From a virus, in the IMG/VR virus record IMGVR_UViG_3300037245_001419, positions 62,001 through 126,000 of that record: a stretch of DNA of 64,000 bases. One strand, given 5' to 3'. The notes under the pieces are model-generated. The model saw only the letters and a list, made by a program, of their open reading frames with translations. It had not been told where the DNA came from and searched no databases. A program made the translations under genes and the position numbers. Of the stretch, positions 1 through 64,000 are shown piece by piece (within the stretch, counting starts at the first letter, position 1; every line of letters starts with the position of its first letter).

Positions 1-35
1 ATTCCGTTCAGATCGAATTCTCGTTTTTTGTACAT
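1..35 (-). CDS. 5' end of an unidentified early protein (partial)
   Basis: The start of a minus-strand gene that runs off the left edge of the window. The ATG at 33-35 is preceded on its strand by AGGAAAAATA, a good Shine-Dalgarno site, and reads MYKKREFDLNG before the edge. It is the first gene downstream of the strong promoter at 135-163, so it should be expressed early. Eleven residues are too few to assign a function. Confidence 0.55.
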   Translation of the reverse strand, partial: MYKKREFDLNG

Positions 36-84
36 TATTTTTCCTCATATTGTTTTTTTTTCATATTACTTTTTTTTGTAGTGA

Positions 85-107
85 CAGTTAATAAAAAATA
101 TTAACTG
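85..107 (-). other. Stem-loop in an early 5' leader
   Basis: The arms CAGTTAATA (85-93) and TATTAACTG (99-107) pair perfectly around a five-base A loop. In the minus-strand transcript made from the promoter at 135-163 this hairpin lies in the 5' untranslated leader of the gene starting at 35. No U-run follows on the minus strand, so it does not look like a terminator. It may stabilise the leader; the role is inferred. Confidence 0.5.
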
Positions 108-134
108 CACATAGATGTATGTATATATCATTAC

Positions 135-163
135 ATTATACCCTTAAAAAGGGCAAAAGTCAA
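135..163 (-). promoter_or_regulatory. Strong sigma-70 type early promoter
   Basis: Read on the minus strand, TTGACT (163-158) and TATAAT (140-135) are separated by exactly 17 bases. The spacer holds an inverted repeat, CCCTT-TTT-AAGGG. It points away from gene 187-579 and toward the truncated gene at 1-35. The same -35 hexamer recurs in the promoters at 7876-7904 and 14426-14454. Confidence 0.8.
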
Positions 164-186
164 TAGCAGTGCATATATTTTAGTAA

Positions 187-579
187 TTATTTCTTTTTAG
201 TCCACTTGATAAAATTCTTCAGTATATTGGAGTCCATATTAAAATCATACTTCTCAGCAAACTCCGCTCGAAGCTCGTGATAATTCTCCTCGTTAAAGCA
301 ATCAAAGACGGCTTTTTCCTTAAAGAAATCAGTGTGAAGATATATGGCACATTCAATAAATGTGATATCTGTTTCATTAACTAGCTTCTTAATCAAGTAA
401 TTAAATTTATGGAAGTCCTTATTGTAGGATTTCTTTTTTAGAATTACTTTCTCAAAATCAATACTATTCATATTCATAATTTCAAAGAACTTCTTTTTAT
501 TTATAGTTTTATAAATCTCAGCTTCAACGTCCTTATCTTTCAAATTGTCTGGTAATTTAGGTGTGTTGTCTTCTATCAT
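187..579 (-). CDS. Small protein of unknown function, possibly a gp33-like late coactivator
   Basis: A 130-aa charged, probably helical protein. It starts at an ATG with a perfect AGGAGG site that overlaps the stop codon of the upstream helicase gene, so it is the last gene of the gp43-uvsX-gp41 operon. No motif is diagnostic. The central stretch (about residues 60-110, around KKLVNETDITFIECAIYL) loosely resembles T4 gp33, the coactivator that works with gp55, in its spacing of hydrophobic and acidic positions. A gp33 would be expected in a phage with gp55, but this match was made by eye and is weak. It could equally be a helicase-loader or an unrelated protein. Confidence 0.75.
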   Translation of the reverse strand: MIEDNTPKLPDNLKDKDVEAEIYKTINKKKFFEIMNMNSIDFEKVILKKKSYNKDFHKFNYLIKKLVNETDITFIECAIYLHTDFFKEKAVFDCFNEENYHELRAEFAEKYDFNMDSNILKNFIKWTKKK

Positions 580-587
580 AAACCCTC

Positions 588-1946
588 CTAACTGAAGTCC
601 AATTCTGCAGGGCTAGTATTATCTTTCTTTAAGATAGCGTGATCCTGTGATGCGAATTCATCGTAAAATTGTTCTTCTTCTTCCTCTGGTTCAAAGTTGT
701 ATAATCTCATTTTCGGTTTACTTACCTTAACTTTAACCTTCCCGAAGTTATCGCCAAAACGGCTCTTCAGTAATTTTAAAAGGTAAACGTTAGCTGCTGC
801 TAGTTCTTCGTTCTGAACTATACCATAAATGGCATCAGCCTTGAATGTAGCACCAATAGATTCTGCAGTGTCGGTTAGCTCAACGTTAACATTACCAAAC
901 CCACCTCTATTAGTTTGAAGTCCAGAGACTATCGGGAAGCCGTATTCCTGGGATATTGCTCTCACTTCTTCTGTTATTGCTTTAAGGACTTCATTAGAAT
1001 TGCCTACCACATTTTTATTAGGCATCATGCAGCCTAAGTAATCGATAAACATTATTTTTGGTTTAAATCCTTTTTTCACTTCAAGTTCTTTTAGGAGGTT
1101 TCTAAGGTGGTTAGCATTGATTGTTCCTCCTGGGTATTCTTTAACAATAAGTCGTTCTGTTTGTTTCTTTAGTTTCTCATGTTTGCGATAGAATTCTTTC
1201 TTTGAAAGATTTTTCAATTCATTGATTTCTACATCAAACATGTTGGCTAGGAACCTCTTAGAGAGCTTATCTTCCGATTCTTCTAGTGAGACATAGAGAA
1301 CATTTTGATTGTCTCTAAGGCAGTTAGAAGCGAAAGCACACTGTACTAGGGTCTTGCCAATATTGGTAGACCCTAGGAATAGGATCAGAGATTTCTCATG
1401 AAAACCTCCGTCGAGTTGTTCATCAAGTTTATCAATACCAGTAGATACAGCTTTTTCTTTATTATGAATATATGTGTACATGCGGTCGGTATCGTTCGAT
1501 ATGTCAAGACCTACATTGGTGTTAAATGAGAACGTTAAGGCTTCTCTAATGTTATCAGCAACATCATTGATGGTGTCGAGTTTTCTTTCTTCAAGAGCGT
1601 CTTTTACGGTAAGAATGTTGTACCATAATAATTTTTCCTGGAAGAACTTTTCAATCTCGTCCATAATTTGATCTTTCTGATATTCTTTCATGTCTATTTC
1701 TAGAATCTTTTTAACATTAGATAAGATCTCATCATTTTTAACGTAGAGTTCTAGATTTTTTATATTTGGGAACTCGTTATATTCTTCTTTATAATTAAAG
1801 TACTTCCGTATTATTTGTTGATTTGATGGGTTGTCAAATATTTTAAACAAAGGTATGGTAGAGAGAAAAGGATATAGCTTTTCTCTGATTACCTTACTTC
1901 TTAATATTGAATGAACTATTATGTTTTCAAAATCCAATTCGTCCAT
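588..1946 (-). CDS. 41: Replicative DNA helicase, DnaB/T4 gp41 family
   Basis: A 452-aa hexameric 5'-3' helicase expected to unwind DNA at the phage fork with primase and polymerase. The N-terminal helical region (about 1-150) is followed by a RecA-fold motor. The Walker A loop is LGSTNIGKT (residues 191-199) and Walker B is IMFIDYLG (298-305). T4 gp41 is 475 aa, so the length fits. The ATG directly abuts the stop of the uvsX gene with no spacer, and GAGGGAT serves as the ribosome site. The C-terminus is acidic. No primase domain is fused to it, and no gp61-like primase was seen in the window. Confidence 0.93.
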   Translation of the reverse strand: MDELDFENIIVHSILRSKVIREKLYPFLSTIPLFKIFDNPSNQQIIRKYFNYKEEYNEFPNIKNLELYVKNDEILSNVKKILEIDMKEYQKDQIMDEIEKFFQEKLLWYNILTVKDALEERKLDTINDVADNIREALTFSFNTNVGLDISNDTDRMYTYIHNKEKAVSTGIDKLDEQLDGGFHEKSLILFLGSTNIGKTLVQCAFASNCLRDNQNVLYVSLEESEDKLSKRFLANMFDVEINELKNLSKKEFYRKHEKLKKQTERLIVKEYPGGTINANHLRNLLKELEVKKGFKPKIMFIDYLGCMMPNKNVVGNSNEVLKAITEEVRAISQEYGFPIVSGLQTNRGGFGNVNVELTDTAESIGATFKADAIYGIVQNEELAAANVYLLKLLKSRFGDNFGKVKVKVSKPKMRLYNFEPEEEEEQFYDEFASQDHAILKKDNTSPAELDFS

Positions 1947-3005
1947 CTATCCCTCTTCCATTAGATTATCATCAAAGAAATCTGTTGCATCATTTTCAGC
2001 TACATCTATTTCTCGATCTTCGTAGCTATATTTCGATTCTAGAAATTCTTTAAAATCAGTTTTTCTTAATAGGTCTTCCCAGAATTCTTTACAATAAAGT
2101 TTTGATTCTCTCCAATTTTTTCCTTCTTCGTCAAACTCTGGTCTATGATACCAGCCGTTTTTAGGTTTAGTAATACAGCCATGAAGAAGAGCGTCTGGAA
2201 GTAGTCCAAAATAAATATCTAACCCACCATCGTGCTTGATTCTAAACTGAAGTTTAGTTGATTTTTCAATAGCACTTCTGCCTTTGTGAGATTCACACGT
2301 TATGATAGCACCGATAACTTTTCCAGATGAGTCTTTTTCTTTTGCTTTTGATGTTGCAAGTACAATTGATTCACTGTTAAACTTTAGTCTACCACCACCA
2401 CCGATTTGATAAGGGTCTCCAAATCCACCAGTATTTTTGTATACACCGTTCACAACGTAGTATGTCATATCGGTTTCATTCATGTAGTTTGCGAGTTTAT
2501 TTTTCTCTTGTGGTAGTCTCATGTTTTGAGTAGAGTTACCGTCAGCTGCTTTAACCATTGTAGCTTCGTCAACGAGTGTTCCCCATGAGTCGATAAGTAC
2601 AAAGACGTTTCTTCGTTCTTTTCTTGTCTTACCTTCTGTCATAAGAGCGAGTGCTTGAGTGATTTTATGCATGTTAGCGGTTTGTAGTATTGGAAGTTTG
2701 TCAAGATCAACTCCAATACTTCCAGCAAGGTCTTTGTTAAAAGCTCTCTCTGTATCAATCACTACACATTCCATTCCATGTCTTTGTGCGTTCTTAAGGA
2801 TGTTACATGCAATAAATGATTTGCCAAATGAAGAGTCTGCACTTATTTGTTCAATACAACCAATTTTTACAGCCTTATCTACTTTACCTTTGTGTAACAG
2901 GTTCATAACTATAACACCGGATGAGAGGTATTCTGGTTGGTAATCATCTTCCATCATTTTATCTAGCAGGTCTTTATTTCCCATTAATTTTTTATATATG
3001 CTCAT
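1947..3005 (-). CDS. uvsX: RecA-like recombinase, UvsX
   Basis: A 352-aa strand-exchange protein of the RecA/UvsX family. It forms filaments on single-stranded DNA and drives recombination-dependent replication and repair. The Walker A loop is SADSSFGKS (55-63) and the Walker B strand is VFVLIDS (134-140), followed by acidic residues. A glycine-rich segment near 195-205 (GGFGDPYQIGGGGR) corresponds to the DNA-binding loop region. The C-terminus is strongly acidic, as in UvsX. It is transcribed between gp43 and gp41, close to the T4 order (43, uvsX, 41). Its mediator UvsY is encoded on the other strand at 17524. Confidence 0.93.
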   Translation of the reverse strand: MSIYKKLMGNKDLLDKMMEDDYQPEYLSSGVIVMNLLHKGKVDKAVKIGCIEQISADSSFGKSFIACNILKNAQRHGMECVVIDTERAFNKDLAGSIGVDLDKLPILQTANMHKITQALALMTEGKTRKERRNVFVLIDSWGTLVDEATMVKAADGNSTQNMRLPQEKNKLANYMNETDMTYYVVNGVYKNTGGFGDPYQIGGGGRLKFNSESIVLATSKAKEKDSSGKVIGAIITCESHKGRSAIEKSTKLQFRIKHDGGLDIYFGLLPDALLHGCITKPKNGWYHRPEFDEEGKNWRESKLYCKEFWEDLLRKTDFKEFLESKYSYEDREIDVAENDATDFFDDNLMEEG

Positions 3006-3016
3006 ATCTTCTCCTA

Positions 3017-5608
3017 TTATTTTTTCTTTTTCAGAAATTTACCCAACTGATTTCCACGAAGATTTATTTTTCCCCATCCCAATACTGTAAACATTCTCTG
3101 AATAACATTCATGAAGGTCTTTTCAAATTGAGTGTCGTAATCTATTTTAAATAACTGGTTGAACTCTTTTGGGTAATTTCCAATGTAAGCGATAACATTA
3201 CTATTGATTATGTTCTCGTCTTTTATATATACGTATTTTATTTTGCTACCATTAGCCACTTCCATATATGGATATTCATACTTTTTTATTAGATAATTGT
3301 AACATATACATGCTCTATTATGTATGGGGGTAGATTTCTTAAACACTAATCCTTTCTCGATATAATATTCATGTGGAAATGAATATTTTTCATATCCGTT
3401 TATACCGGACACTGAACTGATATTTTCTATATCTTCTGTCTTAAATGCCTTTTTAGATTTTCTCAATGTTTTAATAGTCATTTCTTTATCGAGATTATCA
3501 AATAATTCCTGAATAACATCTTTGATTGTTTTCCGGCTAAACATAGGGGTATCACTTCTGACAACTTCAACACCTTTATATTTAATTGTTGGTTTATCAT
3601 ATACTTTGTCTTCGTGAGCTAATAGTTCCACTATGTATTTTTTCTTGGCAAGTACAAATTGTTTAGTTATAATTCCTTCACGTTTATATCTTATTAGGTT
3701 TTTAACTCCACGTTTTGCATGATAAATATCTAATATCTTAACAAAGAAAGGTTCTAGTACTTTTTCATCCATTATGGTGGCAAACTCCATGTAGTCCATG
3801 TCAGGAGCGTAGTTCTTCTTAATTTCATTTAGATTGATATAGTTAGAGTCGGTATCAATAACAAATACTAGATCATTTTTAAGTTGGGGTGGATTCTCAA
3901 TTTCAGGAAAATAACAAGTATATACTTTATGCCAATAATTTTTAAAATATTTATTAGTCTCCGCTCCTAAAAATTTGATAAGAACTCTACCACCTCTTGT
4001 TACTGCTCTAGCATTATCAACATCGTAAAAGTGAAAGTATTCTGAACCCATAACACCGTATAAACTATTAATCATAATTTTTCTGATTAGTTGCATTGAG
4101 TAATTAAACTGTTCTCCTTGCTTGTCACCTTTTTTTTCACATTCGCTCATTAGATCTTTAAAGTATTTTCTCTCATCAAAAATTCTTTCAACTATGGATG
4201 GGAATATACCTTGTACATCTTTTTTGTAGTATACCCCGTTGATTTCAGATTTTATTAAATGTTTGGCTCGTTCAGGGGAGGGTTTGATTACTTTAGTTTC
4301 AGGGGAGATATTATAGATCACAATCTCTTTGGGGTATTCAGACTCTACGTCGAATGATAGGCAGTCTTCATAAAACCCAGGCTCTGCATATACATACCCA
4401 CCCTTGATATAAAATGGTTCAAACGTTTTGTTATTTTTATTCTTTTTGTCGTCAGTTTTTACATTTTGAAGTTCACCGTTTACTTTGTAATATCCTTCTT
4501 CCAACCACCAATCACGGGTAATTATTTTTCTATCCGGCATTACCATTTTTCTTTTGTGGAGGTCACGAAGAATAAAGCCTTCAAGTACGGATATAGAACT
4601 AAATACTTTTTCAAATGGTATTAATGTCTGGTAACAAAGTGATACTACTAGTTCAATAAACTTTAGTTTGTTATCTATTTTTTCAACTAAGAGTACATCC
4701 TGAATGTTATATTCTACAAATTTATCCCAATTTGTTTTGTATATTGTATTGATGGTTCCTTCAAGGCCGATCTTGCCTTCTTGGACTTCAGCAATACCAA
4801 TGTTATCTAAAGTATATGAAGGTTGTGTTTCAAATGTGAACTTCTTATATAGTTCAAGGTAATCCAGTTGCGATAGACCTGCTATTTTATACACGTTCTT
4901 AATTTCTATCTTGCCGTCTTGTTTCCGTGTTTTTTTCTCAACGAGTTCTACAATACCAAGTGGTGATAGTTTTTTTTCAATTCCATTGGTTGTAAGGTTT
5001 TTAATTCTATTGATGATATATTTCATATCAAAACCAGTAGAGTTCCATCCTGTTACAATATCAAATTTCATATTTGACCACCAAGTAACAAATGATGTGA
5101 GCATATCAAGTTCATTCTCTATGTATGCATATTTTTCAACTCCTAAACATTTTCGAGTCATTGGTGATGTTCCGAAGGTGTATAGTTTTTTTGTTGTTGA
5201 GCTTTTAACAGTAATTAGATTTATAGGATATAATGCTAAATCTGGTTCTGGAAATTCCTTTTCACCAGCTACTTCAATATCAATATATGCAGTATGAATA
5301 TTATTCATGTCTGTCTTAATATCAACATCCTGGTATCGTTCTTGAAGGTATTTAATATCTTCACTAATGTCAGATTCACAAATTTTAAGTTGGAGTTTTT
5401 TGTATTTCTTAACATCCATATATTTATTGCGAGTATATTTTTTGATTACAGGAGTTCCATAAATGTCAGTATGAACTGTTGCACCGCTGCGATCTTCAAC
5501 GTAGAAATAAGAATTTAGGTCTTCTGTAAGCTTTACAGTTTTACCGTTAAAACATTCCCATATATGGACTTGTTTAGTTTTATTGTCTACATAAATATTT
5601 TTAAACAT
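3017..5608 (-). CDS. 43: Family B DNA polymerase with proofreading exonuclease, gp43
   Basis: The 863-aa replicative polymerase. Exonuclease motifs are intact: Exo I YIDIEV (D110, E112), Exo II in VTGWNSTGFD (around 185-194), and Exo III YNIQD (300-304). Polymerase motif A is SFDVESEYPKE (D420); its usual SLYPS sequence is changed to SEYPK. Motif B is around RKIMINSLYGVMGS (509-522) and motif C is VIDTDS (583-588). T4 gp43 is 898 aa, so the enzyme is full length. The C-terminus (GNQLGKFLKKKK) is basic and could hold the clamp contact, but that is inference. The gene lies between the DHH protein and uvsX in one operon. Confidence 0.95.
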   Translation of the reverse strand: MFKNIYVDNKTKQVHIWECFNGKTVKLTEDLNSYFYVEDRSGATVHTDIYGTPVIKKYTRNKYMDVKKYKKLQLKICESDISEDIKYLQERYQDVDIKTDMNNIHTAYIDIEVAGEKEFPEPDLALYPINLITVKSSTTKKLYTFGTSPMTRKCLGVEKYAYIENELDMLTSFVTWWSNMKFDIVTGWNSTGFDMKYIINRIKNLTTNGIEKKLSPLGIVELVEKKTRKQDGKIEIKNVYKIAGLSQLDYLELYKKFTFETQPSYTLDNIGIAEVQEGKIGLEGTINTIYKTNWDKFVEYNIQDVLLVEKIDNKLKFIELVVSLCYQTLIPFEKVFSSISVLEGFILRDLHKRKMVMPDRKIITRDWWLEEGYYKVNGELQNVKTDDKKNKNNKTFEPFYIKGGYVYAEPGFYEDCLSFDVESEYPKEIVIYNISPETKVIKPSPERAKHLIKSEINGVYYKKDVQGIFPSIVERIFDERKYFKDLMSECEKKGDKQGEQFNYSMQLIRKIMINSLYGVMGSEYFHFYDVDNARAVTRGGRVLIKFLGAETNKYFKNYWHKVYTCYFPEIENPPQLKNDLVFVIDTDSNYINLNEIKKNYAPDMDYMEFATIMDEKVLEPFFVKILDIYHAKRGVKNLIRYKREGIITKQFVLAKKKYIVELLAHEDKVYDKPTIKYKGVEVVRSDTPMFSRKTIKDVIQELFDNLDKEMTIKTLRKSKKAFKTEDIENISSVSGINGYEKYSFPHEYYIEKGLVFKKSTPIHNRACICYNYLIKKYEYPYMEVANGSKIKYVYIKDENIINSNVIAYIGNYPKEFNQLFKIDYDTQFEKTFMNVIQRMFTVLGWGKINLRGNQLGKFLKKKK

Positions 5609-5620
5609 ATGTTATTTTAT

Positions 5621-6565
5621 TTAGAGTTGAGAGTGTTTTTTACGAATTTCTGGGAAGTTATCATATAGTTCTGATGCTATGCTTCTAACTGTTTCCCGAA
5701 CGTCAATATAAGATTTAGCTGAAAATCCTGCAGCATGCTGATGACCACCACCAATTCCTCTTTCCTTTAATACCTTACCAATATGTATACAATCTAATTT
5801 GCTACGAATTGATACATTGTTAAAGCTGTTGGATGAGAATACAATATTGTATCCTTTGGTCAATTTAATGTTACATATTTCATTTGAGAAGTTATTAAGT
5901 CTTAGAAGTATACCATTAACATGAGTGTAATCCTGACAATTAAAAGAATGATTAGTAGCGTCTAATTCAACTTGTAACTTCTTTTTATCATCATTGATTA
6001 CTTTTAATTCATCTTTATTGAAGTCAACCACGCCTTGAAAGAATCTTTTCTTAAACTGAATAGGTTTGTAGTGATGAAATAATCGTGCAAGATATTTGCT
6101 TCTAGGATTTACTTCAGTCCATAGATCATAGTCTTCAACTAAAGTAATGAAGCTATCGAGATAAGATAAATCTACATCGTACCACTTCTTCATATGTTCT
6201 TTTAATATGTATGAACTACAGTGATCAGAGTTAACTACCTTACCATATTCAGGGTCATTCATTTCAATTGCGGTATCATGATGATCTATAAGGATTATCT
6301 TATCGTAGTTTAACTGATATGCTATGTTATCTGGACTTGGTGTAATATCAGTTATATACACAACGTCATAATTATTAAATTTAACAGTGTCTAAGATTTT
6401 ATCAATGGTCATACCAGATGCTGTAACATAGGTAATGTGACTCCGAGGAAATACATTACCTAATATTAGTTGACATGCTGACCCATCCATATCCCCATCA
6501 GAGATGCTAAGTACTCTCTGACTTTGTAATAATCTAAAGCCACTGTAGATAGAGTTATGTTTCAT
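5621..6565 (-). CDS. DHH-family phosphoesterase
   Basis: A 314-aa protein of the DHH/DHHA1 superfamily, which includes RecJ exonuclease, NrnA oligoribonucleases and c-di-AMP/pApA phosphodiesterases. The N-terminal metal motif is SDGDMDGS (22-29), the DHH signature is LIDHHDT (92-98), and the C-terminal substrate loop is GGGHQHAAGF (272-281). The length is that of NrnA-type enzymes, not full RecJ. It lies directly upstream of the polymerase, with its stop 12 bases before the gp43 start, which suits nucleotide recycling or end processing during replication. Destruction of a defence dinucleotide signal is another possibility that the sequence cannot settle. Confidence 0.88.
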   Translation of the reverse strand: MKHNSIYSGFRLLQSQRVLSISDGDMDGSACQLILGNVFPRSHITYVTASGMTIDKILDTVKFNNYDVVYITDITPSPDNIAYQLNYDKIILIDHHDTAIEMNDPEYGKVVNSDHCSSYILKEHMKKWYDVDLSYLDSFITLVEDYDLWTEVNPRSKYLARLFHHYKPIQFKKRFFQGVVDFNKDELKVINDDKKKLQVELDATNHSFNCQDYTHVNGILLRLNNFSNEICNIKLTKGYNIVFSSNSFNNVSIRSKLDCIHIGKVLKERGIGGGHQHAAGFSAKSYIDVRETVRSIASELYDNFPEIRKKHSQL

Positions 6566-6585
6566 ATCGACCTACAGTGATTGGT

Positions 6586-7842
6586 TTATTTTTTCATTTT
6601 CTTCTGGATATCGAGTGCCATATTAATGCCAATCATGTCGAGTGGGTTTGCACCACTAGATTGTTTACCACCAACTATAACGATACCTGGAACGTTAATG
6701 TCTTTCAGTGCATTGGCTATGCCTACTTCAGTTTTATATTTCCATGAAGCTTTTTCTTGAGGGGAAAGACCTGCAGCTACCTTTAGTTTATTTGCGGTTG
6801 CTTCAGCTCGACCTTCTGCAATAATCTTCTTAGCTTTCTCGATTGCTTCTCTGGCTCCGAGTTGAGCTATCTTATAATTCTTTTCAGCTTTAAGAATTGC
6901 AACTTCTTTCTCTTTAAGAGCCTCTGTAACGGCTTGAATTTTCTTCACTTCTTCTAGAGCTTTAGCCTCAGCGATAAGTGCCGTACCTTGCATTTCTTTG
7001 GTGATGGCATTTTGTTTAGCGGTTTCAGCTTTTGATTTAGATACTGCTTTATTCTGCTCAATCTCTTTTTTCTCAGCAATCAAACTGTCGATGGTAGGAT
7101 CATAATCAATATCTTTAATAACAAACTGAAGTATCTCTATATCGTATGTTTTAAATGGTGATCCCTTCATGACGACTGGTTGTTTATTGGAGTCTAGTTT
7201 GATTTTAACTTCTCTCTTAATGAACTCTTGATCTTGAGCATCTTTATACTTATACACATGTTTCTCGGTCATGTATATACCGTTTCGTACTTGCCCTTCA
7301 GCTACGGTTGTAAACTCAGATCTTCTAGACGAGTATGATTCTTCGGCTTTCATTAGTGTTGCGGTTTGTTTAAGTGCTTCAGCTACGGTTTGCCTAATGA
7401 GATCTTGCTTAACTGCAGCGTAGCTTTTAAAGTCTTCATGGAGTAGTAATTGAGTGCTATCTACACGAGAAAGTCTGTACTTGATTGAGCCTGAAATAAA
7501 GGCTGTACTACCACCATTAAACCTAATTGAAATAGGGTCTGCTTCTTTTCCTGATCCTCCTTCTTCATCTGATGTAGAGAAGTAGTACATATCAGAAACT
7601 TGATATGGGTGGACAGTTCCAAATGCTTTAGTAAATGTTCCAGTGTTATTGACGACTGACATTGTTCCCCAATATGCTGTTTGCTTTACTTTATAATAAC
7701 CTGAGAAGTTTGTTTCCCATATTTGTGAATAAAGTACTGTAGTTGATATTAGGGTGACGACTGCTAGTATTGCGAGTAAAATTATCCTGCCTTTGTACTT
7801 ATCAAGAAAACTTCTCTGATCATCAGATGATCTATCTTTCAT
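6586..7842 (-). CDS. SPFH/band-7 (prohibitin-like) membrane protein
   Basis: A 418-aa protein with a single N-terminal membrane segment (about 19-38, ILLAILAVVTLISTTVLYS). An SPFH/band-7 type domain follows, then an Ala/Lys/Glu-rich coiled coil (about 255-350), then a C-terminal region ending in IQKKMKK. Stomatin/prohibitin proteins assemble into large membrane rings that scaffold proteases and lipids. The gene is first after the promoter at 7876-7904 and reads on toward the DHH protein and polymerase, so it should be made early. Such proteins are not part of the T4 core. Shielding the membrane or controlling FtsH-type proteases is inference. Confidence 0.87.
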   Translation of the reverse strand: MKDRSSDDQRSFLDKYKGRIILLAILAVVTLISTTVLYSQIWETNFSGYYKVKQTAYWGTMSVVNNTGTFTKAFGTVHPYQVSDMYYFSTSDEEGGSGKEADPISIRFNGGSTAFISGSIKYRLSRVDSTQLLLHEDFKSYAAVKQDLIRQTVAEALKQTATLMKAEESYSSRRSEFTTVAEGQVRNGIYMTEKHVYKYKDAQDQEFIKREVKIKLDSNKQPVVMKGSPFKTYDIEILQFVIKDIDYDPTIDSLIAEKKEIEQNKAVSKSKAETAKQNAITKEMQGTALIAEAKALEEVKKIQAVTEALKEKEVAILKAEKNYKIAQLGAREAIEKAKKIIAEGRAEATANKLKVAAGLSPQEKASWKYKTEVGIANALKDINVPGIVIVGGKQSSGANPLDMIGINMALDIQKKMKK

Positions 7843-7875
7843 ATTAACTCCAATTAATATATTTTATGTACTAAT

Positions 7876-7904
7876 AGTATATCAAATATATTAACTAGAG
7901 TCAA
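7876..7904 (-). promoter_or_regulatory. Sigma-70 type early promoter for the SPFH-polymerase operon
   Basis: On the minus strand TTGACT (7904-7899) and TATACT (7881-7876) are 17 bases apart. The -10 box lies in the word TTGATATACT, which is close to the -10 region at 17416-17424. It sits in the 69-base gap between the glycosyltransferase stop and the SPFH gene start and reads into the SPFH gene. Confidence 0.8.
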
Positions 7905-7911
7905 GTAGTTA

Positions 7912-9126
7912 TTAAAATATATTAACTAAACGCTCAATATATTGTCGAGATTCGAGGTAACGACCTTCATTCTCCATTTTTTCATACTGCAGTCTTCGAA
8001 TTCTGTTAAAGTTCTTAGGCTCTGAGTACTTTTTAATCATGGAGTCGATATCTTCGACTGTACAATCTTCCGGCATTGTAAGAAAATTATGGTCATATGG
8101 GGATGATGAACCATCTGTAAATGTACTTCCGATAGCTAATACACCATCTGCTGAATGTTCGAGGAACTTTAGATCGCTCTTTGCACTGTTAAATTGATTT
8201 CTTACGAGAGGCATGATACCAAAGTCTGCTTTTTCGCTTTTAACTAGGTTTGGATACTGGTAAGAATTTACCCATCCATGTACCTTGATCTTATCTTTAA
8301 TCTCATCCATGAACCACGGGAGGCCACCAAACACGGTAAAATCTATTTCATCATTATTGACTGATTTAATTACCCAATCTTTCCATGCGTTATCCCAGTC
8401 CCCAAGTCTCTTTTCACCATTATGATAATGAGTAGGAGAGCCTGTGTAGATGACTTTAGGTTTTTTAATGACTTCAGTTATGTCAGATTTTCTTTCGTGT
8501 CCCCAGAAGTACTGAGGGACGCAGTTGGGTATAACCTGGATCTTTGTCTTAATGCCGAGTTCTTTCTCATAATAATTTTTTAGAAATGGTGTGGAAACGG
8601 TAACAAGATCCATGAGCTTCATGATTTCAACTGATGCTGTTTTAATTTCTTTGGTGATGCCTTTACTGCCGAAGTTGTATGATGGTACGCCTTCATCAGT
8701 AGTACCGCCTTGGTTTTCGTTGAACCCATGGATGTGATCGTCCATCTCCCATATCATTTTATATTTGAACTTAGGTTGATTCTCTTTGTACTGCTTTATA
8801 ACTGTAAGATGATCGGGGGTCATTTGACGTTGGAAAAAAATTGAGCGTGTTCTTGAAAGTATATCGTTTTGATATACGAACGATGGGGCAAGTAGCATGC
8901 TCATCCGACCAGACTTACCAAATACCGAGTTGAGATAAGTCATCCAGAAGATGTTTCTAATATGCCCACAACCGCTAGAATCGCTTAGGAATGATAAAAC
9001 TAAATTCTTTTTTACTTTAACAACACCTGGTGGAAGTTCTTCACTTGCTGTTGTTGGTGGGGTAGCTATTGTAGCTGCTTGTAGTTGCTTTTGAAACTCG
9101 TCTAGGTTGCTGGTTTTTTTACTCAT
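7912..9126 (-). CDS. GT-B fold glycosyltransferase
   Basis: A 404-aa glycosyltransferase that resembles GT4-type GT-B enzymes. An N-terminal Rossmann-like half begins at LVLSFLSD (about 42-49) with a glycine loop SSGCGH. It continues through MIWEMDDHI (124-132) and TVSTPFL, and the inter-domain VIPNCVP (198-204). The C-terminal half holds VIYTGSP and the donor-binding region around FLEHSADG. The start overlaps the gp47 stop by four bases (ATGA), so translation is coupled. In T4 the DNA alpha-glucosyltransferase gene also lies beside genes 47 and 55, which suggests DNA or nucleotide glycosylation. Cell-surface or protein glycosylation cannot be excluded. Confidence 0.85.
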   Translation of the reverse strand: MSKKTSNLDEFQKQLQAATIATPPTTASEELPPGVVKVKKNLVLSFLSDSSGCGHIRNIFWMTYLNSVFGKSGRMSMLLAPSFVYQNDILSRTRSIFFQRQMTPDHLTVIKQYKENQPKFKYKMIWEMDDHIHGFNENQGGTTDEGVPSYNFGSKGITKEIKTASVEIMKLMDLVTVSTPFLKNYYEKELGIKTKIQVIPNCVPQYFWGHERKSDITEVIKKPKVIYTGSPTHYHNGEKRLGDWDNAWKDWVIKSVNNDEIDFTVFGGLPWFMDEIKDKIKVHGWVNSYQYPNLVKSEKADFGIMPLVRNQFNSAKSDLKFLEHSADGVLAIGSTFTDGSSSPYDHNFLTMPEDCTVEDIDSMIKKYSEPKNFNRIRRLQYEKMENEGRYLESRQYIERLVNIF

Positions 9127-10178
9127 AAACAGATGTCCTTCTCATTGTGTAAGTTGCTATATACATTTTCTATGTTTTCATACACATCTTTCTTGCCTAC
9201 CATTTTGATCTCATCGAGGTATTCATCAATAAGCTCTAAGAGGTCAACGGCTTTATAGTCTTCACTAGTTCCTTGTATGTTAGACTTTCGATCGATTGTA
9301 ATAGGGAGAATGGCAGGTTTGAATCCTTCGCAAGTATCAATATACTTTTCAATTTCTTCTTCACTAAACTCTTGATCATAGTTGACTTCGAGTTTTATTA
9401 CGTTCCCTCTTATATCTTTCTTGTATAAGGGTTCAGGATAAACTACTGTTTTAAACTTTAAAGATGTATTGTTATTTATAAATTCGTAATCAAGGGTATC
9501 TAGATCGAGAATACAGAACCCTCGTTCATCACCTTCGTCAGAAAACGTAAGTTGGTATGGATTGCCGATATATTCTATCTTACGTTCTGCTCGCTGCATA
9601 TTACTTCTGGTGTGGAAGTGACCTGAAAATACTAAGTTATAATTATTAAATAGTATCTCTGTGTCCAACCCGTGCTCATTGACTCTTTTATTATTAAGCT
9701 TAAAACCCATAATTGGTAGATGACCAAGCATAACATCACAGAAGATATTATTGTTCGCTATACGGTTCTTGAATTGATCTTCGTCACACTGCCATGGGAC
9801 AAGTAATACCTTACGGTTAGCGATAGATAGGAGTTTAATATCTTCAATTACATCGACGTTAGGATACTTGTCTAAAAACTTAAGTGAATGTGTCTCAATA
9901 TTGTTCTTAAAGTATGAGTCATGGTTCCCGATTAACATAGTGATCTTAAAATCTTTTAGTTCGTTATCAAACAACTCCATGATAATGTTCTTCAATCTAA
10001 TGTTGATAGTAGATCTGTTGTCCCAGAAATCACCCAAATGAAATATACGAGTAATGTTATGTTTCTTTAGATAAGGAACAAATTCTTTTTTGAAGAACTT
10101 TAGTTGGGACTTTAAAAATACATCTGAGTTGCCATGAACTCCAAAGTGTGTATCTGTTATTAGTGCTACTTTAGCCAT
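9123..10178 (-). CDS. 47: Recombination nuclease subunit gp47 (SbcD/Mre11 family)
   Basis: A 351-aa calcineurin-type metallophosphoesterase that pairs with gp46 to resect DNA ends. The metal motifs are in order: DTHFG (9-13), LGDFWDN (48-54), GNHDS (84-88), MLGHLPI and SGHFHTR. T4 gp47 is 339 aa. In this phage the small zinc-ribbon genes and gp55 lie between gp46 and gp47, all read in the same direction. The gene overlaps the downstream glycosyltransferase by four bases. Confidence 0.94.
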   Translation of the reverse strand: MAKVALITDTHFGVHGNSDVFLKSQLKFFKKEFVPYLKKHNITRIFHLGDFWDNRSTINIRLKNIIMELFDNELKDFKITMLIGNHDSYFKNNIETHSLKFLDKYPNVDVIEDIKLLSIANRKVLLVPWQCDEDQFKNRIANNNIFCDVMLGHLPIMGFKLNNKRVNEHGLDTEILFNNYNLVFSGHFHTRSNMQRAERKIEYIGNPYQLTFSDEGDERGFCILDLDTLDYEFINNNTSLKFKTVVYPEPLYKKDIRGNVIKLEVNYDQEFSEEEIEKYIDTCEGFKPAILPITIDRKSNIQGTSEDYKAVDLLELIDEYLDEIKMVGKKDVYENIENVYSNLHNEKDICL

Positions 10179-10180
10179 GA

Positions 10181-10399
10181 CTACTCCTGTAGTATAAATT
10201 TTCTTATAGTTTCTTCAACCGTCTTTGGGGTAATTACTTCAGTTCCCCATGCTTCATAAGATTGAGTAAGATTTAGGATTATTTTATTATCTTTCCATAA
10301 GGTTAAACCCATGGAGATATTGCAGCATGTACATCCTGGGTTAACCTTATAGGCATACTTGATGTCTTCAACAACTATATCTCGATATTTCTTTTTCAT
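10181..10399 (-). CDS. Small cysteine-containing protein of unknown function
   Basis: A 72-aa protein with one cysteine cluster (GCTCC, about residues 22-26) and a predicted beta-rich middle. It overlaps the upstream 110-aa zinc-ribbon gene by four bases (ATGA) and ends two bases before gp47 starts, so it is translated as part of the same chain. No family was recognised. Confidence 0.75.
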   Translation of the reverse strand: MKKKYRDIVVEDIKYAYKVNPGCTCCNISMGLTLWKDNKIILNLTQSYEAWGTEVITPKTVEETIRKFILQE

Positions 10400-10728
10400 C
10401 TTTTTTTCCTCAAAAAGAACATGCAGTACTTAGCAACGACCTCTGACTTACTACGTGAGTGGTTAATGGCATCGCCATATGATACGATCTCACTCATCTT
10501 CTTTAGTTCGCGTTTAGAAGGGGATATCATGGCAATACCTTTCTTACTGTTTTTATATTCAATCCAAGATTCGCACATAGGATTATCACAAATTGTATAG
10601 AAATTTTCAACCGTACTGATATCAATTACTTCTAATAAACAATCTCCATCTTTAGATTGAAATTCATGAATGTCGGTTTCACATACCGGACACTTAGATT
10701 TGTAAGTCACATAGTCATACATTCCCAT
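10396..10728 (-). CDS. Zinc-ribbon paralogue A
   Basis: A 110-aa protein with CPVC near residue 16 and a second pair in CDNPMC near residue 48, a likely zinc ribbon. The C-terminal segment (HSRSKSEVVAKYCMFFLRKK) matches the ends of the two upstream proteins at 10730-11155 and 11278-11751. The three are therefore tandem paralogues that share a pattern of small/charged residues, K/S-rich turn, YCW/M and FL-K-K-R. They probably bind nucleic acid or a host protein early in infection; the actual role is unknown. Confidence 0.8.
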   Translation of the reverse strand: MGMYDYVTYKSKCPVCETDIHEFQSKDGDCLLEVIDISTVENFYTICDNPMCESWIEYKNSKKGIAMISPSKRELKKMSEIVSYGDAINHSRSKSEVVAKYCMFFLRKKR

Positions 10729-10729
10729 A

Positions 10730-11155
10730 TTATCTTTCCTTTTTAAGATAGTTCCAGCAAAACTCGCTTATGTTTTTGCTTTTGTTTCTAACATTTAATA
10801 TTGCTACTGAGTTAGTAGTAATAAATCTCTTCGCTATAAAGTTTGCCCATCTTCCTTCGGGTCTGTTATCAAAATTGATATCATTGAAGTCACTGAAGTA
10901 TCTTGCATTTCTAATTCGATCACTCATTCTTTTAGATAAGTCATCAGCCTCAAAGTGTATCTTATTTTCAGATTCAAATGATTTGTTATAAGTACATACA
11001 AATCCACAATCTGTACATTCGTGGTGGCTAATATAGTGTGAATGCAGCGGTCTTCCTCTCATTGATGATATAGATTCTATTTTATATCTAATCTTCTTTT
11101 TGCAATATATACATGCAGAGCTTACGGTGTGTTTGGATTTATTTACTACTAGCAT
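10730..11155 (-). CDS. Zinc-ribbon paralogue B
   Basis: A 141-aa protein with CIYC (about 16-19) and CTDC (about 51-54) pairs and a histidine-rich link (HSHYISHHE). The C-terminal RNKSKNISEFCWNYLKKER aligns with paralogues A and C. The start lies four bases after the stop of a 42-aa membrane peptide, and the gene ends one base before the start of paralogue A. Function unknown. Confidence 0.8.
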   Translation of the reverse strand: MLVVNKSKHTVSSACIYCKKKIRYKIESISSMRGRPLHSHYISHHECTDCGFVCTYNKSFESENKIHFEADDLSKRMSDRIRNARYFSDFNDINFDNRPEGRWANFIAKRFITTNSVAILNVRNKSKNISEFCWNYLKKER

Positions 11156-11158
11156 ACC

Positions 11159-11287
11159 TTATTCTATTTTAACGTGAGAAAATAACCATATAATTATTTC
11201 TACAATTTTCCATATGCCGAACGGTACGAAGCATAGGCACACGAAAAACATTTTTATCAATCCGCTGATTGCATATTCTAAATACAT
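11159..11287 (-). CDS. 42-aa small membrane protein
   Basis: A short gene starting at the ATG at 11287, inside the last codons of the upstream zinc-ribbon gene (10-base overlap) and behind a strong AAGGAGAG site. The product begins MYLEYAISGLIKMFFVCLCF and continues with a second hydrophobic stretch, FGIWKIVEIIIWLFS, so one or two membrane spans are likely. The overlap, ribosome site and clean fit between neighbours support it as real. Small inner-membrane proteins in early phage operons often inhibit or protect host functions, but nothing here fixes the role. Confidence 0.72.
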   Translation of the reverse strand: MYLEYAISGLIKMFFVCLCFVPFGIWKIVEIIIWLFSHVKIE

Positions 11288-11751
11288 TTTCTCTCCTTGT
11301 CACTCTTGAGGAAGGCCCAACAATAATCACGGACTTTTTTAGACTCGTGTTTAGAGTGGAGTAGCGCATCTGCATTAGATATGATTAATTTATTCAATAA
11401 AAAATCTGTCCATATTGCATAATGACCTTTGTCAAGATTGTGTTTATGATAGAAGGTAAGTGTTTTGCCTTCATCTATAGATGTTATAACTTGATTGGTG
11501 TAGTGTGAAGTTACGTACATGCCATATTCATTTTCTATGTACGACAAGTCAAGTTCAATAATGAAATGACAAAGGGGGCATGGTTGTTGAATATGGAACT
11601 CTACATGATGATGCTCTGGATTTTGTTCTACGCCAGGTCGTCTTTCTACATCACTGGTTTTTTCGCAGTACGGACAATTGAGGTATAACATACTTGAGTT
11701 AAGTATCATTACGCCTCCTGGCTTCAACGAATATGTTTTAAAATCTTCCAT
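11278..11751 (-). CDS. Zinc-ribbon paralogue C
   Basis: A 157-aa protein with CPYC (near residue 26) and CPLC (near 57) pairs separated by a histidine-rich loop (PEHHHVEFH). Its C-terminal HSKHESKKVRDYCWAFLK matches paralogues A and B. The start codon shares one base with the stop of the upstream 33-aa peptide (TAATG), which implies coupled translation. Function unknown. Confidence 0.8.
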   Translation of the reverse strand: MEDFKTYSLKPGGVMILNSSMLYLNCPYCEKTSDVERRPGVEQNPEHHHVEFHIQQPCPLCHFIIELDLSYIENEYGMYVTSHYTNQVITSIDEGKTLTFYHKHNLDKGHYAIWTDFLLNKLIISNADALLHSKHESKKVRDYCWAFLKSDKERKCI

Positions 11752-11852
11752 TATTTCAATAGTTCCATTATATCTTCAAACAACAAACGGTATCCTGGGT
11801 ATGTAAGACCCAGGAGTAGTGCCGTAAGAATGAATAGCAAGCACCTAATCAT
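11751..11852 (-). CDS. 33-aa small membrane peptide
   Basis: A very short gene whose ATG overlaps the gp55 stop by four bases (ATGA) and whose stop overlaps the next start by one base (TAATG). It reads MIRCLLFILTALLLGLTYPG, a single hydrophobic span, then YRLLFEDIMELLK. Stop/start overlaps on both sides make chance unlikely. A membrane-associated peptide of unknown role. Confidence 0.65.
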   Translation of the reverse strand: MIRCLLFILTALLLGLTYPGYRLLFEDIMELLK

Positions 11853-12403
11853 TCCCAGTCGTCCAACATTATAATGTTATCAGATCTGTCAAGGTTCTCT
11901 ATGTAGAACAGTGATGTAAAAGTGCTCATATTCTTGTTGTTCTTATTAATGTTCTGTAAGAATGCATTAAAGGCTATCTGAGTGAAGTATGCGAAAGGGT
12001 TGCTTCTGTCTGTATCATATCTGTCAATGTAAATGCACATGAAGTATACTCCATCACTGACCATTGTATCTTTTCTGAGTGGGTCATAATTAATGAAGTT
12101 GGGTTTCTTCAGAATACCATCACAGATAAGTAGAAAAAATCTACCTAGCTTATTTTTAAGTATGTCGAGTTTCTTAATTCTCATATCTTGCTGTTCAGGT
12201 GTCTCATCTGCAACTAATTTGATTCGTCTTTTGTGAAGTTTTTTTCTTCTTTCAAGAAATTTCTTCTGCGTATCGTCTTTAGCTTTCTTTTTACTGAACC
12301 AGTCGGTGGTATCATAGTTAAGAATTTGATATTCTTTTAGCATTTCTAGGAAGGTTGCATTATCTATGTATCCTTTTTTAGGTTGTTTTTTCTCTTTAGC
12401 CAT
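11849..12403 (-). CDS. 55: Late-transcription sigma factor, gp55-like
   Basis: A 184-aa protein that would direct host RNA polymerase to late promoters. It is recognised by a conserved core (about residues 99-152) containing PNFINY, MVSDGVYFMCIYIDRYD and FAYFTQIAFNAFLQNI, which matches the helical sigma region-2-like core of T4 gp55 (185 aa). The C-terminus ends in an acidic/hydrophobic tail, IIMLDDWE, consistent with the clamp-binding tail of T4 gp55. Its predicted targets are the TATAAATA words in front of the structural genes. It lies between gp46 and the zinc-ribbon genes. Confidence 0.88.
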   Translation of the reverse strand: MAKEKKQPKKGYIDNATFLEMLKEYQILNYDTTDWFSKKKAKDDTQKKFLERRKKLHKRRIKLVADETPEQQDMRIKKLDILKNKLGRFFLLICDGILKKPNFINYDPLRKDTMVSDGVYFMCIYIDRYDTDRSNPFAYFTQIAFNAFLQNINKNNKNMSTFTSLFYIENLDRSDNIIMLDDWE

Positions 12404-12418
12404 ATAGCTCCCAGGAAA

Positions 12419-14167
12419 TTAAATGTCAGTTCTCACAGTGGAGAAGCCATTCTCTTTCTCTATTCTCAATTTTTTAGCAAACAAGTCTTTACTATGGAGT
12501 CTGTGTGAAATCACATAGATGCATAAGCTCGGATTGCTGTATATCAGATTCTGTAAAGATTCTAATATTTTTTGTAGTCCATCATTATCTGTAGAAGAGT
12601 CCAGGACTTCATCAAGGAATAAAATGTTACATCTCCAATTTGCTATATCTTTCATGATCTGGATAAAGCTAAACATAATACTAAGGTCTATTCTCTTCTG
12701 CTCACCTGCACTAAATGACATGTAGCTGATAGGTTTACGATTAATCATGTTCTCGATGCTCTCTACCATCATATCATCAAACTTAAGTGATACGGGCAAG
12801 GCAAACAGATTAATGTACTCATTGATCTTAGCGTTTAAATTTGGGAGGAACTTTTTGTATAGATATGATTTTATTCCATTGTCAGATAGTACTTCTATCG
12901 ATTTTGTATTTATTTCAATTTTCTTTAACAGGTCTGTATTTATTTCTTTCAGGTTATCTCTTTCTTGCTCTTTTAAACTGAAGTCTTTTCGGAAGGATTC
13001 GATATCTGTGTCAAATTTATCTTTTCCAATGGTTTTATATCGATCCTGGGCAGACTTTAGTTTTTCTGTATTATGCTTTAGATCAGAATCAATCTGAAGC
13101 AAACGGGTCTCTATCTTTCGTTTCTTGTTTTCTTTATCGGTTTCAGTGTTTATATCGGATGATAATTTAACGATAAGGGTTTTTAGTATCTCAATCTCAC
13201 ATCCAAAAGTGATGTTATTAACTTCAAACTCTTCTTTATGTTTGAGTTTATGGTCTTCATCTATCTCTGACTGACAGTGAGGGCAGGTGCTATTATCATC
13301 AAGTAGCGCAATGTCCCTATTGTTTTTATTAATAGAGTTTTGATATTCTGAAATCTTTGCTGATGCTTTAGCTTTATCGTTTATCAGGGTGTCTTTTCCG
13401 GCCAGGATAAGGGTGCTCAGAAGCTCTTCTCCTTTATTCCGACCATTGGTACAGTTAAGTATTTGCGCTTCACACAGGTCTATCTCTGCCTGAATTTCCT
13501 TTAGGTTGCGCTCTTGATTCTTATCGAAGTTCTCTTCTAGAGTTTCAAGCTGATGAATATACTTCTTGGTGCTTTCAATACCGGACTCAGCTGAGAGAAA
13601 AGAAGATTTGTTTAGCTTATGATCAACCTCTACACCTTTTTGCCTGTTCTTAATTTCGGCCAAAATCTTGGAGACGATGCCGATCTGGAATATGTTTTCT
13701 ACCAAATCCCGTTTTTTGTTTTTAGGTAGGATAAGAAAGGGTTCATTATAATTTATTGCTAAACAAATTACTTCTTTGAATAAAGCGAAGTCAATGCCCA
13801 GGATATTATCTATCTCGATCTGTGTCTTGGCAGTGGAAGGTAATTCATCTTGCTCAACCGTGTTCTTATAAACTTTTAAGACTTTGGGTTTAAGTCCTCT
13901 GACGATACGATACTCATCACCGTTAGCTACAAATGTGACTTCAGTAAGTAGATTCTTCTTATTTTTACGGTTGATTAGCTCATCGAGTTTAATTTTACGA
14001 TAAGTTTGACCGAACAAACAAAAGGACAGGGCATCAAGTATTGAACTCTTACCTTGCCCATTCATACCGACAATCTGATTCAACCCTGAGGTAAAATCTA
14101 TAACGGTCTCATTCTTCCCATAACTGAGAATATTCTTAAACTTCAAATTTAGAAAATCTACAAACAT
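12419..14167 (-). CDS. 46: Recombination nuclease subunit gp46 (SbcC/Rad50 family)
   Basis: A 582-aa SMC-like ATPase that partners gp47. From the ATG at 14167 the Walker A loop is GMNGQGKSS (34-42). Long coiled coils flank a zinc hook CPHC (295-298), and the C-terminal ATPase half has the signature SFSAGEQKRIDLS and Walker B ILFLDEVLD. T4 gp46 is 560 aa. I chose the ATG at 14167 because the conserved N-terminus (FLNLKFKNILSYG) begins there. An in-frame TTG at 14215 would add 16 unconserved residues. The leader between the promoter (14426-14454) and this start is about 250 bases long. Confidence 0.93.
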   Translation of the reverse strand: MFVDFLNLKFKNILSYGKNETVIDFTSGLNQIVGMNGQGKSSILDALSFCLFGQTYRKIKLDELINRKNKKNLLTEVTFVANGDEYRIVRGLKPKVLKVYKNTVEQDELPSTAKTQIEIDNILGIDFALFKEVICLAINYNEPFLILPKNKKRDLVENIFQIGIVSKILAEIKNRQKGVEVDHKLNKSSFLSAESGIESTKKYIHQLETLEENFDKNQERNLKEIQAEIDLCEAQILNCTNGRNKGEELLSTLILAGKDTLINDKAKASAKISEYQNSINKNNRDIALLDDNSTCPHCQSEIDEDHKLKHKEEFEVNNITFGCEIEILKTLIVKLSSDINTETDKENKKRKIETRLLQIDSDLKHNTEKLKSAQDRYKTIGKDKFDTDIESFRKDFSLKEQERDNLKEINTDLLKKIEINTKSIEVLSDNGIKSYLYKKFLPNLNAKINEYINLFALPVSLKFDDMMVESIENMINRKPISYMSFSAGEQKRIDLSIMFSFIQIMKDIANWRCNILFLDEVLDSSTDNDGLQKILESLQNLIYSNPSLCIYVISHRLHSKDLFAKKLRIEKENGFSTVRTDI

Positions 14168-14345
14168 AACACTCACAACTTTGATTTCTGATTTAACGAT
14201 TGCTGCTATTTCCAAGACTCGTCCGAATGTTGATTTACCGAATCCAAGCTCTTCGCTCAGATTGATTCAACTAGTGAACACGACACCAATAGTCTGTCCT
14301 TGAAGAAATCTTGTGAAACTAAAGTCGCTCCTCTAAAGTCATATT
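14168..14345 (-). pseudogene. Possible decayed coding remnant in the gp46 leader
   Basis: On the minus strand one frame reads DFRGATLVSQDFFKDRLLV and continues to a stop. An adjacent frame then reads NLSEELGFGKSTFGRV and runs on toward gp46. A single indel near the repeated word AATCAATC would join them. Neither piece has a plausible start. This looks like a protein-like remnant broken by a frameshift, but it could be chance. No family was recognised. Confidence 0.25.
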
Positions 14346-14425
14346 GTCGTTTTCTACTTGCGCAAAAAAGATATGGTCAGTTTTGGATATGAACAGTAGC
14401 ACCACAAGTGCTTAATCATTTATTA

Positions 14426-14454
14426 ATTATACATAAAATTTATGTAAAAGTCAA
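14426..14454 (-). promoter_or_regulatory. Early promoter of the gp46-gp55-gp47 operon
   Basis: On the minus strand TTGACT (14454-14449) and TATAAT (14431-14426) are spaced by 17 bases. The spacer is almost entirely filled by the palindrome at 14430-14446, so a bound protein would compete directly with RNA polymerase. It is the best promoter upstream of gp46 and probably serves everything down to the glycosyltransferase. Confidence 0.82.
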
Positions 14455-14486
14455 TGTGTATGGATAAAATACATAAAATTTATGTA
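14430..14486. repeat. Two identical 17-bp palindromic operators
   Basis: TACATAAAATTTATGTA occurs twice, at 14430-14446 and 14470-14486, exactly 40 bases apart (close to four helical turns). Each is a perfect inverted repeat about a single central base. The first lies between the -35 and -10 boxes of the minus-strand promoter and the second lies upstream of it. The arrangement is that of a cooperative dimeric repressor or a looped operator. No obvious repressor gene sits beside it. Confidence 0.7.
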
Positions 14487-14896
14487 CCGATGTAATTATT
14501 ACACATCATATTCCAGATCTCATGAGTAGGTGTAATATCATGAACCGTTATTCCTATTGGGCTAGGGGCGATATTTTTCATATATTACAATATTACATGT
14601 AATTCCGCACCTATAGCCATATATCAGTATACCTATTATCTCTTAATTATCTACCTCTCTATAGTAAGTATATAATATATAATAAGTAATATTGTAATAT
14701 ATAATATAATATATAATCTATACTATATTCTATAAGGGATTTAAGCATTACAAATCATATTACAAAAATAAAAATATTACATTACAATTTGTAATCTTCG
14801 ATTTTAAGCCTTCGGCTCAAAAAACACAAGTAGATATAAGAGAGTATATAAATTATATTAAAAAGGGGTGGCAGGGAGGAAAAGATATTATATTAA
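14487..14896. other. AT-rich regulatory region with TTACA/TGTAA words, candidate origin
   Basis: About 400 bases without a gene. It is dense in ATTACA/TGTAAT words in both orientations (for example the odd palindrome at 14491-14503) and has long AT-only tracts around 14660-14740. A small stem (AGCC-TTC-GGCT, about 14804-14814) with flanking T and A runs could act as a weak bidirectional terminator. Its position between divergent early genes suits a replication origin or a regulatory hub. No unambiguous plus-strand promoter was found. Confidence 0.4.
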
Positions 14897-15172
14897 ATGT
14901 ACACGATAATTAAAACGGGGAAACTAAGAATGAGAAAAATATTAACTGAAGTATACGGAGAGCTGTTATTTGCGGACGGGTTCGACGATGCTATCATAGG
15001 AGTCCATACAGGCTCACCAGCGAGACTTATCTATTCAGTGACCAAGTGCCTTGCCATCTTAAAAGAGGGCGGTATGGACACCGAGGAGGCCATAGAATAC
15101 TTTGATTTCAATGTCGAAGGATCATACGTAGGTGAGCAGACTCCAATATGGTCGGAAGATTTTTATATTTAA
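14897..15172 (+). CDS. Small conserved-type phage protein, function unknown
   Basis: A 91-aa acidic protein. From the second methionine (ATG at 14930) it reads MRKILTEVYGELLFADGFDD and it ends around YVGEQTPIWSEDF. The sequence resembles small hypothetical proteins common in T4-like phages that carry an AIIGV..YS..K motif followed by EEAIEYFDFNV. The ATG at 14897 lacks a well-spaced ribosome site (the GGGAGG is 15 bases away). ATG 14930, behind GGGGA, is an equally plausible start. It converges on the D5-like gene across a strong terminator. Confidence 0.75.
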   Translation: MYTIIKTGKLRMRKILTEVYGELLFADGFDDAIIGVHTGSPARLIYSVTKCLAILKEGGMDTEEAIEYFDFNVEGSYVGEQTPIWSEDFYI

Positions 15173-15179
15173 AAAGAAA

Positions 15180-15217
15180 AAAGTAAAAGCAGACTCAATC
15201 GAATCTGCTTTTACTTT
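15180..15217. terminator. Bidirectional terminator between convergent genes
   Basis: A 14-bp perfect stem (15180-15193 with 15204-15217) around a ten-base loop. A-rich sequence precedes it and T-rich sequence lies within the 3' arm. It separates the convergent genes ending at 15172 and 15248. The 3' arm overlaps a copy of the dispersed AACTRAAGT word (15213-15221). Confidence 0.8.
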
Positions 15218-15247
15218 AGTTGAAATTATAATTACTACCCTACTACA

Positions 15248-17386
15248 TCAAGAGAAGTCTATACTGTGATCTTCGAATACAACATCTCTTTCTAAAGATG
15301 GCTCTACTTGCCCCTCTTCTAACACGTATGGTATGCCATCAAACCTCTGAGTCTTACCATCAACCAGTATAGGTTTACCTGTTACAAACCCCTCTAAGCG
15401 TGAAATAATAGGTCTGTGTGACTCGTACCCATAGATGGAAAAGATATTATGCAATGATTGGTTGTTAATTCTAAACCATAGGAAGTTATCCTTATACATT
15501 AAACCATTCGTTAGTAATGTATCTTTAATCATATTACCATCTACACTAGATCCTGTCTCATTGGTGATGAGTTTATATAGCCACCCCCTGATAGAAGACT
15601 CATTACCTCGTATATTCAATGGGTGATCCATGAATTTCTGCATAGTATCAGCAAAGCAATCTATTTCTTCTATTGTTTTCTGTGTATCAGTAGTAAAATC
15701 TATAGTACCTATCAACTCTTCCGCACTCTGGGGGGTAATAATATCATCATGGCGTAGGTGGTATAGGCCGGATAGTGGTAACATAAGTTTGCGTGCATTA
15801 CGTGAAGTAACATCTGGGAACAGTTTTCTAAAGGCTTCCTCTAGTATAGCTGCAGATTCAAGGAATTCCTTATGTATCTTTGCGGCTCTCTTCATGATTT
15901 TAAGACCTAACTTGGGAGTAAAGTGATCAAGTAGGGTACTTTCTATCTTAGAGTTCTCGTTTTCAAGCTTCTCTAACTCCACTATGTTGAATCTATCCTT
16001 ATCCTGTACATCTTTAGCAGGGAACATGGTAGCATTGGTGATGAAAAAGCAGTCTAATGATATTTTATTAGCCTTCCCACCACTAGTACCCTTGATAATA
16101 ACACCATCTTTACCCGATGCAGCTGCCCTTGCAAGCTCTAGTATACCATCAATCTTACTACGACCATGTTCACCAGTCGATTTGAACTCATCGAACAGTA
16201 ATACATTAGCCCTATTCTTATATTCTTGCTGTATACCTGCAGCTGATGTAGCATTCAATGCCACCTTATTCTTGAAAACATTGAATAAAGGACGTAGCAT
16301 GTTGTTAGCAACCGTAGATTTACCAGAACCATTAACCCCACCTATGTGTAGGTATGGTCTCCAACTCAATATACCAGTGAGAAACGCAGGAATTATTGTA
16401 CCCATCACTATCATCTTATCTTTATTAGTCTTAAAGTTAAACATATCGAAGTATGTTTCCATTTTGTCTACTTCTTCAGGGGTTATAGAGTCACCTTCCC
16501 ATGATATTTTATGGTCAAAGTCATAGAAGTGTTCACCCCTATACTCATATATCTCTTTTTCTTCACCATCCACCAGTAATTTATCACCTAAGTGTACTAC
16601 CAATTTACCATTATCTTCCCATATACCGTTTCTTTTACCATTAGATATATCTATCTTGCCCTTGCTATCACATATATTCCGTAGTTCATCACACGCAAAC
16701 TCCCAGTCGATGATCTGTTTAGGGTCTGAACTGGGGTAGTAGTACTCCCAAAAGTCATTCTGGGAACACAATACCTTAAGCATGTTCTTATTAACCCTCT
16801 CGAATGGTATACCTACAAATGAATTCTTAGTCTTTGAATAGAATAGGTACTCTTTTTTATCCATATCAAAGCCCATAGGTACTACATAGCTTAGCTTTTT
16901 CTTATAGTTAATCTTCATAAATGCTATAGGGTTCAAGAACCTACCCTTATTCTCCTGCACATAGAAGTCATCTTTCATAGGGTGTTCGAAATAAGTATCA
17001 AGCCTTATGTCCTCATCCCCAAAACCATCCATCAGTATATCATTTAACGAGTTAAATATAATGGAACTAGACAAAGGTCTATCTAAAGGAACAAGCATAT
17101 TATAATTAATGTTATCATTACCCTCAAAGACCATAAAATTATATTCATGGAAGAATGTAACCAATCTATCCTTAACCTGTTTATTAAAGACAATCATCAG
17201 AACATCCATAGTCCTAAAGTCGTAGTGCTTAATATTATCAAGCTTAGTACCGAAGCTTAGCAGAATCTCAGTTGCATTGCGACACTTTAGTTTTTCGACT
17301 ATTTGATACCATTGTAGTTTTTCATTTGCGTTGTCTGGATCGATCAACCCGTCCGGTTGAGTAACAATAAAATTAATATTTTCCAT
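15248..17386 (-). CDS. D5/DUF927-like primase-helicase ATPase
   Basis: A 712-aa protein with a central P-loop ATPase. The Walker A loop is GGVNGSGKSTV (about 346-356), Walker B is VLLFDEFK (about 395-402) and a sensor-like FITNA strand follows. This organisation and the flanking domains resemble phage/plasmid D5-type or DUF927-type helicases that load at origins. No archaeo-eukaryotic primase motif was recognised in the N-terminal 300 residues. It is isolated from the other replication genes, has its own promoter (17416-17424) and terminator (15180-15217), and lies beside the AT-rich region. It duplicates a role already covered by gp41, so it may be an acquired origin-specific module. Confidence 0.75.
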   Translation of the reverse strand: MENINFIVTQPDGLIDPDNANEKLQWYQIVEKLKCRNATEILLSFGTKLDNIKHYDFRTMDVLMIVFNKQVKDRLVTFFHEYNFMVFEGNDNINYNMLVPLDRPLSSSIIFNSLNDILMDGFGDEDIRLDTYFEHPMKDDFYVQENKGRFLNPIAFMKINYKKKLSYVVPMGFDMDKKEYLFYSKTKNSFVGIPFERVNKNMLKVLCSQNDFWEYYYPSSDPKQIIDWEFACDELRNICDSKGKIDISNGKRNGIWEDNGKLVVHLGDKLLVDGEEKEIYEYRGEHFYDFDHKISWEGDSITPEEVDKMETYFDMFNFKTNKDKMIVMGTIIPAFLTGILSWRPYLHIGGVNGSGKSTVANNMLRPLFNVFKNKVALNATSAAGIQQEYKNRANVLLFDEFKSTGEHGRSKIDGILELARAAASGKDGVIIKGTSGGKANKISLDCFFITNATMFPAKDVQDKDRFNIVELEKLENENSKIESTLLDHFTPKLGLKIMKRAAKIHKEFLESAAILEEAFRKLFPDVTSRNARKLMLPLSGLYHLRHDDIITPQSAEELIGTIDFTTDTQKTIEEIDCFADTMQKFMDHPLNIRGNESSIRGWLYKLITNETGSSVDGNMIKDTLLTNGLMYKDNFLWFRINNQSLHNIFSIYGYESHRPIISRLEGFVTGKPILVDGKTQRFDGIPYVLEEGQVEPSLERDVVFEDHSIDFS

Positions 17387-17415
17387 AAAGATCCTTGAGG
17401 GCAGAGTTCAACTAA

Positions 17416-17424
17416 AGTATATCA
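17416..17424 (-). promoter_or_regulatory. Extended -10 promoter of the D5-like gene
   Basis: The minus strand reads TGATATACT, an extended -10 element (TG-N-TATACT). The -35 region 17 bases upstream is poor. It is only about 30 bases before the ATG at 17386. The -10 box runs into a copy of the dispersed motif (17410-17418 on the plus strand), so a protein bound to that motif would cover the promoter. Confidence 0.55.
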
Positions 17425-17523
17425 CATTTTTGTATTATACATTATATTAACAGAATATTCAAGACTTAATATATTTTAGGGACTCTTTTACTCAATTAAT
17501 ATATAATAGTAACAGGAGTGCAT

Positions 17524-17955
17524 ATGACAATACCTAGAAGCATGACATTGAATGAATTCGTAAAAATAAAGAATAGGGCTAAAGAAGACATCAGTTTTAC
17601 AGATGAAAACTACCATATGAAGACAATTGAGATACCGAGACTACTTCAGTTTTACACAAACGCATGTCTAAATGAGAGAAGAACCTACAGCCATTATGAG
17701 GAAGAGAAGAGTAGAGTATACAAAAAAATCTACAATTACTACAAGTTCGATGCTCCATGTGAGTGGTCAAATCAGACAGAACTAAAAATTCAAGCTGAAG
17801 GCGATGAAGACTATCTTAAAGTCGTTCGAGAATTGGAATTCCTACAACTTAAAGTTGAATTTCTTGATAGTTGTGTAAAGAACATCCAGACCATGAGCTA
17901 TTCATTGCGCCAGTATCACGACATCAAGCTATTCAAAAATGGCATGATTAAATAA
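17524..17955 (+). CDS. uvsY: Recombination mediator UvsY
   Basis: A 143-aa protein that would load UvsX on gp32-coated single-stranded DNA. Alignment by eye with T4 UvsY (137 aa) is clearest at the C-terminus, where a YLKV...L.F...K.EFLDSC segment and YSLRQYHDIKLFKNG correspond to T4 DVLKV...LLDFCSG and FAIKHIQDMRAFEAG. The ATG at 17524 has GGAG five bases upstream. The in-frame GTG at 17518 overlaps that site and was rejected. The gene is separate from uvsX and on the opposite strand. A TATAAT at 17502-17507 is too close to the start to be a convincing promoter. Confidence 0.82.
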   Translation: MTIPRSMTLNEFVKIKNRAKEDISFTDENYHMKTIEIPRLLQFYTNACLNERRTYSHYEEEKSRVYKKIYNYYKFDAPCEWSNQTELKIQAEGDEDYLKVVRELEFLQLKVEFLDSCVKNIQTMSYSLRQYHDIKLFKNGMIK

Positions 17956-17989
17956 GAAACCAAAAAAATTCAAAAAAAATCGTAGAATT

Positions 17990-17997
17990 TATAAATA
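17990..17997 (+). promoter_or_regulatory. T4-like late promoter (repeat protein gene)
   Basis: TATAAATA, extended to TATAAATAATT, 48 bases upstream of the start at 18045. Confidence 0.8.
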
Positions 17998-18044
17998 ATT
18001 TAAAATTACACCCCAATTTTTGTTTTATATTTTAGGAGAATACA

Positions 18045-19862
18045 ATGTCTATAGCAAAATACGTAACACAATTCCTTAGAGAATCTAATAAGATAGTTGT
18101 ACAACCAGTGGTTGTTACTACTCAAACAGATCCTGAAGATGATGTAGAGTATGAAAGCAATATAGATACCGCAAATCTAGATGAGGCAGATCCTCATGCT
18201 GGTGGTACTATGGCAGCTGCAGATTTCAAATCTCAAATTTCTGATGAGGTAACTACTCAGAATAAGAGACAAACTGCAATCAATACTCAAGCAAGTGCAC
18301 AACAAGGTGGTTCTAAATCACATACAAGTGATATAGAGAAATCAGGAAACATATCTGATTATGAAGGTTATAAAGACAACGAGTCTACAGCGCAAGCCCA
18401 AAGACAAGCTGATCTCAATAAACTAAGCACTTTCCAACACAAAGGTTCTAAAACTTTCACATCTGATCTTGACAGTTCTAATAGCGAAAAAGCTATTAAA
18501 GATGGAAAAGATGAGACTAAGAAACTTAAAGGTAAAAGACAAGGCGATCTTTCTACACAGAAAAATACTCAATTAGGCTCTACAGAAATGTCGGGACAAA
18601 GAGATCATCATGGTGTAGATAAAAGAGAATCTATTGACTTTATCGACAAGTTTACTTTTACTGAAGGAAGACCACAGGCTGGATCTTCAAAGAATCCAGA
18701 TGTTGATCCATCTATCGGTGGCGAAGTAAAATCAGGAATTGCTGATTCTGAGAAAGTAATGGCTCAGAGATTAGCCACTCAGGAAAAGCTAAAGAGCAAA
18801 CAAGTTCAAGGCAAAAAAATAACTGCCGATGCTCAATCAACTAATAGTACTGGAACATTCACTAAAGGTGGCGACGAAGCTGACAAGCTTACTGACGCAA
18901 GAGTTAAAGAGTTAGAGAAATTTAATTCATCTCAACACGCAGGTGAAAAATCTAGAGACGCTGACCTTAAAACTTCAGACTCTTTTGCTGCAATGGTAAA
19001 AGCTGCAGGTGAAGCAGATTCACTTCAGTCTCAAAGAACATCGCATTTAGCAGCTCTTCAAGGTAGCCAACAAGCCGAATCATACAAAGATCAAGAGTCT
19101 ATGGATGTATTCAAAGGTGTTTCAAACCCGAACGTAGCATCTTCTAACCCTGCACAGGGAAAGAAAATCATAAACAAAGATAAGATCGATGCTAAATTGG
19201 AAAAACATGGTGATTACGACAATGATGACAACGACATCAATGGAATTAAGAACGCTAAAATCAGAAAGAAAATGAAAGATGAAGCTGTTTTTGATGCTGG
19301 TAATGTTAAAGGGATTGAAGGAATCGACTCTAGAGACGATGTTTCTTTGCCTGGTGGGAAGTTCAAGAAAGGCACTACCAAAACAACAACTACTAAGCAA
19401 GCCGTAGCTAACACTCCTGTGCCAAAAGAAGCTGTCGAACCAGAAGGTAAAGACGTTGAAGATGACGACAAAGAGTTCAACTTCAAGAAGAAGATGAAAG
19501 GCAAAGGTAAAGAAAAAGAAGGTGATGAGAAAGACGAAAGTCAGAACGTTACTGAATTTGGAAAAGAAGCCGAAGCCGCAGCTAAAGCAAACCTTAAGAA
19601 TGGTAAAAAAGAATCAGCTGAAGACAGAGCAGAAGCTCTAATAGATTCAATTACAGAAAAAGTAGTTGGCCTACCTTCAGATGATGTTCTTGTAGCTATG
19701 AAAGGTCTGTTAACAAAAGCAGGTGATGAGTTAGATGAATCCGTAAAGAAAGAGATGGTATTAAAAGGATATATTAATGCCTTCAATGAAATTACAGAAT
19801 CATCAAAACAGATTCTTAGAACAAGAGAAGCAAGACGAAGATTAGCAGAGCTAAGCCTATAA
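18045..19862 (+). CDS. 605-aa repetitive, probably virion-associated protein
   Basis: A highly charged, Gln/Ser/Lys-rich protein with imperfect repeats of roughly 45-50 residues between about 60 and 350. Each repeat has a Q-R-Q/L turn, a hydrophobic-x-x-L, then Q.GSK/GEKS and a D-L-x-S. Examples are AQRQADLNKLSTFQHKGSK and ARVKELEKFNSSQHAGEKS. A KD-rich low-complexity segment (about 380-520) and a helical C-terminus (about 525-605, ALIDSITEKVVGLPSDD...) follow. It has its own late promoter and a strong terminator, so it is a single late transcription unit. It may be an internal head or ejected protein; no family was recognised. Confidence 0.8.
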   Translation: MSIAKYVTQFLRESNKIVVQPVVVTTQTDPEDDVEYESNIDTANLDEADPHAGGTMAAADFKSQISDEVTTQNKRQTAINTQASAQQGGSKSHTSDIEKSGNISDYEGYKDNESTAQAQRQADLNKLSTFQHKGSKTFTSDLDSSNSEKAIKDGKDETKKLKGKRQGDLSTQKNTQLGSTEMSGQRDHHGVDKRESIDFIDKFTFTEGRPQAGSSKNPDVDPSIGGEVKSGIADSEKVMAQRLATQEKLKSKQVQGKKITADAQSTNSTGTFTKGGDEADKLTDARVKELEKFNSSQHAGEKSRDADLKTSDSFAAMVKAAGEADSLQSQRTSHLAALQGSQQAESYKDQESMDVFKGVSNPNVASSNPAQGKKIINKDKIDAKLEKHGDYDNDDNDINGIKNAKIRKKMKDEAVFDAGNVKGIEGIDSRDDVSLPGGKFKKGTTKTTTTKQAVANTPVPKEAVEPEGKDVEDDDKEFNFKKKMKGKGKEKEGDEKDESQNVTEFGKEAEAAAKANLKNGKKESAEDRAEALIDSITEKVVGLPSDDVLVAMKGLLTKAGDELDESVKKEMVLKGYINAFNEITESSKQILRTREARRRLAELSL

Positions 19863-19885
19863 TCAAACTTCTTTAATAATATTCA

Positions 19886-19915
19886 GGGTAGTGTAATCGC
19901 ACTACCCTTTTTTTT
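19886..19915 (+). terminator. Rho-independent terminator
   Basis: GGGTAGTG (19886-19893) pairs with CACTACCC (19900-19907) around TAATCG and is followed by eight T. It closes the 605-aa gene's transcription unit. Confidence 0.93.
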
Positions 19916-19932
19916 GTGCCTTTTTCTGGATA

Positions 19933-19940
19933 TATAAATA
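19933..19940 (+). promoter_or_regulatory. T4-like late promoter (uvsW)
   Basis: TATAAATA followed by ATTA, 23 bases upstream of the UvsW start. T4 uvsW is likewise a late gene. Confidence 0.78.
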
Positions 19941-19962
19941 ATTAATATATCTGGATTGAAAT

Positions 19963-21480
19963 ATGTTTGAAGAAGATGTAATACAACTAACTAAAGTAAA
20001 TGAGATCTATTTTAATGTAGACTGCACCATTGGTCAAAGCCTTGAACTAAAGTCTTTCTTTGAGTGCTACATAAAAGATCATAAATTTCACCCTAAGGTT
20101 AAATGCAAGATCTGGAATGGTAAGATATCATTCTTTAATTTCAAAGATCGTATGCTACCTGTAGGTCTATTAACCCCATTCTATAGTTTCTGCAAGAAGT
20201 TTAAGTATCAATATCGAATAATAGAAAACGAGATACCTTTAGTTAACACTAACATAACTCCCCCTATGATAGTAGAGGGCTGTAAACAGCTTTTCGATGG
20301 TGTTACAGACCGGAACGGTAAACCCTTAATGCCATACAACTACCAGATGAAGGCGGTACACGCAGCCGTTAAAAAGAAAAGAGGGATACTTCTATCTAGC
20401 ACTGGCTCTGGTAAATCTATGATGGCATATATAATGACCAAGATTTTCCTTAACATGGGTAAGAAGATACTCATAGTGGTTCCAACAACTACTTTAGTTT
20501 CTCAGCTATATACCGATTTTCTAGAGTACGGGTGGATGGACATATACGATAATGTATCCAAACTGTACTCAGAAGTAGAACCAGACTTCACAAAGAGCGT
20601 TCTAATCACCACATGGCAGAGTGTATATAAGAAGCACGGTTCATTCTTCCATGACTACGGTGCAGTTATCTTTGATGAGTGTCACTATAATCGTTCTGAT
20701 AGCTTAAAACGTATAGCTGCAAACTGTATTAATGCCGATTACCGTATAGGTACTACCGGAACTTTACCTGATGAGAGAGTAGATCAGTTTAATATCTATG
20801 GTTTCTTAGGGTCAGTGATCTTTGAACAGTATTCAAAGGAATTAATAGACAGGGGTATACTAGCTCAGATAGCAATTCATAACATGGTACTGAAATATCC
20901 AGAGAAATCTATAGCTGAATGTAAGAATTCAACATACCAAGAGGAGGTTGCATACATCAACAACTTCCCTGGACGTAAAAACATATACAAATTCATATTC
21001 GATAAGATAAGAGATAAACAAAACAGTCTAGTATTAGTCAATAAGATAAACACTGTTCTTGATTTGGAGAAATACTTTAAGAATACACTAGATAACAAGT
21101 ATAAAGTGTATGTCGTATATGGTGACATACCAACTGAAGTACGAGAACATGTACGTATGATGACAGAGAACAGTGAGAATGTTATTATCATATCTACATT
21201 CCAATGCTTTTCTACTGGTATAAATATCAAGAGACTACACAATATAATCTTTGGTAGTTCATACAAGTCTAAGATAAAAGTACTTCAGTCTATAGGTCGT
21301 GGTCTAAGAACCCATGAAACTAAAGACAAGATGCATTTGTTTGACATAGTAGATGACTTGAGGTGGAAAAGTAAGAATGGGATCATTCATAATAACCACC
21401 TATTCAATCATTTCATTGAGAGAACAGGACATTACACTAAACAGAACTTCAAGTTCAAAAACATTAAAATCAAATTATAA
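19963..21480 (+). CDS. uvsW: ATP-dependent helicase UvsW
   Basis: A 505-aa SF2 helicase (T4 UvsW is 503 aa) that unwinds R-loops and Holliday/branched DNA and switches replication from origin-driven to recombination-driven. It has an N-terminal accessory domain (1-110) and a Q-type motif around YNYQMKAV. Motif I is STGSGKS (146-152), motif II is DECH (239-242 region), motif III is TGT near 265 and motif VI is QSIGRGLRTHE near 435-445. It is placed behind a terminator and a late promoter, which fits its late timing in T4. Confidence 0.92.
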   Translation: MFEEDVIQLTKVNEIYFNVDCTIGQSLELKSFFECYIKDHKFHPKVKCKIWNGKISFFNFKDRMLPVGLLTPFYSFCKKFKYQYRIIENEIPLVNTNITPPMIVEGCKQLFDGVTDRNGKPLMPYNYQMKAVHAAVKKKRGILLSSTGSGKSMMAYIMTKIFLNMGKKILIVVPTTTLVSQLYTDFLEYGWMDIYDNVSKLYSEVEPDFTKSVLITTWQSVYKKHGSFFHDYGAVIFDECHYNRSDSLKRIAANCINADYRIGTTGTLPDERVDQFNIYGFLGSVIFEQYSKELIDRGILAQIAIHNMVLKYPEKSIAECKNSTYQEEVAYINNFPGRKNIYKFIFDKIRDKQNSLVLVNKINTVLDLEKYFKNTLDNKYKVYVVYGDIPTEVREHVRMMTENSENVIIISTFQCFSTGINIKRLHNIIFGSSYKSKIKVLQSIGRGLRTHETKDKMHLFDIVDDLRWKSKNGIIHNNHLFNHFIERTGHYTKQNFKFKNIKIKL

Positions 21481-21483
21481 ATA
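21476..21483 (+). promoter_or_regulatory. T4-like late promoter (decoration-like gene)
   Basis: TATAAATA overlapping the uvsW stop codon, 27 bases before the start at 21511. Confidence 0.75.
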
Positions 21484-21510
21484 ATAAGAAATACTTACAA
21501 GGAGTCTTAA

Positions 21511-21930
21511 ATGGCAAGCGTTGTATATAACAATTTTAAAGCTGCAGTAATGGGCGGTTCTTTCAATCTTAGCGCAGCAGATCCAAGTGGATACAATCTA
21601 GCACTAATGAGTGGGTATACTCCTGACGTAGATGTTGAAACTAAATATAGTGATGTTAGTTCATTTGAAACTACAGGTACTGGATACACAACAGGTGGTC
21701 AAGAACTATCAGGAATGACACTCTCAGCAGACAATACAAATGATAGAGGTGTTTGGGATGCTTTAGATGTAACCTTTTCCACATCTACAATAAATTCTGA
21801 TGGTGCGTTACTATATAAAGTATCTGGTGGCAACCTCATATGTTACATAGATTTTGGTGCATTCAAATCAAGCTCGGCAGGTGACTTCAAGATAGCATGG
21901 AATGAAAACGGCATTCTCTCTTTAAACTAA
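21511..21930 (+). CDS. Small virion protein of a common phage family, decoration- or fibre-associated
   Basis: A 139-aa beta-rich protein. Its pattern (short N-terminal helix, Y.LALMSGYTPD, ETTGTGYTTGGQELS, a DNTNDRGVWDA segment, YIDFG, SSSAGDF.I.WNENGIL) matches by memory a widespread family of small phage structural proteins. Members are usually annotated as hypothetical or structural. It is driven by the late promoter at 21476 and followed by the gp14 paralogue 13 bases later. The precise position in the particle is not known. Confidence 0.75.
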   Translation: MASVVYNNFKAAVMGGSFNLSAADPSGYNLALMSGYTPDVDVETKYSDVSSFETTGTGYTTGGQELSGMTLSADNTNDRGVWDALDVTFSTSTINSDGALLYKVSGGNLICYIDFGAFKSSSAGDFKIAWNENGILSLN

Positions 21931-21943
21931 AGTAGGATTTATA

Positions 21944-22732
21944 ATGGCATCTATTACGGTATCAGGTTCAACAGATAATAAAAGTTATTTTACTATCTGC
22001 TCACCGATGGTTACAGCTGATGGCAACAATATAATCAATTGTAATAGCAGCTTACCAAATTCATACTGGGATAAAGAAACCCCATGTCATGATGGTGAGA
22101 AAGAGATGTTTAATCAATTAGAAATGGATGCATGGAATTCATTCGGTATTGATATGACTTATTATATTGCTGACTGGAATGTAGATTACGATAGAATTTA
22201 CGGTGAAGATAGAGATAGACATATATTACGTAAATTCTCATTTAAAGGATTTATACCTACATACCCAGAAGAGAAACAACGTTATACAAACTTTGGTATT
22301 GATGGGTTGGATAGTTTTTCATTCTGGTCTAATATAAGCCACTTTAGTTTTGCTTCTAGGTTTGATGATCAAGGAAGCACATGTTATGATGAATACATAG
22401 CACAGGAAGGTGACATTATAAAATTTGATTATAGTGGATTGTATTATGAAGTGATGCACGTTGTTAAATCTGCTAATCAATTTTTACAAACCCAGCACTC
22501 ATATACAATCGTTGTGAGAGTGTTCAGAGATATCCATCTAACACTCAGTCCATTGGTATCATCAGATCCATTATCTGCATTTACAGATAAGCCTAAAGAC
22601 ATATTTGATATATCGGACGACATAGATGACGAAAAATTAGATTTCCTATTTAATACGTCAGCTGCAAACGAAGAACCAATCACACCTGATCCACACCCTC
22701 CGGTAAACGACGACCCTTTTGGTGGTTGGTAA
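21944..22732 (+). CDS. Second gp14-like neck protein (paralogue)
   Basis: A 262-aa protein clearly homologous to the 267-aa protein at 37632-38435. Both contain YDR/K-x-YGEDRDRHI, a G-x-I-K-x-x-x-x-x-x-YEV segment and an IVRVFRD/IVRIFRD strand. Both end in FNTSAANEEPI followed by PPVNDDPFGGW. The 37632 copy sits in the canonical neck position. This copy lies 16 kb away among fibre and decoration genes. It may form a second neck ring, hold neck fibres, or replace gp14 at another stage. Confidence 0.82.
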   Translation: MASITVSGSTDNKSYFTICSPMVTADGNNIINCNSSLPNSYWDKETPCHDGEKEMFNQLEMDAWNSFGIDMTYYIADWNVDYDRIYGEDRDRHILRKFSFKGFIPTYPEEKQRYTNFGIDGLDSFSFWSNISHFSFASRFDDQGSTCYDEYIAQEGDIIKFDYSGLYYEVMHVVKSANQFLQTQHSYTIVVRVFRDIHLTLSPLVSSDPLSAFTDKPKDIFDISDDIDDEKLDFLFNTSAANEEPITPDPHPPVNDDPFGGW

Positions 22733-22734
22733 AT

Positions 22735-22742
22735 TATAAATA
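22735..22742 (+). promoter_or_regulatory. T4-like late promoter
   Basis: TATAAATA just after the stop of the gp14 paralogue and 37 bases before the 108-aa gene at 22780. Confidence 0.75.
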
Positions 22743-22779
22743 AAGATATAAAACATAACACTGATAACAGGAGAAACCT

Positions 22780-23106
22780 ATGTCATTTACAGAATATAAA
22801 TACACAGAAGAAACTAAAGTACAATCAGACAAAAGTAAAGATTGTATGATGGAGTCTATTAATATCGACGAAAAAGATATTAAAATGCTCAAGCTATACT
22901 CAGAGAACCAAGAAGATATTTCTATACCGTCCTTAATAGATTTAGTTCTATTAAACCTTAAAGATAAATCTGTCAAATCTGAAAATTACGATGAACTTAA
23001 GATGTTCAAAATGATAACAGTAGATGGATCGATCACAACTTCTGGTAAGACTTATCTTGAATCTGCAGATGCAAAAGAAAGACTAAAAACTATTTTAAAC
23101 GATTAG
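22780..23106 (+). CDS. 108-aa protein of unknown function
   Basis: A small charged, mainly helical protein with an acidic first half and a Lys/Ser-rich second half (LKDKSVKSENYDELKMFKM). It has a good ribosome site (AGGAG) and follows a late promoter. It ends six bases before the fibre gene at 23113, so it could be a fibre assembly helper. Nothing specific was recognised. Confidence 0.72.
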   Translation: MSFTEYKYTEETKVQSDKSKDCMMESINIDEKDIKMLKLYSENQEDISIPSLIDLVLLNLKDKSVKSENYDELKMFKMITVDGSITTSGKTYLESADAKERLKTILND

Positions 23107-23112
23107 GTTAAC

Positions 23113-25362
23113 ATGGGACATTTAAACAACGAAGATAAAAAAGCAATTGATTACTATAAGAAGTTTATCAAAGAACAAAGTTTAAATGATAATCCAAGTT
23201 CTTTTATATCTGTAAATGATCAAAATAGATTTAATGTAATAATTCACGAGTTGAATGCACACTTGTTTTCAGGTGGTTCATTCGACTCGTTTTTTGAACA
23301 GAAAGTCGGCAGAACCAATGGTGATATAAACCAGACTAATCTTATCAATACAATTAAGCAATATGTTAATGAAGAACTTAGTAAAATAAATAAACTTTCA
23401 TCTGCAGATTCTTTTAAGTTTGAAGATTTTCAAGATTGGGAAATAGAATTATTGAAAGGTGATTCCTTAACATTTAATGATTTAACTGAAGAACAAAAAG
23501 ATGAACTTAAAGGTCCACCTGGATCGTCATTAACTTTTAATGATTTGAATGAAGCAGAAATAAAAAAGCTTACAGGTAAAAAAGGATCTAAAGGCGACAG
23601 TGCACAACTAAAGTATCGTGGGACACATAATAAACCTCCAACATTACCCAAGCCAGGTGATATCTATAGAGACACTAGTAAGACTCCCTCAGCTGTTTAC
23701 TTGTACGATGGTAAATCTAAAAAATGGATGCTATTAGTACAAGATGGTGATTACATGGGTGGCACTCCTGGCGGTGGTGGACTTGGTGAGAATGATGTTA
23801 ACAAACTCATAAATGCAGTTATTCCACCAAAAGATTTTAATGATGCAACGTTCAACATTTTTGATAATGATGATAATACTAAAAAAATAATATTTCAAGC
23901 ATCAAATATTGCCAGTGGTAATTCTAGAGAAATTACTATGTCAGATTATGATATCGATCTAAGCACGCCTTTTTTCAATTCTGTTTCTGCAACATCAGCA
24001 GATTTTGATTCAGTAACTGCAACATCAGCAGTCATTGGAAATGAAACTCCTGGAAGAGTTTTAAAAATTGGTTCAAATGGTGAACTTCAGTTAGATACTA
24101 CAATATTTCCACCTTATATAAAAGGACAGTTATCTTATGATCCTAGTTCTTTAACAATTGTAGCCGACACTGGTATAAACGATGTTAGACTTCAATTAGG
24201 TGAAGAAGAATATTATTTGGTATATAATAATAGTGGTAATGTGATAGCAAACGGTAAAGCCTGTTTTGCATCTGGTAAAGATACAGTAAGGAAAGTGTTA
24301 ACGGTTGGATTAGCAGATGCAACATTCTTTTTTACATCAGCACAAATACTAGGATTGGCAACTCATGATATCGGTATAGATGAATTGGGACTTGTAACTA
24401 AACGGGGTATAGTTAGAGATTTTGATACTACAGGGTTCAACAGTTCGCTTGTCTGGCTAGGTACATCAGGTGATATGACAACTGAGATACCTAAGTATCC
24501 CACACAACGAATTAACATGGGTGTTAATCTTGATAGTCACGCAACTAGTGGATCTTTTTTTATTGAATCAAGTAGATTAACTAGAGCACCTATTAACGGG
24601 GCATATAGTTTTACTTCTACTGGCGTCAATGCTGGAACTTTCTGGAAAGGAGGTTTTTATGAATGGGAAACAACAAATATTACATTAGCTATTGGTGGTA
24701 GCACTACTATAGGTCAAGCAAATATAGCTAAAGCAGCCCATGTTGGTTTAGTTGCAAGTGGACCAGGTTCAGTTGTTGGTGGTGGACAAGTAGGGATGAA
24801 AGTAACAGGTGTTTTAGATAGTGAAACCGGGACTCAAACAGCAGGTGTAAGTGCAATCATAACAGACGATATAACATCATTAACATTAGATATGTATGCA
24901 GAAACATTAGAGAAATTTTCCGATGTCATTACTTATGAATTATATGTAGTCTCAGGTTCTCCGTCTAGCGCCAGCCTTACTTTTAATAGAGGCTTTAGTA
25001 AATATGATGATTTTGAAGATCGAGATTATACAATTACAGGTCTGGAAATCACATGGCAGGGTAATGCTAATAGCTCTTTAGATATAGGCTTATTGAAACA
25101 CACTACCACTGGTTGGAATTATGCAGCTGCAGGATTTACACCAGGCAATGGAGACATATGTCGTAAGAGTGTAGATCAAGCTTTAGCTGGCGATGTAGCA
25201 AATAATATAGACGGGTCATATAAGCGCACAGCTCTAAATTCATTTATAAACGGCAGATCCGGTACAGAAGGACATATAATACAAATTATAACAGGTGCGA
25301 ATAGTACAATTCAAACAATGGATGTAAGAGTAGACGCAGTAAGTGAAGTATTAGATTTTTAA
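23113..25362 (+). CDS. Tail or neck fibre protein with collagen-like segments
   Basis: A 749-aa elongated protein. The N-terminal helical part (1-100) is followed by two repeats of LTFND-L.E...L.G (about 117-150) with short collagen-like runs, GPPGSS and GKKGSKGDS, and a fibre-type segment around YRGTHNKPPTLPKPGDIYRD. A glycine hinge (GGTPGGGGLGEND, near 216-228) leads to a long beta-rich C-terminal half. This order is typical of trimeric phage fibres that bind the host. It belongs to an accessory adhesion module. Confidence 0.8.
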   Translation: MGHLNNEDKKAIDYYKKFIKEQSLNDNPSSFISVNDQNRFNVIIHELNAHLFSGGSFDSFFEQKVGRTNGDINQTNLINTIKQYVNEELSKINKLSSADSFKFEDFQDWEIELLKGDSLTFNDLTEEQKDELKGPPGSSLTFNDLNEAEIKKLTGKKGSKGDSAQLKYRGTHNKPPTLPKPGDIYRDTSKTPSAVYLYDGKSKKWMLLVQDGDYMGGTPGGGGLGENDVNKLINAVIPPKDFNDATFNIFDNDDNTKKIIFQASNIASGNSREITMSDYDIDLSTPFFNSVSATSADFDSVTATSAVIGNETPGRVLKIGSNGELQLDTTIFPPYIKGQLSYDPSSLTIVADTGINDVRLQLGEEEYYLVYNNSGNVIANGKACFASGKDTVRKVLTVGLADATFFFTSAQILGLATHDIGIDELGLVTKRGIVRDFDTTGFNSSLVWLGTSGDMTTEIPKYPTQRINMGVNLDSHATSGSFFIESSRLTRAPINGAYSFTSTGVNAGTFWKGGFYEWETTNITLAIGGSTTIGQANIAKAAHVGLVASGPGSVVGGGQVGMKVTGVLDSETGTQTAGVSAIITDDITSLTLDMYAETLEKFSDVITYELYVVSGSPSSASLTFNRGFSKYDDFEDRDYTITGLEITWQGNANSSLDIGLLKHTTTGWNYAAAGFTPGNGDICRKSVDQALAGDVANNIDGSYKRTALNSFINGRSGTEGHIIQIITGANSTIQTMDVRVDAVSEVLDF

Positions 25363-25386
25363 AAATAAATATGAAAAGGATAAAGT

Positions 25387-25545
25387 ATGAATGAATTTAT
25401 GATAACAGAAGATGAATTAAATGCATTAGCAAGATACCTAGAGCAAAAACCTTTAGGTGAATCAATTGAACTATACATGATACTTAAAAACATTGAAGAA
25501 ACTAGACAAACGTCGGGCGCTAAAGATCATAACGCCTACGAATAG
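25387..25545 (+). CDS. 52-aa small acidic protein
   Basis: A short gene starting at ATG 25387 with AAGGA eight bases upstream and ending TAG at 25543-25545. The product begins MNEFMITEDELNALARYLEQ and ends KDHNAYE. It looks helical and acidic. It lies 24 bases after the fibre gene and just before a late promoter; a small fibre-associated chaperone is one possibility. No family was recognised. Confidence 0.65.
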   Translation: MNEFMITEDELNALARYLEQKPLGESIELYMILKNIEETRQTSGAKDHNAYE

Positions 25546-25567
25546 TAAACATTCGAAAAACTAATAA

Positions 25568-25575
25568 TATAAATA
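25568..25575 (+). promoter_or_regulatory. T4-like late promoter
   Basis: TATAAATA, 27 bases upstream of the 113-aa gene at 25602 and of the giant fibre gene coupled to it. Confidence 0.75.
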
Positions 25576-25601
25576 CTACCAATAATAAGTAGGAGAATAA
25601 T

Positions 25602-25943
25602 ATGGCTATTATTGAATTATCAGCAAACTATAATCACACTCTTTTTAATGTTAAAGAAGATGCATTTGTTAGTGTTACTAGTGCTGCAACAACTGATTGG
25701 TATTCAATGCCAGAAGGTATTCAAACCGTTGAAGTCGAACTTGCACCAGAACTAGGTGCACAGGCAAAAATACAAGCAACTATAGATACTGCGGCTGTTG
25801 TAGCCGATACTGCAGACGGTGTAGATTGGCCTTCAGGTTCAGTATCAGAACGCACACAAGACTCTTTAAATGGTGGTTCTTATATTAGAATGGTAGTAGA
25901 CGTTGGCACAGCTAAGATGATTTTACGAGGCATTAGAGCGTAA
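25602..25943 (+). CDS. 113-aa beta-rich virion protein
   Basis: A small, acidic protein with predicted beta strands and many Ala/Val/Thr. The start has AGGAG nine bases upstream. Its stop shares one base with the start of the 1341-aa gene (TAATG), so the two are translationally coupled and probably act together, for instance as an attachment or cap protein for the large adhesin. No family was recognised. Confidence 0.72.
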   Translation: MAIIELSANYNHTLFNVKEDAFVSVTSAATTDWYSMPEGIQTVEVELAPELGAQAKIQATIDTAAVVADTADGVDWPSGSVSERTQDSLNGGSYIRMVVDVGTAKMILRGIRA

Positions 25944-28900
25944 TGAGTATATGGAAAGGCTTTTGGTTTGGGGGAAGTGTAACAGTCCCCGGAATAAGAT
26001 TGGTAGGTGGGTACGTTCTAAATACAGGAACAACCATGGACTTAAATTACGAGCTTAGATATTTTGTTATAGATGATAGTGGCAATAGACACCCATCAAT
26101 AGGTTACGAAGTGCAATCATTTACATATTCGTATGGGCAAAATGATGTCAATATAACCTCTGGTGCACAATCTAGAGATGTTACAATTAATGTTGCAGAA
26201 ACATTTAATATTATATCAACTTCAGGGTTTTCTTTTATAGTTAACCCTGAGCTGTCCGCAACATTATCAGGCGGTGCATGGTCAGATGACGTTCCAGATC
26301 AACTAATAAATACAGACTATACTTTAGTTAACCTAGAAGACAATATTAATTTTCAAGGTGACAATACTGTAATATATACATTAACTGATCCTAATGCAGA
26401 TACATTTTCAGCCGATAATACAATAGTATTACGATATACTCCCGACATTTATATTGTTGCAGTTGATAATAATGCAAATGTCACAGACCCTGTTGAAACC
26501 CCGGAATATCAAGTAGATCTTACTTATGTTTTAGGTGGCGTATTTACAACAAGCGCTGGATTAGAATGGACTGGTGGAACATCTGCAACAGAACCTGCAG
26601 TATCACTACAACCAGGTGATAATAATTTAGTTGTAGGCCCATACCCTGATGACTTTGGTAATGAAGAAAGTTCATTTGCTCAACTAGTAACTAAAGTACC
26701 ATCACTTAATTATGTAGGACTTACTTCAATTGATGCTGAAACATTTGGTACAAGTTATACAGCCACATCAGGATTAGAAATTGATGTAGATGTAGGCGCA
26801 CCTTATGCTACTGCAATAGATGAGACTTTTATATTTACAAGTGGTGACTATAGAACATATGACTTCGACCTTAGCTATAGCTATCCATCACAACCAAGTG
26901 CAAGCGCAACTACTTCAGTTTCTATTGATTACACTGAATTAGCACCCACATTAGATGACCTTCGCATAAACGATGGTTTAGTTGCAGACCTTAAATTTTC
27001 CCCGCATTATGAATCAATTGCAGATACAACAGTCACACCTAAACAAGATACTCAGAGCGGTGTTTCAATCGCAATGACTGGTTCGGGAACTAATAAACTT
27101 ACATACGATCCAGATCAGCCAAACACAGGTTCACTGTCTAGACGATTTTATAATGGTCAAACAATGTACCAACGTGAAAGAGCTTGGTGGGTCAATAACG
27201 GTGACGACTTCGTACCTGCTATACGGTATGAATCTTCTTTTAATGGTGTTGACGATAAGATTGAAATAGTTGGCTCTGAGGCTTGGATGCCTACAGGTTC
27301 AGATTGGACTTATCACCTAACAGATCGAGTAACAACTTTAGAAATTGGCACTCTACTATCTAAAGGTATTAATGGATCTGGAAATGAAACAGAAATAAAC
27401 ATGAATGGTACAGGTGAATTGTCACTAGTATATGGCGGTGTTAGTTGTGGAGTTATTGCAACACAGGAAGCAGATATTTACAATTTTATCACACTGAAGT
27501 ACAATTCAACTAGCAAAGAAATAACAGTATGGTTTGACGGTGAAGTATTGATTGATGCATTTGATGTAACAGGTGCACAAAGCAATACAAGTACTATAGT
27601 TAAGCACTGCCGAAGAACAGGTGCAAGCACTTTTGATAATTATCTAAATGGGTATTGTCATCATGATAGATACTACGATAAAATGTTTGATAATAAACAT
27701 AAAGATGCTTTCTTTTATAATGTTTACTTCTCTTTCATGATTCCTTTTAGTGGTGATTCTACTGGCGGTGGTGTATATCGTTACCTGAATAACCACTACT
27801 TATACTATGGATATGGTGATGGTGATGATGTGTTTATGATGGTAGCTAATTATGGTGGTAGAACCTTCTATGATGTATCTGTACCAGATGACTACACCGC
27901 ACCAGCGTATACAACAGGTGGACGACCAGACCTATTAGAATGGGAAACAATAGGTCACTCAACTTCCAATGTTAATCACGTCGTAGATAGATGTTTATGT
28001 AACATATACAGTAGATCACTTACACAGAATTGGGTGGGTGCTGAATACTACGAAGGCCCAGAAGTTTACTCTGAATATATGGATGCTTTAGCAGCTGAAA
28101 AAGCAATATGTGATTCCTTTAATGTGCCAATGATATTGAGTGGTACAATACCACAAGGTGTTCTAGATGGTGGTGTTGATCACTTGACCACACCTGCATA
28201 TCTGTACATGAAGCCTGTCGACGATCAGATAAAAGCAACTTATAACTCTTCAATTATTAATGATATATGGAATTCATCACTAGATGAACGTCATTGGTGG
28301 GTTTACAATGATATTAACGGAGCGTCACAAGCTGATGCATTTAATGACGATCCAAGATTTCCATCATGGGAAAACTGGAAAAGATTTTCGGACATTTCCC
28401 ACCCATCTATTGCCCAATATTATAGAATTTGTAGAAGGTGGTCTGATCTTTATGATAGTATCTTAGATGGGTTAAATTTACTACCTACATATACAGATCC
28501 TAGATTAACAGCCGATGCATATTTTGATGCGATTGATGATACAACAATAGTTTATCGAGATGAACCTACAGAGTCAGTTGAGTATATAGAAAATAAAGGA
28601 ACCGATCTATCAATACCAAATTTAAAAAATCTACGCTGTGATCACATACTACGTAGGAATGATTATGGAAACGGCATAAAATCTATAGGTGGTACAGGAC
28701 TTGGTGAAATAGCTATTGTTGACTTAGTCGATTCTAAGCTATGGAACACAGATGAATTCACTGTGTCTATAACATTTATACGTGATGTGTATAGTAAAGC
28801 ATCAGTTGATCACACAGGCTTAACCAGCAGTAATATGTGGATTGCTAACATTAACGCACCTGAGGGTGATATACTAGAATTAGCAAACCCACATAATTCA

Positions 28901-29968
28901 GGAGCAGTAACTAAAAATGCAATTGGGATGAATGATAGCGTTGATACCGATATCCTCTATGGTAAGGAATTGGTAACTTATACCTACTCTGCGTACATGG
29001 ATGGTGGGACTCCTAAATATAGAATGTCACACTCAAGATTATTTGACTCTGAGATTATAGGAGGCATCCGGTCTTTCGACGTTACAAGCGAAAACACACC
29101 ACTCCTATTATTCGCAGAACACACACGAGATGCAAATTCAAATTTTGAGCCAAGTAATTACGGTATAACAAAAGATGAGATTGTAAAAGTTTCGTCATGG
29201 GATAGAGCACTCAGTACCGCAGAGATACGGAGCATAGAGTACTTCGATAAACAACTTCCTTTTATTGCTAACGGTGATTTTGAATATTATCAAGAGTCTG
29301 ATTATACACCAACGGCTCCTGTATTACCTACACTCGCACTTGTAAATTCATGGGCATGTGATGCTATTGTTGGAGATCAACTTGTAGATACTGTGAATGG
29401 ATTTAATATAGATTTGTTCGGTACACCTTCAGTAGAGAATGATGGTATTGTCATGAATGCGGTTACTGATTATGGCGTTTTAACTGGTTCAGAAAAAACA
29501 CACTTGAACCCTTTTGAGTCATGGACATTATCATTCCAAGTTAAATTTAAAACTTCATCACAAACAACAACAAGTACAGGACTCATTGGTGCAATTAATA
29601 GAGCTAATGGTTATGGGTGGTCTTCAGGTGTTAGAGTAACATCTAATAAACTTAATGGTATTCCTAATTCGTGGAGTGATCCTGATACTATAACAAAAGA
29701 CGTTTGGATAAATGTTCAATTGGTAAATGATTGGGTTAGCGGTACTACACGGATGTATTTTGATGGTCTTCAGAAAGCAACAGGTGCTAGAGCCAAAATA
29801 AACTCGTTACCAATGTCTTTGATGATATCATCTGATGATGATGTAACTTTTAATGCAGATACAACAACAACACAGATAGATACTGTAATTAGGAACATAT
29901 CGTATTATTGTGGTGCGGCAACTCAGACTGAAGTAAATACTATAAATGCAGGATTGCCATCAGTTTAA
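25943..29968 (+). CDS. Giant 1341-aa fibre/adhesin with lectin-like domains
   Basis: The largest protein in the window. The N-terminal third (1-330) is made of Ig-like/beta-sandwich repeats rich in Thr, Asp and Ser. At least three stretches look like concanavalin/LamG-type lectin domains: around 435-560 (SSFNGVDDKIEIVGSEAW...), around 950-1085 and around 1140-1341 (SWTLSFQVKFKT..., TRMYFDGLQKATG). A long aromatic-rich middle (about 560-900) is unlike the rest. It was probably built from several host-surface or glycan binding modules. No secretion signal is present, as expected for a virion fibre. Confidence 0.82.
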   Translation: MSIWKGFWFGGSVTVPGIRLVGGYVLNTGTTMDLNYELRYFVIDDSGNRHPSIGYEVQSFTYSYGQNDVNITSGAQSRDVTINVAETFNIISTSGFSFIVNPELSATLSGGAWSDDVPDQLINTDYTLVNLEDNINFQGDNTVIYTLTDPNADTFSADNTIVLRYTPDIYIVAVDNNANVTDPVETPEYQVDLTYVLGGVFTTSAGLEWTGGTSATEPAVSLQPGDNNLVVGPYPDDFGNEESSFAQLVTKVPSLNYVGLTSIDAETFGTSYTATSGLEIDVDVGAPYATAIDETFIFTSGDYRTYDFDLSYSYPSQPSASATTSVSIDYTELAPTLDDLRINDGLVADLKFSPHYESIADTTVTPKQDTQSGVSIAMTGSGTNKLTYDPDQPNTGSLSRRFYNGQTMYQRERAWWVNNGDDFVPAIRYESSFNGVDDKIEIVGSEAWMPTGSDWTYHLTDRVTTLEIGTLLSKGINGSGNETEINMNGTGELSLVYGGVSCGVIATQEADIYNFITLKYNSTSKEITVWFDGEVLIDAFDVTGAQSNTSTIVKHCRRTGASTFDNYLNGYCHHDRYYDKMFDNKHKDAFFYNVYFSFMIPFSGDSTGGGVYRYLNNHYLYYGYGDGDDVFMMVANYGGRTFYDVSVPDDYTAPAYTTGGRPDLLEWETIGHSTSNVNHVVDRCLCNIYSRSLTQNWVGAEYYEGPEVYSEYMDALAAEKAICDSFNVPMILSGTIPQGVLDGGVDHLTTPAYLYMKPVDDQIKATYNSSIINDIWNSSLDERHWWVYNDINGASQADAFNDDPRFPSWENWKRFSDISHPSIAQYYRICRRWSDLYDSILDGLNLLPTYTDPRLTADAYFDAIDDTTIVYRDEPTESVEYIENKGTDLSIPNLKNLRCDHILRRNDYGNGIKSIGGTGLGEIAIVDLVDSKLWNTDEFTVSITFIRDVYSKASVDHTGLTSSNMWIANINAPEGDILELANPHNSGAVTKNAIGMNDSVDTDILYGKELVTYTYSAYMDGGTPKYRMSHSRLFDSEIIGGIRSFDVTSENTPLLLFAEHTRDANSNFEPSNYGITKDEIVKVSSWDRALSTAEIRSIEYFDKQLPFIANGDFEYYQESDYTPTAPVLPTLALVNSWACDAIVGDQLVDTVNGFNIDLFGTPSVENDGIVMNAVTDYGVLTGSEKTHLNPFESWTLSFQVKFKTSSQTTTSTGLIGAINRANGYGWSSGVRVTSNKLNGIPNSWSDPDTITKDVWINVQLVNDWVSGTTRMYFDGLQKATGARAKINSLPMSLMISSDDDVTFNADTTTTQIDTVIRNISYYCGAATQTEVNTINAGLPSV

Positions 29969-30094
29969 TTAATAACCCTTTAGCAGATAGTTTAACCATA
30001 TGATATAAAAATTAGTAAAATAAAACATGCAAATTAAATAATTCAACATGGGAATAAGTAAACAACCATGCAATGTATAACCTAAAGGAACCCT

Positions 30095-30328
30095 ATGTCA
30101 TTTAAACAATTTTATACAGAATCAATGCAACAATGGGCTGGGGATAAACTATACGATGGTTATACTTCAGTTGATAGCGACCACGCTCACTTTTATGAGG
30201 TTAATGCCAGTGGTGACGGTGTAGCAATTAGAGCTGGTGCAGATGATCACCAACACAATGTAGTTGGCTGGGAAATACAAGAATCTGGTGGTCATATACA
30301 TACTATAACAGAAGATCAACAAACTTAA
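30095..30328 (+). CDS. 77-aa histidine-rich protein
   Basis: A small acidic protein with three His clusters, DHAHFY (about 29-34), DDHQHN (about 51-56) and GGHIHT (about 66-71). The spacing suggests metal binding or a beta-repeat. The start follows AAAGGAAC. It opens a run of four small genes leading to the portal, preceded by 126 bases that hold only a degenerate late box (TATAAAAA at 30004-30011). Function unknown. Confidence 0.75.
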   Translation: MSFKQFYTESMQQWAGDKLYDGYTSVDSDHAHFYEVNASGDGVAIRAGADDHQHNVVGWEIQESGGHIHTITEDQQT

Positions 30329-30339
30329 GTGGTAGCTAA

Positions 30340-30783
30340 ATGGCAACAGGACAAAGAAAAAAAGAAATTGATGCAGCGATTGCCTTTATACTCCTAAAAA
30401 AGTTACTGACCCCTATCAATCAAACTGATGCTTTTAAGACAGGTGTGGTTGATGCTAAAGGTGTCGCTAAGGGTGATGATAAAGAATTGTCTGTTTTAGA
30501 TAAAATAATATTCAAGCTAAAGCGTTTGATGGGTGGTAAGATACACGCCCTTAATAAGTTTATTTATGTCAAAACTCTTGGTGGTGACTACACTCGATAT
30601 TTAATTCCTCAAGCAGGTATTGGTAGAAGAGCTGAAGTTAAAAGATTAATGAGAGACATTGAAAATCTTACAGAAAAGTACGAACTAGAGAGCATCGACG
30701 AGATGTTTGAAATGGTCTTACATGAAGAGTTACAACAGATGACCGATTATAACGGTTACATAAAAGAAGACTATTTTAAATAA
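30340..30783 (+). CDS. 147-aa protein of unknown function, head region
   Basis: A mostly helical protein with a basic first half (KLKRLMGGKIHALNKFIYVK) and an acidic C-terminus rich in Glu/Met. It is placed 11 bases after the His-rich gene and shortly before the portal cluster. It may be a minor head or prohead-core component; this rests on position only. Confidence 0.72.
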   Translation: MATGQRKKEIDAAIAFILLKKLLTPINQTDAFKTGVVDAKGVAKGDDKELSVLDKIIFKLKRLMGGKIHALNKFIYVKTLGGDYTRYLIPQAGIGRRAEVKRLMRDIENLTEKYELESIDEMFEMVLHEELQQMTDYNGYIKEDYFK

Positions 30784-30802
30784 TACTTCAGTTGAGGATC
30801 AT

Positions 30803-31156
30803 ATGCCATCAGGACTAATATCATCATTCGCAAGCAAGTCAGGAAAATCTACATCAGAAGTAGAAAAACTCTGGGACAAAGCTAAAGCAGCAGCAGAGAA
30901 ACAACTTGGAGTGTCTTCAGGTGATAATTTTTATCGGTTAACAACAGGCATCCTTAAGAGAATGTTAAAGATTGATGAAGATGGAGAAGGTGGTGCAGCT
31001 CCTGTAGCACCATCGAATACATTAACCACAGCCAACATAGCACCTGGTCAAAGCGGAGCGTTCTCTGCAAAGATAACTCCTCTTTTCAAAAGAAAAAAGA
31101 AAAAGAAAAATGAGAGTATCGATTTGATAGAGAGTTATGGCAAGAACGATATCTAA
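30803..31156 (+). CDS. 117-aa protein of a T4-like phage hypothetical family
   Basis: It begins MPSGLISSFASKSGKSTSEV and continues EKLWDKAKAAAEKQ, a pattern I recall from small hypothetical proteins in T4-like phages. The rest has an Ala/Pro/Ser-rich linker and a very basic patch (FKRKKKKKNES, about 95-105). The last codons overlap the next gene by 20 bases. It may be an internal DNA-binding protein. Confidence 0.72.
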   Translation: MPSGLISSFASKSGKSTSEVEKLWDKAKAAAEKQLGVSSGDNFYRLTTGILKRMLKIDEDGEGGAAPVAPSNTLTTANIAPGQSGAFSAKITPLFKRKKKKKNESIDLIESYGKNDI

Positions 31157-31715
31157 TGACGACAAACGTCTAAAACGACTCCCCAGCTACGTTAAGTATA
31201 CACGAGAGGAAGGGGTGAAAACATCACTGGTTAAGCCAGGGTATTTTTACACATACAATTATAAATTTAATATGAATCCGTATTTCGATAGAACTTCATT
31301 TGAAGAGACTAGGTTTTATGATTGGTTTCCTTTGTGTTTTATTTACGATGCTTATAAATCTAAAGATCACGAGTTAATATATAGAGGTTTGAACTTTCAT
31401 CACATACCAGTAAGAGCTAGACGATTGTGGATGACACGATTGAGAAAGTTTATTGGTGATGATGAATTAAATGATGATGAACGAATCAAACAAATGATTC
31501 AATACAAAGAACTATTTTATCTTTTTAGAAAAGCAACATTTGGCATTCGCCAATATCGTAGAGATCGGATGTTTGAAATACGTAGAGTTCCAGCAAATAA
31601 ACTCGATGACTATATGAGTTTTGCATCCAAGACGTACTTTTCGGCCACACTGTCAGAGGTCGGATTAAACTACAAAGACTTCATTCCGTCAGTACACACT
31701 AAACGTAAAATATAA
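31137..31715 (+). CDS. 192-aa protein adjacent to the portal gene
   Basis: A basic, aromatic-rich protein with KPGYFYTYNYKF (about 32-43), FYDWFPLCFIYDAY (about 60-73) and GLNFHHIPVRARRLW (about 85-99). This pattern (PGYfYtf.Y.P, YD.FPL, GLN.HYlP) recalls a hypothetical family seen near portal genes in marine T4-like phages. It starts inside the end of the preceding gene, and its stop overlaps the portal late promoter. It may be a head-completion protein; the function is not assigned. Confidence 0.72.
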   Translation: MARTISNDDKRLKRLPSYVKYTREEGVKTSLVKPGYFYTYNYKFNMNPYFDRTSFEETRFYDWFPLCFIYDAYKSKDHELIYRGLNFHHIPVRARRLWMTRLRKFIGDDELNDDERIKQMIQYKELFYLFRKATFGIRQYRRDRMFEIRRVPANKLDDYMSFASKTYFSATLSEVGLNYKDFIPSVHTKRKI

Positions 31716-31718
31716 ATA
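31711..31718 (+). promoter_or_regulatory. T4-like late promoter (portal)
   Basis: TATAAATA overlapping the stop of the preceding gene, 40 bases before the portal start. Confidence 0.78.
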
Positions 31719-31757
31719 CAACTAATTACACGTTAATCATAAATTGAGGTTATTTTT

Positions 31758-33398
31758 ATGGCAGATGGATATTTTAATCCTTTCTCAAAATTCTTCCTAC
31801 GAGGAAGACCCAGTGCTGAAAATGTACGGGAAAAACAGATCAATAAAAACACTCAAGGTATTAATGACCAAGATGCTTATTACAAGTACCTATATGGTCA
31901 ACAAAATGGCAATGGGTACGACGATGGTTTCGCCAATGTATACGTAGCTCCCATTCATTTTGACCAATACTTTCAAAGCAAAAAAATAAGAATCCTTAAA
32001 TATCGTGAGATGGCATGGTATCCAGAAATCAATGATGCGTTAGACATGGTATCTGATGAAGCTATCGTAGAAGATGAAAATGGATTAATATTAACCCTTA
32101 ATATTAACAGAGAAGTAACTAAACTTGAACAGCGACAAATAAGAGAACAGTGGGACTATGTTATCAACGACCTTTTTGTGGTTAAAGAAACATTGTGGGA
32201 TCTCTTTAGGAAGTGGCTGGTTGAATCTGAAGTGTTCTTGGAATTAGTTCTCAATGATAAAAAAGATAGTATCATAGGACTAAGATCATTACCAGCATTT
32301 ATTACTTACCCCGTATATGACGGTAGTAAGATAGCGTACTTTATTCAAAAAGTATTACCAGTATCACACAACGCAACAAACCAAACTGGTGCGCCAAATA
32401 CAGATAAAGACGATAAACACCAAATTGTATTCCCACAAGAACAAATTGCATACGCAAACTACGGTGGATACCCAGGAACATCGAGAGCGGACGTTAGAGG
32501 CTACTTAGAGCCAGCTATCCGTATCTACAATATGTTACGATCATTAGAAGATTCAGTGGTGGTATACAGGCTTACAAGAGCACCAGAAAGACGTGTTTGG
32601 AATATTGAAGTAGGGAGAATGCCTACTGGTAAAGTAGAAGAGTATATTAAAAAACTCATCCATAAATACCGAAGACAAATAAATTACAATCCGAAAACTG
32701 GTGCCATAGATGCTTCGCAGAATGTTCAAGCATTATCTGAAGATTTCTGGTTTGCAAAGAGAGATGGGAACGGTACAAACGTTGAAACTCTTCCAAGCGC
32801 ATCTAATCTAGGTGAACTTGGTGACTTGGAGTTCTTCAACGATAAGCTTCTTACAGTATTAAAAATACCTAAAGATCGACACAACACACCGAACGCCCAA
32901 TATCAAGCAGGTTCAACTATTGAAAGAGATGAACTTAAGTTTTGGAATTTTGTTCAAAGATTACAAAAAAGATTTAAGAAACTTGTATTGGATGTATTCA
33001 TGCAACAACTTCGTCTTAAAGGATTTGACCCAAAACTTGTTGATAGAAAATTATATCATATAAAATTTACAGAAGCAAATTTCTTTAAAGAGTATAAAGA
33101 GCTAGGACTATTAGAATTAAAACTAAATGTATTTAGCTCTCTATCAACTTTTATAGTTAGTGAAGAGAATCCTGACGGTGAATTTTCATGGGAATTCGTA
33201 GCGAAGAGTATGATGAATATGAAGGACGATGAGTACGAACTTAATGAAAAACTTAAAAACAAAGAACGCAAAGAAATTCTAGAAACTAGAATTGCATTCA
33301 AGGCAGACATGCTTAAAAAGAAAATTGAATTAGAACCAACAGAAGAAGAAGGCAACCCTGACGCACCCAAATCGGATGTAGCAGTACCGGAAGCCTAA
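31758..33398 (+). CDS. 20: Portal vertex protein, gp20-like
   Basis: A 546-aa protein that would form the dodecameric DNA gate of the head and nucleate head assembly (T4 gp20 is 524 aa). Recognised by portal-type motifs: KIRILKYREMAWYPEINDALD near 75-95, YNMLRSLEDSVVVYRLTRAPERRVWNIEVGRMP (about 256-288) and KLLTVLKIPKDRHNTPNAQY near 365-384. The C-terminal part is Glu/Lys-rich and helical. It starts the head operon with its own late promoter, followed by the core, protease, scaffold and capsid genes in T4 order. Confidence 0.92.
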   Translation: MADGYFNPFSKFFLRGRPSAENVREKQINKNTQGINDQDAYYKYLYGQQNGNGYDDGFANVYVAPIHFDQYFQSKKIRILKYREMAWYPEINDALDMVSDEAIVEDENGLILTLNINREVTKLEQRQIREQWDYVINDLFVVKETLWDLFRKWLVESEVFLELVLNDKKDSIIGLRSLPAFITYPVYDGSKIAYFIQKVLPVSHNATNQTGAPNTDKDDKHQIVFPQEQIAYANYGGYPGTSRADVRGYLEPAIRIYNMLRSLEDSVVVYRLTRAPERRVWNIEVGRMPTGKVEEYIKKLIHKYRRQINYNPKTGAIDASQNVQALSEDFWFAKRDGNGTNVETLPSASNLGELGDLEFFNDKLLTVLKIPKDRHNTPNAQYQAGSTIERDELKFWNFVQRLQKRFKKLVLDVFMQQLRLKGFDPKLVDRKLYHIKFTEANFFKEYKELGLLELKLNVFSSLSTFIVSEENPDGEFSWEFVAKSMMNMKDDEYELNEKLKNKERKEILETRIAFKADMLKKKIELEPTEEEGNPDAPKSDVAVPEA

Positions 33399-33407
33399 GG
33401 AGAAAAC

Positions 33408-33665
33408 ATGGATAATAATGAATTGGATAAAGGATGGGAACTCCCAGGATTTCAAACCGACGATTTAGATAGATACACATCAGACATTGACCATTGGGAA
33501 GTAGCAGCTGACCAAGATTCATTAACTGGTAGAGTCATGAATAAAGATTATGCGACATTAAAAGATGACCTAGACAAGGTTGTTGCTAAAAAAATAGTGT
33601 CAAAAATTGATTCAGAAAAAGAAAATATCTCAATGACGTTTCAAAATCTTGACGATACCTATTAA
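33408..33665 (+). CDS. 85-aa acidic protein in the gp67/gp68 prohead-core position
   Basis: A small acidic protein (start MDNNELDKGWELPGFQTDDL). It lies between portal and protease, where T4 has the prohead core proteins gp67 and gp68. There is no sequence match to claim. Position, size and charge suggest a scaffold-core peptide. Confidence 0.7.
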   Translation: MDNNELDKGWELPGFQTDDLDRYTSDIDHWEVAADQDSLTGRVMNKDYATLKDDLDKVVAKKIVSKIDSEKENISMTFQNLDDTY

Positions 33666-33776
33666 AAAATAGTTTCAAGTGTCAAAAAAGTAGTAGCTGA
33701 ACGTAAAAACCTCAGCTTTTCTTGTTTCCCTATGCATAAAAGCTGTTATAGCTATCCAAAGTGTTAAAAATTTTCT

Positions 33777-33806
33777 GTCTGATTTATAAATAATTAGAAA
33801 TCAGAC
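33777..33806 (+). promoter_or_regulatory. Late promoter embedded in an inverted repeat (protease)
   Basis: TATAAATA at 33785-33792 lies inside a 9-bp perfect inverted repeat, GTCTGATTT (33777-33785) and AAATCAGAC (33798-33806), 32 bases before the protease start. Any transcript crossing from upstream would fold here. One starting at the box would lose the left arm. Confidence 0.72.
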
Positions 33807-33823
33807 AAGGAGATTTTTAGATC

Positions 33824-34480
33824 ATGACAAACAATAATATGAAGCTCATAACTGAATATGTTGATTTTGATGAATTAGAAGTTTTTACTGAATCTACTGA
33901 AGATGGGACAAAGAAAAATCTTAAAATCAAAGGCCCATTTATGGGTGCTGAAATTAAGAATAGAAATGGTCGTATCTACCCTCGTGAGTTATTAGAACGA
34001 GAAGTAGCTCGATTTACTATGGAAAAGATTGATAAAAAAAGAGCAATGGGAGAATTAGATCACCCACCAGTTCCTCAATTAAATCTTGACAGAGTAAGCC
34101 ACTTAATAGAATCATTGGAAATGGAAGGCAATAAAGTTATTGGTGTAGCTAAAATATTAGATACGCCTATGGGAAATATTGCCAAGTCACTAATTGAATC
34201 CGGTGTTAACCTGGGAACTAGTTCTCGTGGTATCGGAACCTTGAAAGGTAATACAGTTAATCCAGACTTTAAACTACTTACAGTAGATATCGTTGGAGAC
34301 CCTAGTTACACAGAAGCATATGTTGAAGGTATTCTTGAAAATAAAGAATATATAATCCAGGGCAACGACATTATCGAAGTTGCTGTTAGCAACCTCAAAA
34401 CAAACTTAGACAATCACGGCTCTTCAATAATAAAAGAAGCTTTAGACGATTTTTTAACTGAATTAAGAAACAACTTATAA
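33824..34480 (+). CDS. 21: Prohead maturation protease, gp21-like
   Basis: A 218-aa protease (T4 gp21 is 212 aa) that cleaves scaffold and capsid N-termini before packaging. Motifs: NRNGRIYP (47-54), the histidine in MGELDHPP (H80) and the nucleophile region LGTSSRGIG (130-138, Ser133/134), as in the T4 prohead protease family. It precedes the scaffold and capsid genes. Confidence 0.92.
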   Translation: MTNNNMKLITEYVDFDELEVFTESTEDGTKKNLKIKGPFMGAEIKNRNGRIYPRELLEREVARFTMEKIDKKRAMGELDHPPVPQLNLDRVSHLIESLEMEGNKVIGVAKILDTPMGNIAKSLIESGVNLGTSSRGIGTLKGNTVNPDFKLLTVDIVGDPSYTEAYVEGILENKEYIIQGNDIIEVAVSNLKTNLDNHGSSIIKEALDDFLTELRNNL

Positions 34481-34490
34481 GGAGCACATT

Positions 34491-34763
34491 ATGGACGAAA
34501 ACATAATAGACTTTGCGAATCACTACATTACTGATAACTATGTGGATGTAGACTCAAAGAATGAAGAAGCTAAAGCAGTAAGATTGAAAGCATATCTTGC
34601 AGAAGAAGCCGAACAAAAAGAAAAACTTAAAACTCTTATTAGCGAAGACCATACTGATATTATCGGAAAAGCTACAGGGATATTATTAATAGATGAACAA
34701 TCAACTCTAAAAAGAGGATCAGCTGACGCTGGACTGTTTGGTGATGTAGAAAAGTACCTATAA
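34491..34763 (+). CDS. 90-aa protein between protease and scaffold
   Basis: A small acidic protein with a helical Ala/Glu/Lys middle (EEAKAVRLKAYLAEEAEQKE). It is placed between protease and scaffold, so it is probably a prohead core component. The ribosome site AAGGAG is strong. No homologue was recognised. Confidence 0.7.
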   Translation: MDENIIDFANHYITDNYVDVDSKNEEAKAVRLKAYLAEEAEQKEKLKTLISEDHTDIIGKATGILLIDEQSTLKRGSADAGLFGDVEKYL

Positions 34764-34786
34764 TAACTTTTTTTTCAATAGTCAAT

Positions 34787-34794
34787 TATAAATA
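34787..34794 (+). promoter_or_regulatory. T4-like late promoter (scaffold)
   Basis: TATAAATA, 36 bases upstream of the scaffold start. Confidence 0.78.
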
Positions 34795-34829
34795 TTGATA
34801 ACTAAAATAAATTTTTAGGAGGAATTCAA

Positions 34830-35666
34830 ATGACAAAAATGGATAACATTTTAAAAAAATTAAAAGATGTTCTTTCAGAAGAAGACGTTAAATCTTTTCA
34901 AACTGAAGTATCAACAATGATTGAAGAAAAAGCTTCTATCAGAGTAGACGCTGAAAAAGTTAAGGTGGAACGACTTGCTGAAGAATATTGTGATATGAAA
35001 ATTCAAGAAGGTGTTAAGAAAGTGGCAACAACTCTTATTAAAGAGTATGACCAAAAACTTGATGCGTTAGAATCTACTTTAGTTGAAAAACTAGACAAAT
35101 TTCTTGACTTGGAAATTACATCAAAAATTTCTGAAGATACGTTAAAACAGATAGCTGTAAATGAAACATATGGCCCGATCATCATGGGTATACAATCATT
35201 ATTTGAGCACCAGCATGTAGCTCTAGACAGTGATGGATATGCGTCTCTAAGAAAATATCAAGAGAAAATTAGTGAACTAACTGATCAACTTGCTGAATCT
35301 ATTGCCGATAAAATCGAACTAGAAGAATCAGTTGACACAGCCGCTTCTAAGCTTCTTATTGCCAAGAAAACAGAACACATGACTGAAAGTGAAAAATCTT
35401 CAGTGTTCGAGTTCTTTTCTGGTAAAGCTCTTAACGAAACTCAAAGTAAACTTGATAATTTCATAGAGTTAATCACTGAAACAAAAGAAACAACTTCTAG
35501 TTTAGAAGCTAATAAAACTGTTATAAGCGAACAATCAGGTAGTATATCTGAAGACGAATATATCGCTGAAGAACGAACAATTAACCTTACTGAAAAAGAT
35601 AAAGACATTGACGATATAGCTAATCAACAAGCAGATATCTATAGCGCAGCTAACAGATTTATCTAA
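34830..35666 (+). CDS. 22: Prohead scaffold protein, gp22-like
   Basis: A 278-aa acidic, almost wholly helical protein, rich in Glu, Lys, Ser and Thr, and lying directly between the protease and the major capsid gene. T4 gp22 is 269 aa. Coiled-coil stretches are around 20-100 and 145-190. It has several Glu-rich sites that could be cut by the prohead protease. The call rests on position, length and composition. Confidence 0.85.
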   Translation: MTKMDNILKKLKDVLSEEDVKSFQTEVSTMIEEKASIRVDAEKVKVERLAEEYCDMKIQEGVKKVATTLIKEYDQKLDALESTLVEKLDKFLDLEITSKISEDTLKQIAVNETYGPIIMGIQSLFEHQHVALDSDGYASLRKYQEKISELTDQLAESIADKIELEESVDTAASKLLIAKKTEHMTESEKSSVFEFFSGKALNETQSKLDNFIELITETKETTSSLEANKTVISEQSGSISEDEYIAEERTINLTEKDKDIDDIANQQADIYSAANRFI

Positions 35667-35681
35667 AATTTTTTTCAAAAA

Positions 35682-35689
35682 TATAAATA
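35682..35689 (+). promoter_or_regulatory. T4-like late promoter (major capsid protein)
   Basis: TATAAATA, 38 bases before the capsid gene, which also has a strong TTAGGAGGATA ribosome site. Confidence 0.82.
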
Positions 35690-35726
35690 TTAAAAAATAT
35701 ATAAATTCTTTAGGAGGATAATACAT

Positions 35727-37046
35727 ATGTATAGTACACCTGATAAAGCGAAATTGGTTCAAAAGTGGGAAAATGTTCCTGGCAATCTCTCTATTGCAGA
35801 TATTGAAGATAGAGATACCAAAGAAAACATGGCAACACTTCTTGAAAACCAAACTACTCGACTATTCAATGATGGAAACGCATTCGGTTCCCTGAACGAA
35901 GCTTCACAAGCTTCAAACACACTAGGTACAGCAACACTAAACGATCCTAACGGTGGACAATTTAGACCTATGACTCTTGCACTTGTTAGAAGAACTTTCC
36001 CAGTTCTATTCGCTAACAAAGTAGTTGGTGTTCAGGCTATGAGTACTCCTGTTGGACTTGCTTACGCTCTAAGATTCTTATACAAAGACTTTCCACAGAA
36101 TGAAGCAGCATTTAACGATGTAGCAAAATTCTCAGGATTCACTGGTAATGAACCACAGAACGGAACTGTACCATCAGTAAACAACCCTAACACTGCTCCT
36201 GGCCTAGACGTATCTGGTATTACATCAGCTATCGACACAGGTGTTGGCGCTCCTTCAGTATCTGGTGAGGCTTTCCAATTTGGTGGAACTGGCACAGAAA
36301 AAATGCCTGAACTATCATTCAGAGTTGACCAGACTTCAGTTGTAGCAAAAACTCGTAAAATGGCAGCAAGCTTCTCTCTAGAATCAGCACAGGACATCAA
36401 AGCGATGCACGGTGTTGACATTGAAAGAGAAATGTTAAGCGTACTTCAGTATGAAATAATGGCTGAGCTTGACAGAGAGCTTCTACAAAGAATGAAATCA
36501 GCAGCAGTTACTATCTCTTTCGGTGGAGAAGCAGTTACAAACATTGACGTAACAGCAAATAACCCACTTGACGGAAGATGGTCACAAGAAAGATATGCAG
36601 GACTTATTACTTCTATAATCAAGAAGTCAAATGACATTGCGATCTCAACCAGACGTGGCGCAGGTAACTTCGTTATCGTTTCAGGAAGAGTTGCAACTGC
36701 TCTACAAGCAGCTGGCCCACAATTCTCAAGAAACACAGCACTTGTTGACGCAACTACTACTCTTGCAGAAGTAGGAACAATCAACGGTACAATCACTGTT
36801 TACAGAGATTCATATGCTGTTAACGATTACGCTCTGATCGGTTACAAAGGCCCAGGTATCAGTGACTCAGGAATTATCTTTAGTCCATATATCACAGGCG
36901 TAACAAACAGAACTGTAGCTCAAGAAGACTTCAGTCCAAGACTAGGTGTTATGTCTAGATATGGAATCACTGATTCTCTACTTGGATCTGGTAGATACTA
37001 CAGATTAATTAACTATCAAAACATGGCAGCAATTGTCCCTGGTTAA
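35727..37046 (+). CDS. 23: Major capsid protein, gp23-like
   Basis: A 439-aa HK97-fold capsid protein (T4 gp23 is 521 aa, so this one is shorter). Family features include RPMTLALVRRTFPVLFANKVVGVQ (about 75-98), a Gly/Asn-rich E-loop region (about 135-180) and FRVDQTSVVAKTRKMAASFSLESAQDIKAMHG (about 198-229). The C-terminal SPYITGVTNRTV...RYGITDSLLG and YYRLINYQNM also fit. The N-terminal 60 residues (...NVPGNLSIADIEDRDTKENM) probably contain the prohead protease cleavage region. A strong terminator follows. Confidence 0.94.
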   Translation: MYSTPDKAKLVQKWENVPGNLSIADIEDRDTKENMATLLENQTTRLFNDGNAFGSLNEASQASNTLGTATLNDPNGGQFRPMTLALVRRTFPVLFANKVVGVQAMSTPVGLAYALRFLYKDFPQNEAAFNDVAKFSGFTGNEPQNGTVPSVNNPNTAPGLDVSGITSAIDTGVGAPSVSGEAFQFGGTGTEKMPELSFRVDQTSVVAKTRKMAASFSLESAQDIKAMHGVDIEREMLSVLQYEIMAELDRELLQRMKSAAVTISFGGEAVTNIDVTANNPLDGRWSQERYAGLITSIIKKSNDIAISTRRGAGNFVIVSGRVATALQAAGPQFSRNTALVDATTTLAEVGTINGTITVYRDSYAVNDYALIGYKGPGISDSGIIFSPYITGVTNRTVAQEDFSPRLGVMSRYGITDSLLGSGRYYRLINYQNMAAIVPG

Positions 37047-37071
37047 TAGTTAATCTATACCCCCGAATAAT

Positions 37072-37101
37072 AAAGGCAGTGAATTATCACTGCCTTTTTT
37101 T
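37072..37101 (+). terminator. Rho-independent terminator after the capsid gene
   Basis: AAAGGCAGTGA (37072-37082) pairs perfectly with TCACTGCCTTT around an ATTA loop, followed by a T-run. It ends the head operon. Confidence 0.93.
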
Positions 37102-37108
37102 GTGTTTA

Positions 37109-37116
37109 TATAAATA
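37109..37116 (+). promoter_or_regulatory. T4-like late promoter
   Basis: TATAAATA immediately after the capsid terminator, 22 bases upstream of the gene at 37138. Confidence 0.75.
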
Positions 37117-37137
37117 ATAATAAAATGGAGTATTACT

Positions 37138-37620
37138 ATGTCATTCGGTTCCTTTTATTTTATAGAGAAAGAAGAAGATGATTTCGATGTAGTCCATGAC
37201 GACCAGGTGTACATCGACAAAAACCTAGATGGTGAAGTGGACGATGAAGTTAAAAAAGAATTAAAAAAAGAACTTGAAGACGATGACGACGAAGATGATG
37301 ATGAAGATGATAAAATCAATGAGATCAAAAGATCACCACGGCAAAAAAGACAAGTAGCAAGAGCCAAGAGAAGTGCAATTCAAACAGCAACTGGTGGCAA
37401 GTTCTACAATTCAAGCTTAAAAGACAGAGCTAAATTTCTTTCACGATTCGAATTTAAAAAAGTAACACCGACTACTGGTATTTTCATACCTAGAAAACGA
37501 CCCCTTCCACAACTAAAGTTGTTCAGACGACTTAGAAAAGCAGCTAAAGTCATGAGAAAATTCGGTAGAATTAGAGCTAAAGGTAAAGCAGCTAAGAAAA
37601 GATCAAAAGGTAAATTCTAA
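37138..37620 (+). CDS. Bipolar acidic-basic protein, candidate internal head/DNA-binding protein
   Basis: A 160-aa protein of extreme charge asymmetry. Residues 1-60 are highly acidic, with a long Asp/Glu tract (about 47-58). Residues 63-160 are very basic (RSPRQKRQVARAKRS and the terminal RIRAKGKAAKKRSKGKF). It resembles a nucleic-acid-binding protein held neutral by an acidic pro-segment that could be removed by the prohead protease; this is inference. It is expressed from its own late promoter directly after the capsid gene and before gp14. Confidence 0.75.
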   Translation: MSFGSFYFIEKEEDDFDVVHDDQVYIDKNLDGEVDDEVKKELKKELEDDDDEDDDEDDKINEIKRSPRQKRQVARAKRSAIQTATGGKFYNSSLKDRAKFLSRFEFKKVTPTTGIFIPRKRPLPQLKLFRRLRKAAKVMRKFGRIRAKGKAAKKRSKGKF

Positions 37621-37631
37621 ACGGAGTCATC

Positions 37632-38435
37632 ATGGATGTAAGTGCAGTTGAATGTTCGGCAGTATTTAATATAAATCAACCCCAGGTTATTATGATACCT
37701 GGTTCTATATTTGCAAGTAGTTGCTTTAAGAAAGACTATTTTAATCATTTAACTAACCCGTGTTACGATAATGAAAAGAAAATGTTTGCCAACATAGCCA
37801 CTGAAATGTGGAACCAACAGGGCGTTAAACTCATCTACTACAAAGTTGACTATAACACATCTTACGACAAATTATATGGCGAAGATCGAGATAGACATAT
37901 CGAGAGACAATTCCCATTCCAAGGATACTTTATATTACCTACTGAAGAAGAGCTAATGACTCTATTTGGTATCGATGTAAAAGATATCTTCAAAATATAC
38001 GTAGCTAAACAACACTTCGAAGTCGCTTCTACTCTCAGTAATACAGGCTGTGGAGTATATGAATATGATCCATACGAACCTTGTGAAGGCGATATAATCA
38101 AAGGCAAGTGGAATGATACATTCTATGAAGTCATTGAAGTGAAAGATTCTGAAGGTACAATGCTTCAAACTAAATTAGCATGGACTCTTATTGTTAGAAT
38201 CTTCAGAGATAATCACTTTTCTGTTAATGAATTCCAACCTCCAATACCTTCAGTTAAAGCTAAAGAACTTGAAATATCTGCAGTTACAGATAAACCTACT
38301 GACATTCTCCAAATCAATGAAGAAATTGATGAAGAAAAAGAAGAGTTTCTATTCAATACATCAGCTGCTAACGAAGAACCAATAAACCCAGATCCTTACC
38401 CTCCGGTAAACGACGATCCCTTTGGTGGATGGTAG
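37632..38435 (+). CDS. 14: Neck protein, gp14-like
   Basis: A 267-aa neck protein (T4 gp14 is 256 aa). Shared features are the YYxxxYxxxxxxYGEDxxxx segment (YKVDYNTSYDKLYGEDRDRH), an FGIDVKD-type strand matching T4 FGMQVQD, and an EGDII step followed by a YEV strand. A DNDF-like acidic/aromatic terminus (NDDPFGGW) ends it. With gp13 it seals the filled head and makes the tail-docking platform. A paralogue lies at 21944-22732. Confidence 0.85.
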   Translation: MDVSAVECSAVFNINQPQVIMIPGSIFASSCFKKDYFNHLTNPCYDNEKKMFANIATEMWNQQGVKLIYYKVDYNTSYDKLYGEDRDRHIERQFPFQGYFILPTEEELMTLFGIDVKDIFKIYVAKQHFEVASTLSNTGCGVYEYDPYEPCEGDIIKGKWNDTFYEVIEVKDSEGTMLQTKLAWTLIVRIFRDNHFSVNEFQPPIPSVKAKELEISAVTDKPTDILQINEEIDEEKEEFLFNTSAANEEPINPDPYPPVNDDPFGGW

Positions 38436-38474
38436 TACGATTAAAGCCATTTTAAAGAGGCTGGACAGCATTTA

Positions 38475-38546
38475 AAACTGAAGTATGATAGATAATACTT
38501 CAGTTTGATAGAGGGCCTTAGGGGCCCTTATACGGCTACTTTAGTT
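38475..38546. terminator. Convergent-gene hairpins built from the dispersed nonamer
   Basis: Between the convergent gp14 and gp13 genes, AAACTGAAGTAT (38475-38486) and ATACTTCAGTTT (38495-38506) form a perfect 12-bp stem around GATAGATA. A GC-rich stem AGGGCC/GGCCCT (38512-38528) follows, and a third motif copy is at 38538-38546. No clear T-run is present, so termination may be weak or structural. Three copies of AACTRAAGT in 71 bases are the densest cluster seen. Confidence 0.6.
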
Positions 38547-38586
38547 GATAATGTTCTTTTGATATAAAACCCATAATCCCTACATG

Positions 38587-39366
38587 TTATGCGATATAAA
38601 AATCTGGTGGTTGACTTTCCGATAAGATAGCATCAGTTGCTTTATCTTCCTCGATTAGAGCGTCTTGATATAAGACATCCCCATTTACCGTAGACTGACC
38701 TGGCATTGTAATACTATATTTCTTTAGATTTGTAGCCCATATCTTTTTTGATTTAGCTACTGCAAGTTGTCTGATGAGAATGTGATTATATAATTTATCA
38801 CATTGTTCACGTCTCCACACACTAACCAGACCCACACCTCCGGCTTCCGGTGTTGGTGTCACTATCAATTCTTTTCTATTTTCTCTGTATTTAACTCCAT
38901 ACATTTTACCAAACATATTATACGCATCATTTTGATACATGAATGCTATTTGAGCACTAGCTAAAGACATTCCTTGTCCGAGAGCAGTTATAGAACCACC
39001 ACCCCCCATTCCACCACCGCCACCACTACCAGCCATGCCGTAGAAGTTAAAGTTGTTTTGTAGGGTCATCCAATATGGATCAAATAAAAGAGATCCACCA
39101 CCAGTGTTATTAAAAGTAATATCGTAGGCATCCTCGATATCATCATCTAAAGGATATGCAGACACCCCAGCAGAAACTGTGAATGCGATATAGTCAGCAA
39201 ACAAAGCTTCACCGTACAGATATCTATAAGCATAATCAATACTATCTTTTATAGATAGATCTATCTGATCATCAGACAGCTCAAGGCAGATTACAGGAGC
39301 ACCCAGTGAAATTTTAATATACTCCCTGAACTGAGTAAGAGTGTTTATTCTATTAGAACATGTCAT
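38587..39366 (-). CDS. 13: Neck protein gp13-like, inverted relative to neighbours
   Basis: A 259-aa protein. Its N-terminus (TLTQFREYIKISLGAPVICLELSDDQIDLSIKDSIDYA) matches the start of T4 gp13 ([27 protein letters not shown]), and like T4 gp13 it has a GMAG-Gly-rich loop in the middle (YGMAGSGGGGGMGGGG, near 113-128). T4 gp13 is 309 aa. It sits in its expected place between gp14 and gp15 but on the opposite strand, with its own late promoter at 39405-39412. Confidence 0.87.
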   Translation of the reverse strand: MTCSNRINTLTQFREYIKISLGAPVICLELSDDQIDLSIKDSIDYAYRYLYGEALFADYIAFTVSAGVSAYPLDDDIEDAYDITFNNTGGGSLLFDPYWMTLQNNFNFYGMAGSGGGGGMGGGGSITALGQGMSLASAQIAFMYQNDAYNMFGKMYGVKYRENRKELIVTPTPEAGGVGLVSVWRREQCDKLYNHILIRQLAVAKSKKIWATNLKKYSITMPGQSTVNGDVLYQDALIEEDKATDAILSESQPPDFYIA

Positions 39367-39404
39367 ATTTTAACCTCTATATATAATAATAAGTGATTTA
39401 CAAA

Positions 39405-39412
39405 TATTTATA
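39405..39412 (-). promoter_or_regulatory. Minus-strand T4-like late promoter for the inverted gp13 gene
   Basis: TATTTATA on the plus strand reads TATAAATA on the minus strand, 38 bases upstream of the gp13 start. It is the only minus-strand copy I found in an intergenic, correctly placed position. It lies within the region just upstream of the HNH gene. Confidence 0.75.
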
Positions 39413-39428
39413 CTTTATACGGAATAAT

Positions 39429-39749
39429 ATGCCAATATATAGATGTCATTTCCCAGGATGCGATCACGTAACAAGAAATAGAAACCACATAGACTATCAT
39501 CATATCGTCCCCGTACATATGGGCGGTAGCAACAAACCCTTTAATTTAATACCAATATGCCCTACACACCACAGACATATTTTCATTCAAGGTGAGACAC
39601 AGGGTATTCACTCAGTCAGAAACTTAGAATCCATACAAATTAAGCATGTTTTAGAATCAACAGATGGAAAAGTCCTAATATATACAGACATGTATGATGA
39701 CAAAGAAAAGGCTTATTACTTCAATAATAACACAATAATTGACATGTAA
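39429..39749 (+). CDS. HNH endonuclease
   Basis: A 106-aa free-standing HNH nuclease. It has a Cys pair in CHFPGC (6-11), the catalytic YHHIVP (24-28 region), an Asn in FNLIPIC (N39) and the closing CPTHHRHI (44-51). A zinc-stabilised beta-beta-alpha-metal fold is expected. The ATG at 39429 is preferred, and an upstream GTG at 39393 would overlap the gp13 promoter. It may be a homing-type nuclease or a packaging-associated HNH protein. It occupies the junction of the gp13 inversion. Confidence 0.87.
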   Translation: MPIYRCHFPGCDHVTRNRNHIDYHHIVPVHMGGSNKPFNLIPICPTHHRHIFIQGETQGIHSVRNLESIQIKHVLESTDGKVLIYTDMYDDKEKAYYFNNNTIIDM

Positions 39750-39757
39750 TATAAATA
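39750..39757 (+). promoter_or_regulatory. T4-like late promoter (gp15)
   Basis: TATAAATA extended to TATAAATAATT, directly after the HNH stop and 30 bases before gp15. Confidence 0.8.
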
Positions 39758-39786
39758 ATTAAAAATAGATAGGTTAAAAGACTCTT

Positions 39787-40644
39787 ATGGGTGGCAATCA
39801 ATACTTTTATTTTAATACGATCAGAGCAATCACTGTTGCTTTTTCTGATCTTTTCAATAATATTCATGTTGAAAGAAAGGACGATGATGGTAATGTAGCT
39901 AAATACTTTAAGTTACCCTTAACATTTGGCCCCGTAAATAAATATCAATTTGTAAAACTAGAAAAAGAATCTGGTAAGAAGTATTATTTACAACTTCCCA
40001 GATTAGCTATTACCCTTGAAGGATTCAAGTATAATGCAGAAAGAGCTACAGGTGTTAACGAAATACGTCACCTACTCTCTACAAGTGCTGACATGGATCT
40101 AGTCGATAGATTTATTACAAGCATCCAACCTACACCATATGACTTTTCATACTCACTCCATGTATTCACAGAAACATTGGATGAGTTTAATCAGGTATTA
40201 GAACAAATAATACCTTTCTTTAATCCAGCAACTCATTTACGGTTAAAAGAATTCGGTTCACTAAACCTCGAACGTGATATTAAAGTATCAATCGAAGGTA
40301 TGAATGTAGAATACATTAACCCCCAGGAAGAAGATGAGAAACGACAGATCAACGGTACATTAACATTCAATGCACAAGCATTCATGTATAGACCATTGAC
40401 AGACGCTGCGATCATTAAAGAGATCAGAACTAAATACTTTGTAAGAGATACTGATGTTACGAGTGCAGGTGTTGCAGAGGTTAATATATTAGCCGAACAA
40501 TACAACACTTCAGGTTTCAGTAATGTCTCTGCAGCCCCAGATACATCAGCCTATGATTTTTCAGCAACATTCGATTACATAGACGTGTCTGACAATTCAA
40601 TTAAAACCGGAGGTGCTTTCACGAGTGCGATAAGGGGAGATTAA
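39787..40644 (+). CDS. 15: Tail terminator/sheath stabiliser, gp15-like
   Basis: A 285-aa protein (T4 gp15 is 272 aa) that caps the tail tube and sheath and joins the neck. Matches by eye: a YFYN...R...FSDLFNNIHVER start (T4 YFYNSSFRRYATLMGDLFSNIQIKR), YSLHVFTETLDEFNQVLEQIIPFF (T4 YELSIFTRYEDDMFQIVEQILPYF), and a late RDIKV strand with FMYRPL (T4 WMYPPV). The small terminase follows three bases later. Confidence 0.9.
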   Translation: MGGNQYFYFNTIRAITVAFSDLFNNIHVERKDDDGNVAKYFKLPLTFGPVNKYQFVKLEKESGKKYYLQLPRLAITLEGFKYNAERATGVNEIRHLLSTSADMDLVDRFITSIQPTPYDFSYSLHVFTETLDEFNQVLEQIIPFFNPATHLRLKEFGSLNLERDIKVSIEGMNVEYINPQEEDEKRQINGTLTFNAQAFMYRPLTDAAIIKEIRTKYFVRDTDVTSAGVAEVNILAEQYNTSGFSNVSAAPDTSAYDFSATFDYIDVSDNSIKTGGAFTSAIRGD

Positions 40645-40647
40645 TTT

Positions 40648-41232
40648 ATGTCCAAAAAAGACAACTCTACAGATCTAGGTGCACTGAATAAATTATCAGA
40701 TGCGTTAGACGTAGATTTTGAAAGCGAAGAAATTTTGAATAAAGCTAACGAAATACAAGTAAGAAAAAATAATATCGTTGATACCTTGAATAAGGATGAG
40801 TGGACTTTAGATGATAAAATCTACATGGAAGCCGAGATCAAGGAAACCATTTGTGGTGTAGATGACGTTATGGATATGCTCAAGAAAGATATCAAGATCG
40901 GCACACAGCCGAGAACTCACGAAGTGTACGCAACGTTAGCGAAGATCAAAATAGATGCCTTAAAGGAACTTAGAGAACTAAGTAGATCAGTTATAGATAT
41001 GAAACTCGTTAAAGCTAAAGCAACGGGTTCCGGTTCAGCTAGTAATGTTCAAGTCAATAACTATAATATGTCATCGACCGATTTGTTACAGATGGTTAAG
41101 AAAGCTAAAAACAATAACGCTCTTAATGATGTAGAAGCAAAGTTTGAGATTGATGAGAAAGATGTAGCACTCAGTTCACAGAACCCATCAGATGTATCCC
41201 TTAGCTCGAAGAATAAAAACGATGAAATTTAA
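40648..41232 (+). CDS. 16: Small terminase subunit, gp16-like
   Basis: A 194-aa helical protein (T4 gp16 is 164 aa) expected to form the ring that regulates the large terminase and recognises DNA for packaging. The central segment QPRTHEVYATLAKIKIDALK, followed by ELRELSRSVID, aligns with T4 [20 protein letters not shown]. An acidic C-terminal extension rich in Ser/Asn is not in T4. Its last codons overlap the next start by 11 bases. Confidence 0.87.
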   Translation: MSKKDNSTDLGALNKLSDALDVDFESEEILNKANEIQVRKNNIVDTLNKDEWTLDDKIYMEAEIKETICGVDDVMDMLKKDIKIGTQPRTHEVYATLAKIKIDALKELRELSRSVIDMKLVKAKATGSGSASNVQVNNYNMSSTDLLQMVKKAKNNNALNDVEAKFEIDEKDVALSSQNPSDVSLSSKNKNDEI

Positions 41233-41554
41233 AGCCTTCTATGAATTAGATCAGAAAGAACAAGAGATATTTGAAGATGTCTTTAATAGCTATTATAAGA
41301 AAGGCTATTTCGGAGACATTGACAAAGAAGAGATTAAATCCCATCAGCAGGACTGGTTTAAAAAACTCAGTCACTTCATAAAAGAAAAGAACGCTAATGA
41401 ACTCGCAATGGCTTTATCTAATAAAGAGAACAAGCTATCCAGAGAATGGTTTACTCAAATAACCGAATTGAATGTCAGGTACAAAACCAAAGAAAAAATA
41501 TTAGAAATAATAAAGGGTTATGTCGATAAGACACGAAATGAATTGAGGGAATAA
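41222..41554 (+). CDS. 110-aa protein of unknown function between terminase genes
   Basis: A highly charged helical protein starting at ATG 41222 inside the end of gp16 (MKFKAFYELDQKEQEIFEDV). An upstream in-frame alternative start would extend it further into gp16 and is less likely. It ends one base before the ATG of the terminase-like gene. Its place in the packaging operon suggests a packaging accessory factor, without sequence support. Confidence 0.72.
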   Translation: MKFKAFYELDQKEQEIFEDVFNSYYKKGYFGDIDKEEIKSHQQDWFKKLSHFIKEKNANELAMALSNKENKLSREWFTQITELNVRYKTKEKILEIIKGYVDKTRNELRE

Positions 41555-41555
41555 T

Positions 41556-42335
41556 ATGTTCAAATTGAAAAGAACAAAACTTGAAAAGAAACATCAGCTA
41601 AAGCAACACACAAAATGCAAAGTTGATATTGTATACTTCGCTGAACATTATGTTAATATCAGCACCACAGACCGTGGTATTCACAAAATAGAGTTATATG
41701 ACTTTCAAAAAAGAGTATTAAATGAGTTTGTCAATAAAGAGTTTTCTCGTAATAGCATTCTATTAGCAGGTAGACAAGCAACAACTACTACTTTAGTTGC
41801 CATTTATATACTATGGTACTCATTATTTCATGAAGATAAATCTATTGCAGTATTACGGAAAAGACAATCATATGCTAATAATATTAATGGAATTATAAGA
41901 ACAGCTTATGATCAATTGCCTGACTGGCTAAAGCCTGGAATAAAAGGCGATAAGACTCGTACAGAATTTGGTACGGGCTGTGTAATACTATATATAAAGT
42001 CACATGAATCAAATCTAGCCTTACGAGGGCAATTTATATCATTGTTATATAGAGAAGAACACGAAGACCCAATAACAAAAGAAGATCAAGATTTTTTCTA
42101 TAGCGTTATACCCACATTATTATCCAGCGCCACAGCTGAAGTAATATTTACTTCGTACAAATCAACAGACGTATACAGAAAGGCTTTAGCTGGTGATAAT
42201 ACTTTTAAGCCTATTAAAATTAACTGGTGGGAAATACCAGGAAGAAGTGAATCATGGAAAAGGGATATGATAAAACATATCGGTCGTGATGGCTTCAATA
42301 AGGAGTTTGAATGTTTAACAACGACCCAAACCTAA
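41556..42335 (+). CDS. Terminase ATPase-domain paralogue with destroyed ATPase motifs
   Basis: A 259-aa open frame collinear with the first half of gp17 (42311-43909). Identical or similar blocks include DIVYFAE/DLIYFAE, YDFQKRVLNEFV/HEYQKRVLKAFV, IYILWYSLFHEDK/IYILWYALFREDK and KINWWEIPGR/KVNWWEVPGR. The P-loop SRQIGKTT is AGRQATTTT here (71-79), the Walker B YLDEFAF is YREEHED (165-171), and the C-motif SSTPNG is TSYKST. The nuclease half is absent. The frame is intact, it has a ribosome site and it overlaps gp17 by 25 bases. It is catalytically dead but apparently maintained, either as a regulator of the packaging motor or a recent relic of gene duplication. Confidence 0.85.
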   Translation: MFKLKRTKLEKKHQLKQHTKCKVDIVYFAEHYVNISTTDRGIHKIELYDFQKRVLNEFVNKEFSRNSILLAGRQATTTTLVAIYILWYSLFHEDKSIAVLRKRQSYANNINGIIRTAYDQLPDWLKPGIKGDKTRTEFGTGCVILYIKSHESNLALRGQFISLLYREEHEDPITKEDQDFFYSVIPTLLSSATAEVIFTSYKSTDVYRKALAGDNTFKPIKINWWEIPGRSESWKRDMIKHIGRDGFNKEFECLTTTQT

Positions 42336-43909
42336 GAGCTGCAGCTGAAAAGATTCGTCTCAGTCCAGAGATACTTACAAAATACGTTAGAGCATCAACA
42401 GATTTAATTTATTTTGCTGAAGAATTTTTCCAGATTGTAAATATAGATGAAGGTAAACAAAAGATACGCTTACATGAGTATCAGAAAAGAGTACTTAAAG
42501 CATTTGTTGGCGATGAAGACCCTCGTATTCATAATATATTACTATCCTCTCGTCAGATTGGTAAGACAACCCTCGCAACCATATACATTCTATGGTATGC
42601 ATTATTTCGGGAAGATAAAGTTATAGCCATCCTTGCGAACAGAGAGAAAACCGCAATGGAAATATTGAGAAGAATTAAGGAAGCCTATCATGAACTTCCT
42701 TTGTGGCTTCAACAAGGTATTGTGGACTGGTCTAAAACTACAATTACATTAGAGAATGGATCAAGAATTCTTTCAGGATCAACTGCGTCTTCATCATTTC
42801 GTGGTGAATCAATTGCATTACTTTATCTTGACGAATTTGCATTCGTACCTACTCACGTAGCTGATGACTTCATACGATCAGTATTCCCTACTATTTCGTC
42901 TGGTAAGACCTCTAAGATCATTATATCGTCAACCCCTAATGGTATGGGGCCGTTCTATCATCTGTACCGTGGGGCCGTTAAAAACGAAAATAACTTTAGA
43001 CCTATTAAGGTTAATTGGTGGGAAGTTCCAGGTAGAGACGAAGAATGGAAAGAAGCTATGATCCGAGATATCGGAGCAATCAGTTTCAACCAGGAATATG
43101 GGGCAGTGTTCTTAGGATCATCAAGCACCCTTATCGATGGTAACTTATTAGAAAGACTAGGCAACTATACTAAAGAACCAATAACAGTAATACATAAACA
43201 TTTAATGAGAGTATATGAAGAGCCAGAGCCTGATGGGTTCTATATTCTCGGTGTTGACTCAGCTAAAGGAACTGGTAATGACTATTCTGTCATACAAGTA
43301 TTAAAAGTTGTAGATGAATATGAGATACATCAAGTAGCCGTATATAGAAACAATATGATTTCTACTAATGATTTTGCTCAAGCAGTGATTGGAGTATCAG
43401 AATACTATAACGGTGCTTATGTCATGATAGAAAATAATGACGTTGGTGGTGAAGTAGCTCAAAGTATGTTCTATGAATTTGAGTTTGAGAACATCCTTAA
43501 CTGTGATAAAGAAGGAATTGGTATTAGATCTACCAAGAAATCTAAATTAGCTGCTAATATTTTACTAAAAAGATATGTAGAAGCCAGTTGGTTACATATT
43601 TATGATAAACAATCGTTTTTCGAACTATCAGTTTATGAAGAAACAGCACCTAATGTGTTTAAAGCATCAGGTAACGAGCACGATGACTGTGTCACATCAA
43701 TGTTCTGGGGTCTTTATTTTGTAAAGACTGAATTTTTTGATGGTAAAGACTTATCTAAGAAAACCATAGCAGAAAAATTTAGATTGAAAGAGGTTACAGA
43801 TGAAGAAGAACCAGTTCTGATTGATGACCGACCTGTAGTTGATGGTGATGGTTTCGACTGGTCTAAAGCAATAGCAGATCATGATAACAGTTTTAATGAT
43901 TTTGCATAA
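42311..43909 (+). CDS. 17: Large terminase subunit, gp17-like
   Basis: The 532-aa packaging motor (T4 gp17 is 610 aa). ATPase: Walker A SRQIGKTT (80-87), Walker B ALLYLDEFAF (169-178) and C-motif ISSTPNG near 204-210. Nuclease: LGVDSAKGTGND (first Asp near 315), MIENNDVGGEVA near 375 and a late acidic NEHDDCVTS near 457. The linker around VNWWEVPGR matches T4-type terminases. AAGGAG lies five bases before the ATG. Confidence 0.95.
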   Translation: MFNNDPNLRAAAEKIRLSPEILTKYVRASTDLIYFAEEFFQIVNIDEGKQKIRLHEYQKRVLKAFVGDEDPRIHNILLSSRQIGKTTLATIYILWYALFREDKVIAILANREKTAMEILRRIKEAYHELPLWLQQGIVDWSKTTITLENGSRILSGSTASSSFRGESIALLYLDEFAFVPTHVADDFIRSVFPTISSGKTSKIIISSTPNGMGPFYHLYRGAVKNENNFRPIKVNWWEVPGRDEEWKEAMIRDIGAISFNQEYGAVFLGSSSTLIDGNLLERLGNYTKEPITVIHKHLMRVYEEPEPDGFYILGVDSAKGTGNDYSVIQVLKVVDEYEIHQVAVYRNNMISTNDFAQAVIGVSEYYNGAYVMIENNDVGGEVAQSMFYEFEFENILNCDKEGIGIRSTKKSKLAANILLKRYVEASWLHIYDKQSFFELSVYEETAPNVFKASGNEHDDCVTSMFWGLYFVKTEFFDGKDLSKKTIAEKFRLKEVTDEEEPVLIDDRPVVDGDGFDWSKAIADHDNSFNDFA

Positions 43910-43943
43910 TTAAGTATAATAGTTAATTAATTAAATCCCAAAT

Positions 43944-43951
43944 TATAAATA
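43944..43951 (+). promoter_or_regulatory. T4-like late promoter (tail sheath)
   Basis: TATAAATA extended to TATAAATAATTA, 83 bases before the gp18 start, giving an unusually long leader for this phage. Confidence 0.8.
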
Positions 43952-44001
43952 ATTAAAAGTGTGATTTATTACACGATATTGATTGATTGAAAGGAGTTTG
44001 T

Positions 44002-44007
44002 ATGTAG
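44002..44007 (+). other. Start-stop minimal ORF in the gp18 leader
   Basis: In the leader, AAGGAG (43991-43996) is ideally placed five bases before ATG, which is followed at once by TAG. Ribosomes loading here would initiate and terminate without elongating, 27 bases upstream of the real sheath start. It could modulate gp18 translation or be a relic of an earlier start. Confidence 0.55.
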
Positions 44008-44033
44008 TATAATATTATTTAGGAGATTTAATA

Positions 44034-45962
44034 ATGGCTCAAAAATTTATCGCTCCAGGAGTATTCAGAAAAGAACAAGATATCAGCGAAGTTGTAGTCC
44101 CAGCCGGAACCAGTATTGGTGCAATGGTGGGAAAAACTAGCAAAGGTATCGTAAACTCAAGAGTATTGGTTACAACCGACCAAGACTTTCATGAGACATT
44201 TGGTACACCAGTTTCTGGTCTATCTTCTGAAAACGCCTATTACGCAGCGCCAGCATTCTTACAAGAATCTAGCTTCCTATGGTTCGTAAGACCATCATTC
44301 GGAAGCGAACAATACTCAAACCTCGCTATTAACAGTGACCAAACTATATTATCAGGAGACTTCACAGTAGGTACTTTTGGATATACAGGCTCTGCAGCAG
44401 ATGTTTCAGCTCATCCAACAGCTTATGACGATGTTATAACAAGATTAGAAGTAGATGCTAACGACCCTGCATTTGCAACTATCAACCCATTAGATCCAAG
44501 TCAGCTCTTTGCAGAGAATGGATTTGAAGATGGTAATAAAGCAAACAAGATTTTCGATCTTGATAACGCATCTCTAGGATTAATTGCAACAATTTCTGCC
44601 GTAGACACACCTGCTACAAGCGGTATATCAGCTACAGTAGAATTCGATGAAGCACTTATAGTAGGATCTATCGGCCCTGGACTGTACGGTGACGACATCG
44701 GTGTTGCGATCATCACAACCGCCTCTGAACAAAAAGACGGTCTTTTCGATTGGGGATTCACATTTGATGATCCTACAATTATCGGAACTTCTTCAGTGCC
44801 AAGCACTGCAGTAGACGCAACTTGGAAGTCAGTGTACAAGGTTAAACTCTTTACTAAGACTACTGGATCAGATGAATCTATATTCGCTGACAACGGTGGA
44901 ATAAGTGCAGTACCTGATGAAGAATATCTAGTTAGTAATAACCCACAAGCTAAAAATGCTGGTGGTGGTACATTATATGCGCCAGATGTTATTAATGGAT
45001 CTTCACTATTAGCTTACGTCAATCCTTCGGACTTCAAATATCCACAGAATATGACCGTAACAAAAGCTTTAGGCAATGGTCTTGACGATATATCTAATAC
45101 TCCTGCAGAAACAATTGCTGCATGGGATTTATTTGCATCTAGAGATAGAGTAGCAGTTAACATACTAATACCACCCGATGAAGCTTCAGCTTCAAGAGTA
45201 CCTATCTTTGTTAAAGTTGCAACTATTGCAAGTACAAGATTGGACGCTATCGGTGTCGCACAGATTGGCCCTAGAACATTAACTAAACCAACACAAATAG
45301 TTGATTTCTTAAACAACAACGGCTACTCTTACCCAGCTCCTTCGTATATGGCTAACTATGCCGGATATGATGAGATCTACGACAGTTTCACAGACAAAAG
45401 AGTACTTATACCTAAATCAATTTATGGTGCTGTACTAATGGCTAGAACTGACAGAGTAAGTGACACATGGCAAGCACCAGCAGGAATCAACAGAGGGATC
45501 ATACCTTCATTAGATCAAAATATTGTTTTCACAGAACCTGAATTAGGCTTCTTATATGATAACAACATTAACACATCTAAGTTGATCAGAAACACTGGTA
45601 ATGTTATGTGGGGACAAAAAACTGCACAAAGAAAAGCATCAGCATTAGACAGAATAAATGTTAGAAGACTTTTACTATTTGTTGAAAATAGTGTAGAACC
45701 TGGATTACTACCATTTGTTTTCGAACTTAATACTCTATCAACAAGACAGAGAGTATTTGCGGTAGTAAATTCATTTATGTCAACTGTAAGATCTGCAGGT
45801 GGTGTGACTGATTACCAAGTAGTTGTAAATGAGACAAATAACCCACCACAGGTTATTGATAACAACCAACTTAATGTGTCGATTTTTGTACAACCTACAA
45901 AAGTTATCGAATTCATTGAGATGACAGTAATCATAACTCGAACTGGGGTTTCTTTCGCATAA
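44034..45962 (+). CDS. 18: Contractile tail sheath protein, gp18-like
   Basis: A 642-aa sheath protein (T4 gp18 is 659 aa). Characteristic parts: the N-terminal APGVFRKEQDISEV (about 6-19), a variable inserted middle (about 90-330), and the conserved C-terminal half. The latter includes YIPKSIYGAVLMARTDRVSDTWQAPAG-type sequence (LIPKSIYGAVLMARTDR), IRNTGNVMWGQKTAQRKASALDRINVRRLL, and a C-terminal strand FVQPTKVIEFIEMTVIITRTG. It is the first gene of the tail operon. Confidence 0.94.
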   Translation: MAQKFIAPGVFRKEQDISEVVVPAGTSIGAMVGKTSKGIVNSRVLVTTDQDFHETFGTPVSGLSSENAYYAAPAFLQESSFLWFVRPSFGSEQYSNLAINSDQTILSGDFTVGTFGYTGSAADVSAHPTAYDDVITRLEVDANDPAFATINPLDPSQLFAENGFEDGNKANKIFDLDNASLGLIATISAVDTPATSGISATVEFDEALIVGSIGPGLYGDDIGVAIITTASEQKDGLFDWGFTFDDPTIIGTSSVPSTAVDATWKSVYKVKLFTKTTGSDESIFADNGGISAVPDEEYLVSNNPQAKNAGGGTLYAPDVINGSSLLAYVNPSDFKYPQNMTVTKALGNGLDDISNTPAETIAAWDLFASRDRVAVNILIPPDEASASRVPIFVKVATIASTRLDAIGVAQIGPRTLTKPTQIVDFLNNNGYSYPAPSYMANYAGYDEIYDSFTDKRVLIPKSIYGAVLMARTDRVSDTWQAPAGINRGIIPSLDQNIVFTEPELGFLYDNNINTSKLIRNTGNVMWGQKTAQRKASALDRINVRRLLLFVENSVEPGLLPFVFELNTLSTRQRVFAVVNSFMSTVRSAGGVTDYQVVVNETNNPPQVIDNNQLNVSIFVQPTKVIEFIEMTVIITRTGVSFA

Positions 45963-45973
45963 AGTTACCAAAA

Positions 45974-45991
45974 GAAGGGCGAAAGCCCTTC
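45974..45991 (+). terminator. GNRA-loop hairpin between sheath and tube genes
   Basis: GAAGGGC and GCCCTTC pair around a GAAA tetraloop, followed by CTTTAAAAGTTTTTT. The T-run starts a few bases late, so this probably attenuates readthrough and adjusts sheath-to-tube ratio rather than fully terminating. Confidence 0.65.
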
Positions 45992-46020
45992 CTTTAAAAG
46001 TTTTTTAAAAGGAGAAAAAT

Positions 46021-46596
46021 ATGCCTCAAAAGCAATTTCACATAAACCAACGAATATCAAAAAATAAAGATATTCTAAGACAGTATCTCTTTGAAGTGAG
46101 AATTCCTACGCCACCAGGCTTACAGAATGCATGGGACGAAGATGATATGGTTATAAGAGTAAGAACCGCTCAGATACCAGCTCGTGGGAACGAACCTATC
46201 CAGAGTGATTTTTTCGGTATGAAAAGATTTTATCATGGTAAAGTAAACTATGAAAATACATTAACTCTTCAAATAGAAGAATATGATGATACAAAATCTA
46301 TGCTCAGATTCGAACAATGGAATAACTTACTCACTGACATGAATCATAAACAGAATTCTGGTGCAGCAAAAGAGACAAGAGAACAACTTATTAGTGATAT
46401 AGAATTAATAACTTATAAAGCTAATGGTCATGAAACAGAAGCTCACGTAACACTTTACAATGCTTTTATTAGCAATGTAGCTACAGTATCGCTTGCATAT
46501 GGAGTAAATGAATCTGTAAAATATGAAGTAGTTTTCACATACGACTACTGGTTATTTACAGATCCTAACAACACAGATTCACCAGTAGATGATTAA
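46021..46596 (+). CDS. 19: Tail tube protein, gp19-like
   Basis: A 191-aa tube subunit (T4 gp19 is 163 aa). It has a beta-barrel plan with FEVRIPTPPG at the start, RTAQIPARGNEPIQSDFFGMKRFY (about 52-75) and a YENTLTLQIEEYDD strand. The C-terminal VTLYNAFISNVATVSLAYG...VKYEVVFTYDYW is the usual ending of gp19-type tubes. It follows the sheath gene through the hairpin at 45974. Confidence 0.92.
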   Translation: MPQKQFHINQRISKNKDILRQYLFEVRIPTPPGLQNAWDEDDMVIRVRTAQIPARGNEPIQSDFFGMKRFYHGKVNYENTLTLQIEEYDDTKSMLRFEQWNNLLTDMNHKQNSGAAKETREQLISDIELITYKANGHETEAHVTLYNAFISNVATVSLAYGVNESVKYEVVFTYDYWLFTDPNNTDSPVDD

Positions 46597-46601
46597 TAAC
46601 T

Positions 46602-47336
46602 ATGGCTAAACTAAATTCAGGATCTAAGTTGGTTGAGAGCTTTTTTAGTGACTCTCGATCAATTCAGAGAACCTATAATTTTATGATAGATTTCCCTGAT
46701 TCGAATAACGATTCAGGGAATCTTAAACATAGACTCAGCGTACTCTCAGAGTCCGCTGGTTTTTCTAATTTTAGCCCTAGAACTTATTTGAGTAATTATC
46801 ACGTTAAGAAAGTAAATGTTGATCAGTATGCATTTAAAAAAGAAATGCAACAGATTGGAGTTTTTCCAAAAACTATTCCCGTATTAGACCATAAAGGTTT
46901 TGAATTAGAAATAGAGTTAGAAGAAGACGCAAGAGGAACTATTGGATTCTTTATACAATGGCTTCAAGCAAGAATCTTAGATGAATTTGGACTCTATACA
47001 GATCCAAATACTGCAAGATTAGGCCCAGTCAACATAAACATCACAGATGAGACATCAGATCTCATAGCAACATATTCATTCATGGATTGTTACTTCCTAA
47101 AAGCGAGTAAGCCTGAATATAATTACAGAAACAACAATACCATCACATATACAATTACCTTTGGATCAGATTACTATGAACTAGTGTATTCTAAAGGCAG
47201 TGTACCTGCGGTCAACACTAAACAAAACCCTATAAATTCTGGTGGTAAAGGTCACGGTAGTCAAGGTGGTGGTGGTGGAGCTGGATCAATTCTTGGTGGT
47301 GCTGGGCCAATGATACAAATACAACCTCTTCTCTAA
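46602..47336 (+). CDS. Second tube-like protein (gp19/gp54-like)
   Basis: A 244-aa protein with tube-fold resemblance, in particular its late ATYSFMDCYFLKASKPEYNYRNN and TITYTITFGSDYYE strands, which parallel the gp19 ending. A Gly/Ser-rich tail (about 212-244, GGKGHGSQGGGGGAGS) is extra. It may be the distal tube-baseplate junction protein or a variant tube ring. It starts five bases after gp19 ends, so the two are made together. Confidence 0.75.
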   Translation: MAKLNSGSKLVESFFSDSRSIQRTYNFMIDFPDSNNDSGNLKHRLSVLSESAGFSNFSPRTYLSNYHVKKVNVDQYAFKKEMQQIGVFPKTIPVLDHKGFELEIELEEDARGTIGFFIQWLQARILDEFGLYTDPNTARLGPVNINITDETSDLIATYSFMDCYFLKASKPEYNYRNNNTITYTITFGSDYYELVYSKGSVPAVNTKQNPINSGGKGHGSQGGGGGAGSILGGAGPMIQIQPLL

Positions 47337-47338
47337 AA

Positions 47339-47346
47339 TATAAATA
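47339..47346 (+). promoter_or_regulatory. T4-like late promoter (hub chaperone/tape measure)
   Basis: TATAAATA extended to TATAAATAACT, 36 bases before the gene at 47382. Confidence 0.78.
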
Positions 47347-47381
47347 ACTGTATACAAATTTATTTTATACGGAGAATTGAT

Positions 47382-48206
47382 ATGAAAATGGAAGATGTAG
47401 ATGAAAATGGATCTGTTCCAAATCAAACAACTGAAGTAAAGACCCCTAAAAAGTCGAAACCAGTTGAACCTATTTCAAAAGATACCTATCACCCAATAGA
47501 CGATTTACCTTCAAAGTTCAAAATGTACCCTAAAGGTACTAAACTTTCAGCCAGACCCCTAAAGGTTATGGAAGTTAAAATGCTTTCTACAATGAACGAA
47601 GATAACGCCAACTATGTAATAAATCAAGTACTGAAGAAAACAGTCAGAGGATATTCTATTGACGAATTATATGTCTCGGATAAACTTTTCTTGATTTTCT
47701 GGCTTAGAGCCAACACTTACGCTGATTCTGGTTACTCTATTGAGTTCGAATGTCCATTGTGTGAAGAGAATTCTAATTATGACTTCGACCTAGACTGTCT
47801 TGATATTCTAGATATTAAAGATGATTATGATATCAATAAAGATATTATTCTTCCTGGATCAAAGCACACTATTAAAGTTACTCAACTTAAGATAAAAGAT
47901 GAAAATAATGTTCAGAATTTTATCGAAAAGAGTAAGAAACTTCCCATCAAATACGAAACAGACGTGCTGGCTATTGCAAATTTAATCACTCACATCGACG
48001 ATAAAGAAATAACTGATTTGAAACAGAAGTATAATTACCTATTGGATATCCATCCTAGTGATTATGCATACCTTGAATCATATATTCTGCATTATGAGAT
48101 GGGTGTAAATCCATTTATGGACGTTAAATGCAATAAATGCGGAGGGTCGTCGCCTATGGCGGTAACGTTTCGTGCCGATTTCTTTGTTCCCAAGTATAGA
48201 TTTTAA
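47382..48206 (+). CDS. 26: Baseplate hub assembly protein, T4 gp26-type
   Basis: A 274-aa protein with the layout of the T4 baseplate-hub (gp26-type) family. A short acidic N-terminus is followed by LPSKFKMYPKGTKLSARPL, a motif of the type VMEVKMLSTMNEDNANYVIN, then KLFLIFWLRANTYADSGYSIEFECPLCEEN. A second Cys pair, KCNKCGGSS, lies near the end. CPLC (about 129-132) and CNKC (about 252-255) probably bind zinc. It acts before the tape measure, and its end overlaps another frame (see 48220). Confidence 0.82.
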   Translation: MKMEDVDENGSVPNQTTEVKTPKKSKPVEPISKDTYHPIDDLPSKFKMYPKGTKLSARPLKVMEVKMLSTMNEDNANYVINQVLKKTVRGYSIDELYVSDKLFLIFWLRANTYADSGYSIEFECPLCEENSNYDFDLDCLDILDIKDDYDINKDIILPGSKHTIKVTQLKIKDENNVQNFIEKSKKLPIKYETDVLAIANLITHIDDKEITDLKQKYNYLLDIHPSDYAYLESYILHYEMGVNPFMDVKCNKCGGSSPMAVTFRADFFVPKYRF

Positions 48207-48219
48207 TGACATCTTGGAA

Positions 48220-48411
48220 ATGGAGTTTATTCTAGCCCTATATGTCCACATACCACCGGACAACAATAGGGACTTCCTAGAAGTAGACTGGCACTATAAG
48301 CGATATCTTCAACATCAGAAGGAAGTTTCTGAAGCTCAGAACGATACTGGTGGATCAATGGACATCAGAGAGATGTTAAAAAATCATCCCGATATAAATA
48401 ATAATAAATAG
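48220..48411 (+). CDS. Small tape-measure chaperone-like ORF, possibly made by frameshift
   Basis: From ATG 48220 the 63-aa product starts MEFILALYVHIPPDNNRDFL and ends MLKNHPDINNNK. The same frame is open upstream to 48172 and so overlaps the end of the hub gene in the +1 frame. No good ribosome site precedes the ATG, so expression may need coupling or a +1 slip near the stop (GATTTTAATGAC). A short ORF at this exact place, just before the tape measure, parallels the tail-assembly chaperones of other tailed phages. T4 gp51 would be the positional counterpart. Confidence 0.6.
   Translation: MEFILALYVHIPPDNNRDFLEVDWHYKRYLQHQKEVSEAQNDTGGSMDIREMLKNHPDINNNK
48393..48400 (+). promoter_or_regulatory. 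T4-like late promoter (tape measure)
   Basis: TATAAATA within the last codons of the chaperone-like ORF, 35 bases before the tape measure start. Confidence 0.7.
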
Positions 48412-48434
48412 TTCTTTTTATATCGGGATTTAAT

Positions 48435-50681
48435 ATGGCTGATGAACAAGATAAAAAATTAAAAGCAGAGAAATCTTTAAATCTTAGATTGATGAAACAA
48501 CTGAATACATCGTTGACGAAAGCCAACGATATTCAAAAAGATAAGAATAAATCAGATAATTCGCTTAATAAAAACATATCTAAACTAAATACAAATATTG
48601 CTAACATCAATAAACTTCTATCACCTTCAAATTTACCGAAGTCTTTAGATAATTTAAACGATAAAGTTAAATCTTTCACAAAAGCTTTTGATGCCAGAGT
48701 AATACCTAATAAACTCAATAGATTATCTAAAAACATAACTAATCTTAATAGACTTTTAGAAACTGAAGTACTAAAAGGGTTTAAAAACGTATCTAATAAA
48801 GCAAACCGTGCCTCAAAAAAGGCTTCAGCTGGTAGCTCATACAATGGAGCAATGACGACACCTGGTAAAGGGTTTGAGTTTTCTGGTGGTTATAACACCA
48901 TATATAGAAACCAAACAAGAGGCCCTATGGGTCTATTAGGTAGAGGTGATAACTCCGGTAAAGATATGGAGCCTCACTTAAATACTTACTACCCTGACGA
49001 GCAATTATTATTAGGCGCTCCTGGCAAGCAAAGAAAACCTAGACAGCCAAAAGGCGCTACAATGGTAGTTACTTCAATGCTCGTTAAAAAAGCATTATTT
49101 GAAAGTGCAGTATTTAAAAATGCAATATTCAAAGGATCTAAAGGTGGATTGGGTGGTAAAAGCGATAAAGATAAAAAAGATACGAAAGATAAAAAAGATA
49201 AGAGCATTGAGACAACTCAGTACAGTGGTAGTTTAGGCGCACGCCCTGAAGTTGAACAAAAGTTTCAACGCTTGTTCCCGGACGTAATATCTATAGTTAA
49301 AGGACAACGCAAAACACAGCAACAATTTTTAAAGCAAACTCCCCAACAATTATTTAAAGAACTTAGAAAAGCTGGATTAGCTCCACAAGAAGCAAGACGA
49401 CAAGCAACACGACAAGCAAGAACTCGAAATATTGGAGCTTCGGCAGAATCGGGATTTGATGTAGCAAAAGAACAAGTAATGTCAGGATTTACAGATTTTG
49501 GTGTTCCCGATTCTATGGAAGCACAATTTTTACGTGGAATTCGAGGCTTGAAAAGTAGTTTTAAATCTCGTAGACGAGAACTGTTAGATCCAGAACAAAC
49601 AGAATCAAATTTTGGAACAAAAGACAGACCGTATAGACCAATAACACAACCAATTCCAGGACAACTAAGACTACCCCCAGGTCTGAAAAAGCTTCCTGCA
49701 CCAACAGACTTACTCAGAACTGACGATAAGATAAAGCAAAAGAGTGACAAGACTAGAAATGTAACCTTGGCTAATATATTAAAAGCTATTAAAGGTGTCA
49801 AAGGTGGCGGTGGTGACGGTGGTGGTATATTTACAATGCTTAAAAGATTACCAGGATTATTAATGCCTTTCCTTAGAACTGCAGGAGGATTAATAGCCTC
49901 AGGTGCAGGGTCATTAATATCAGGTGCAGGTTCATTGATATCAGGTGCAGGAAGTGCAATAGCCTCAGGTGCAGGTGCTGTAGCCTCAGGTGCAGGATCA
50001 TTACTCGCAGCAGGTGGTACAGCCGTTGGTGCAGCAGGAGCAGCTACAGTCGCTGGTGTAGCTGCAGCAGCCGGAGCTATAGGCGCAGGTATTGGATTGA
50101 CGATTAACGAAGTCATGGAAAAGAAATTTCCCGAAGCCGATAAAGCTGTTAGCGGTTTCTTCGAAGGTGTAGGAAGATTTTTTAGTGGTGACTTAGATGA
50201 TATCATGAAAAACAATGAAGCTAATTCTAAAAAACTATTAGACCAAAACCTTAGACTATTTGGTACAGAATCTGTTAGGCTTGAAAAAGAAGCAGATAAG
50301 CTAAAGCAAGAAGCTAGATCTGCAAGAAACGAAATATTTGGTTTAATTGGTGGTGATGAAAAAGAGGCTATAAAACTCGAAGCAAAAGAAAAAATATTAC
50401 GAGCACAAGCATCATTAGCTGGTAGAAAGTTTTATTTAGAAAATAAAACCGTATCATCAAAAACATCACCATTAATAAAGCAATCAATTACAGAACCAAC
50501 GTCAGAACCTCTATCTAAAGTAGAGATAGATTCTAAAGATACAAGAAAATCCGAGAAAGAAAAATTTGCTGATTTCTTACTAGGTGAATTTATAGATACA
50601 CTTGTAACTAAACTAAATGTTGGTGGAGGTGGTGATCAGCAAATGCCTAATAACACAATAGGAATCAACCCTAACGGATAG
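48435..50681 (+). CDS. Tape measure protein (gp29 position)
   Basis: A 748-aa protein that would set tail length and line the tube (T4 gp29 is 590 aa). The first 130 residues are Lys/Asn/Leu helical heptads. A basic, Gln-rich region follows. The segment at about 468-555 is an Ala/Gly-rich hydrophobic run with direct repeats of S-G-A-G-S-L-I/A, typical of the membrane-active part of tape measures. The C-terminal coiled coil is around 610-680. The GCA/GGT-rich DNA of that segment creates a long antisense open frame that is not a gene. Confidence 0.88.
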   Translation: MADEQDKKLKAEKSLNLRLMKQLNTSLTKANDIQKDKNKSDNSLNKNISKLNTNIANINKLLSPSNLPKSLDNLNDKVKSFTKAFDARVIPNKLNRLSKNITNLNRLLETEVLKGFKNVSNKANRASKKASAGSSYNGAMTTPGKGFEFSGGYNTIYRNQTRGPMGLLGRGDNSGKDMEPHLNTYYPDEQLLLGAPGKQRKPRQPKGATMVVTSMLVKKALFESAVFKNAIFKGSKGGLGGKSDKDKKDTKDKKDKSIETTQYSGSLGARPEVEQKFQRLFPDVISIVKGQRKTQQQFLKQTPQQLFKELRKAGLAPQEARRQATRQARTRNIGASAESGFDVAKEQVMSGFTDFGVPDSMEAQFLRGIRGLKSSFKSRRRELLDPEQTESNFGTKDRPYRPITQPIPGQLRLPPGLKKLPAPTDLLRTDDKIKQKSDKTRNVTLANILKAIKGVKGGGGDGGGIFTMLKRLPGLLMPFLRTAGGLIASGAGSLISGAGSLISGAGSAIASGAGAVASGAGSLLAAGGTAVGAAGAATVAGVAAAAGAIGAGIGLTINEVMEKKFPEADKAVSGFFEGVGRFFSGDLDDIMKNNEANSKKLLDQNLRLFGTESVRLEKEADKLKQEARSARNEIFGLIGGDEKEAIKLEAKEKILRAQASLAGRKFYLENKTVSSKTSPLIKQSITEPTSEPLSKVEIDSKDTRKSEKEKFADFLLGEFIDTLVTKLNVGGGGDQQMPNNTIGINPNG

Positions 50682-50690
50682 GAATAAATT

Positions 50691-51524
50691 ATGGCTTCTC
50701 CACAGAAAATAAACAAAAAGAACATACACTTATTCGACGATACTTCTCGTACAGAAGGTGCATTATACAATAATAAAGTTACAATCATATCGCACGGATC
50801 TAATAGTGCTGTAATCGTAGGCTATCTTTCAGATCCTTTTAAGTGGAATATGTCAGCCTCGTGGAAAGGAATGTTTGAGGGTTTTGGTAAATTTTCAGTC
50901 ATACAAAAAAGTTTTGAAGTGACAGGTGAACAGTTTTTAAATCAAGGAATATTTACTCGTAAAATATATAAAGGAAATGCATATGTTGAACTACCTTTAA
51001 AATTTAGAGTGACTGATTATAACGGCACTGGAAACGTAATGCAATATTCTCAAGCACTAGCAAACGCAATGCTCCCTCACCATTCAGATATTATTGTAGG
51101 TTCAGCCATTAATACAAAAGCACTCCCGACAAAAGACAATGTACAAAGTGGTGACATACGAACATCAAAAGTTGGAACATTACTTGATACTGCAGGTGGA
51201 ACAATAGCTGCAATCCTTAATGTCGGTGGTGAACTAACACAAAAAAATAGTGACATGGAAGCAGCACTAGACAAAGCTGAAGGGCCAAGATCACCAACAG
51301 TATCTGTAACAGTCGGAAATTTATTTTCAAACCAATCTATGATAGTTGAAAGTGGTAGTGTTACTTATTCAATAGCACAAGTTAAAAATCCTGCAACTGG
51401 CGCTTTAGCTGGGCCTCTATACGCAGACTTCGATGTTAAACTAAGTGCAAGATCAGTGAAACCTAAAAATCAATCAGGTGTTCACGGCAAACCAAGTTTT
51501 TATAACGTATCAATAAACAGATAA
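50691..51524 (+). CDS. Putative tube-baseplate junction protein (gp48/gp54 position)
   Basis: A 277-aa beta-rich protein, with a Trp/Phe-rich patch FKWNMSASWKGMFEGFGKFS (about 49-68). The middle is Ala/Gly-rich and the C-terminus has alternating strands. It lies between the tape measure and the LysM-like protein, where the proteins that cap the hub and start the tube are found. Direct similarity to T4 gp48 or gp54 was not evident by eye, so the role is positional. Confidence 0.7.
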   Translation: MASPQKINKKNIHLFDDTSRTEGALYNNKVTIISHGSNSAVIVGYLSDPFKWNMSASWKGMFEGFGKFSVIQKSFEVTGEQFLNQGIFTRKIYKGNAYVELPLKFRVTDYNGTGNVMQYSQALANAMLPHHSDIIVGSAINTKALPTKDNVQSGDIRTSKVGTLLDTAGGTIAAILNVGGELTQKNSDMEAALDKAEGPRSPTVSVTVGNLFSNQSMIVESGSVTYSIAQVKNPATGALAGPLYADFDVKLSARSVKPKNQSGVHGKPSFYNVSINR

Positions 51525-51533
51525 GAGGATCGT

Positions 51534-51854
51534 ATGGCAGATAAATATAGCAGAACAAATTTTTTTGATAAAAATAATATAGACGGCATCCTTGAAAATG
51601 ACCTTATATCTAATAACTTCAATCAGACTCGTTTCGAAAGAGCTAAAACATTTTATACAGTCAAATCTCAAGACATCCAGAGACCTGAGCTGTTAGCTAA
51701 TAAAAATTATAGTAAACCCAATCTATGGTGGTTCACTATGAAGTTTAATAACATTGATGATATCTGGAATGACATGGAACCAAATGATTCGCTAACATTA
51801 CTTAATGAGATGGACATTGAAGATTACTATAAAGACTTCAGGAAGAAAAAATAA
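51534..51854 (+). CDS. 53: Baseplate LysM-like protein, gp53-type
   Basis: A 106-aa protein whose second half (about 40-100: FYTVKSQDIQRPELLANKNY followed by PNLWWFTMKFNNI and MEPNDSLTLL) has the layout of LysM-like domains. These are found in T4 gp53 and other baseplate wedge/hub clips. T4 gp53 is 196 aa, so this is a shorter form. Its stop shares a base with the start of the hub gene (TAATG). Confidence 0.78.
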   Translation: MADKYSRTNFFDKNNIDGILENDLISNNFNQTRFERAKTFYTVKSQDIQRPELLANKNYSKPNLWWFTMKFNNIDDIWNDMEPNDSLTLLNEMDIEDYYKDFRKKK

Positions 51855-53089
51855 TGGCCGATAACAATATCAAAAAAATTAATAACAAAGCTTCACTGAC
51901 AGCCACGGTTAATTTTTACTCACTTCTTACCATAGGTGAAGTAGACGTTCCGTCAGAAAGTATTCTAAACCTTCATTTGTATGAATGGATATTTGACATT
52001 ATACCCAGAATTGACATCGTATTAAATGACAGTGGAACTTTTAATGAGAAGTATCCAATTGTTGATGGTACACCAATTAAGCTAGAATATTCTATAAACG
52101 AAGATACTGAAAATTTAATAGTAGTTAACTTTGTAGCAGAATCTGTATCAATAGAAAATAGTAATACTGGTGAAAATACATCATCATTAGTTCGAATAGT
52201 TGGAGTGTTGAAGAATAACAAATTATTATTCCCTTTAATAAGCCAAGCCTTTGAAGACCAGCCATCATCTAAAGTAATAGAAACTATCGCTAAGAACACA
52301 GGGTTTACCCCTGACATAAGAATACAAACTTCAGACAACATGACCTGGCTTCAAACACATTTATCTAATGGTGAAATGATAAAAGATATAACCGATAGAG
52401 CATTCTTATCCGAAGCTGACTCTGTATTCTGCTTTACAAACCGTAATAGTGAAATGGTATATACCAGCATAGAAACTGAAGCCGCAAACGAATCAAAATT
52501 CATTGCAATGTATTCAGCATTAGCAACATCACATCCAGGAAACATGCCTGAAGATGACGCAACCAAAGAAGTAATAACATATAATAGCTTAGACTATAAA
52601 AGCCTAGCACCTATTGTTAATAAAAATATGGCCTACGGTTCAAACGTATCATATTATGACGGCAATAACAACACTTCAATAAATTTAGACAGTGACATCC
52701 ACTCGATGTCAACCACTTCGTTAAAAAACAAAGCGCATGCAGGTGAGATAGTTGATCATAATGTATATGGAATAGAAAATAACGTACATCAGAATTATTT
52801 TAGAAGTCTTTCAGAAAACAGATACATTAAACAAGGCTTCTTCTCAGCCCCTATTATGATTAATTCGAAACCAAATAACAATCTCAACCTATTTGATAAG
52901 ATCGATTTAACAGTTAACTCACAAGATGGACTGTCAACAAATGATGTTCTTTCAGGAAAATATCTAGTTGGTGGGATCGTACATCACTTTTCTAAAGATG
53001 GTATATATAATACATTACTCACAGTATTCAGAAATGGATTAGAGCCACCTACATTTGATAAGGATTTTGAACTCAATTTGACATCCTAA
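51854..53089 (+). CDS. 27: Baseplate hub protein, gp27/gpD-like
   Basis: A 411-aa hub protein. The N-terminal barrel (SLLTIGEVDVPSESILNLHL...WIFDIIPRIDIVLND) and the segment around SQAFEDQPSSKVIETIAKNTGF, with a later YLVGGIVHHFSKDGIYNTLLTVFRNGLE, are typical of the gp27/gpD-type hub fold that carries the spike. T4 gp27 is 391 aa. The spike gene follows 11 bases later. Confidence 0.85.
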   Translation: MADNNIKKINNKASLTATVNFYSLLTIGEVDVPSESILNLHLYEWIFDIIPRIDIVLNDSGTFNEKYPIVDGTPIKLEYSINEDTENLIVVNFVAESVSIENSNTGENTSSLVRIVGVLKNNKLLFPLISQAFEDQPSSKVIETIAKNTGFTPDIRIQTSDNMTWLQTHLSNGEMIKDITDRAFLSEADSVFCFTNRNSEMVYTSIETEAANESKFIAMYSALATSHPGNMPEDDATKEVITYNSLDYKSLAPIVNKNMAYGSNVSYYDGNNNTSINLDSDIHSMSTTSLKNKAHAGEIVDHNVYGIENNVHQNYFRSLSENRYIKQGFFSAPIMINSKPNNNLNLFDKIDLTVNSQDGLSTNDVLSGKYLVGGIVHHFSKDGIYNTLLTVFRNGLEPPTFDKDFELNLTS

Positions 53090-53099
53090 GGATTACAGC

Positions 53100-53963
53100 A
53101 TGAACGAAAATAAGTTATTAAGATCAAGACTTACAGAACAAATAAATGACTCCCTTAAAAACTTCATAGATCAGCAACACCCCAACGCTGAGAAAAAACT
53201 ATCATTCTATTCTGGACAAGTAGTCGATAACAACGACCCCGACCAACAAGGAAGAGTTCGAATACGAATTTTTGGTGTGTTCGATGAAGACATTCCTGAT
53301 AATAACCTCCCGTGGGCAATACCAGACTTTAACTTCATAGGTAGTACACTCGGTTCATTCGTAGTCCCACCACTAGAAACTTTAGTTAAAGTCTATTTCG
53401 AGAACGATGACATCTATTTACCTCGCTACACAACTAAAGTACTTAAGAAAGATCAGATGAATGATTCACATTTTATTGCTGGTCTTACTGAAAATTATCC
53501 TGATTCAATGATATTTTTTGAGACAGATACCGGAGAGTATTTCAAGATCAATAGAGCTACTAATGTAACAACCTATAGACACTCATCAGGATTGATGGTA
53601 GACATAGATGCAGATGGTAATCTAAAGATCGACAATACAGACATAAGCATTTCATCTAACCCAAATAATGCAAGTGACTCATCAAAGATAGGAAACATTA
53701 CATTAAACATCAAAAGTAATCTCGATATCAATGTCGGTGGTGATATGACTATAATGTGTGAAGGTAAATTTAAGGTACAGTCTACTGAGAATACTATAAA
53801 GGCTGAGAACCTTATCAATCCTTTAGGTGCTAAGAATAAAATCATAGGCCCTGATAGCTTTAACTGGGTTCCTAATACATTAAAAGTTGATCCATATACA
53901 ACAGCTCCACATGGTGGAGATATAGGCATACCACCATGTGGAAGTATAACAGGAATTGAGTAA
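53100..53963 (+). CDS. 5: Central spike protein, gp5/gpV-like, without lysozyme
   Basis: A 287-aa spike. An OB-fold (about 34-110, with FYSGQVVDNNDPDQQGRVRI at the start) is followed by a short linker. A C-terminal beta-helix-like part has strands DGNLKIDNTDISIS, GNITLNIKSNLDINVGGDMTI and CEGKFKVQSTENTIK. T4 gp5 is 575 aa with a lysozyme domain between OB-fold and helix; here nothing fits in that gap. Peptidoglycan must be opened by another virion protein or not at all. Confidence 0.85.
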   Translation: MNENKLLRSRLTEQINDSLKNFIDQQHPNAEKKLSFYSGQVVDNNDPDQQGRVRIRIFGVFDEDIPDNNLPWAIPDFNFIGSTLGSFVVPPLETLVKVYFENDDIYLPRYTTKVLKKDQMNDSHFIAGLTENYPDSMIFFETDTGEYFKINRATNVTTYRHSSGLMVDIDADGNLKIDNTDISISSNPNNASDSSKIGNITLNIKSNLDINVGGDMTIMCEGKFKVQSTENTIKAENLINPLGAKNKIIGPDSFNWVPNTLKVDPYTTAPHGGDIGIPPCGSITGIE

Positions 53964-55337
53964 ATGATTATATTGAGAAGATTCATGATAGCTAATATCG
54001 TAGCTAATATAGCTCCTTTAATAGTAACCCCAGGTACAACACCACTTCAGTTTAAACAGGCTACCAATCAAGGTATAGCAAATGCATTATACTTCTACTT
54101 AAATTTGCAGAAAATAATGCTATTACCCCCTGTTTTTCCATCAGTTGGTGTCATTGCTACTGCCCCTCCTATACCAGGAGCAGCTATGTGTTCAATGAAC
54201 GTGGTCATACCACCACCAGCCACCCTTAAAACGCTTTTAGATACAGTTGTAGGCCCTGGAATTGCAAACCCTGTACCTGACAACCAGTTTTATCAAGCGA
54301 TCGCTACGTGGCTCTCATCACCCCCTATGGTGACATCAATTAATACACCCTTCTCTATACCCCCAACAGTCTTTGGTACTTCAGTTGTTAACTTCCCATT
54401 AATGCCTATAATGGGAACAGTATCATTTTATAGCATGCTTGCAGCAGGTGCAGCAGGGTTATTTTCTGACCTAGCATCACTAAATCCATTAGAAGCACCA
54501 TTTGAGATACTGTCTAACTTTATATTCGCAGGTTTCTTAGCTAATTTCATAACTCCTGTAGCTACTACTGGCATAATAGGCTCTGCATATTCAGGAATGA
54601 CGTTTCCTTTCTGGTTAATGCTTGATTGTCCAGACTTTCCAGTAGGGATAGCCTGTAAAACTGAAGTACTCGCTGAGATGTTAAGTCTATTTGGTATGAG
54701 TGATCTGTCAGACGAGTCTATTATAGCAAAACAACAAGAAATATTAGACAATCTTGTCGATCAACCAGTAGATAATGGTAAATGTTCTATCATATATAAT
54801 GCAGACACTGACAGTTACACCCCAGACCCATCATGTGATGATGAATTTATCAATAATGTAGTATCTGCAGGATGTGATCCTGACTCAGATGACTCTATGT
54901 GCTGTATAGATAGTGGTAATGGTATAGATTCAGAATCATTTGATGTACCTATAGGTGAATATCTATTAGGAATACCTGAGACATCAGCTATATCCGATAC
55001 AGTATTCAAGACTATACCAGATGATGCTAGAGAGGTAATAGAAGATAACCCTACAACAACCAGTTTATTCGAAGGTTTACCAGATGAAACCGCCAATGCA
55101 TGTGAAGATCTACTCAATAATGCAGACATAGATAACATTAATACTAACTACGACAACATAGACTCTAATGCTTTAGCTACCCCCGTAGTAGTGGACGGCA
55201 TACAGGAAGCTGAATTAGAATTTGCAAATATAAATATAAGTGTATTAGAACCAACAGTAACAGGATTCTTTATACAACCTGAAGAACCATTTGAAGGTAT
55301 CGACCCTACAAGAGTAGTGATTACCAATAAATCGTGA
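53964..55337 (+). CDS. 457-aa hydrophobic baseplate-region protein
   Basis: The N-terminal half is strongly hydrophobic, rich in Pro/Ala/Ile (for example MLLPPVFPSVGVIATAPPIP). The second half is acidic with many Cys (CDDEFINNVVSAGCDPDSDDSMCC). The C-terminal segment VLEPTVTGFFIQPEEPFEGI recurs in the next 55-aa protein. It sits between the spike and gp25. It may be a hub cap or a membrane-interacting protein. The ATG at 53964 abuts the spike stop, and ATG 53985 is an alternative start. Confidence 0.75.
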   Translation: MIILRRFMIANIVANIAPLIVTPGTTPLQFKQATNQGIANALYFYLNLQKIMLLPPVFPSVGVIATAPPIPGAAMCSMNVVIPPPATLKTLLDTVVGPGIANPVPDNQFYQAIATWLSSPPMVTSINTPFSIPPTVFGTSVVNFPLMPIMGTVSFYSMLAAGAAGLFSDLASLNPLEAPFEILSNFIFAGFLANFITPVATTGIIGSAYSGMTFPFWLMLDCPDFPVGIACKTEVLAEMLSLFGMSDLSDESIIAKQQEILDNLVDQPVDNGKCSIIYNADTDSYTPDPSCDDEFINNVVSAGCDPDSDDSMCCIDSGNGIDSESFDVPIGEYLLGIPETSAISDTVFKTIPDDAREVIEDNPTTTSLFEGLPDETANACEDLLNNADIDNINTNYDNIDSNALATPVVVDGIQEAELEFANINISVLEPTVTGFFIQPEEPFEGIDPTRVVITNKS

Positions 55338-55344
55338 GGATAAC

Positions 55345-55512
55345 ATGCCAGACGTAACTTTACCAACATTTTATTTTGATACCGCAATATTACCTGCAAC
55401 TAATTCATTGTTATCAATTTCGGAACCAACAGTAACAGCAATATTTACACAACCAATAGAATCATTTGAAGGTATTGAACCTACTTCAGTTGTAGTGACT
55501 AACCCAACATAA
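55345..55512 (+). CDS. 55-aa protein duplicating the C-terminal motif of its neighbour
   Basis: A short gene with GTGAGGA before ATG 55345. It begins MPDVTLPTFYFDTAILPATN and its second half (SEPTVTAIFTQPIESFEGIE followed by PTSVVVTNPT) matches the last 33 residues of the preceding protein. It looks like a detached repeat that could bind the same partner as that C-terminus. It contains one copy of the dispersed nonamer (55493-55501). Confidence 0.7.
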   Translation: MPDVTLPTFYFDTAILPATNSLLSISEPTVTAIFTQPIESFEGIEPTSVVVTNPT

Positions 55513-55523
55513 GGAAATATATC

Positions 55524-56327
55524 ATGGGAGCATTCTCACCAGAAGTAATTTATTGCCAAATGGCAGAACAGATCTATGAAGAAATAGTTGCGACTATTAA
55601 AACTGCACTATCTATTCCCCAATTAGCTTACAGATCTTTTATAAGCATTCTTAAAAGAATATTTTCAGTCATATATGCAGCTATAGAAACCGCTATTGTT
55701 ATCATAGAACAACAAGTATTATCTATACTTAATGTAGACGCATTAGACCTTCTAGACATAAAAGCAAACTTTTGTGAAGTACTGAGTCAATGTGAAGCAT
55801 TAATTGATTTTATTTTAGCACCTGACAGTACATTATTAGGCTTAACTGACGCACAAAAGATCGCTGCTAGAGAAAGTTTTGAGAATTTTGAAGAATTAGT
55901 TTGTAGAACATCACTAAGAAGTCTACTAGAAAACTACACAGATGAATTACTCGATAGAATCAGTGAGCAACTTGATGCATTAGAGCAACAATTACTCGAC
56001 CAAGATATATTTCAATTAATAGAAGAATACCTAGAAGAATTAAGAAACCTGGGAATATTAGATTTATTTGATACCTTAGATCCTTTTTTCCAATGTGCAT
56101 TCGCCCTTTGTAATTTCGCAGTAGCTGGAACTCGTCAAAAGGAAGAATTCCAAGACTTACTACAAGTTCAGAAAACTAGTGGACGTTATTTCCTAACAGT
56201 AGATCCATTCGTAGAAAGTATTGTAGAAAAAGATAACGATTTAAAACAAAGAATCGCAAATTTACGACGAGAAATCCTATCAAAACAACCACCAAGAGGT
56301 GTTCCTGTAGACGAAACTCTTTCATAA
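55524..56327 (+). CDS. 267-aa helical baseplate-region protein
   Basis: A largely helical, Leu/Glu/Ile-rich protein with amphipathic helices (EEIVATIKTALSIPQLAYRS, ETAIVIIEQQVLSIL) and an acidic coiled-coil-like middle (LLDRISEQLDALEQQLLDQD). Strong GGA ribosome site. It ends one base before the gp25 late promoter. It could be a wedge or hub assembly protein; no homologue was recognised. Confidence 0.74.
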   Translation: MGAFSPEVIYCQMAEQIYEEIVATIKTALSIPQLAYRSFISILKRIFSVIYAAIETAIVIIEQQVLSILNVDALDLLDIKANFCEVLSQCEALIDFILAPDSTLLGLTDAQKIAARESFENFEELVCRTSLRSLLENYTDELLDRISEQLDALEQQLLDQDIFQLIEEYLEELRNLGILDLFDTLDPFFQCAFALCNFAVAGTRQKEEFQDLLQVQKTSGRYFLTVDPFVESIVEKDNDLKQRIANLRREILSKQPPRGVPVDETLS

Positions 56328-56335
56328 TATAAATA
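56328..56335 (+). promoter_or_regulatory. T4-like late promoter (gp25)
   Basis: TATAAATA extended to TATAAATAATT, adjacent to the previous stop and 18 bases before gp25. Confidence 0.8.
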
Positions 56336-56352
56336 ATTGAAAAAGGTTTTTT

Positions 56353-56766
56353 ATGTCTAACGGTATCTTACATCCAGGCTCTACTTTAAGGAACGATTTT
56401 ACGAATCCTTATGCATACGATTTGTCAAAAAACATATTAACTGAAGTAGAAGTTATTAATGACAAAGCTATCAACGTATCTATAGAAAATATACTCCTTA
56501 CCATATTTGGTGAGAGAGTTTTCGTATTATCTTTCGGATCATTACTTCAGTTGAGTCTTTTCGACGCTATAACAACATCAGACGCTGTAGGTATATTCGA
56601 GAGTGTATTAGACGCTATAGAAGCCTGGGAAACCAGAGTAATATTAGACAGACAAAACGCAAAATTAGATCTTTTTCTTGATAACAACACCATGTTACTT
56701 CAGATTCCTTACACAATTAGAAATAGTGGCATTCAAAGTAATTTTAAAAAGAAAGTAATATTATAG
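56353..56766 (+). CDS. 25: Baseplate wedge protein, gp25-like
   Basis: A 137-aa protein (T4 gp25 is 132 aa), part of the sheath-initiating wedge. It has the family core EVEVINDKAINVSIENILLT (about 33-52) and the LTIFGERVFVLSFGS-type segment that follows (TIFGERVFVLSFGSLLQLSLF). It precedes gp6, as in other contractile baseplates. Confidence 0.9.
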   Translation: MSNGILHPGSTLRNDFTNPYAYDLSKNILTEVEVINDKAINVSIENILLTIFGERVFVLSFGSLLQLSLFDAITTSDAVGIFESVLDAIEAWETRVILDRQNAKLDLFLDNNTMLLQIPYTIRNSGIQSNFKKKVIL

Positions 56767-56782
56767 GACAATGGGAGTAACA

Positions 56783-59209
56783 ATGGCTAACGGAAATAAC
56801 AGCTCAAGTAATGTTGGTAACTTTTTAAACTACACCAACCTAACATTCGATGAAATTAGAAGTGATATCTCAAACAGATTGGATGCAGATCCCAGGTTTG
56901 AGAACTTCTTAGAAAGCTCAATATCTCAAACAATCATAGAGATATTTGCAGCAACTACAGATTTAACGAACTACTATCTAGAACGAAGAGCTGAAGAACA
57001 GTATTTTGATACTGCACGGTTAAAATCTTCAGTTATTGTATTAGCTAAGATACTTGGCTATATAGTTACAAGACCTATCCCAGCTTCGAGTTCACTCGAA
57101 ATCGTTATAAAAGGGCCACTACCCTCAGGTTTAGAGGCTGGTGATGAGGTATACTTTCAGAAGTTTAATACCAAGTTCCAACACCAAGGCTTCCCATACA
57201 TCTTAACTAAGACGTATAAGTATATTTTTACCGCTAATGATATTGCAGACGGTACAAGTAACCCAGCATTTAGAAAAACAGTTAACGTAGCCGTTACGAG
57301 TGAATCAGATTTAGTACTTAATGAATTCGGTAATGTACCTCTTTCAGCAACCGAACCAATTGCTATCCTCCAAGGTGAGATTATAGTTCAAGAAGTTCCA
57401 GGTAGCGCTAACTCACAAGCCGGACAAATATTTCAAAAGTATATTATCCCAGACAATCGATTCTCAAACCTATACGGCACAGAAGATCTTAACTATGATA
57501 CTGACACTGCAGTCTTTGACCTTGTCGAGGGGTTAACTAAAGTAGGTGTAGGCCCAGATGAAGATACCGCTTTAGATACAGAAGATAACTTATTTGCTAT
57601 AGATAGACGATCATTACTTACAAATCCAGAAGTATTAAACCAAACTCAGACTTTAGTTGTACCGAAGGTATGTTTATTAAGAACAACTCCTAAAGAAGAA
57701 GTAGAACTATTATTCGGTGATGACTTGATATCTCAGATTGGCGCTAGAACAACCTCTGACAATATATACATTCAATACTTTGCTACAGATGGAACTACAC
57801 CAAATAAAGTAGGCGTACAAACTGAACTAGTCCAAACAAGTAACACACTTGAAGTGATTGGAAAGCCATCTTTATTAATAACTAAGAATTTTGAGTTTAG
57901 ACTTAATAGTAACATCGTTGGCGGTGCTAACTTGGAAAGTATGGAGTCTATTAAAGTAAATGCCCCTTCCCTATTTCAGTCACTTGACAGATTAGTATCA
58001 AAGCAAGACTATGTTATATTTCTTAAGTCGTTAACATCACCAATAAATGTCAATAATGCTTTAGCTTGGGGTGAACAAGAAGAAGTTGAAGCCCTTAACA
58101 AGGCAGGCATCCAAACTAGAGCACTTGTAAAATTATTTAATATAGTATTTTTCTCAGTAGTTGGTGACTTATATCTATTGCCTCCTGGTGGACAGTACTC
58201 ACCTAAAGACTTAACTACTGCCGATAGCTCTAGCTACACAACAACAATACTTGAGGGTGACTATTTCCTAAGTACAGATGAAAATCCAAGTTTTGGTGAG
58301 CAGACTTATTTTAACGTTTACATTAAAAACTCATCTACAAGTTGTGGTGGTGGCGTAATAGAAGCACTTAACGATCAGGAAAGCTTAAATGCAATAGAGA
58401 ATGTAAGAAAAGTAGTTGCCGATCTTCAGACACGAGCACAGATTACAACTAAGAACTTATACATGTCTCCAATCATTCAAAAGTATGGTATTGACGGTAA
58501 CGTTTACCTCCGTAACCTAACAAGCATTAACGATCTTAGAACTAGAGTTAACAATCAGATCTATACATTCTTAAACGATAATGCTGACTTTAATGTACCT
58601 GTATTCATATCTAACATCGTAGAAATTATAGAGAACAACAGAGAAGTTATCAATGCAGATATTTCTTTCGAACCTCTCCCTGTAACATCAGGTACATATA
58701 CTCCGGTGACAGATCTATCTACAGACCCTGACATAGTAGGTACTGGTCTAGTCCCATTAGCGTATGAACCAACCTTAGTATCATTGATAGAACAAGCAAT
58801 ATTTGAGTATCAAACGAACAGACCAAACGCTTTTTTAGGTTCATTGCCAATAGATTCTGAATATTATGATATATCAGACTATAAACAGATTGAATTAGAA
58901 ACCCCACCATTTGCAGTCGGTACTTGGTCTACATATGAATCAGGTGAAATACGAACTGCAGGAATAACAGAGAGAACATTTTATCAAGAACTAATGGATA
59001 ACATGTATAATAACAAATTGAACACTCCTGTAGCGGATGCATATAGAGATTCTGATTTTTTCAGATCATTCACTTCTAGATTAAATAAAACAATGAAGGA
59101 AGCAATTAGAAACAGTATGAGAGATAGTAGCGGTAACATAACAAACTATTCATTAGCTTTAGAAATAGTTCAAATGGTATCTAACATCACATACAGATAT
59201 AAGTTATAA
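56783..59209 (+). CDS. 6: Baseplate wedge protein, gp6-like
   Basis: A long (808-aa) wedge protein with the gp6/gpJ plan. The start NYTNLTFDEIRSDISNRLDAD-type segment is followed by SQTIIEIFAATTDLTNYYLERRAEEQYFDTA. The C-terminal half has NVNNALAWGEQEEV, VADLQTRAQITTKN and a terminal helical arm. T4 gp6 is 660 aa, so there is extra sequence in the middle. ATG 56783 is chosen because GGGAG lies five bases upstream; the earlier ATG at 56771 has a poor site. Confidence 0.88.
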   Translation: MANGNNSSSNVGNFLNYTNLTFDEIRSDISNRLDADPRFENFLESSISQTIIEIFAATTDLTNYYLERRAEEQYFDTARLKSSVIVLAKILGYIVTRPIPASSSLEIVIKGPLPSGLEAGDEVYFQKFNTKFQHQGFPYILTKTYKYIFTANDIADGTSNPAFRKTVNVAVTSESDLVLNEFGNVPLSATEPIAILQGEIIVQEVPGSANSQAGQIFQKYIIPDNRFSNLYGTEDLNYDTDTAVFDLVEGLTKVGVGPDEDTALDTEDNLFAIDRRSLLTNPEVLNQTQTLVVPKVCLLRTTPKEEVELLFGDDLISQIGARTTSDNIYIQYFATDGTTPNKVGVQTELVQTSNTLEVIGKPSLLITKNFEFRLNSNIVGGANLESMESIKVNAPSLFQSLDRLVSKQDYVIFLKSLTSPINVNNALAWGEQEEVEALNKAGIQTRALVKLFNIVFFSVVGDLYLLPPGGQYSPKDLTTADSSSYTTTILEGDYFLSTDENPSFGEQTYFNVYIKNSSTSCGGGVIEALNDQESLNAIENVRKVVADLQTRAQITTKNLYMSPIIQKYGIDGNVYLRNLTSINDLRTRVNNQIYTFLNDNADFNVPVFISNIVEIIENNREVINADISFEPLPVTSGTYTPVTDLSTDPDIVGTGLVPLAYEPTLVSLIEQAIFEYQTNRPNAFLGSLPIDSEYYDISDYKQIELETPPFAVGTWSTYESGEIRTAGITERTFYQELMDNMYNNKLNTPVADAYRDSDFFRSFTSRLNKTMKEAIRNSMRDSSGNITNYSLALEIVQMVSNITYRYKL

Positions 59210-59212
59210 ATA
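59205..59212 (+). promoter_or_regulatory. T4-like late promoter (fibre)
   Basis: TATAAATA overlapping the gp6 stop, 31 bases upstream of the fibre gene at 59244. Confidence 0.75.
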
Positions 59213-59243
59213 TAAAAAAGTATACTCATACTAAGGACAAAAA

Positions 59244-61322
59244 ATGGCTGACGAAAAAATATCCGACTTAAATGTCGCAGGTGCTCTAGCAGGAACGGAG
59301 CCTTTAGCTATCGTTCAAAATTCTGAAACAAAAAAAATTAATGCGGTTGATCTACTGGACTTAAGTTTAAAACAACATTCCGATCTTGGAGATGTTACTT
59401 CAGTTGACACCCATGTCAGTGCCACACCTAATCATAATTTATTTATTGGTGAATTTGCAGGACAAGACAACACAGGAAGTGACAATATATTTTTTGGTCT
59501 TAATGCAGGTAGGGCTTCCACATCTACATCACAATCTGTAGTTATAGGAACCAGTGCTGTAGCGGACGGTAATGCAAGCGGAGTTTACATCGGAAATAGT
59601 GTATGTGGACACGGAGGTGGTACTACAGAGGTAATAATTGGTACTAGTGCTGCATCTGGTCAATCGTACGACGGCCAGGGAAATCTTATAATTGGACAAT
59701 ACGCAGGAAGAGCACTTGAAGTCGTACTCCGCAATACTATTGTTGGAACTGAAGCCGGATCTGGTTTCACTGGAAGCCATCTCCCTGGTGGTGATGTTGG
59801 CGGTGGTGGTGGATGGTATAATACTATTATGGGCTATAGGGCAGGTGTTTATGCTGACGCTTCTAGTTCTGTATGGATTGGTGATTCTGCAGGACGTAAT
59901 ACAAGTGCATCTTATTCAGTTATGATTGGTAGAGATGCAGGTCATGATAATGCAGGTGATTACAACGTTGCAATAGGTATAAACTCTGGTTATAACTCTA
60001 CAGGTGCAAATAATACATCATTAGGTTCAGATACTTTAGTTGAGAATCTTAGCGGTCATGACACAGTTGCAATTGGGTTTGAGGCATTTAAAGAAAACTC
60101 AAATACAAATTCTGTAGCAATTGGATCAAAAGCAGGAGCTAGTGCATCAGGCATGTATCACACTTTAGTTGGTAGTTATGCAGGTGTTGCTACTGATGAA
60201 CATTCAAATACTTTTATAGGGTATAAATCTGGATATTTAGCATCAGGTAACTCCAATACTGGTATTGGTGCAAATGCATTTAGCAGTGGTAACGGATATG
60301 ATGTTGTCATGATAGGACAAGGTGCAGGAAAATATTCTCAAGGTGATAATAATATCGCAATAGGTGCACTCGCATGTAGTGACGCAGGATTTACAGGTGA
60401 GTTAAATACTGTGATCGGCTCGCATGCAGCTAAAAGTCTAACAATCGGAAATCACAATGCAATAATTGGAACTAGTGCTGGATGCGGTTTAACATCTCAA
60501 GATGATAATACGTTTGTTGGTATGGGTTCAGGCGGTTCATCATCTGCAAATAAATGTACACTGATAGGTGGAGAAGCTGGTAATAATTCAATTGGAACTC
60601 AATGTGAGTTTATAGGATATAGATCTGGATTTAATAATACGGGCACGTTAAATGTTGCCATAGGCTCACAATCAAGCTTCAATACAACTGGCGATCTAAA
60701 CGTAGCAATAGGTAGTAATTCATTATTTAGTAATATCGGTGGTAGCGAAAATGTTGCCATTGGTTATGTAGCATTGCAAATACCAACAGCTGTATATAGC
60801 AATGTGGCTATAGGCGCATATGCAGGACAGAACATAGCAGGATCATCAACATCCAATGTATTAATTGGTCATAGGTCAGGACAAAATTCATCGGGATCTC
60901 AAAATGTCGCTATTGGTGATAATACATTAAACAGTACTGTAGGGTCTTCAAATGTTGCTGTAGGATGGAATACAATGGCTGCCTCATTATCAGCTGACTT
61001 TAACGTATCTATCGGTAGTTTCGCTGGCGAATCACTTCTTGGTGATAGAAACGTCATGATAGGATATGGGGCAGGAGCTGCTAACACATCTACAAGTGGG
61101 TGTGTTAAAATTGGTTATGATGCAGGTAAGACTCTAAGCGATGATAATACACTTATTATACATAATTCAGACTCAGCGAGTCCATTGATATCTGCAGACT
61201 TTTCATCGGGAGTATTTGACCTGAATGGCTCATACTCTGTTAATGGAACACCAGGAGTAAGTTTCTCAGGTGCAGTATCAAATATAACAGTAGTAAACGG
61301 ATTAGTAACAGCAGTTTCATAA
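59244..61322 (+). CDS. Tail fibre with YadA-like head repeats
   Basis: A 692-aa protein composed from about residue 70 to 635 of more than 25 short repeats of the form N-V/T-A-I-G-x-x-A/S-G (for example NVAIGSQSS, NTVIGSHAA, NVLIGHRSG). The 14-20-residue period is like the left-handed parallel beta-roll heads of trimeric autotransporter adhesins. The N-terminus (MADEKISDLNVAGALAGTEP) is a common fibre attachment motif. The C-terminus probably makes a trimer tip. It is driven by a late promoter and should be a host-binding fibre. Confidence 0.87.
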   Translation: MADEKISDLNVAGALAGTEPLAIVQNSETKKINAVDLLDLSLKQHSDLGDVTSVDTHVSATPNHNLFIGEFAGQDNTGSDNIFFGLNAGRASTSTSQSVVIGTSAVADGNASGVYIGNSVCGHGGGTTEVIIGTSAASGQSYDGQGNLIIGQYAGRALEVVLRNTIVGTEAGSGFTGSHLPGGDVGGGGGWYNTIMGYRAGVYADASSSVWIGDSAGRNTSASYSVMIGRDAGHDNAGDYNVAIGINSGYNSTGANNTSLGSDTLVENLSGHDTVAIGFEAFKENSNTNSVAIGSKAGASASGMYHTLVGSYAGVATDEHSNTFIGYKSGYLASGNSNTGIGANAFSSGNGYDVVMIGQGAGKYSQGDNNIAIGALACSDAGFTGELNTVIGSHAAKSLTIGNHNAIIGTSAGCGLTSQDDNTFVGMGSGGSSSANKCTLIGGEAGNNSIGTQCEFIGYRSGFNNTGTLNVAIGSQSSFNTTGDLNVAIGSNSLFSNIGGSENVAIGYVALQIPTAVYSNVAIGAYAGQNIAGSSTSNVLIGHRSGQNSSGSQNVAIGDNTLNSTVGSSNVAVGWNTMAASLSADFNVSIGSFAGESLLGDRNVMIGYGAGAANTSTSGCVKIGYDAGKTLSDDNTLIIHNSDSASPLISADFSSGVFDLNGSYSVNGTPGVSFSGAVSNITVVNGLVTAVS

Positions 61323-61333
61323 TAGGATAAATC

Positions 61334-63997
61334 ATGGCGTTTAATTTTATATTAAAAGAAGATGGTGGACACCTTCTTCAAGAAGATGGTGTTTCGAATC
61401 TTATTCTTAATGAAATACAACTACCCCAAAAAATTAATTTGGAAGTTAAACGTACTGTAGCGACAAGTACTGACGTTGAGTACACATTTAGAATTACATC
61501 TCACGACCCAGTCGAATCTATTGATCTATCAAACTATAGAATCGTTCAGTACCTTAACACTAGATGGCCTGGTTCACTCACATATGGATTAGGTCAAGTT
61601 CCAACACCATTCGGTGGTGCTGGCCCTGGTCTAGCTGTATTCGCAGCCCCAGACGATATTGCATTTATAACTGAAGATAAACCACCCCACATATACCCAG
61701 AACGAGATAGATTTTCAATTAAAAGAGCAACTAGATTTGTTCAAGGTACATTACCGTTATCAGGCTCTGGTTATGAAGGTAACTCAATCACAACACACCA
61801 TGGCGTTAATACATGGTCTACAAATTCAGATACAAGATATGATTACGAACCTGAGCACTGCTATACCGCTACTACAGCTACTGACTTTGAAGACAATCAT
61901 ACATTCGTATTAGAATTCAATAGTACAGAAACTAAGACAAATCCAACGTCTCCTGACTGGGATATTGTTACCGAATATATAACCTCAGCAACTATAGACC
62001 CAGAGACTTCAGTTTACCCCTTAAGTGCAGACGGTGACAATACAAAAACATATAATAGAATAGTATACCCAACTAAAGATAATATTATAAAAGAGTTATT
62101 CCCAGCGACAGTTTTTAATAGTGATCCTTTACACTTACTACGTAAAGGCCCTGGTGCAAATGTGAGAATACTAGAATACTACCCTATTAGCGTTCCATTT
62201 AGAGATCAAGTTCTTGCACTAGGAACTTCTGCAGAAAGCTTAACAGACGTTAGAGCAGCAGAATTTTGGAAGTATACAGTTAATACTTTTACTGCAACTA
62301 CAATGGATCTAAATATGTTATCATCAGATTTCGATTCATCAACAGCGACATGGAATACTGAAGTTGACAACGTTAGCGCCAATATGTCAGACACTAATTT
62401 TACAGGTTTATCAGTCCATGACAATCTTGAATTTGCAAGATGGGAAATAACAGACAAAGACATTATTAAATCATGGATGATTCCAACCACATCAGCAAAT
62501 AATAAAGGCGTAGTTACAAAGTATGAAGTTGAATCTTCACCAGTTACAGAAGGCCCATATTTTTCGTCGTTGGAAACAACATTGGGAAATGAAACTAGAC
62601 CAGCATTTGTTATTAACACTAATTTTATTCTAGGTGGTGAACAAATTTGGACTGGTGCAATAAATTCTAACTGGTCTAATCCTGGAAACTGGCAAAATAA
62701 TGAAATACCAAGCATAGGATCAGTAGCAGCTTTTGATGGTGGTGTGTCAACAGTCCCATGTGTATTAGACTCAAACCAATCAGTATATAACCTAACATCA
62801 AATGCAGGTAGTGGAAGTATAAACTTATCGTCATTCGATTTGACAATTGAGGGTAGTATTTGTGACTTTAATGGATTCAGTTCATTGACACAAGAAACAG
62901 GAGGCAAATTAATATTAATAAACTCATGCGTATTAAATCTAGGTCAAGAATTTGCTACCGCATCTTTGCAAACATTGGAAATAACAGAAAATGCACATGT
63001 AAATTATTTCGCAGATAAATCTCTGAGATTGACTGAAAACTTTAATGTCAGTGGTACATTTATGATGCATTCTAATCTTACATTAGATGGGGCGCAATCA
63101 TCGTTTGGTGAAAATGCAATTATAGATTCTGAAAGATCTGGTTCTACAGCATTGTACACAATAACATTATTCGGTGGTTCACTTTCAAACACAGGCACTT
63201 TAAATACTAAAGTTCATTATACTTTTTCTGATAATGTAATAACTGGAAGATTTTATGGGGGAAAAGTATCAGTATCTAACGATGGCAGTCCTTTCGCTTC
63301 AACTACAACTATGACATTTGGAGATGGACAACATACATACCTTGATGGCCTCTTTATTAATAGCTCTCAACAAGGTAGCTTATTAGTAATAGATGCCTCA
63401 GCCAACGACCCAGATATATTAATGTTACAGGGATCAGGATTACTTACAATAGCAACAGGTTTTCCACCTGAAGATGAACTTATATTTTTAATGGGATCAA
63501 AAGATTGGATAATATCTACAGACCAACTAGATTTAGCATTTGTAGATAGTTTCGATTTAGGTGGAGGTGGTGGTTTTTACGTAAATGGTGATACTACTAG
63601 TATAATGTCCCCACTAACAGATATCATAATGCCACCATTAACAATAAATTCATCAACTGAAGTAATTGATATTAATAATAACATATACACACAAAACTTT
63701 ACAATGAATATAGGGTCAACAGTTAATTTTAATCACTTTAATATTAGTGCAGTTGATGCAATCAATATATCAGGAAATTCAGACTCAGTAAATCTATTAT
63801 CTGGAACTTCTCTCGCAGCATCTAACATAAATATTGTTGGAGATCCTTTAGATTATATAGACTTATCGACTGAAGAGTTTTGGTATATAAGTGCATCAGA
63901 TACATTAGATGTTGTTCATGTTGATTTAAAATCTTCAGATGCATCTGGTGGTGTAACTGGTATAGCAATAAGATCAAATGATTTGGGAGAACCATAA
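61334..63997 (+). CDS. 887-aa virion adhesin/fibre
   Basis: A large, beta-rich, Thr/Ser/Asn-rich protein. It starts with MAFNFILKEDGGHLLQEDGV (a repeated LQEDG-type attachment motif) and contains an IWTGAINSNWSNPGNWQNNE segment near 436-455 of the type found in autotransporter passenger beta-helices. Irregular parallel beta-helix repeats follow. Its stop shares a base with an ATG at 63997, so the next gene is translationally coupled and runs off the window. It probably forms a long fibre or baseplate-attached adhesin. Confidence 0.8.
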   Translation: MAFNFILKEDGGHLLQEDGVSNLILNEIQLPQKINLEVKRTVATSTDVEYTFRITSHDPVESIDLSNYRIVQYLNTRWPGSLTYGLGQVPTPFGGAGPGLAVFAAPDDIAFITEDKPPHIYPERDRFSIKRATRFVQGTLPLSGSGYEGNSITTHHGVNTWSTNSDTRYDYEPEHCYTATTATDFEDNHTFVLEFNSTETKTNPTSPDWDIVTEYITSATIDPETSVYPLSADGDNTKTYNRIVYPTKDNIIKELFPATVFNSDPLHLLRKGPGANVRILEYYPISVPFRDQVLALGTSAESLTDVRAAEFWKYTVNTFTATTMDLNMLSSDFDSSTATWNTEVDNVSANMSDTNFTGLSVHDNLEFARWEITDKDIIKSWMIPTTSANNKGVVTKYEVESSPVTEGPYFSSLETTLGNETRPAFVINTNFILGGEQIWTGAINSNWSNPGNWQNNEIPSIGSVAAFDGGVSTVPCVLDSNQSVYNLTSNAGSGSINLSSFDLTIEGSICDFNGFSSLTQETGGKLILINSCVLNLGQEFATASLQTLEITENAHVNYFADKSLRLTENFNVSGTFMMHSNLTLDGAQSSFGENAIIDSERSGSTALYTITLFGGSLSNTGTLNTKVHYTFSDNVITGRFYGGKVSVSNDGSPFASTTTMTFGDGQHTYLDGLFINSSQQGSLLVIDASANDPDILMLQGSGLLTIATGFPPEDELIFLMGSKDWIISTDQLDLAFVDSFDLGGGGGFYVNGDTTSIMSPLTDIIMPPLTINSSTEVIDINNNIYTQNFTMNIGSTVNFNHFNISAVDAINISGNSDSVNLLSGTSLAASNINIVGDPLDYIDLSTEEFWYISASDTLDVVHVDLKSSDASGGVTGIAIRSNDLGEP

Positions 63998-64000
63998 TGC

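Follow-up and report, generated by a model that had tools for sequence, protein, structure and literature searches.

The word AACTRAAGT is dispersed over a phage genome far in excess of expectation and is kept in its relatives

The 9-bp word AACTRAAGT (W1) occurs far more often than expected throughout the genome of the large, T4-related phage analyzed here. In the window, the whole stretch of 64,000 nt under analysis, 57 exact copies were found (25 on the plus strand, 32 on the minus strand), one more than the 56 counted in a preliminary description of this DNA, whose expectation of two or three copies agrees with the value of about 2.5 given by an order-2 Markov model. Its two spellings, AACTGAAGT (n = 29) and AACTAAAGT (n = 28), rank within the top three over-represented 9-mers of the window, and the third of these, ACTGAAGTA, overlaps AACTGAAGT. 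The count over the whole 211.8-kb virus record, named in that description as a check, yielded 332 copies (158/174 by strand), which corresponds to about 1.6 per kb (one per ~640 bp), compared with 9 copies of the reversed word used as a control. The over-representation of W1 is real, and stronger than first stated.

Codon shuffling, named earlier as a possible refutation and run here in a close form, did not refute the excess: 115 genic copies were observed versus 17.3 +/- 3.4 in synonymous shuffles, while the reversed control word gave 6 observed versus 5.8 shuffled. The excess over the shuffles was present in all genome regions, at roughly 4-12 fold. W1 lies in genes in several reading frames and on both strands, as had been described, and in both orientations relative to the gene that contains it (59 same, 56 opposite; 169 versus 160 over all loci). 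About three quarters of the copies are genic, at 0.6-1.7 per kb, and about one quarter intergenic, at 3.7 per kb (68 sites in 18.6 kb; 41 in 11.1 kb), the 68 intergenic sites comparing with 1.0 expected. Around 70% of the genic copies translate as T-x-V, and the tripeptides T[EKL]V are over-represented in the proteins, an excess that looks like a consequence of W1 and not its cause.

Within the window, exact genic matches lie on the plus strand at 2245-2253, 7124-7132, 22812-22820, 23606-23614, 34901-34909, 37511-37519, 47429-47437, 48761-48769, 54659-54667, 56439-56447, 57535-57543 and 63655-63663 (the last read as T-E-V), and on the minus strand at 6725-6733 (also T-E-V), 8471-8479, 10236-10244, 17643-17651, 22341-22349, 24084-24092, 54044-54052, 54378-54386, 56544-56552, 57650-57658, 59397-59405, 60033-60041, 60162-60170 and 62006-62014, with two more in open reading frames at 14944-14952 (+) and 55483-55491 (-). 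Among genes with an assigned product, exact copies were found in the gp46-like gene (12976-12984, +; 13054-13062, -), the primase gene (17284-17292, -) and the helicase gene (19989-19997, 20045-20053 and 21132-21140, +; 20491-20499, -). The reported overlap with stop codons was borne out, with an exact copy at 590-598 (+) overlapping the stop codon of gene 588-1946(-) and another at 21925-21933 (+) across the end of gene 21511-21930. As to the claimed rarity in the most conserved genes, the portal and sheath genes have no copy, and one exact copy, at 41790-41798 (-), lies in an ORF that by our own gene reading is probably the N-terminal part of the terminase large subunit.

At least seven intergenic copies had been reported, and seven exact copies are wholly intergenic: 14317-14325 (+), 15213-15221 (-), 17410-17418 (+), 30785-30793 (-), 38476-38484 (+), 38497-38505 (-) and 38538-38546 (-). 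The terminator stems described earlier were recovered: the copies at 38476 and 38497 are the left and right arm of a single inverted repeat lying where genes converge, and that at 15213 overlaps the foot of a terminator-like stem. On the other hand, the proposed overlap of the copy at 17410 with a -10 box was not supported, since the TATAAT was scanned at 17439-17434 (minus strand) and W1 lies ~16 bp downstream of this promoter-like element. W1 was present in the spacers of 8 of ~36 early-type promoters, and in 3 of 10 such spacers, at different offsets, in a relative. No fixed distance from W1 to gene starts was found, the distances being spread out, and Rayleigh tests on neighboring sites gave no 10.5-bp helical period; an apparent excess of 21-24 bp spacings corresponds in part to inverted W1 pairs in terminator-like hairpins. 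A general role as a promoter element was rejected by the scattered gene-start distances and the neutral orientation, and an RNA-level signal is unlikely because W1 has no orientation preference.

Comparison with relatives 70% identical showed that 45 of 85 sites (53%) were kept, against a background of 9.3% for any 9-mer (p = 2e-24). Third codon positions were 76% identical inside the sites versus 53% in the flanks, with identity at first and second positions nearly unchanged between site and flank, and at homologous sites the center flips from GA to TC, in addition to 8 swaps at the R position. The window copies intact in the relative G004 comprise two in the DNA polymerase gene (4290-4298, read as T-K-V, and 4660-4668, both -) and those at 6137-6145 (+) and 10097-10105 (-); genic copies at 26321-26329 (-), 26689-26697 (+), 26912-26920 (-), 30164-30172 (-), 35076-35084 (-) and 36333-36341 (-) are intact in the relative L005, and those at 53379-53387 (-) and 53432-53440 (+) in L010. 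Over the genome it is the density of W1, and not its exact position, that is preserved. Selection at the DNA level keeps these sites, or a process keeps restoring them; from the neutral orientation, the excess over shuffles and the third-position conservation it follows that the constraint acts on double-stranded DNA. Together with the center flips, these results uphold the earlier view of W1 as a signal at the level of DNA, sited where the proteins can accommodate it. Retention of W1 would fit repair- or recombination-driven gain as well as binding.

The symmetric core noted previously as ACT-NN-AGT was substantiated as a dyad, ACT-RA-AGT, whose center can flip, as homologous sites illustrate. 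Position 5 of W1 is free for A or G, and single-mismatch neighbors are mostly near background. A second word that covaries with W1 escaped the earlier reading: W2, AGCTAAAGC (AGCTRAAGC), with the dyad GCT-RA-AGC. Positions 2 and 9 covary in two genomes, being A..T or G..C, and mixed forms such as AACTAAAGC stay at background and are not enriched. W2 is almost solely genic, at ~0.3 per kb, and word matches in the window lie at 19580-19588, 24726-24734, 30515-30523, 30880-30888, 34568-34576, 41013-41021, 41596-41604 and 50299-50307 on the plus strand and at 6800-6808, 7376-7384, 13365-13373, 25180-25188, 42183-42191, 45183-45191, 48822-48830, 51402-51410, 55170-55178 and 58058-58066 on the minus strand. 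A single homodimer whose half-sites were independent should accept mixed forms too, so their lack of enrichment calls for two proteins or another mechanism, and the unmixed outer pair is a concrete puzzle for any mechanism.

The preliminary description had suggested looking for the same word in related phages and in the host. W1 and W2 are both present in two relatives, at ~77% protein identity, but no excess of W1 was found in 297 + 399 (696) bacterial genomes of two phyla, and the host may lie elsewhere; likewise, a genome scan for a W1-enriched host returned none among the matches listed. Five named T4-type phages carry 2-5 copies per 50 kb, more distant T4-like phages showed no enrichment, and a viral scan for dispersed W1 found this clade alone among the matches listed. 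Candidates for W1-rich genomes, such as L250, L230 and L126, were discarded as tandem repeats inside proteins. The enrichment of W1 is clade-specific, and a literature search of partial coverage returned no account of such a phage word.

Looking for possible readers, we found that the phage encodes three Cro/CI-type helix-turn-helix proteins similar to phage repressors. For one of them, a relative encoded in G004 shares the recognition-helix stretch VSQAAISQLETGER without any change, at an overall identity of 59%. The Cro/CI-type proteins are no more than candidate binders of W1, and none could be linked to it. No W1 or W2 sites surround the XRE1 and XRE2 genes of G000 between 6700 and 9373, and outside its own genome XRE1 (L001:7656-7967) was found in IMG/VR only in the clade member. 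Across 204 small proteins, the Pfam matches listed included no ribbon-helix-helix family, and the DNA methyltransferase families N6_N4_Mtase (PF01555), MethyltransfD12 (PF02086) and DNA_methylase (PF00145) were absent from G000, G004 and G002. Of the functions proposed at the outset, binding by a DNA-organizing or regulatory protein remains the best, and a phage-encoded modification target is less likely because these three families are absent.

The explanation that we favor, tentatively, is that W1 and W2 are double-stranded DNA recognition sites for a sequence-specific factor of this phage genus, most probably one or two homodimeric DNA-binding proteins that the phage encodes, although we infer both the binder and its role. 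The W1 and W2 dyads occur in either orientation over the whole genome, at any place where proteins and control sequences allow it, and one or two dimeric phage proteins would bind them. The bound protein would act on the whole genome, because density and not position is preserved and there is no orientation, helical phase or fixed gene-start distance; it would mark the DNA as self and would organize, compact or silence this DNA, either late during infection or when superinfection occurs, and through the copies in early-promoter spacers the same protein could also act on early transcription.

The closest known look-alike of W1 is HIP1 (GCGATCGC) of cyanobacteria, likewise a short palindromic word found about once per kb, beyond composition and with an unclear role (PMC4390886). 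HIP sequences have been proposed to saturate at close to one site per 1000 nt, and palindromic forms of degenerate sites have been discussed (PMC4390886). An unlikely alternative is a HIP1-like modification or mismatch-repair signal: the word would be modified by a phage or host methyltransferase, and repair that is methyl-directed or biased would both use the sites and create new ones, until they reach about one per kb. The density and palindromic core of W1 resemble HIP1, and for the density and dyad that characterize highly iterated palindromes W1 gives 332 copies per 211.8 kb versus 9 of the control; in contrast, the associated methyltransferase was not found in the phage records when PF01555, PF02086 and PF00145 were searched, although a host enzyme or one of another family may act, and the 696 sampled bacteria lack a W1 excess. 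W1 further differs from HIP1 in belonging to a phage genome and in its form, an interrupted, AT-rich dyad of 9 bp that has one position free for A or G and a second version that covaries. The uptake sequences (USS/DUS) of Pasteurellaceae and Neisseriaceae are also hugely over-represented words of 9-10 bp placed at weak constraint, but their mismatched forms are over-represented in a graded way (PMC1939737), whereas one-mismatch forms of W1 are mostly not raised. A virus takes up no DNA, and no bacterial genome was enriched among the 696 of two phyla, to which the host need not belong.

The stoperators of Cluster A mycobacteriophages likewise consist of numerous copies of a short repressor-binding word spread over a phage genome, and SPBRE of Bacillus phage SPbeta is a phage-specific word, first spotted as a repeat, that is read by the phage protein MrpR. 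Dispersed repressor sites of either kind, with a repressor at early promoters and genic roadblocks shutting down transcription, are a rather doubtful explanation here. They would account for W1 in early-promoter spacers of both genomes, for the pairs in terminator-like hairpins, for the higher intergenic density and for the encoded Cro/CI-type proteins similar to phage repressors. However, stoperators are 13 bp long, number up to ~30 per genome and mostly have one orientation to transcription (PMC6550527), and the few 15-bp SPBRE sites bound by MrpR lie in intergenic or promoter regions (PMC10516654), unlike the more than 330 W1 copies, which are orientation-neutral (59/56; 169/160), about three quarters genic and only about one quarter intergenic. 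Only about one fifth of early promoters carry W1, W2 is almost solely genic, and the XRE1 and XRE2 genes of G000 have no surrounding sites. To our knowledge, phages have tens of operator sites, and not hundreds of one exact genic word.

Chi is another short over-represented word, which can protect linear DNA, and Chi sites are oriented. That W1 is a comparable recombination or replication signal, one that protects DNA ends or directs how phage gp46/47 or host RecBCD/AddAB process them, or that marks initiation points, seems improbable. The T4-type recombination genes uvsX, gp46-like and uvsY are present, and a genome-wide density signal suits end processing, but W1 has no strand bias (158/174), is unusually AT-rich and dyad-shaped, and lacks in the 696 sampled bacterial genomes the enrichment that a host Chi would show, although the host may lie elsewhere. 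Finally, a coding or compositional artefact, by which favored tripeptides (T-E/K-V, T-S/L-V), codon use or protein repeats would generate W1, could draw on the T-x-V reading of ~70% of genic copies, the T[EKL]V excess and the isolated look-alikes in other genomes that are tandem protein repeats, but it is refuted by the synonymous (17 versus 115, protein preserved) and codon-permutation shuffles, the conserved third codon positions and the occurrence of W1 on both strands, in several frames and in intergenic DNA (68 versus 1.0 expected), and is practically excluded.

Returning to recognition by dedicated phage proteins, the sites are sharp, frequent and usable as bait, so the idea is easily tested. 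It is conceivable, and we put it forward with some reserve, that a lytic T4-related jumbo phage genus keeps its own genome-wide DNA address, consisting of two covarying dyad words, and has one or two phage proteins dedicated to reading them so as to distinguish, organize or silence phage DNA, under selection strong enough to shape protein sequence, as in the T-E/K/L-V excess. If W1 and W2 are indeed such a binding or marking code, they would represent a sequence-based recognition of self DNA, an alternative to base hypermodification.

The 9-bp word AACTRAAGT (W1) occurs 57 times in the window (25 copies on the plus strand, 32 on the minus), against about 2.5 expected from an order-2 Markov model, and AACTGAAGT and AACTAAAGT are among the three most over-represented 9-mers there. 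The window, which encodes a T4-type DNA polymerase, gp20-type portal, tail sheath, helicase, UvsX, DnaB-type helicase and gp46-like protein, spans positions 62001-126000 of a 211,777-base IMG/VR virus record (G000) of a T4-related phage, only about 30% identical at the amino-acid level to the closest phages that have names. An assembly accident does not explain the sequence, since near-identical pieces of this phage (about 99-100% DNA identity) are present in other samples. The query proteins led to two relatives, G002 (31.8 kb; L005, L010, L024) and G004 (104 kb; L008, L020-L023, L029), at about 77-79% protein identity.

Across the whole of G000, W1 was counted 332 times (158 and 174 by strand) vs 9 copies of a control word, the same pattern read backwards; the counts were 165 vs 7 in G004 and 23 vs 2 in G002. 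In 50-kb stretches, 42 copies were counted for G000 and 80 for G004 vs 2 to 5 per 50 kb in five named T4-type phages, where no 9-mer reached the copy number of W1 in G000 or G004. Distant relatives found via the sheath protein lacked the excess (G005, 264 kb, 3 vs 21 control). The phage has about 1570 copies per Mb, whereas the bacterial genomes sampled have at most about 61, both among 297 genomes of one phylum chosen around Bacteroides faecichinchillae and among 399 genomes of a second phylum chosen around a Marinomonas. Scanning the genome collection for pairs of words gave, among the matches listed, scattered single matches and tandem protein repeats. As no bacterial genome sampled comes near the phage density, W1 looks like a word belonging to the phage clade itself.

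A coding effect as the cause of the excess was ruled out by codon shuffles, even orientation and the intergenic excess. In the genes within 124 kb of G000, 115 copies were observed vs 17.3 +/- 3.4 after within-gene synonymous shuffling (maximum 27, 200 shuffles) and 4.5 after codon permutation, with the control word at 6 observed and 5.8 after shuffling; the genic excess, about 4-12 fold, was seen in all regions tested. Orientation relative to the gene was balanced (59/56 in the 124 kb, 169/160 over all loci), and intergenic copies numbered 68 in G000 and 41 in G004, vs 1.0 and 0.4 predicted from the composition of that DNA. The tripeptides TEV, TKV and TLV, products of the commonest frames of W1, are over-represented about 2.5-fold, as if protein sequence were shaped by the DNA word.

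The word is sharp, its one-base neighbours being mostly near background except for A/G at position 5, and its core is the dyad ACT-RA-AGT; the base after the word is usually A (59-68%), and G is disfavoured ahead of the word. A second word, AGCTAAAGC (W2), is also enriched, with 32 copies vs 1.2 in G000 and 27 vs 0.6 in G004. Positions 2 and 9 covary around fixed inner bases, as A..T or G..C (Fisher p 3e-26 and 2e-28), and AACTAAAGC and AGCTAAAGT, which mix the two, remain at background (observed/expected 2/1.8 and 3/1.9; 0/1.0 and 0/0.9); C..G and T..A outer pairs are slightly enriched in G000 only. The intergenic share is 25% for W1 and 6% for W2.

When G000 was aligned to its relatives over 97 kb (70% DNA identity), 45 of 85 W1 sites were kept as W1 (37 identical, 8 with an A/G swap), compared with 9.3% for any intact 9-mer, and most lost sites differed at two or more positions. 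A single change from W1 to W2 was seen, and the centre flips at a few homologous places (AACTGAAGT to AACTTCAGT; AGCTGAAGC to TGCTTTAGC). Third codon positions were 76% identical inside genic W1 vs 53% in the flanks (72% vs 57% for W2), with first and second positions near flank level (80/77% and 88/85%, site/flank). Since about half of the sites turn over at unchanged density, density is kept more than position, a pattern compatible with both selection on sites and a site-generating drive.

Spacing of W1 is near random (coefficient of variation 0.8-1.2), without helical periodicity or a fixed distance to gene starts, and genic density in G000 ranges from 0.70 per kb in the structural part to 1.6-1.7 per kb at the genome flanks. 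Of about 36 early-type promoters in G000, 8 have W1 in the spacer, mostly in one repeated arrangement and hence not independently; in G004, 3 of 10 promoter-like sites have it there, at offsets differing from those of G000 (about 0.4 expected, p 0.006). Seven intergenic stretches of G000, including window 38476-38505, are flanked by inverted W1 pairs; most of these resemble hairpins, and a clear run of T follows at least two of them. Both the promoter-spacer and the inverted-pair copies fit placement wherever sequence is free; those in promoter spacers may be real operators. L003 and L028 (G000 160001-198000) contain about 30 early-type promoters of nearly identical sequence (TTGACA-N5-TTAGTTAATTARC-TATNTTTAATAATAG), many with the palindrome AGTTAATTAACT adjoining the -10, and six copies of CTTATCCTTATTGGC, 33-78 bases apart, lie within about 260 bases at L003:11758-12018.

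Three Cro/CI-type HTH proteins are encoded in G000 (L001:7656-7967, L001:8467-8832 and L027:12262-12747). The first, similar to phage repressors of known structure, has a G004 relative of 59% overall identity in which the recognition-helix stretch VSQAAISQLETGER is unchanged, which makes it a candidate reader of W1, as a lead only; neither W1 nor W2 occurs around the two L001 HTH genes between 6700 and 9373. Ribbon-helix-helix proteins would also suit an 8-bp dyad with 3-bp half-sites, and none was seen among the matches listed in domain scans. N6_N4_Mtase, MethyltransfD12 and DNA_methylase domains were absent from the G000, G002 and G004 records.

CGCG, GGWCC and CTGGAG are strongly avoided relative to synonymous shuffles in the G000 pieces (window, L001-L003, L025-L028), as is typical of restriction-site avoidance; in G004 the avoided words are instead CAGCTG and GGTACC. 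Both genomes carry an about twofold excess of CTGCAG, without a W1-like flank preference. In a distant relative, L018 (IMGVR_UViG_3300027863_000020), ATTGACG/CGTCAAT is about ninefold enriched (38 vs 4.3 in 21 kb), possibly making it another phage with its own word, and several top-enriched 9-mers of Pelagibacter phage HTVC008M (L267) contain GACGC or GACGA, which could be a similar, weaker phenomenon. G000 further encodes a B12-type ribonucleotide reductase (L026:14662-17829) with a weak internal intein splicing-domain match, an Apyc1-like anti-Pycsar metallo-hydrolase (L002:18300-19076), and a TROVE/Ro60-like protein (L001:18804-20000) with RNA-repair enzymes in its region (RlaP, L001:9875-10813; PNKP-type phosphatase, L001:7122-7598).

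W1 looks most like the HIP1 palindromes (PMC4390886) and DNA uptake sequences (PMC1939737), and among phage systems it comes closest to stoperators (PMC6550527) and SPBRE (PMC10516654); as W1 lacks at least one defining feature of each, it was assigned to none of them. It is established that the word is in excess, neutral in orientation, dyad-shaped, covarying at positions 2 and 9, conserved at the DNA level and restricted to the clade, and W1 is a real, strong, DNA-level, clade-specific signal across the whole genome. Such a signal would be bound by a protein, probably encoded by the phage, that may work on the genome as a whole.

Follow-up and report, generated by a model that had tools for sequence, protein, structure and literature searches.

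Few phage proteins are as conserved as the large terminase, which is also known to trigger bacterial immunity of the NLR-like (Avs) type. According to PMC12931631, both large terminase and portal proteins are recognised by Avs1 to Avs4. T4-type phage is known, too, to yield additional or incomplete products of gene 17, namely gp17', gp17'' and Hp17. The first two come from internal starts and keep the C-terminal part of the protein, and the Hp17 mutants are presented, in the part of PMC9958956 that cites Wu et al. (1991 and 1995), as recent gene 17 amplifications.

The DNA analysed here is a viral stretch of 64,000 nucleotides (IMG/VR record IMGVR_UViG_3300037245_001419, positions 62,001 to 126,000), referred to below as the window. 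Next to an intact gp17 it carries a second gene that encodes only the ATPase domain of the terminase and is predicted to be catalytically dead. Our tentative reading, together with that of a terminase mimic set out below, is that this paralogue is a stand-alone copy of the gp17 ATPase domain that has lost catalytic activity but remains functional and is maintained by selection.

An ATPase-domain gene overlapping gp17

The paralogue ORF (41556..42335, + strand) runs from an ATG to its stop with no internal stop and encodes 259 aa, and its 3' end overlaps by 25 nt the start of gp17 (42311..43909, + strand), an intact large terminase of 532 aa with ATPase and nuclease domains that is nearly invariant between near-identical phages. 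On BLASTP the paralogue and its own gp17 are collinear with 42% identity over 247 aa (E 2e-59); coordinates and alignment hence agree with the preliminary description, which had reported an intact stop-free gene of this length, overlapping gp17 by 25 bases and collinear with its ATPase half. The ORF stops at the ATPase domain boundary, the C-terminal RNase H-like nuclease domain being absent. The paralogue matches terminase families in PHROGs; no Pfam match was obtained for it, Terminase_6C being found in gp17 only, while PADLOC returned nothing and NCBIfam one weak match below cut-off. When the PDB was searched by sequence with the paralogue, T4 gp17 gave the only matches, and the profile alignment stops close to where the T4 ATPase domain finishes.

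Confidence in the predicted structure is high along almost the entire protein (pLDDT 89.9, pTM 0.89, 40 aligned sequences), the best-ranking structures in a comparison with it are 2o0h and 2o0j, both of the T4 gp17 ATPase domain (TM 0.84 by query length), and the second allele, that of a relative, is also predicted as a whole ATPase fold (pLDDT 88.4), with the reservation that an input alignment rich in gp17 may bias such models towards the gp17 fold. An assembly artefact was rejected, given that the gene occurs in two contigs besides the window's record and has only 42% identity to gp17. An intron or intein split of gp17 was likewise rejected, gp17 being a complete and separate gene. Intein-like or split gp17 genes do occur among the loci examined and are different from the window paralogue: gp17 of L003 has an intein-like insertion after the ATPase domain (1900-2943), that of Desulfovibrio phage 7757 has one next to Walker B (L091, 2836-4911), and in Campylobacter phage CP30A (L099, 2357-3073) a 238-aa 'terminase large subunit' ends in a sequence resembling an intein start, with homing endonuclease genes nearby.

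Gene neighbourhood, probable expression and origin

Upstream of the paralogue lie a probable small terminase, gp16-like by a weak phrog_445 match (40648..41232, + strand), and a 110-aa ORF without family (41222..41554, + strand) that has weak PHROG matches only and is conserved in the related locus L008. A T4-late-type TATAAATA site is found upstream of gp15 (39787) at 39750..39765 on the + strand and the next one at about 43949, before gp18, both by consensus match only. These sites bracket gp15, gp16, the 110-aa ORF, the paralogue and gp17, and the stretch from gp15 to gp17 may form one late unit. Furthermore, the Shine-Dalgarno-like AAGGAG of gp17 is situated within the end of the paralogue, together with the 25-nt overlap (42300..42335, + strand). 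Given the bracketing late-type sites and the position of this ribosome site, the paralogue is probably made with gp17, that is, late and together with gp15, gp16 and gp17.

This arrangement also bears on the idea that the paralogue is a translational leader, whose translation would set the dose of gp17 by coupling while the protein itself would matter little. The AAGGAG and the gp17 start within its last codons, as well as its conserved 3' end, are what such a leader would have, but a leader needs neither a folded domain of 259 aa nor constraint in the middle of the gene, and we consider this explanation highly improbable.

Two other features of the region were recorded. A possible small HNH endonuclease ORF lies between the neck gene and gp15 (window 39393-39749) and is also present in L002 and L008. 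A second head gene is duplicated as well, 21944-22732 and 37632-38435 both encoding full-length Hc2 gp14-like head-closure proteins that are 45% identical and whose last 25 residues are nearly identical.

In L008, whose gp17 is 81% identical, there is no paralogue and gp17 follows the 110-aa ORF directly with one base between them, which represents an empty site. In the tree the paralogues adjoin the gp17s of their own lineage on a long branch, with moderate support (96/78). An origin by gene 17 duplication, as proposed in the preliminary description, is accordingly favoured by the tree without being proven: the favoured scenario is a duplication within the window lineage, followed either by loss in L008 or by fast divergence after the split. 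At the duplication junction the search for microhomology gave only the shared 6-mers AATATG and GGAATA, which are not convincing.

Loss or alteration of the catalytic motifs

At the P-loop, the SSRQIGKTT of gp17 is aligned to AGRQATTTT in the paralogue, so that G and K have both become T, in both alleles. The degenerate stretch AGRQATTTTLVAIYIL (41766..41813, + strand) is identical in protein between the alleles and its DNA differences are synonymous only. Given the loss of the P-loop Lys, ATP binding by the paralogue would be unlikely. The Walker B segment (approximately 42044..42064, + strand) reads LLYREEH, where gp17 has LLYLDEF and the other allele LLFIDDH; its acids are thus altered and not erased, the window allele having Glu-Glu (Asp to Glu, catalytic Glu kept) and that of L001 Asp-Asp. 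The C-motif SSTPNG of gp17 is replaced by TSYKS and the following loop is deleted. The preliminary description had considered all ATPase motifs destroyed, which holds for the P-loop and the C-motif and is too strong for Walker B, where an acidic pair remains. T4 gp17 no longer supports packaging even when Asp and Glu are merely exchanged for each other within its catalytic signatures (PMC9958956), and the paralogue is very probably unable to hydrolyse ATP, as judged from these motifs. Across 38 gp17s, 72 positions reach a conservation of 90% or more; 35 of them are kept by both alleles, including the Arg and Gln before the P-loop, and 25 are lost by both.

Allelic variation between near-identical phages

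Near-identical relatives of the window phage are represented by two IMG/VR contigs (L007/L001 and L009/L002/L011), and both carry an open paralogue in the same place with 71% aa identity to the window allele. Between the same phages the 532 codons of gp17 differ at 17 nt and 2 aa (99.6% identity, dS 0.046), the sheath gene is similarly conserved and the flanking genes are ~99% identical. Along the paralogue, 3 nucleotide differences fall in aa 1-58, 9 in aa 59-86, 133 in aa 87-195 and 6 in aa 196-259. The variable block, about aa 87-195 or about 330 bp (41820..42140, + strand), has 57% DNA identity to the allele of the near-identical phages, differs at 65 of 103 aa and is the sole divergence spike in the about 12 kb compared.

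The variable block contains no stops, its indels are all multiples of three and the hydrophobic pattern is maintained across the alleles. When the same substitutions were randomly placed, the mean number of aa changes was 74 compared to the 65 observed (p 0.005); 0.2% of the null sets were free of stops, and none of 5000 was stop-free with as few aa changes. For the same block dN is 0.49 and dS ~2, which is saturated, so that the ratio near 0.24 can be read only as below one. The block is thus constrained at the protein level, and a pseudogene decaying without constraint was rejected. The preliminary description had preferred a dead paralogue kept by selection to a decaying duplicate, and in this respect it is supported by a dN/dS of about 0.2 in the variable block (with saturated dS) and in gp17.2, the comparable gene of a second lineage described below.

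A relic, in the sense of an ATPase-domain duplicate that selection maintains weakly or not at all and that is occasionally replaced by recombination with diverged copies in other phages, would account for the lost catalytic residues, for the rarity of the gene among relatives and for its evolving faster than its neighbours; the 3' third, with 4 replacement and 1 synonymous codon changes, also fits. However, both alleles are open with in-frame indels and fewer replacements than expected, they keep the hydrophobic pattern and a predicted complete fold, and a similar excess divergence is seen in gp17.2. Hence we regard a relic as very unlikely.

Concerning the source of the variation, point mutation in place cannot explain the variable block, whereas the exchange of an old allele can. 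Divergent alleles can also come by recombination without diversifying selection, and the alleles known are only two per lineage. A target of a diversity-generating retroelement was rejected: no RVT_1 match for a reverse transcriptase was found in the 211,777-base record, which may itself be a fragment, and indels occur among the differences, which also affect sites other than A. A silent allele-donor cassette elsewhere in the genome was rejected as well, either allele used as query matching the paralogue and gp17 only.

A comparable gene in Sinorhizobium phages

The Emdodecavirus phages phiM12, phiM7, phiM19 and phiN3 also carry an ATPase-only gp17 paralogue between gp16 and gp17, named gp17.2 in phiM12, which is about 195 aa long, is annotated as terminase large subunit and overlaps or abuts gp17. 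Between phiM12 and phiN3, gp17.2 shows 82% identity (dN 0.10, dS 0.47), compared to 98.6-100% protein identity and dS 0.06-0.11 for the other genes from gp13 to gp18, gp17 itself being at 99% with dS 0.1. No other fully aligned gene among the about 50 in the 49 kb around it diverges as much, the tail fibre being alignable over 475 of 901 aa only.

Hence gp17.2 resembles the window paralogue in being ATPase-only, in occupying the slot between gp16 and gp17 and in being far more divergent between close relatives than gp17. The exact position differs, as the window has the 110-aa ORF between gp16 and the paralogue, and the two proteins are 31% identical. Moreover, Walker A (GKTT) and Walker B (IDE) are both intact in gp17.2, which terminates at the C-motif, whereas the window paralogue does not keep the GK; a dead ATPase is therefore not common to both lineages. 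The best tree separates gp17.2 from the window paralogue, a shared clade being disfavoured without being rejected (AU p 0.07), and gp17.2 is a second case that is probably independent. A search in related phages, as the preliminary description had advised, has thus found the paralogue in two relatives and an analogous gene in the same slot of Emdodecavirus phages. Among the 181 T4-like loci in the matches listed, many of them redundant and 154 holding both a gp17 longer than 400 aa and over 700 bp of sequence before it, a tandem gp17 paralogue occurs in the window lineage and in Emdodecavirus only; about 45 further phage records with two terminase places lie outside this listing. A scan of genome_contigs gave no further case. 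In the literature searched, no description of gp17.2 or of a terminase decoy was found.

Possible roles of the paralogue

In two lineages gp17 is constant while the paralogue changes, which makes gp17 an improbable candidate for the partner that changes; one outside the phage core is likelier. The roles put forward in the preliminary description (a place in the motor ring, competition with gp17, or control of the switch between packaging and nuclease action) gain no support from the variation, gp17 being ~99% or more identical while the paralogues differ by 18-29%; a motor-ring role in particular fits less well because gp17 does not co-vary with the paralogue. A partner or regulator of the phage's own motor, which would bind gp17, gp16 or the portal and tune assembly, ATPase firing or the switch from packaging to cutting, is consistent with the gene position, the 25-nt gp17 overlap and the shared probable late unit; the conserved N- and C-terminal thirds could be binding surfaces, and T4 motors tolerate an inactive subunit (PMC8589836). 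Nevertheless, gp17 is nearly identical where the middle of the window paralogue differs at more than 60% of residues, it is also constant in the second lineage, and such a gene is missing from L008 and from nearly all other T4-like gp17 loci examined, which makes this role unlikely in our view.

The partner could also be a rival element, in which case a non-working TerL domain would poison the packaging motors of satellites or of other phages in the same cell, different alleles being adapted to different rivals. The probable production of the paralogue at packaging time (from late consensus sites only), the retention of the ATPase fold and of many gp17-conserved surface residues, and the variation of the alleles would all suit such a weapon, as would the reduced performance of T4 motors that contain subunits defective in ATPase activity (PMC8589836). 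It would however endanger the phage's own gp17 too, yet gp17 is the same between phages with different paralogue alleles, and we hold this possibility to be quite unlikely.

With some hesitation we read the paralogue as a non-catalytic mimic of the large terminase, under diversifying pressure and directed against a variable partner, most plausibly an Avs-type TerL sensor of the host or else a rival element. The mimic would face a partner that differs from host to host. The N- and C-terminal thirds of the paralogue are constant, and its middle is exchanged among phages by recombination, in the form of alleles that are old and functional. As a decoy it would occupy or block a host receptor that senses TerL (Avs-type STAND/NLR), and the true gp17 would stay frozen by its motor function while the mimic varies. 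A terminase look-alike that is unable to work as a motor is what such a decoy would be expected to look like. In the structural search with the paralogue model, TerL bound by Avs3 (8dgc) ranks 7 (TM 0.69); this match of a predicted model follows from shared TerL ancestry and is no evidence of Avs binding. The broader proposal, that some T4-superfamily phages keep a hypervariable, allele-swapping TerL-ATPase decoy against TerL-sensing receptors, which would have arisen at least twice beside an unchanging gp17, is more doubtful.

A varying terminase look-alike beside an invariant gp17 is a testable candidate for the escape from a sensor by a phage that is unable to change its terminase. Since phiM12 and phiN3 have Sinorhizobium meliloti hosts and complete genomes, the decoy idea is open to test by gene removal. 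With regard to annotation, an ORF of 190-260 aa labelled 'terminase large subunit' could be something other than a fragment or a working terminase.

Comparison with known systems

With the T4 gp17 ATPase domain (2o0h, 2o0j, 3cpe) the window paralogue shares the fold and is collinear up to the domain boundary at which it ends; it differs from T4 gp17 in being a separate gene without the P-loop GK and the nuclease domain, and with altered Walker B and C-motif. The PhiV-1 terminase, which is the Avs3-bound protein of 8dgc, also shares the ATPase domain fold with the paralogue but is a true terminase, at about 10% identity. As for the partial or extra gene 17 products of T4-type phage, gp17' and gp17'' keep the opposite, C-terminal part whereas the window paralogue is ATPase-only, and the Hp17 amplifications are recent whereas the window paralogue is a diverged gene.
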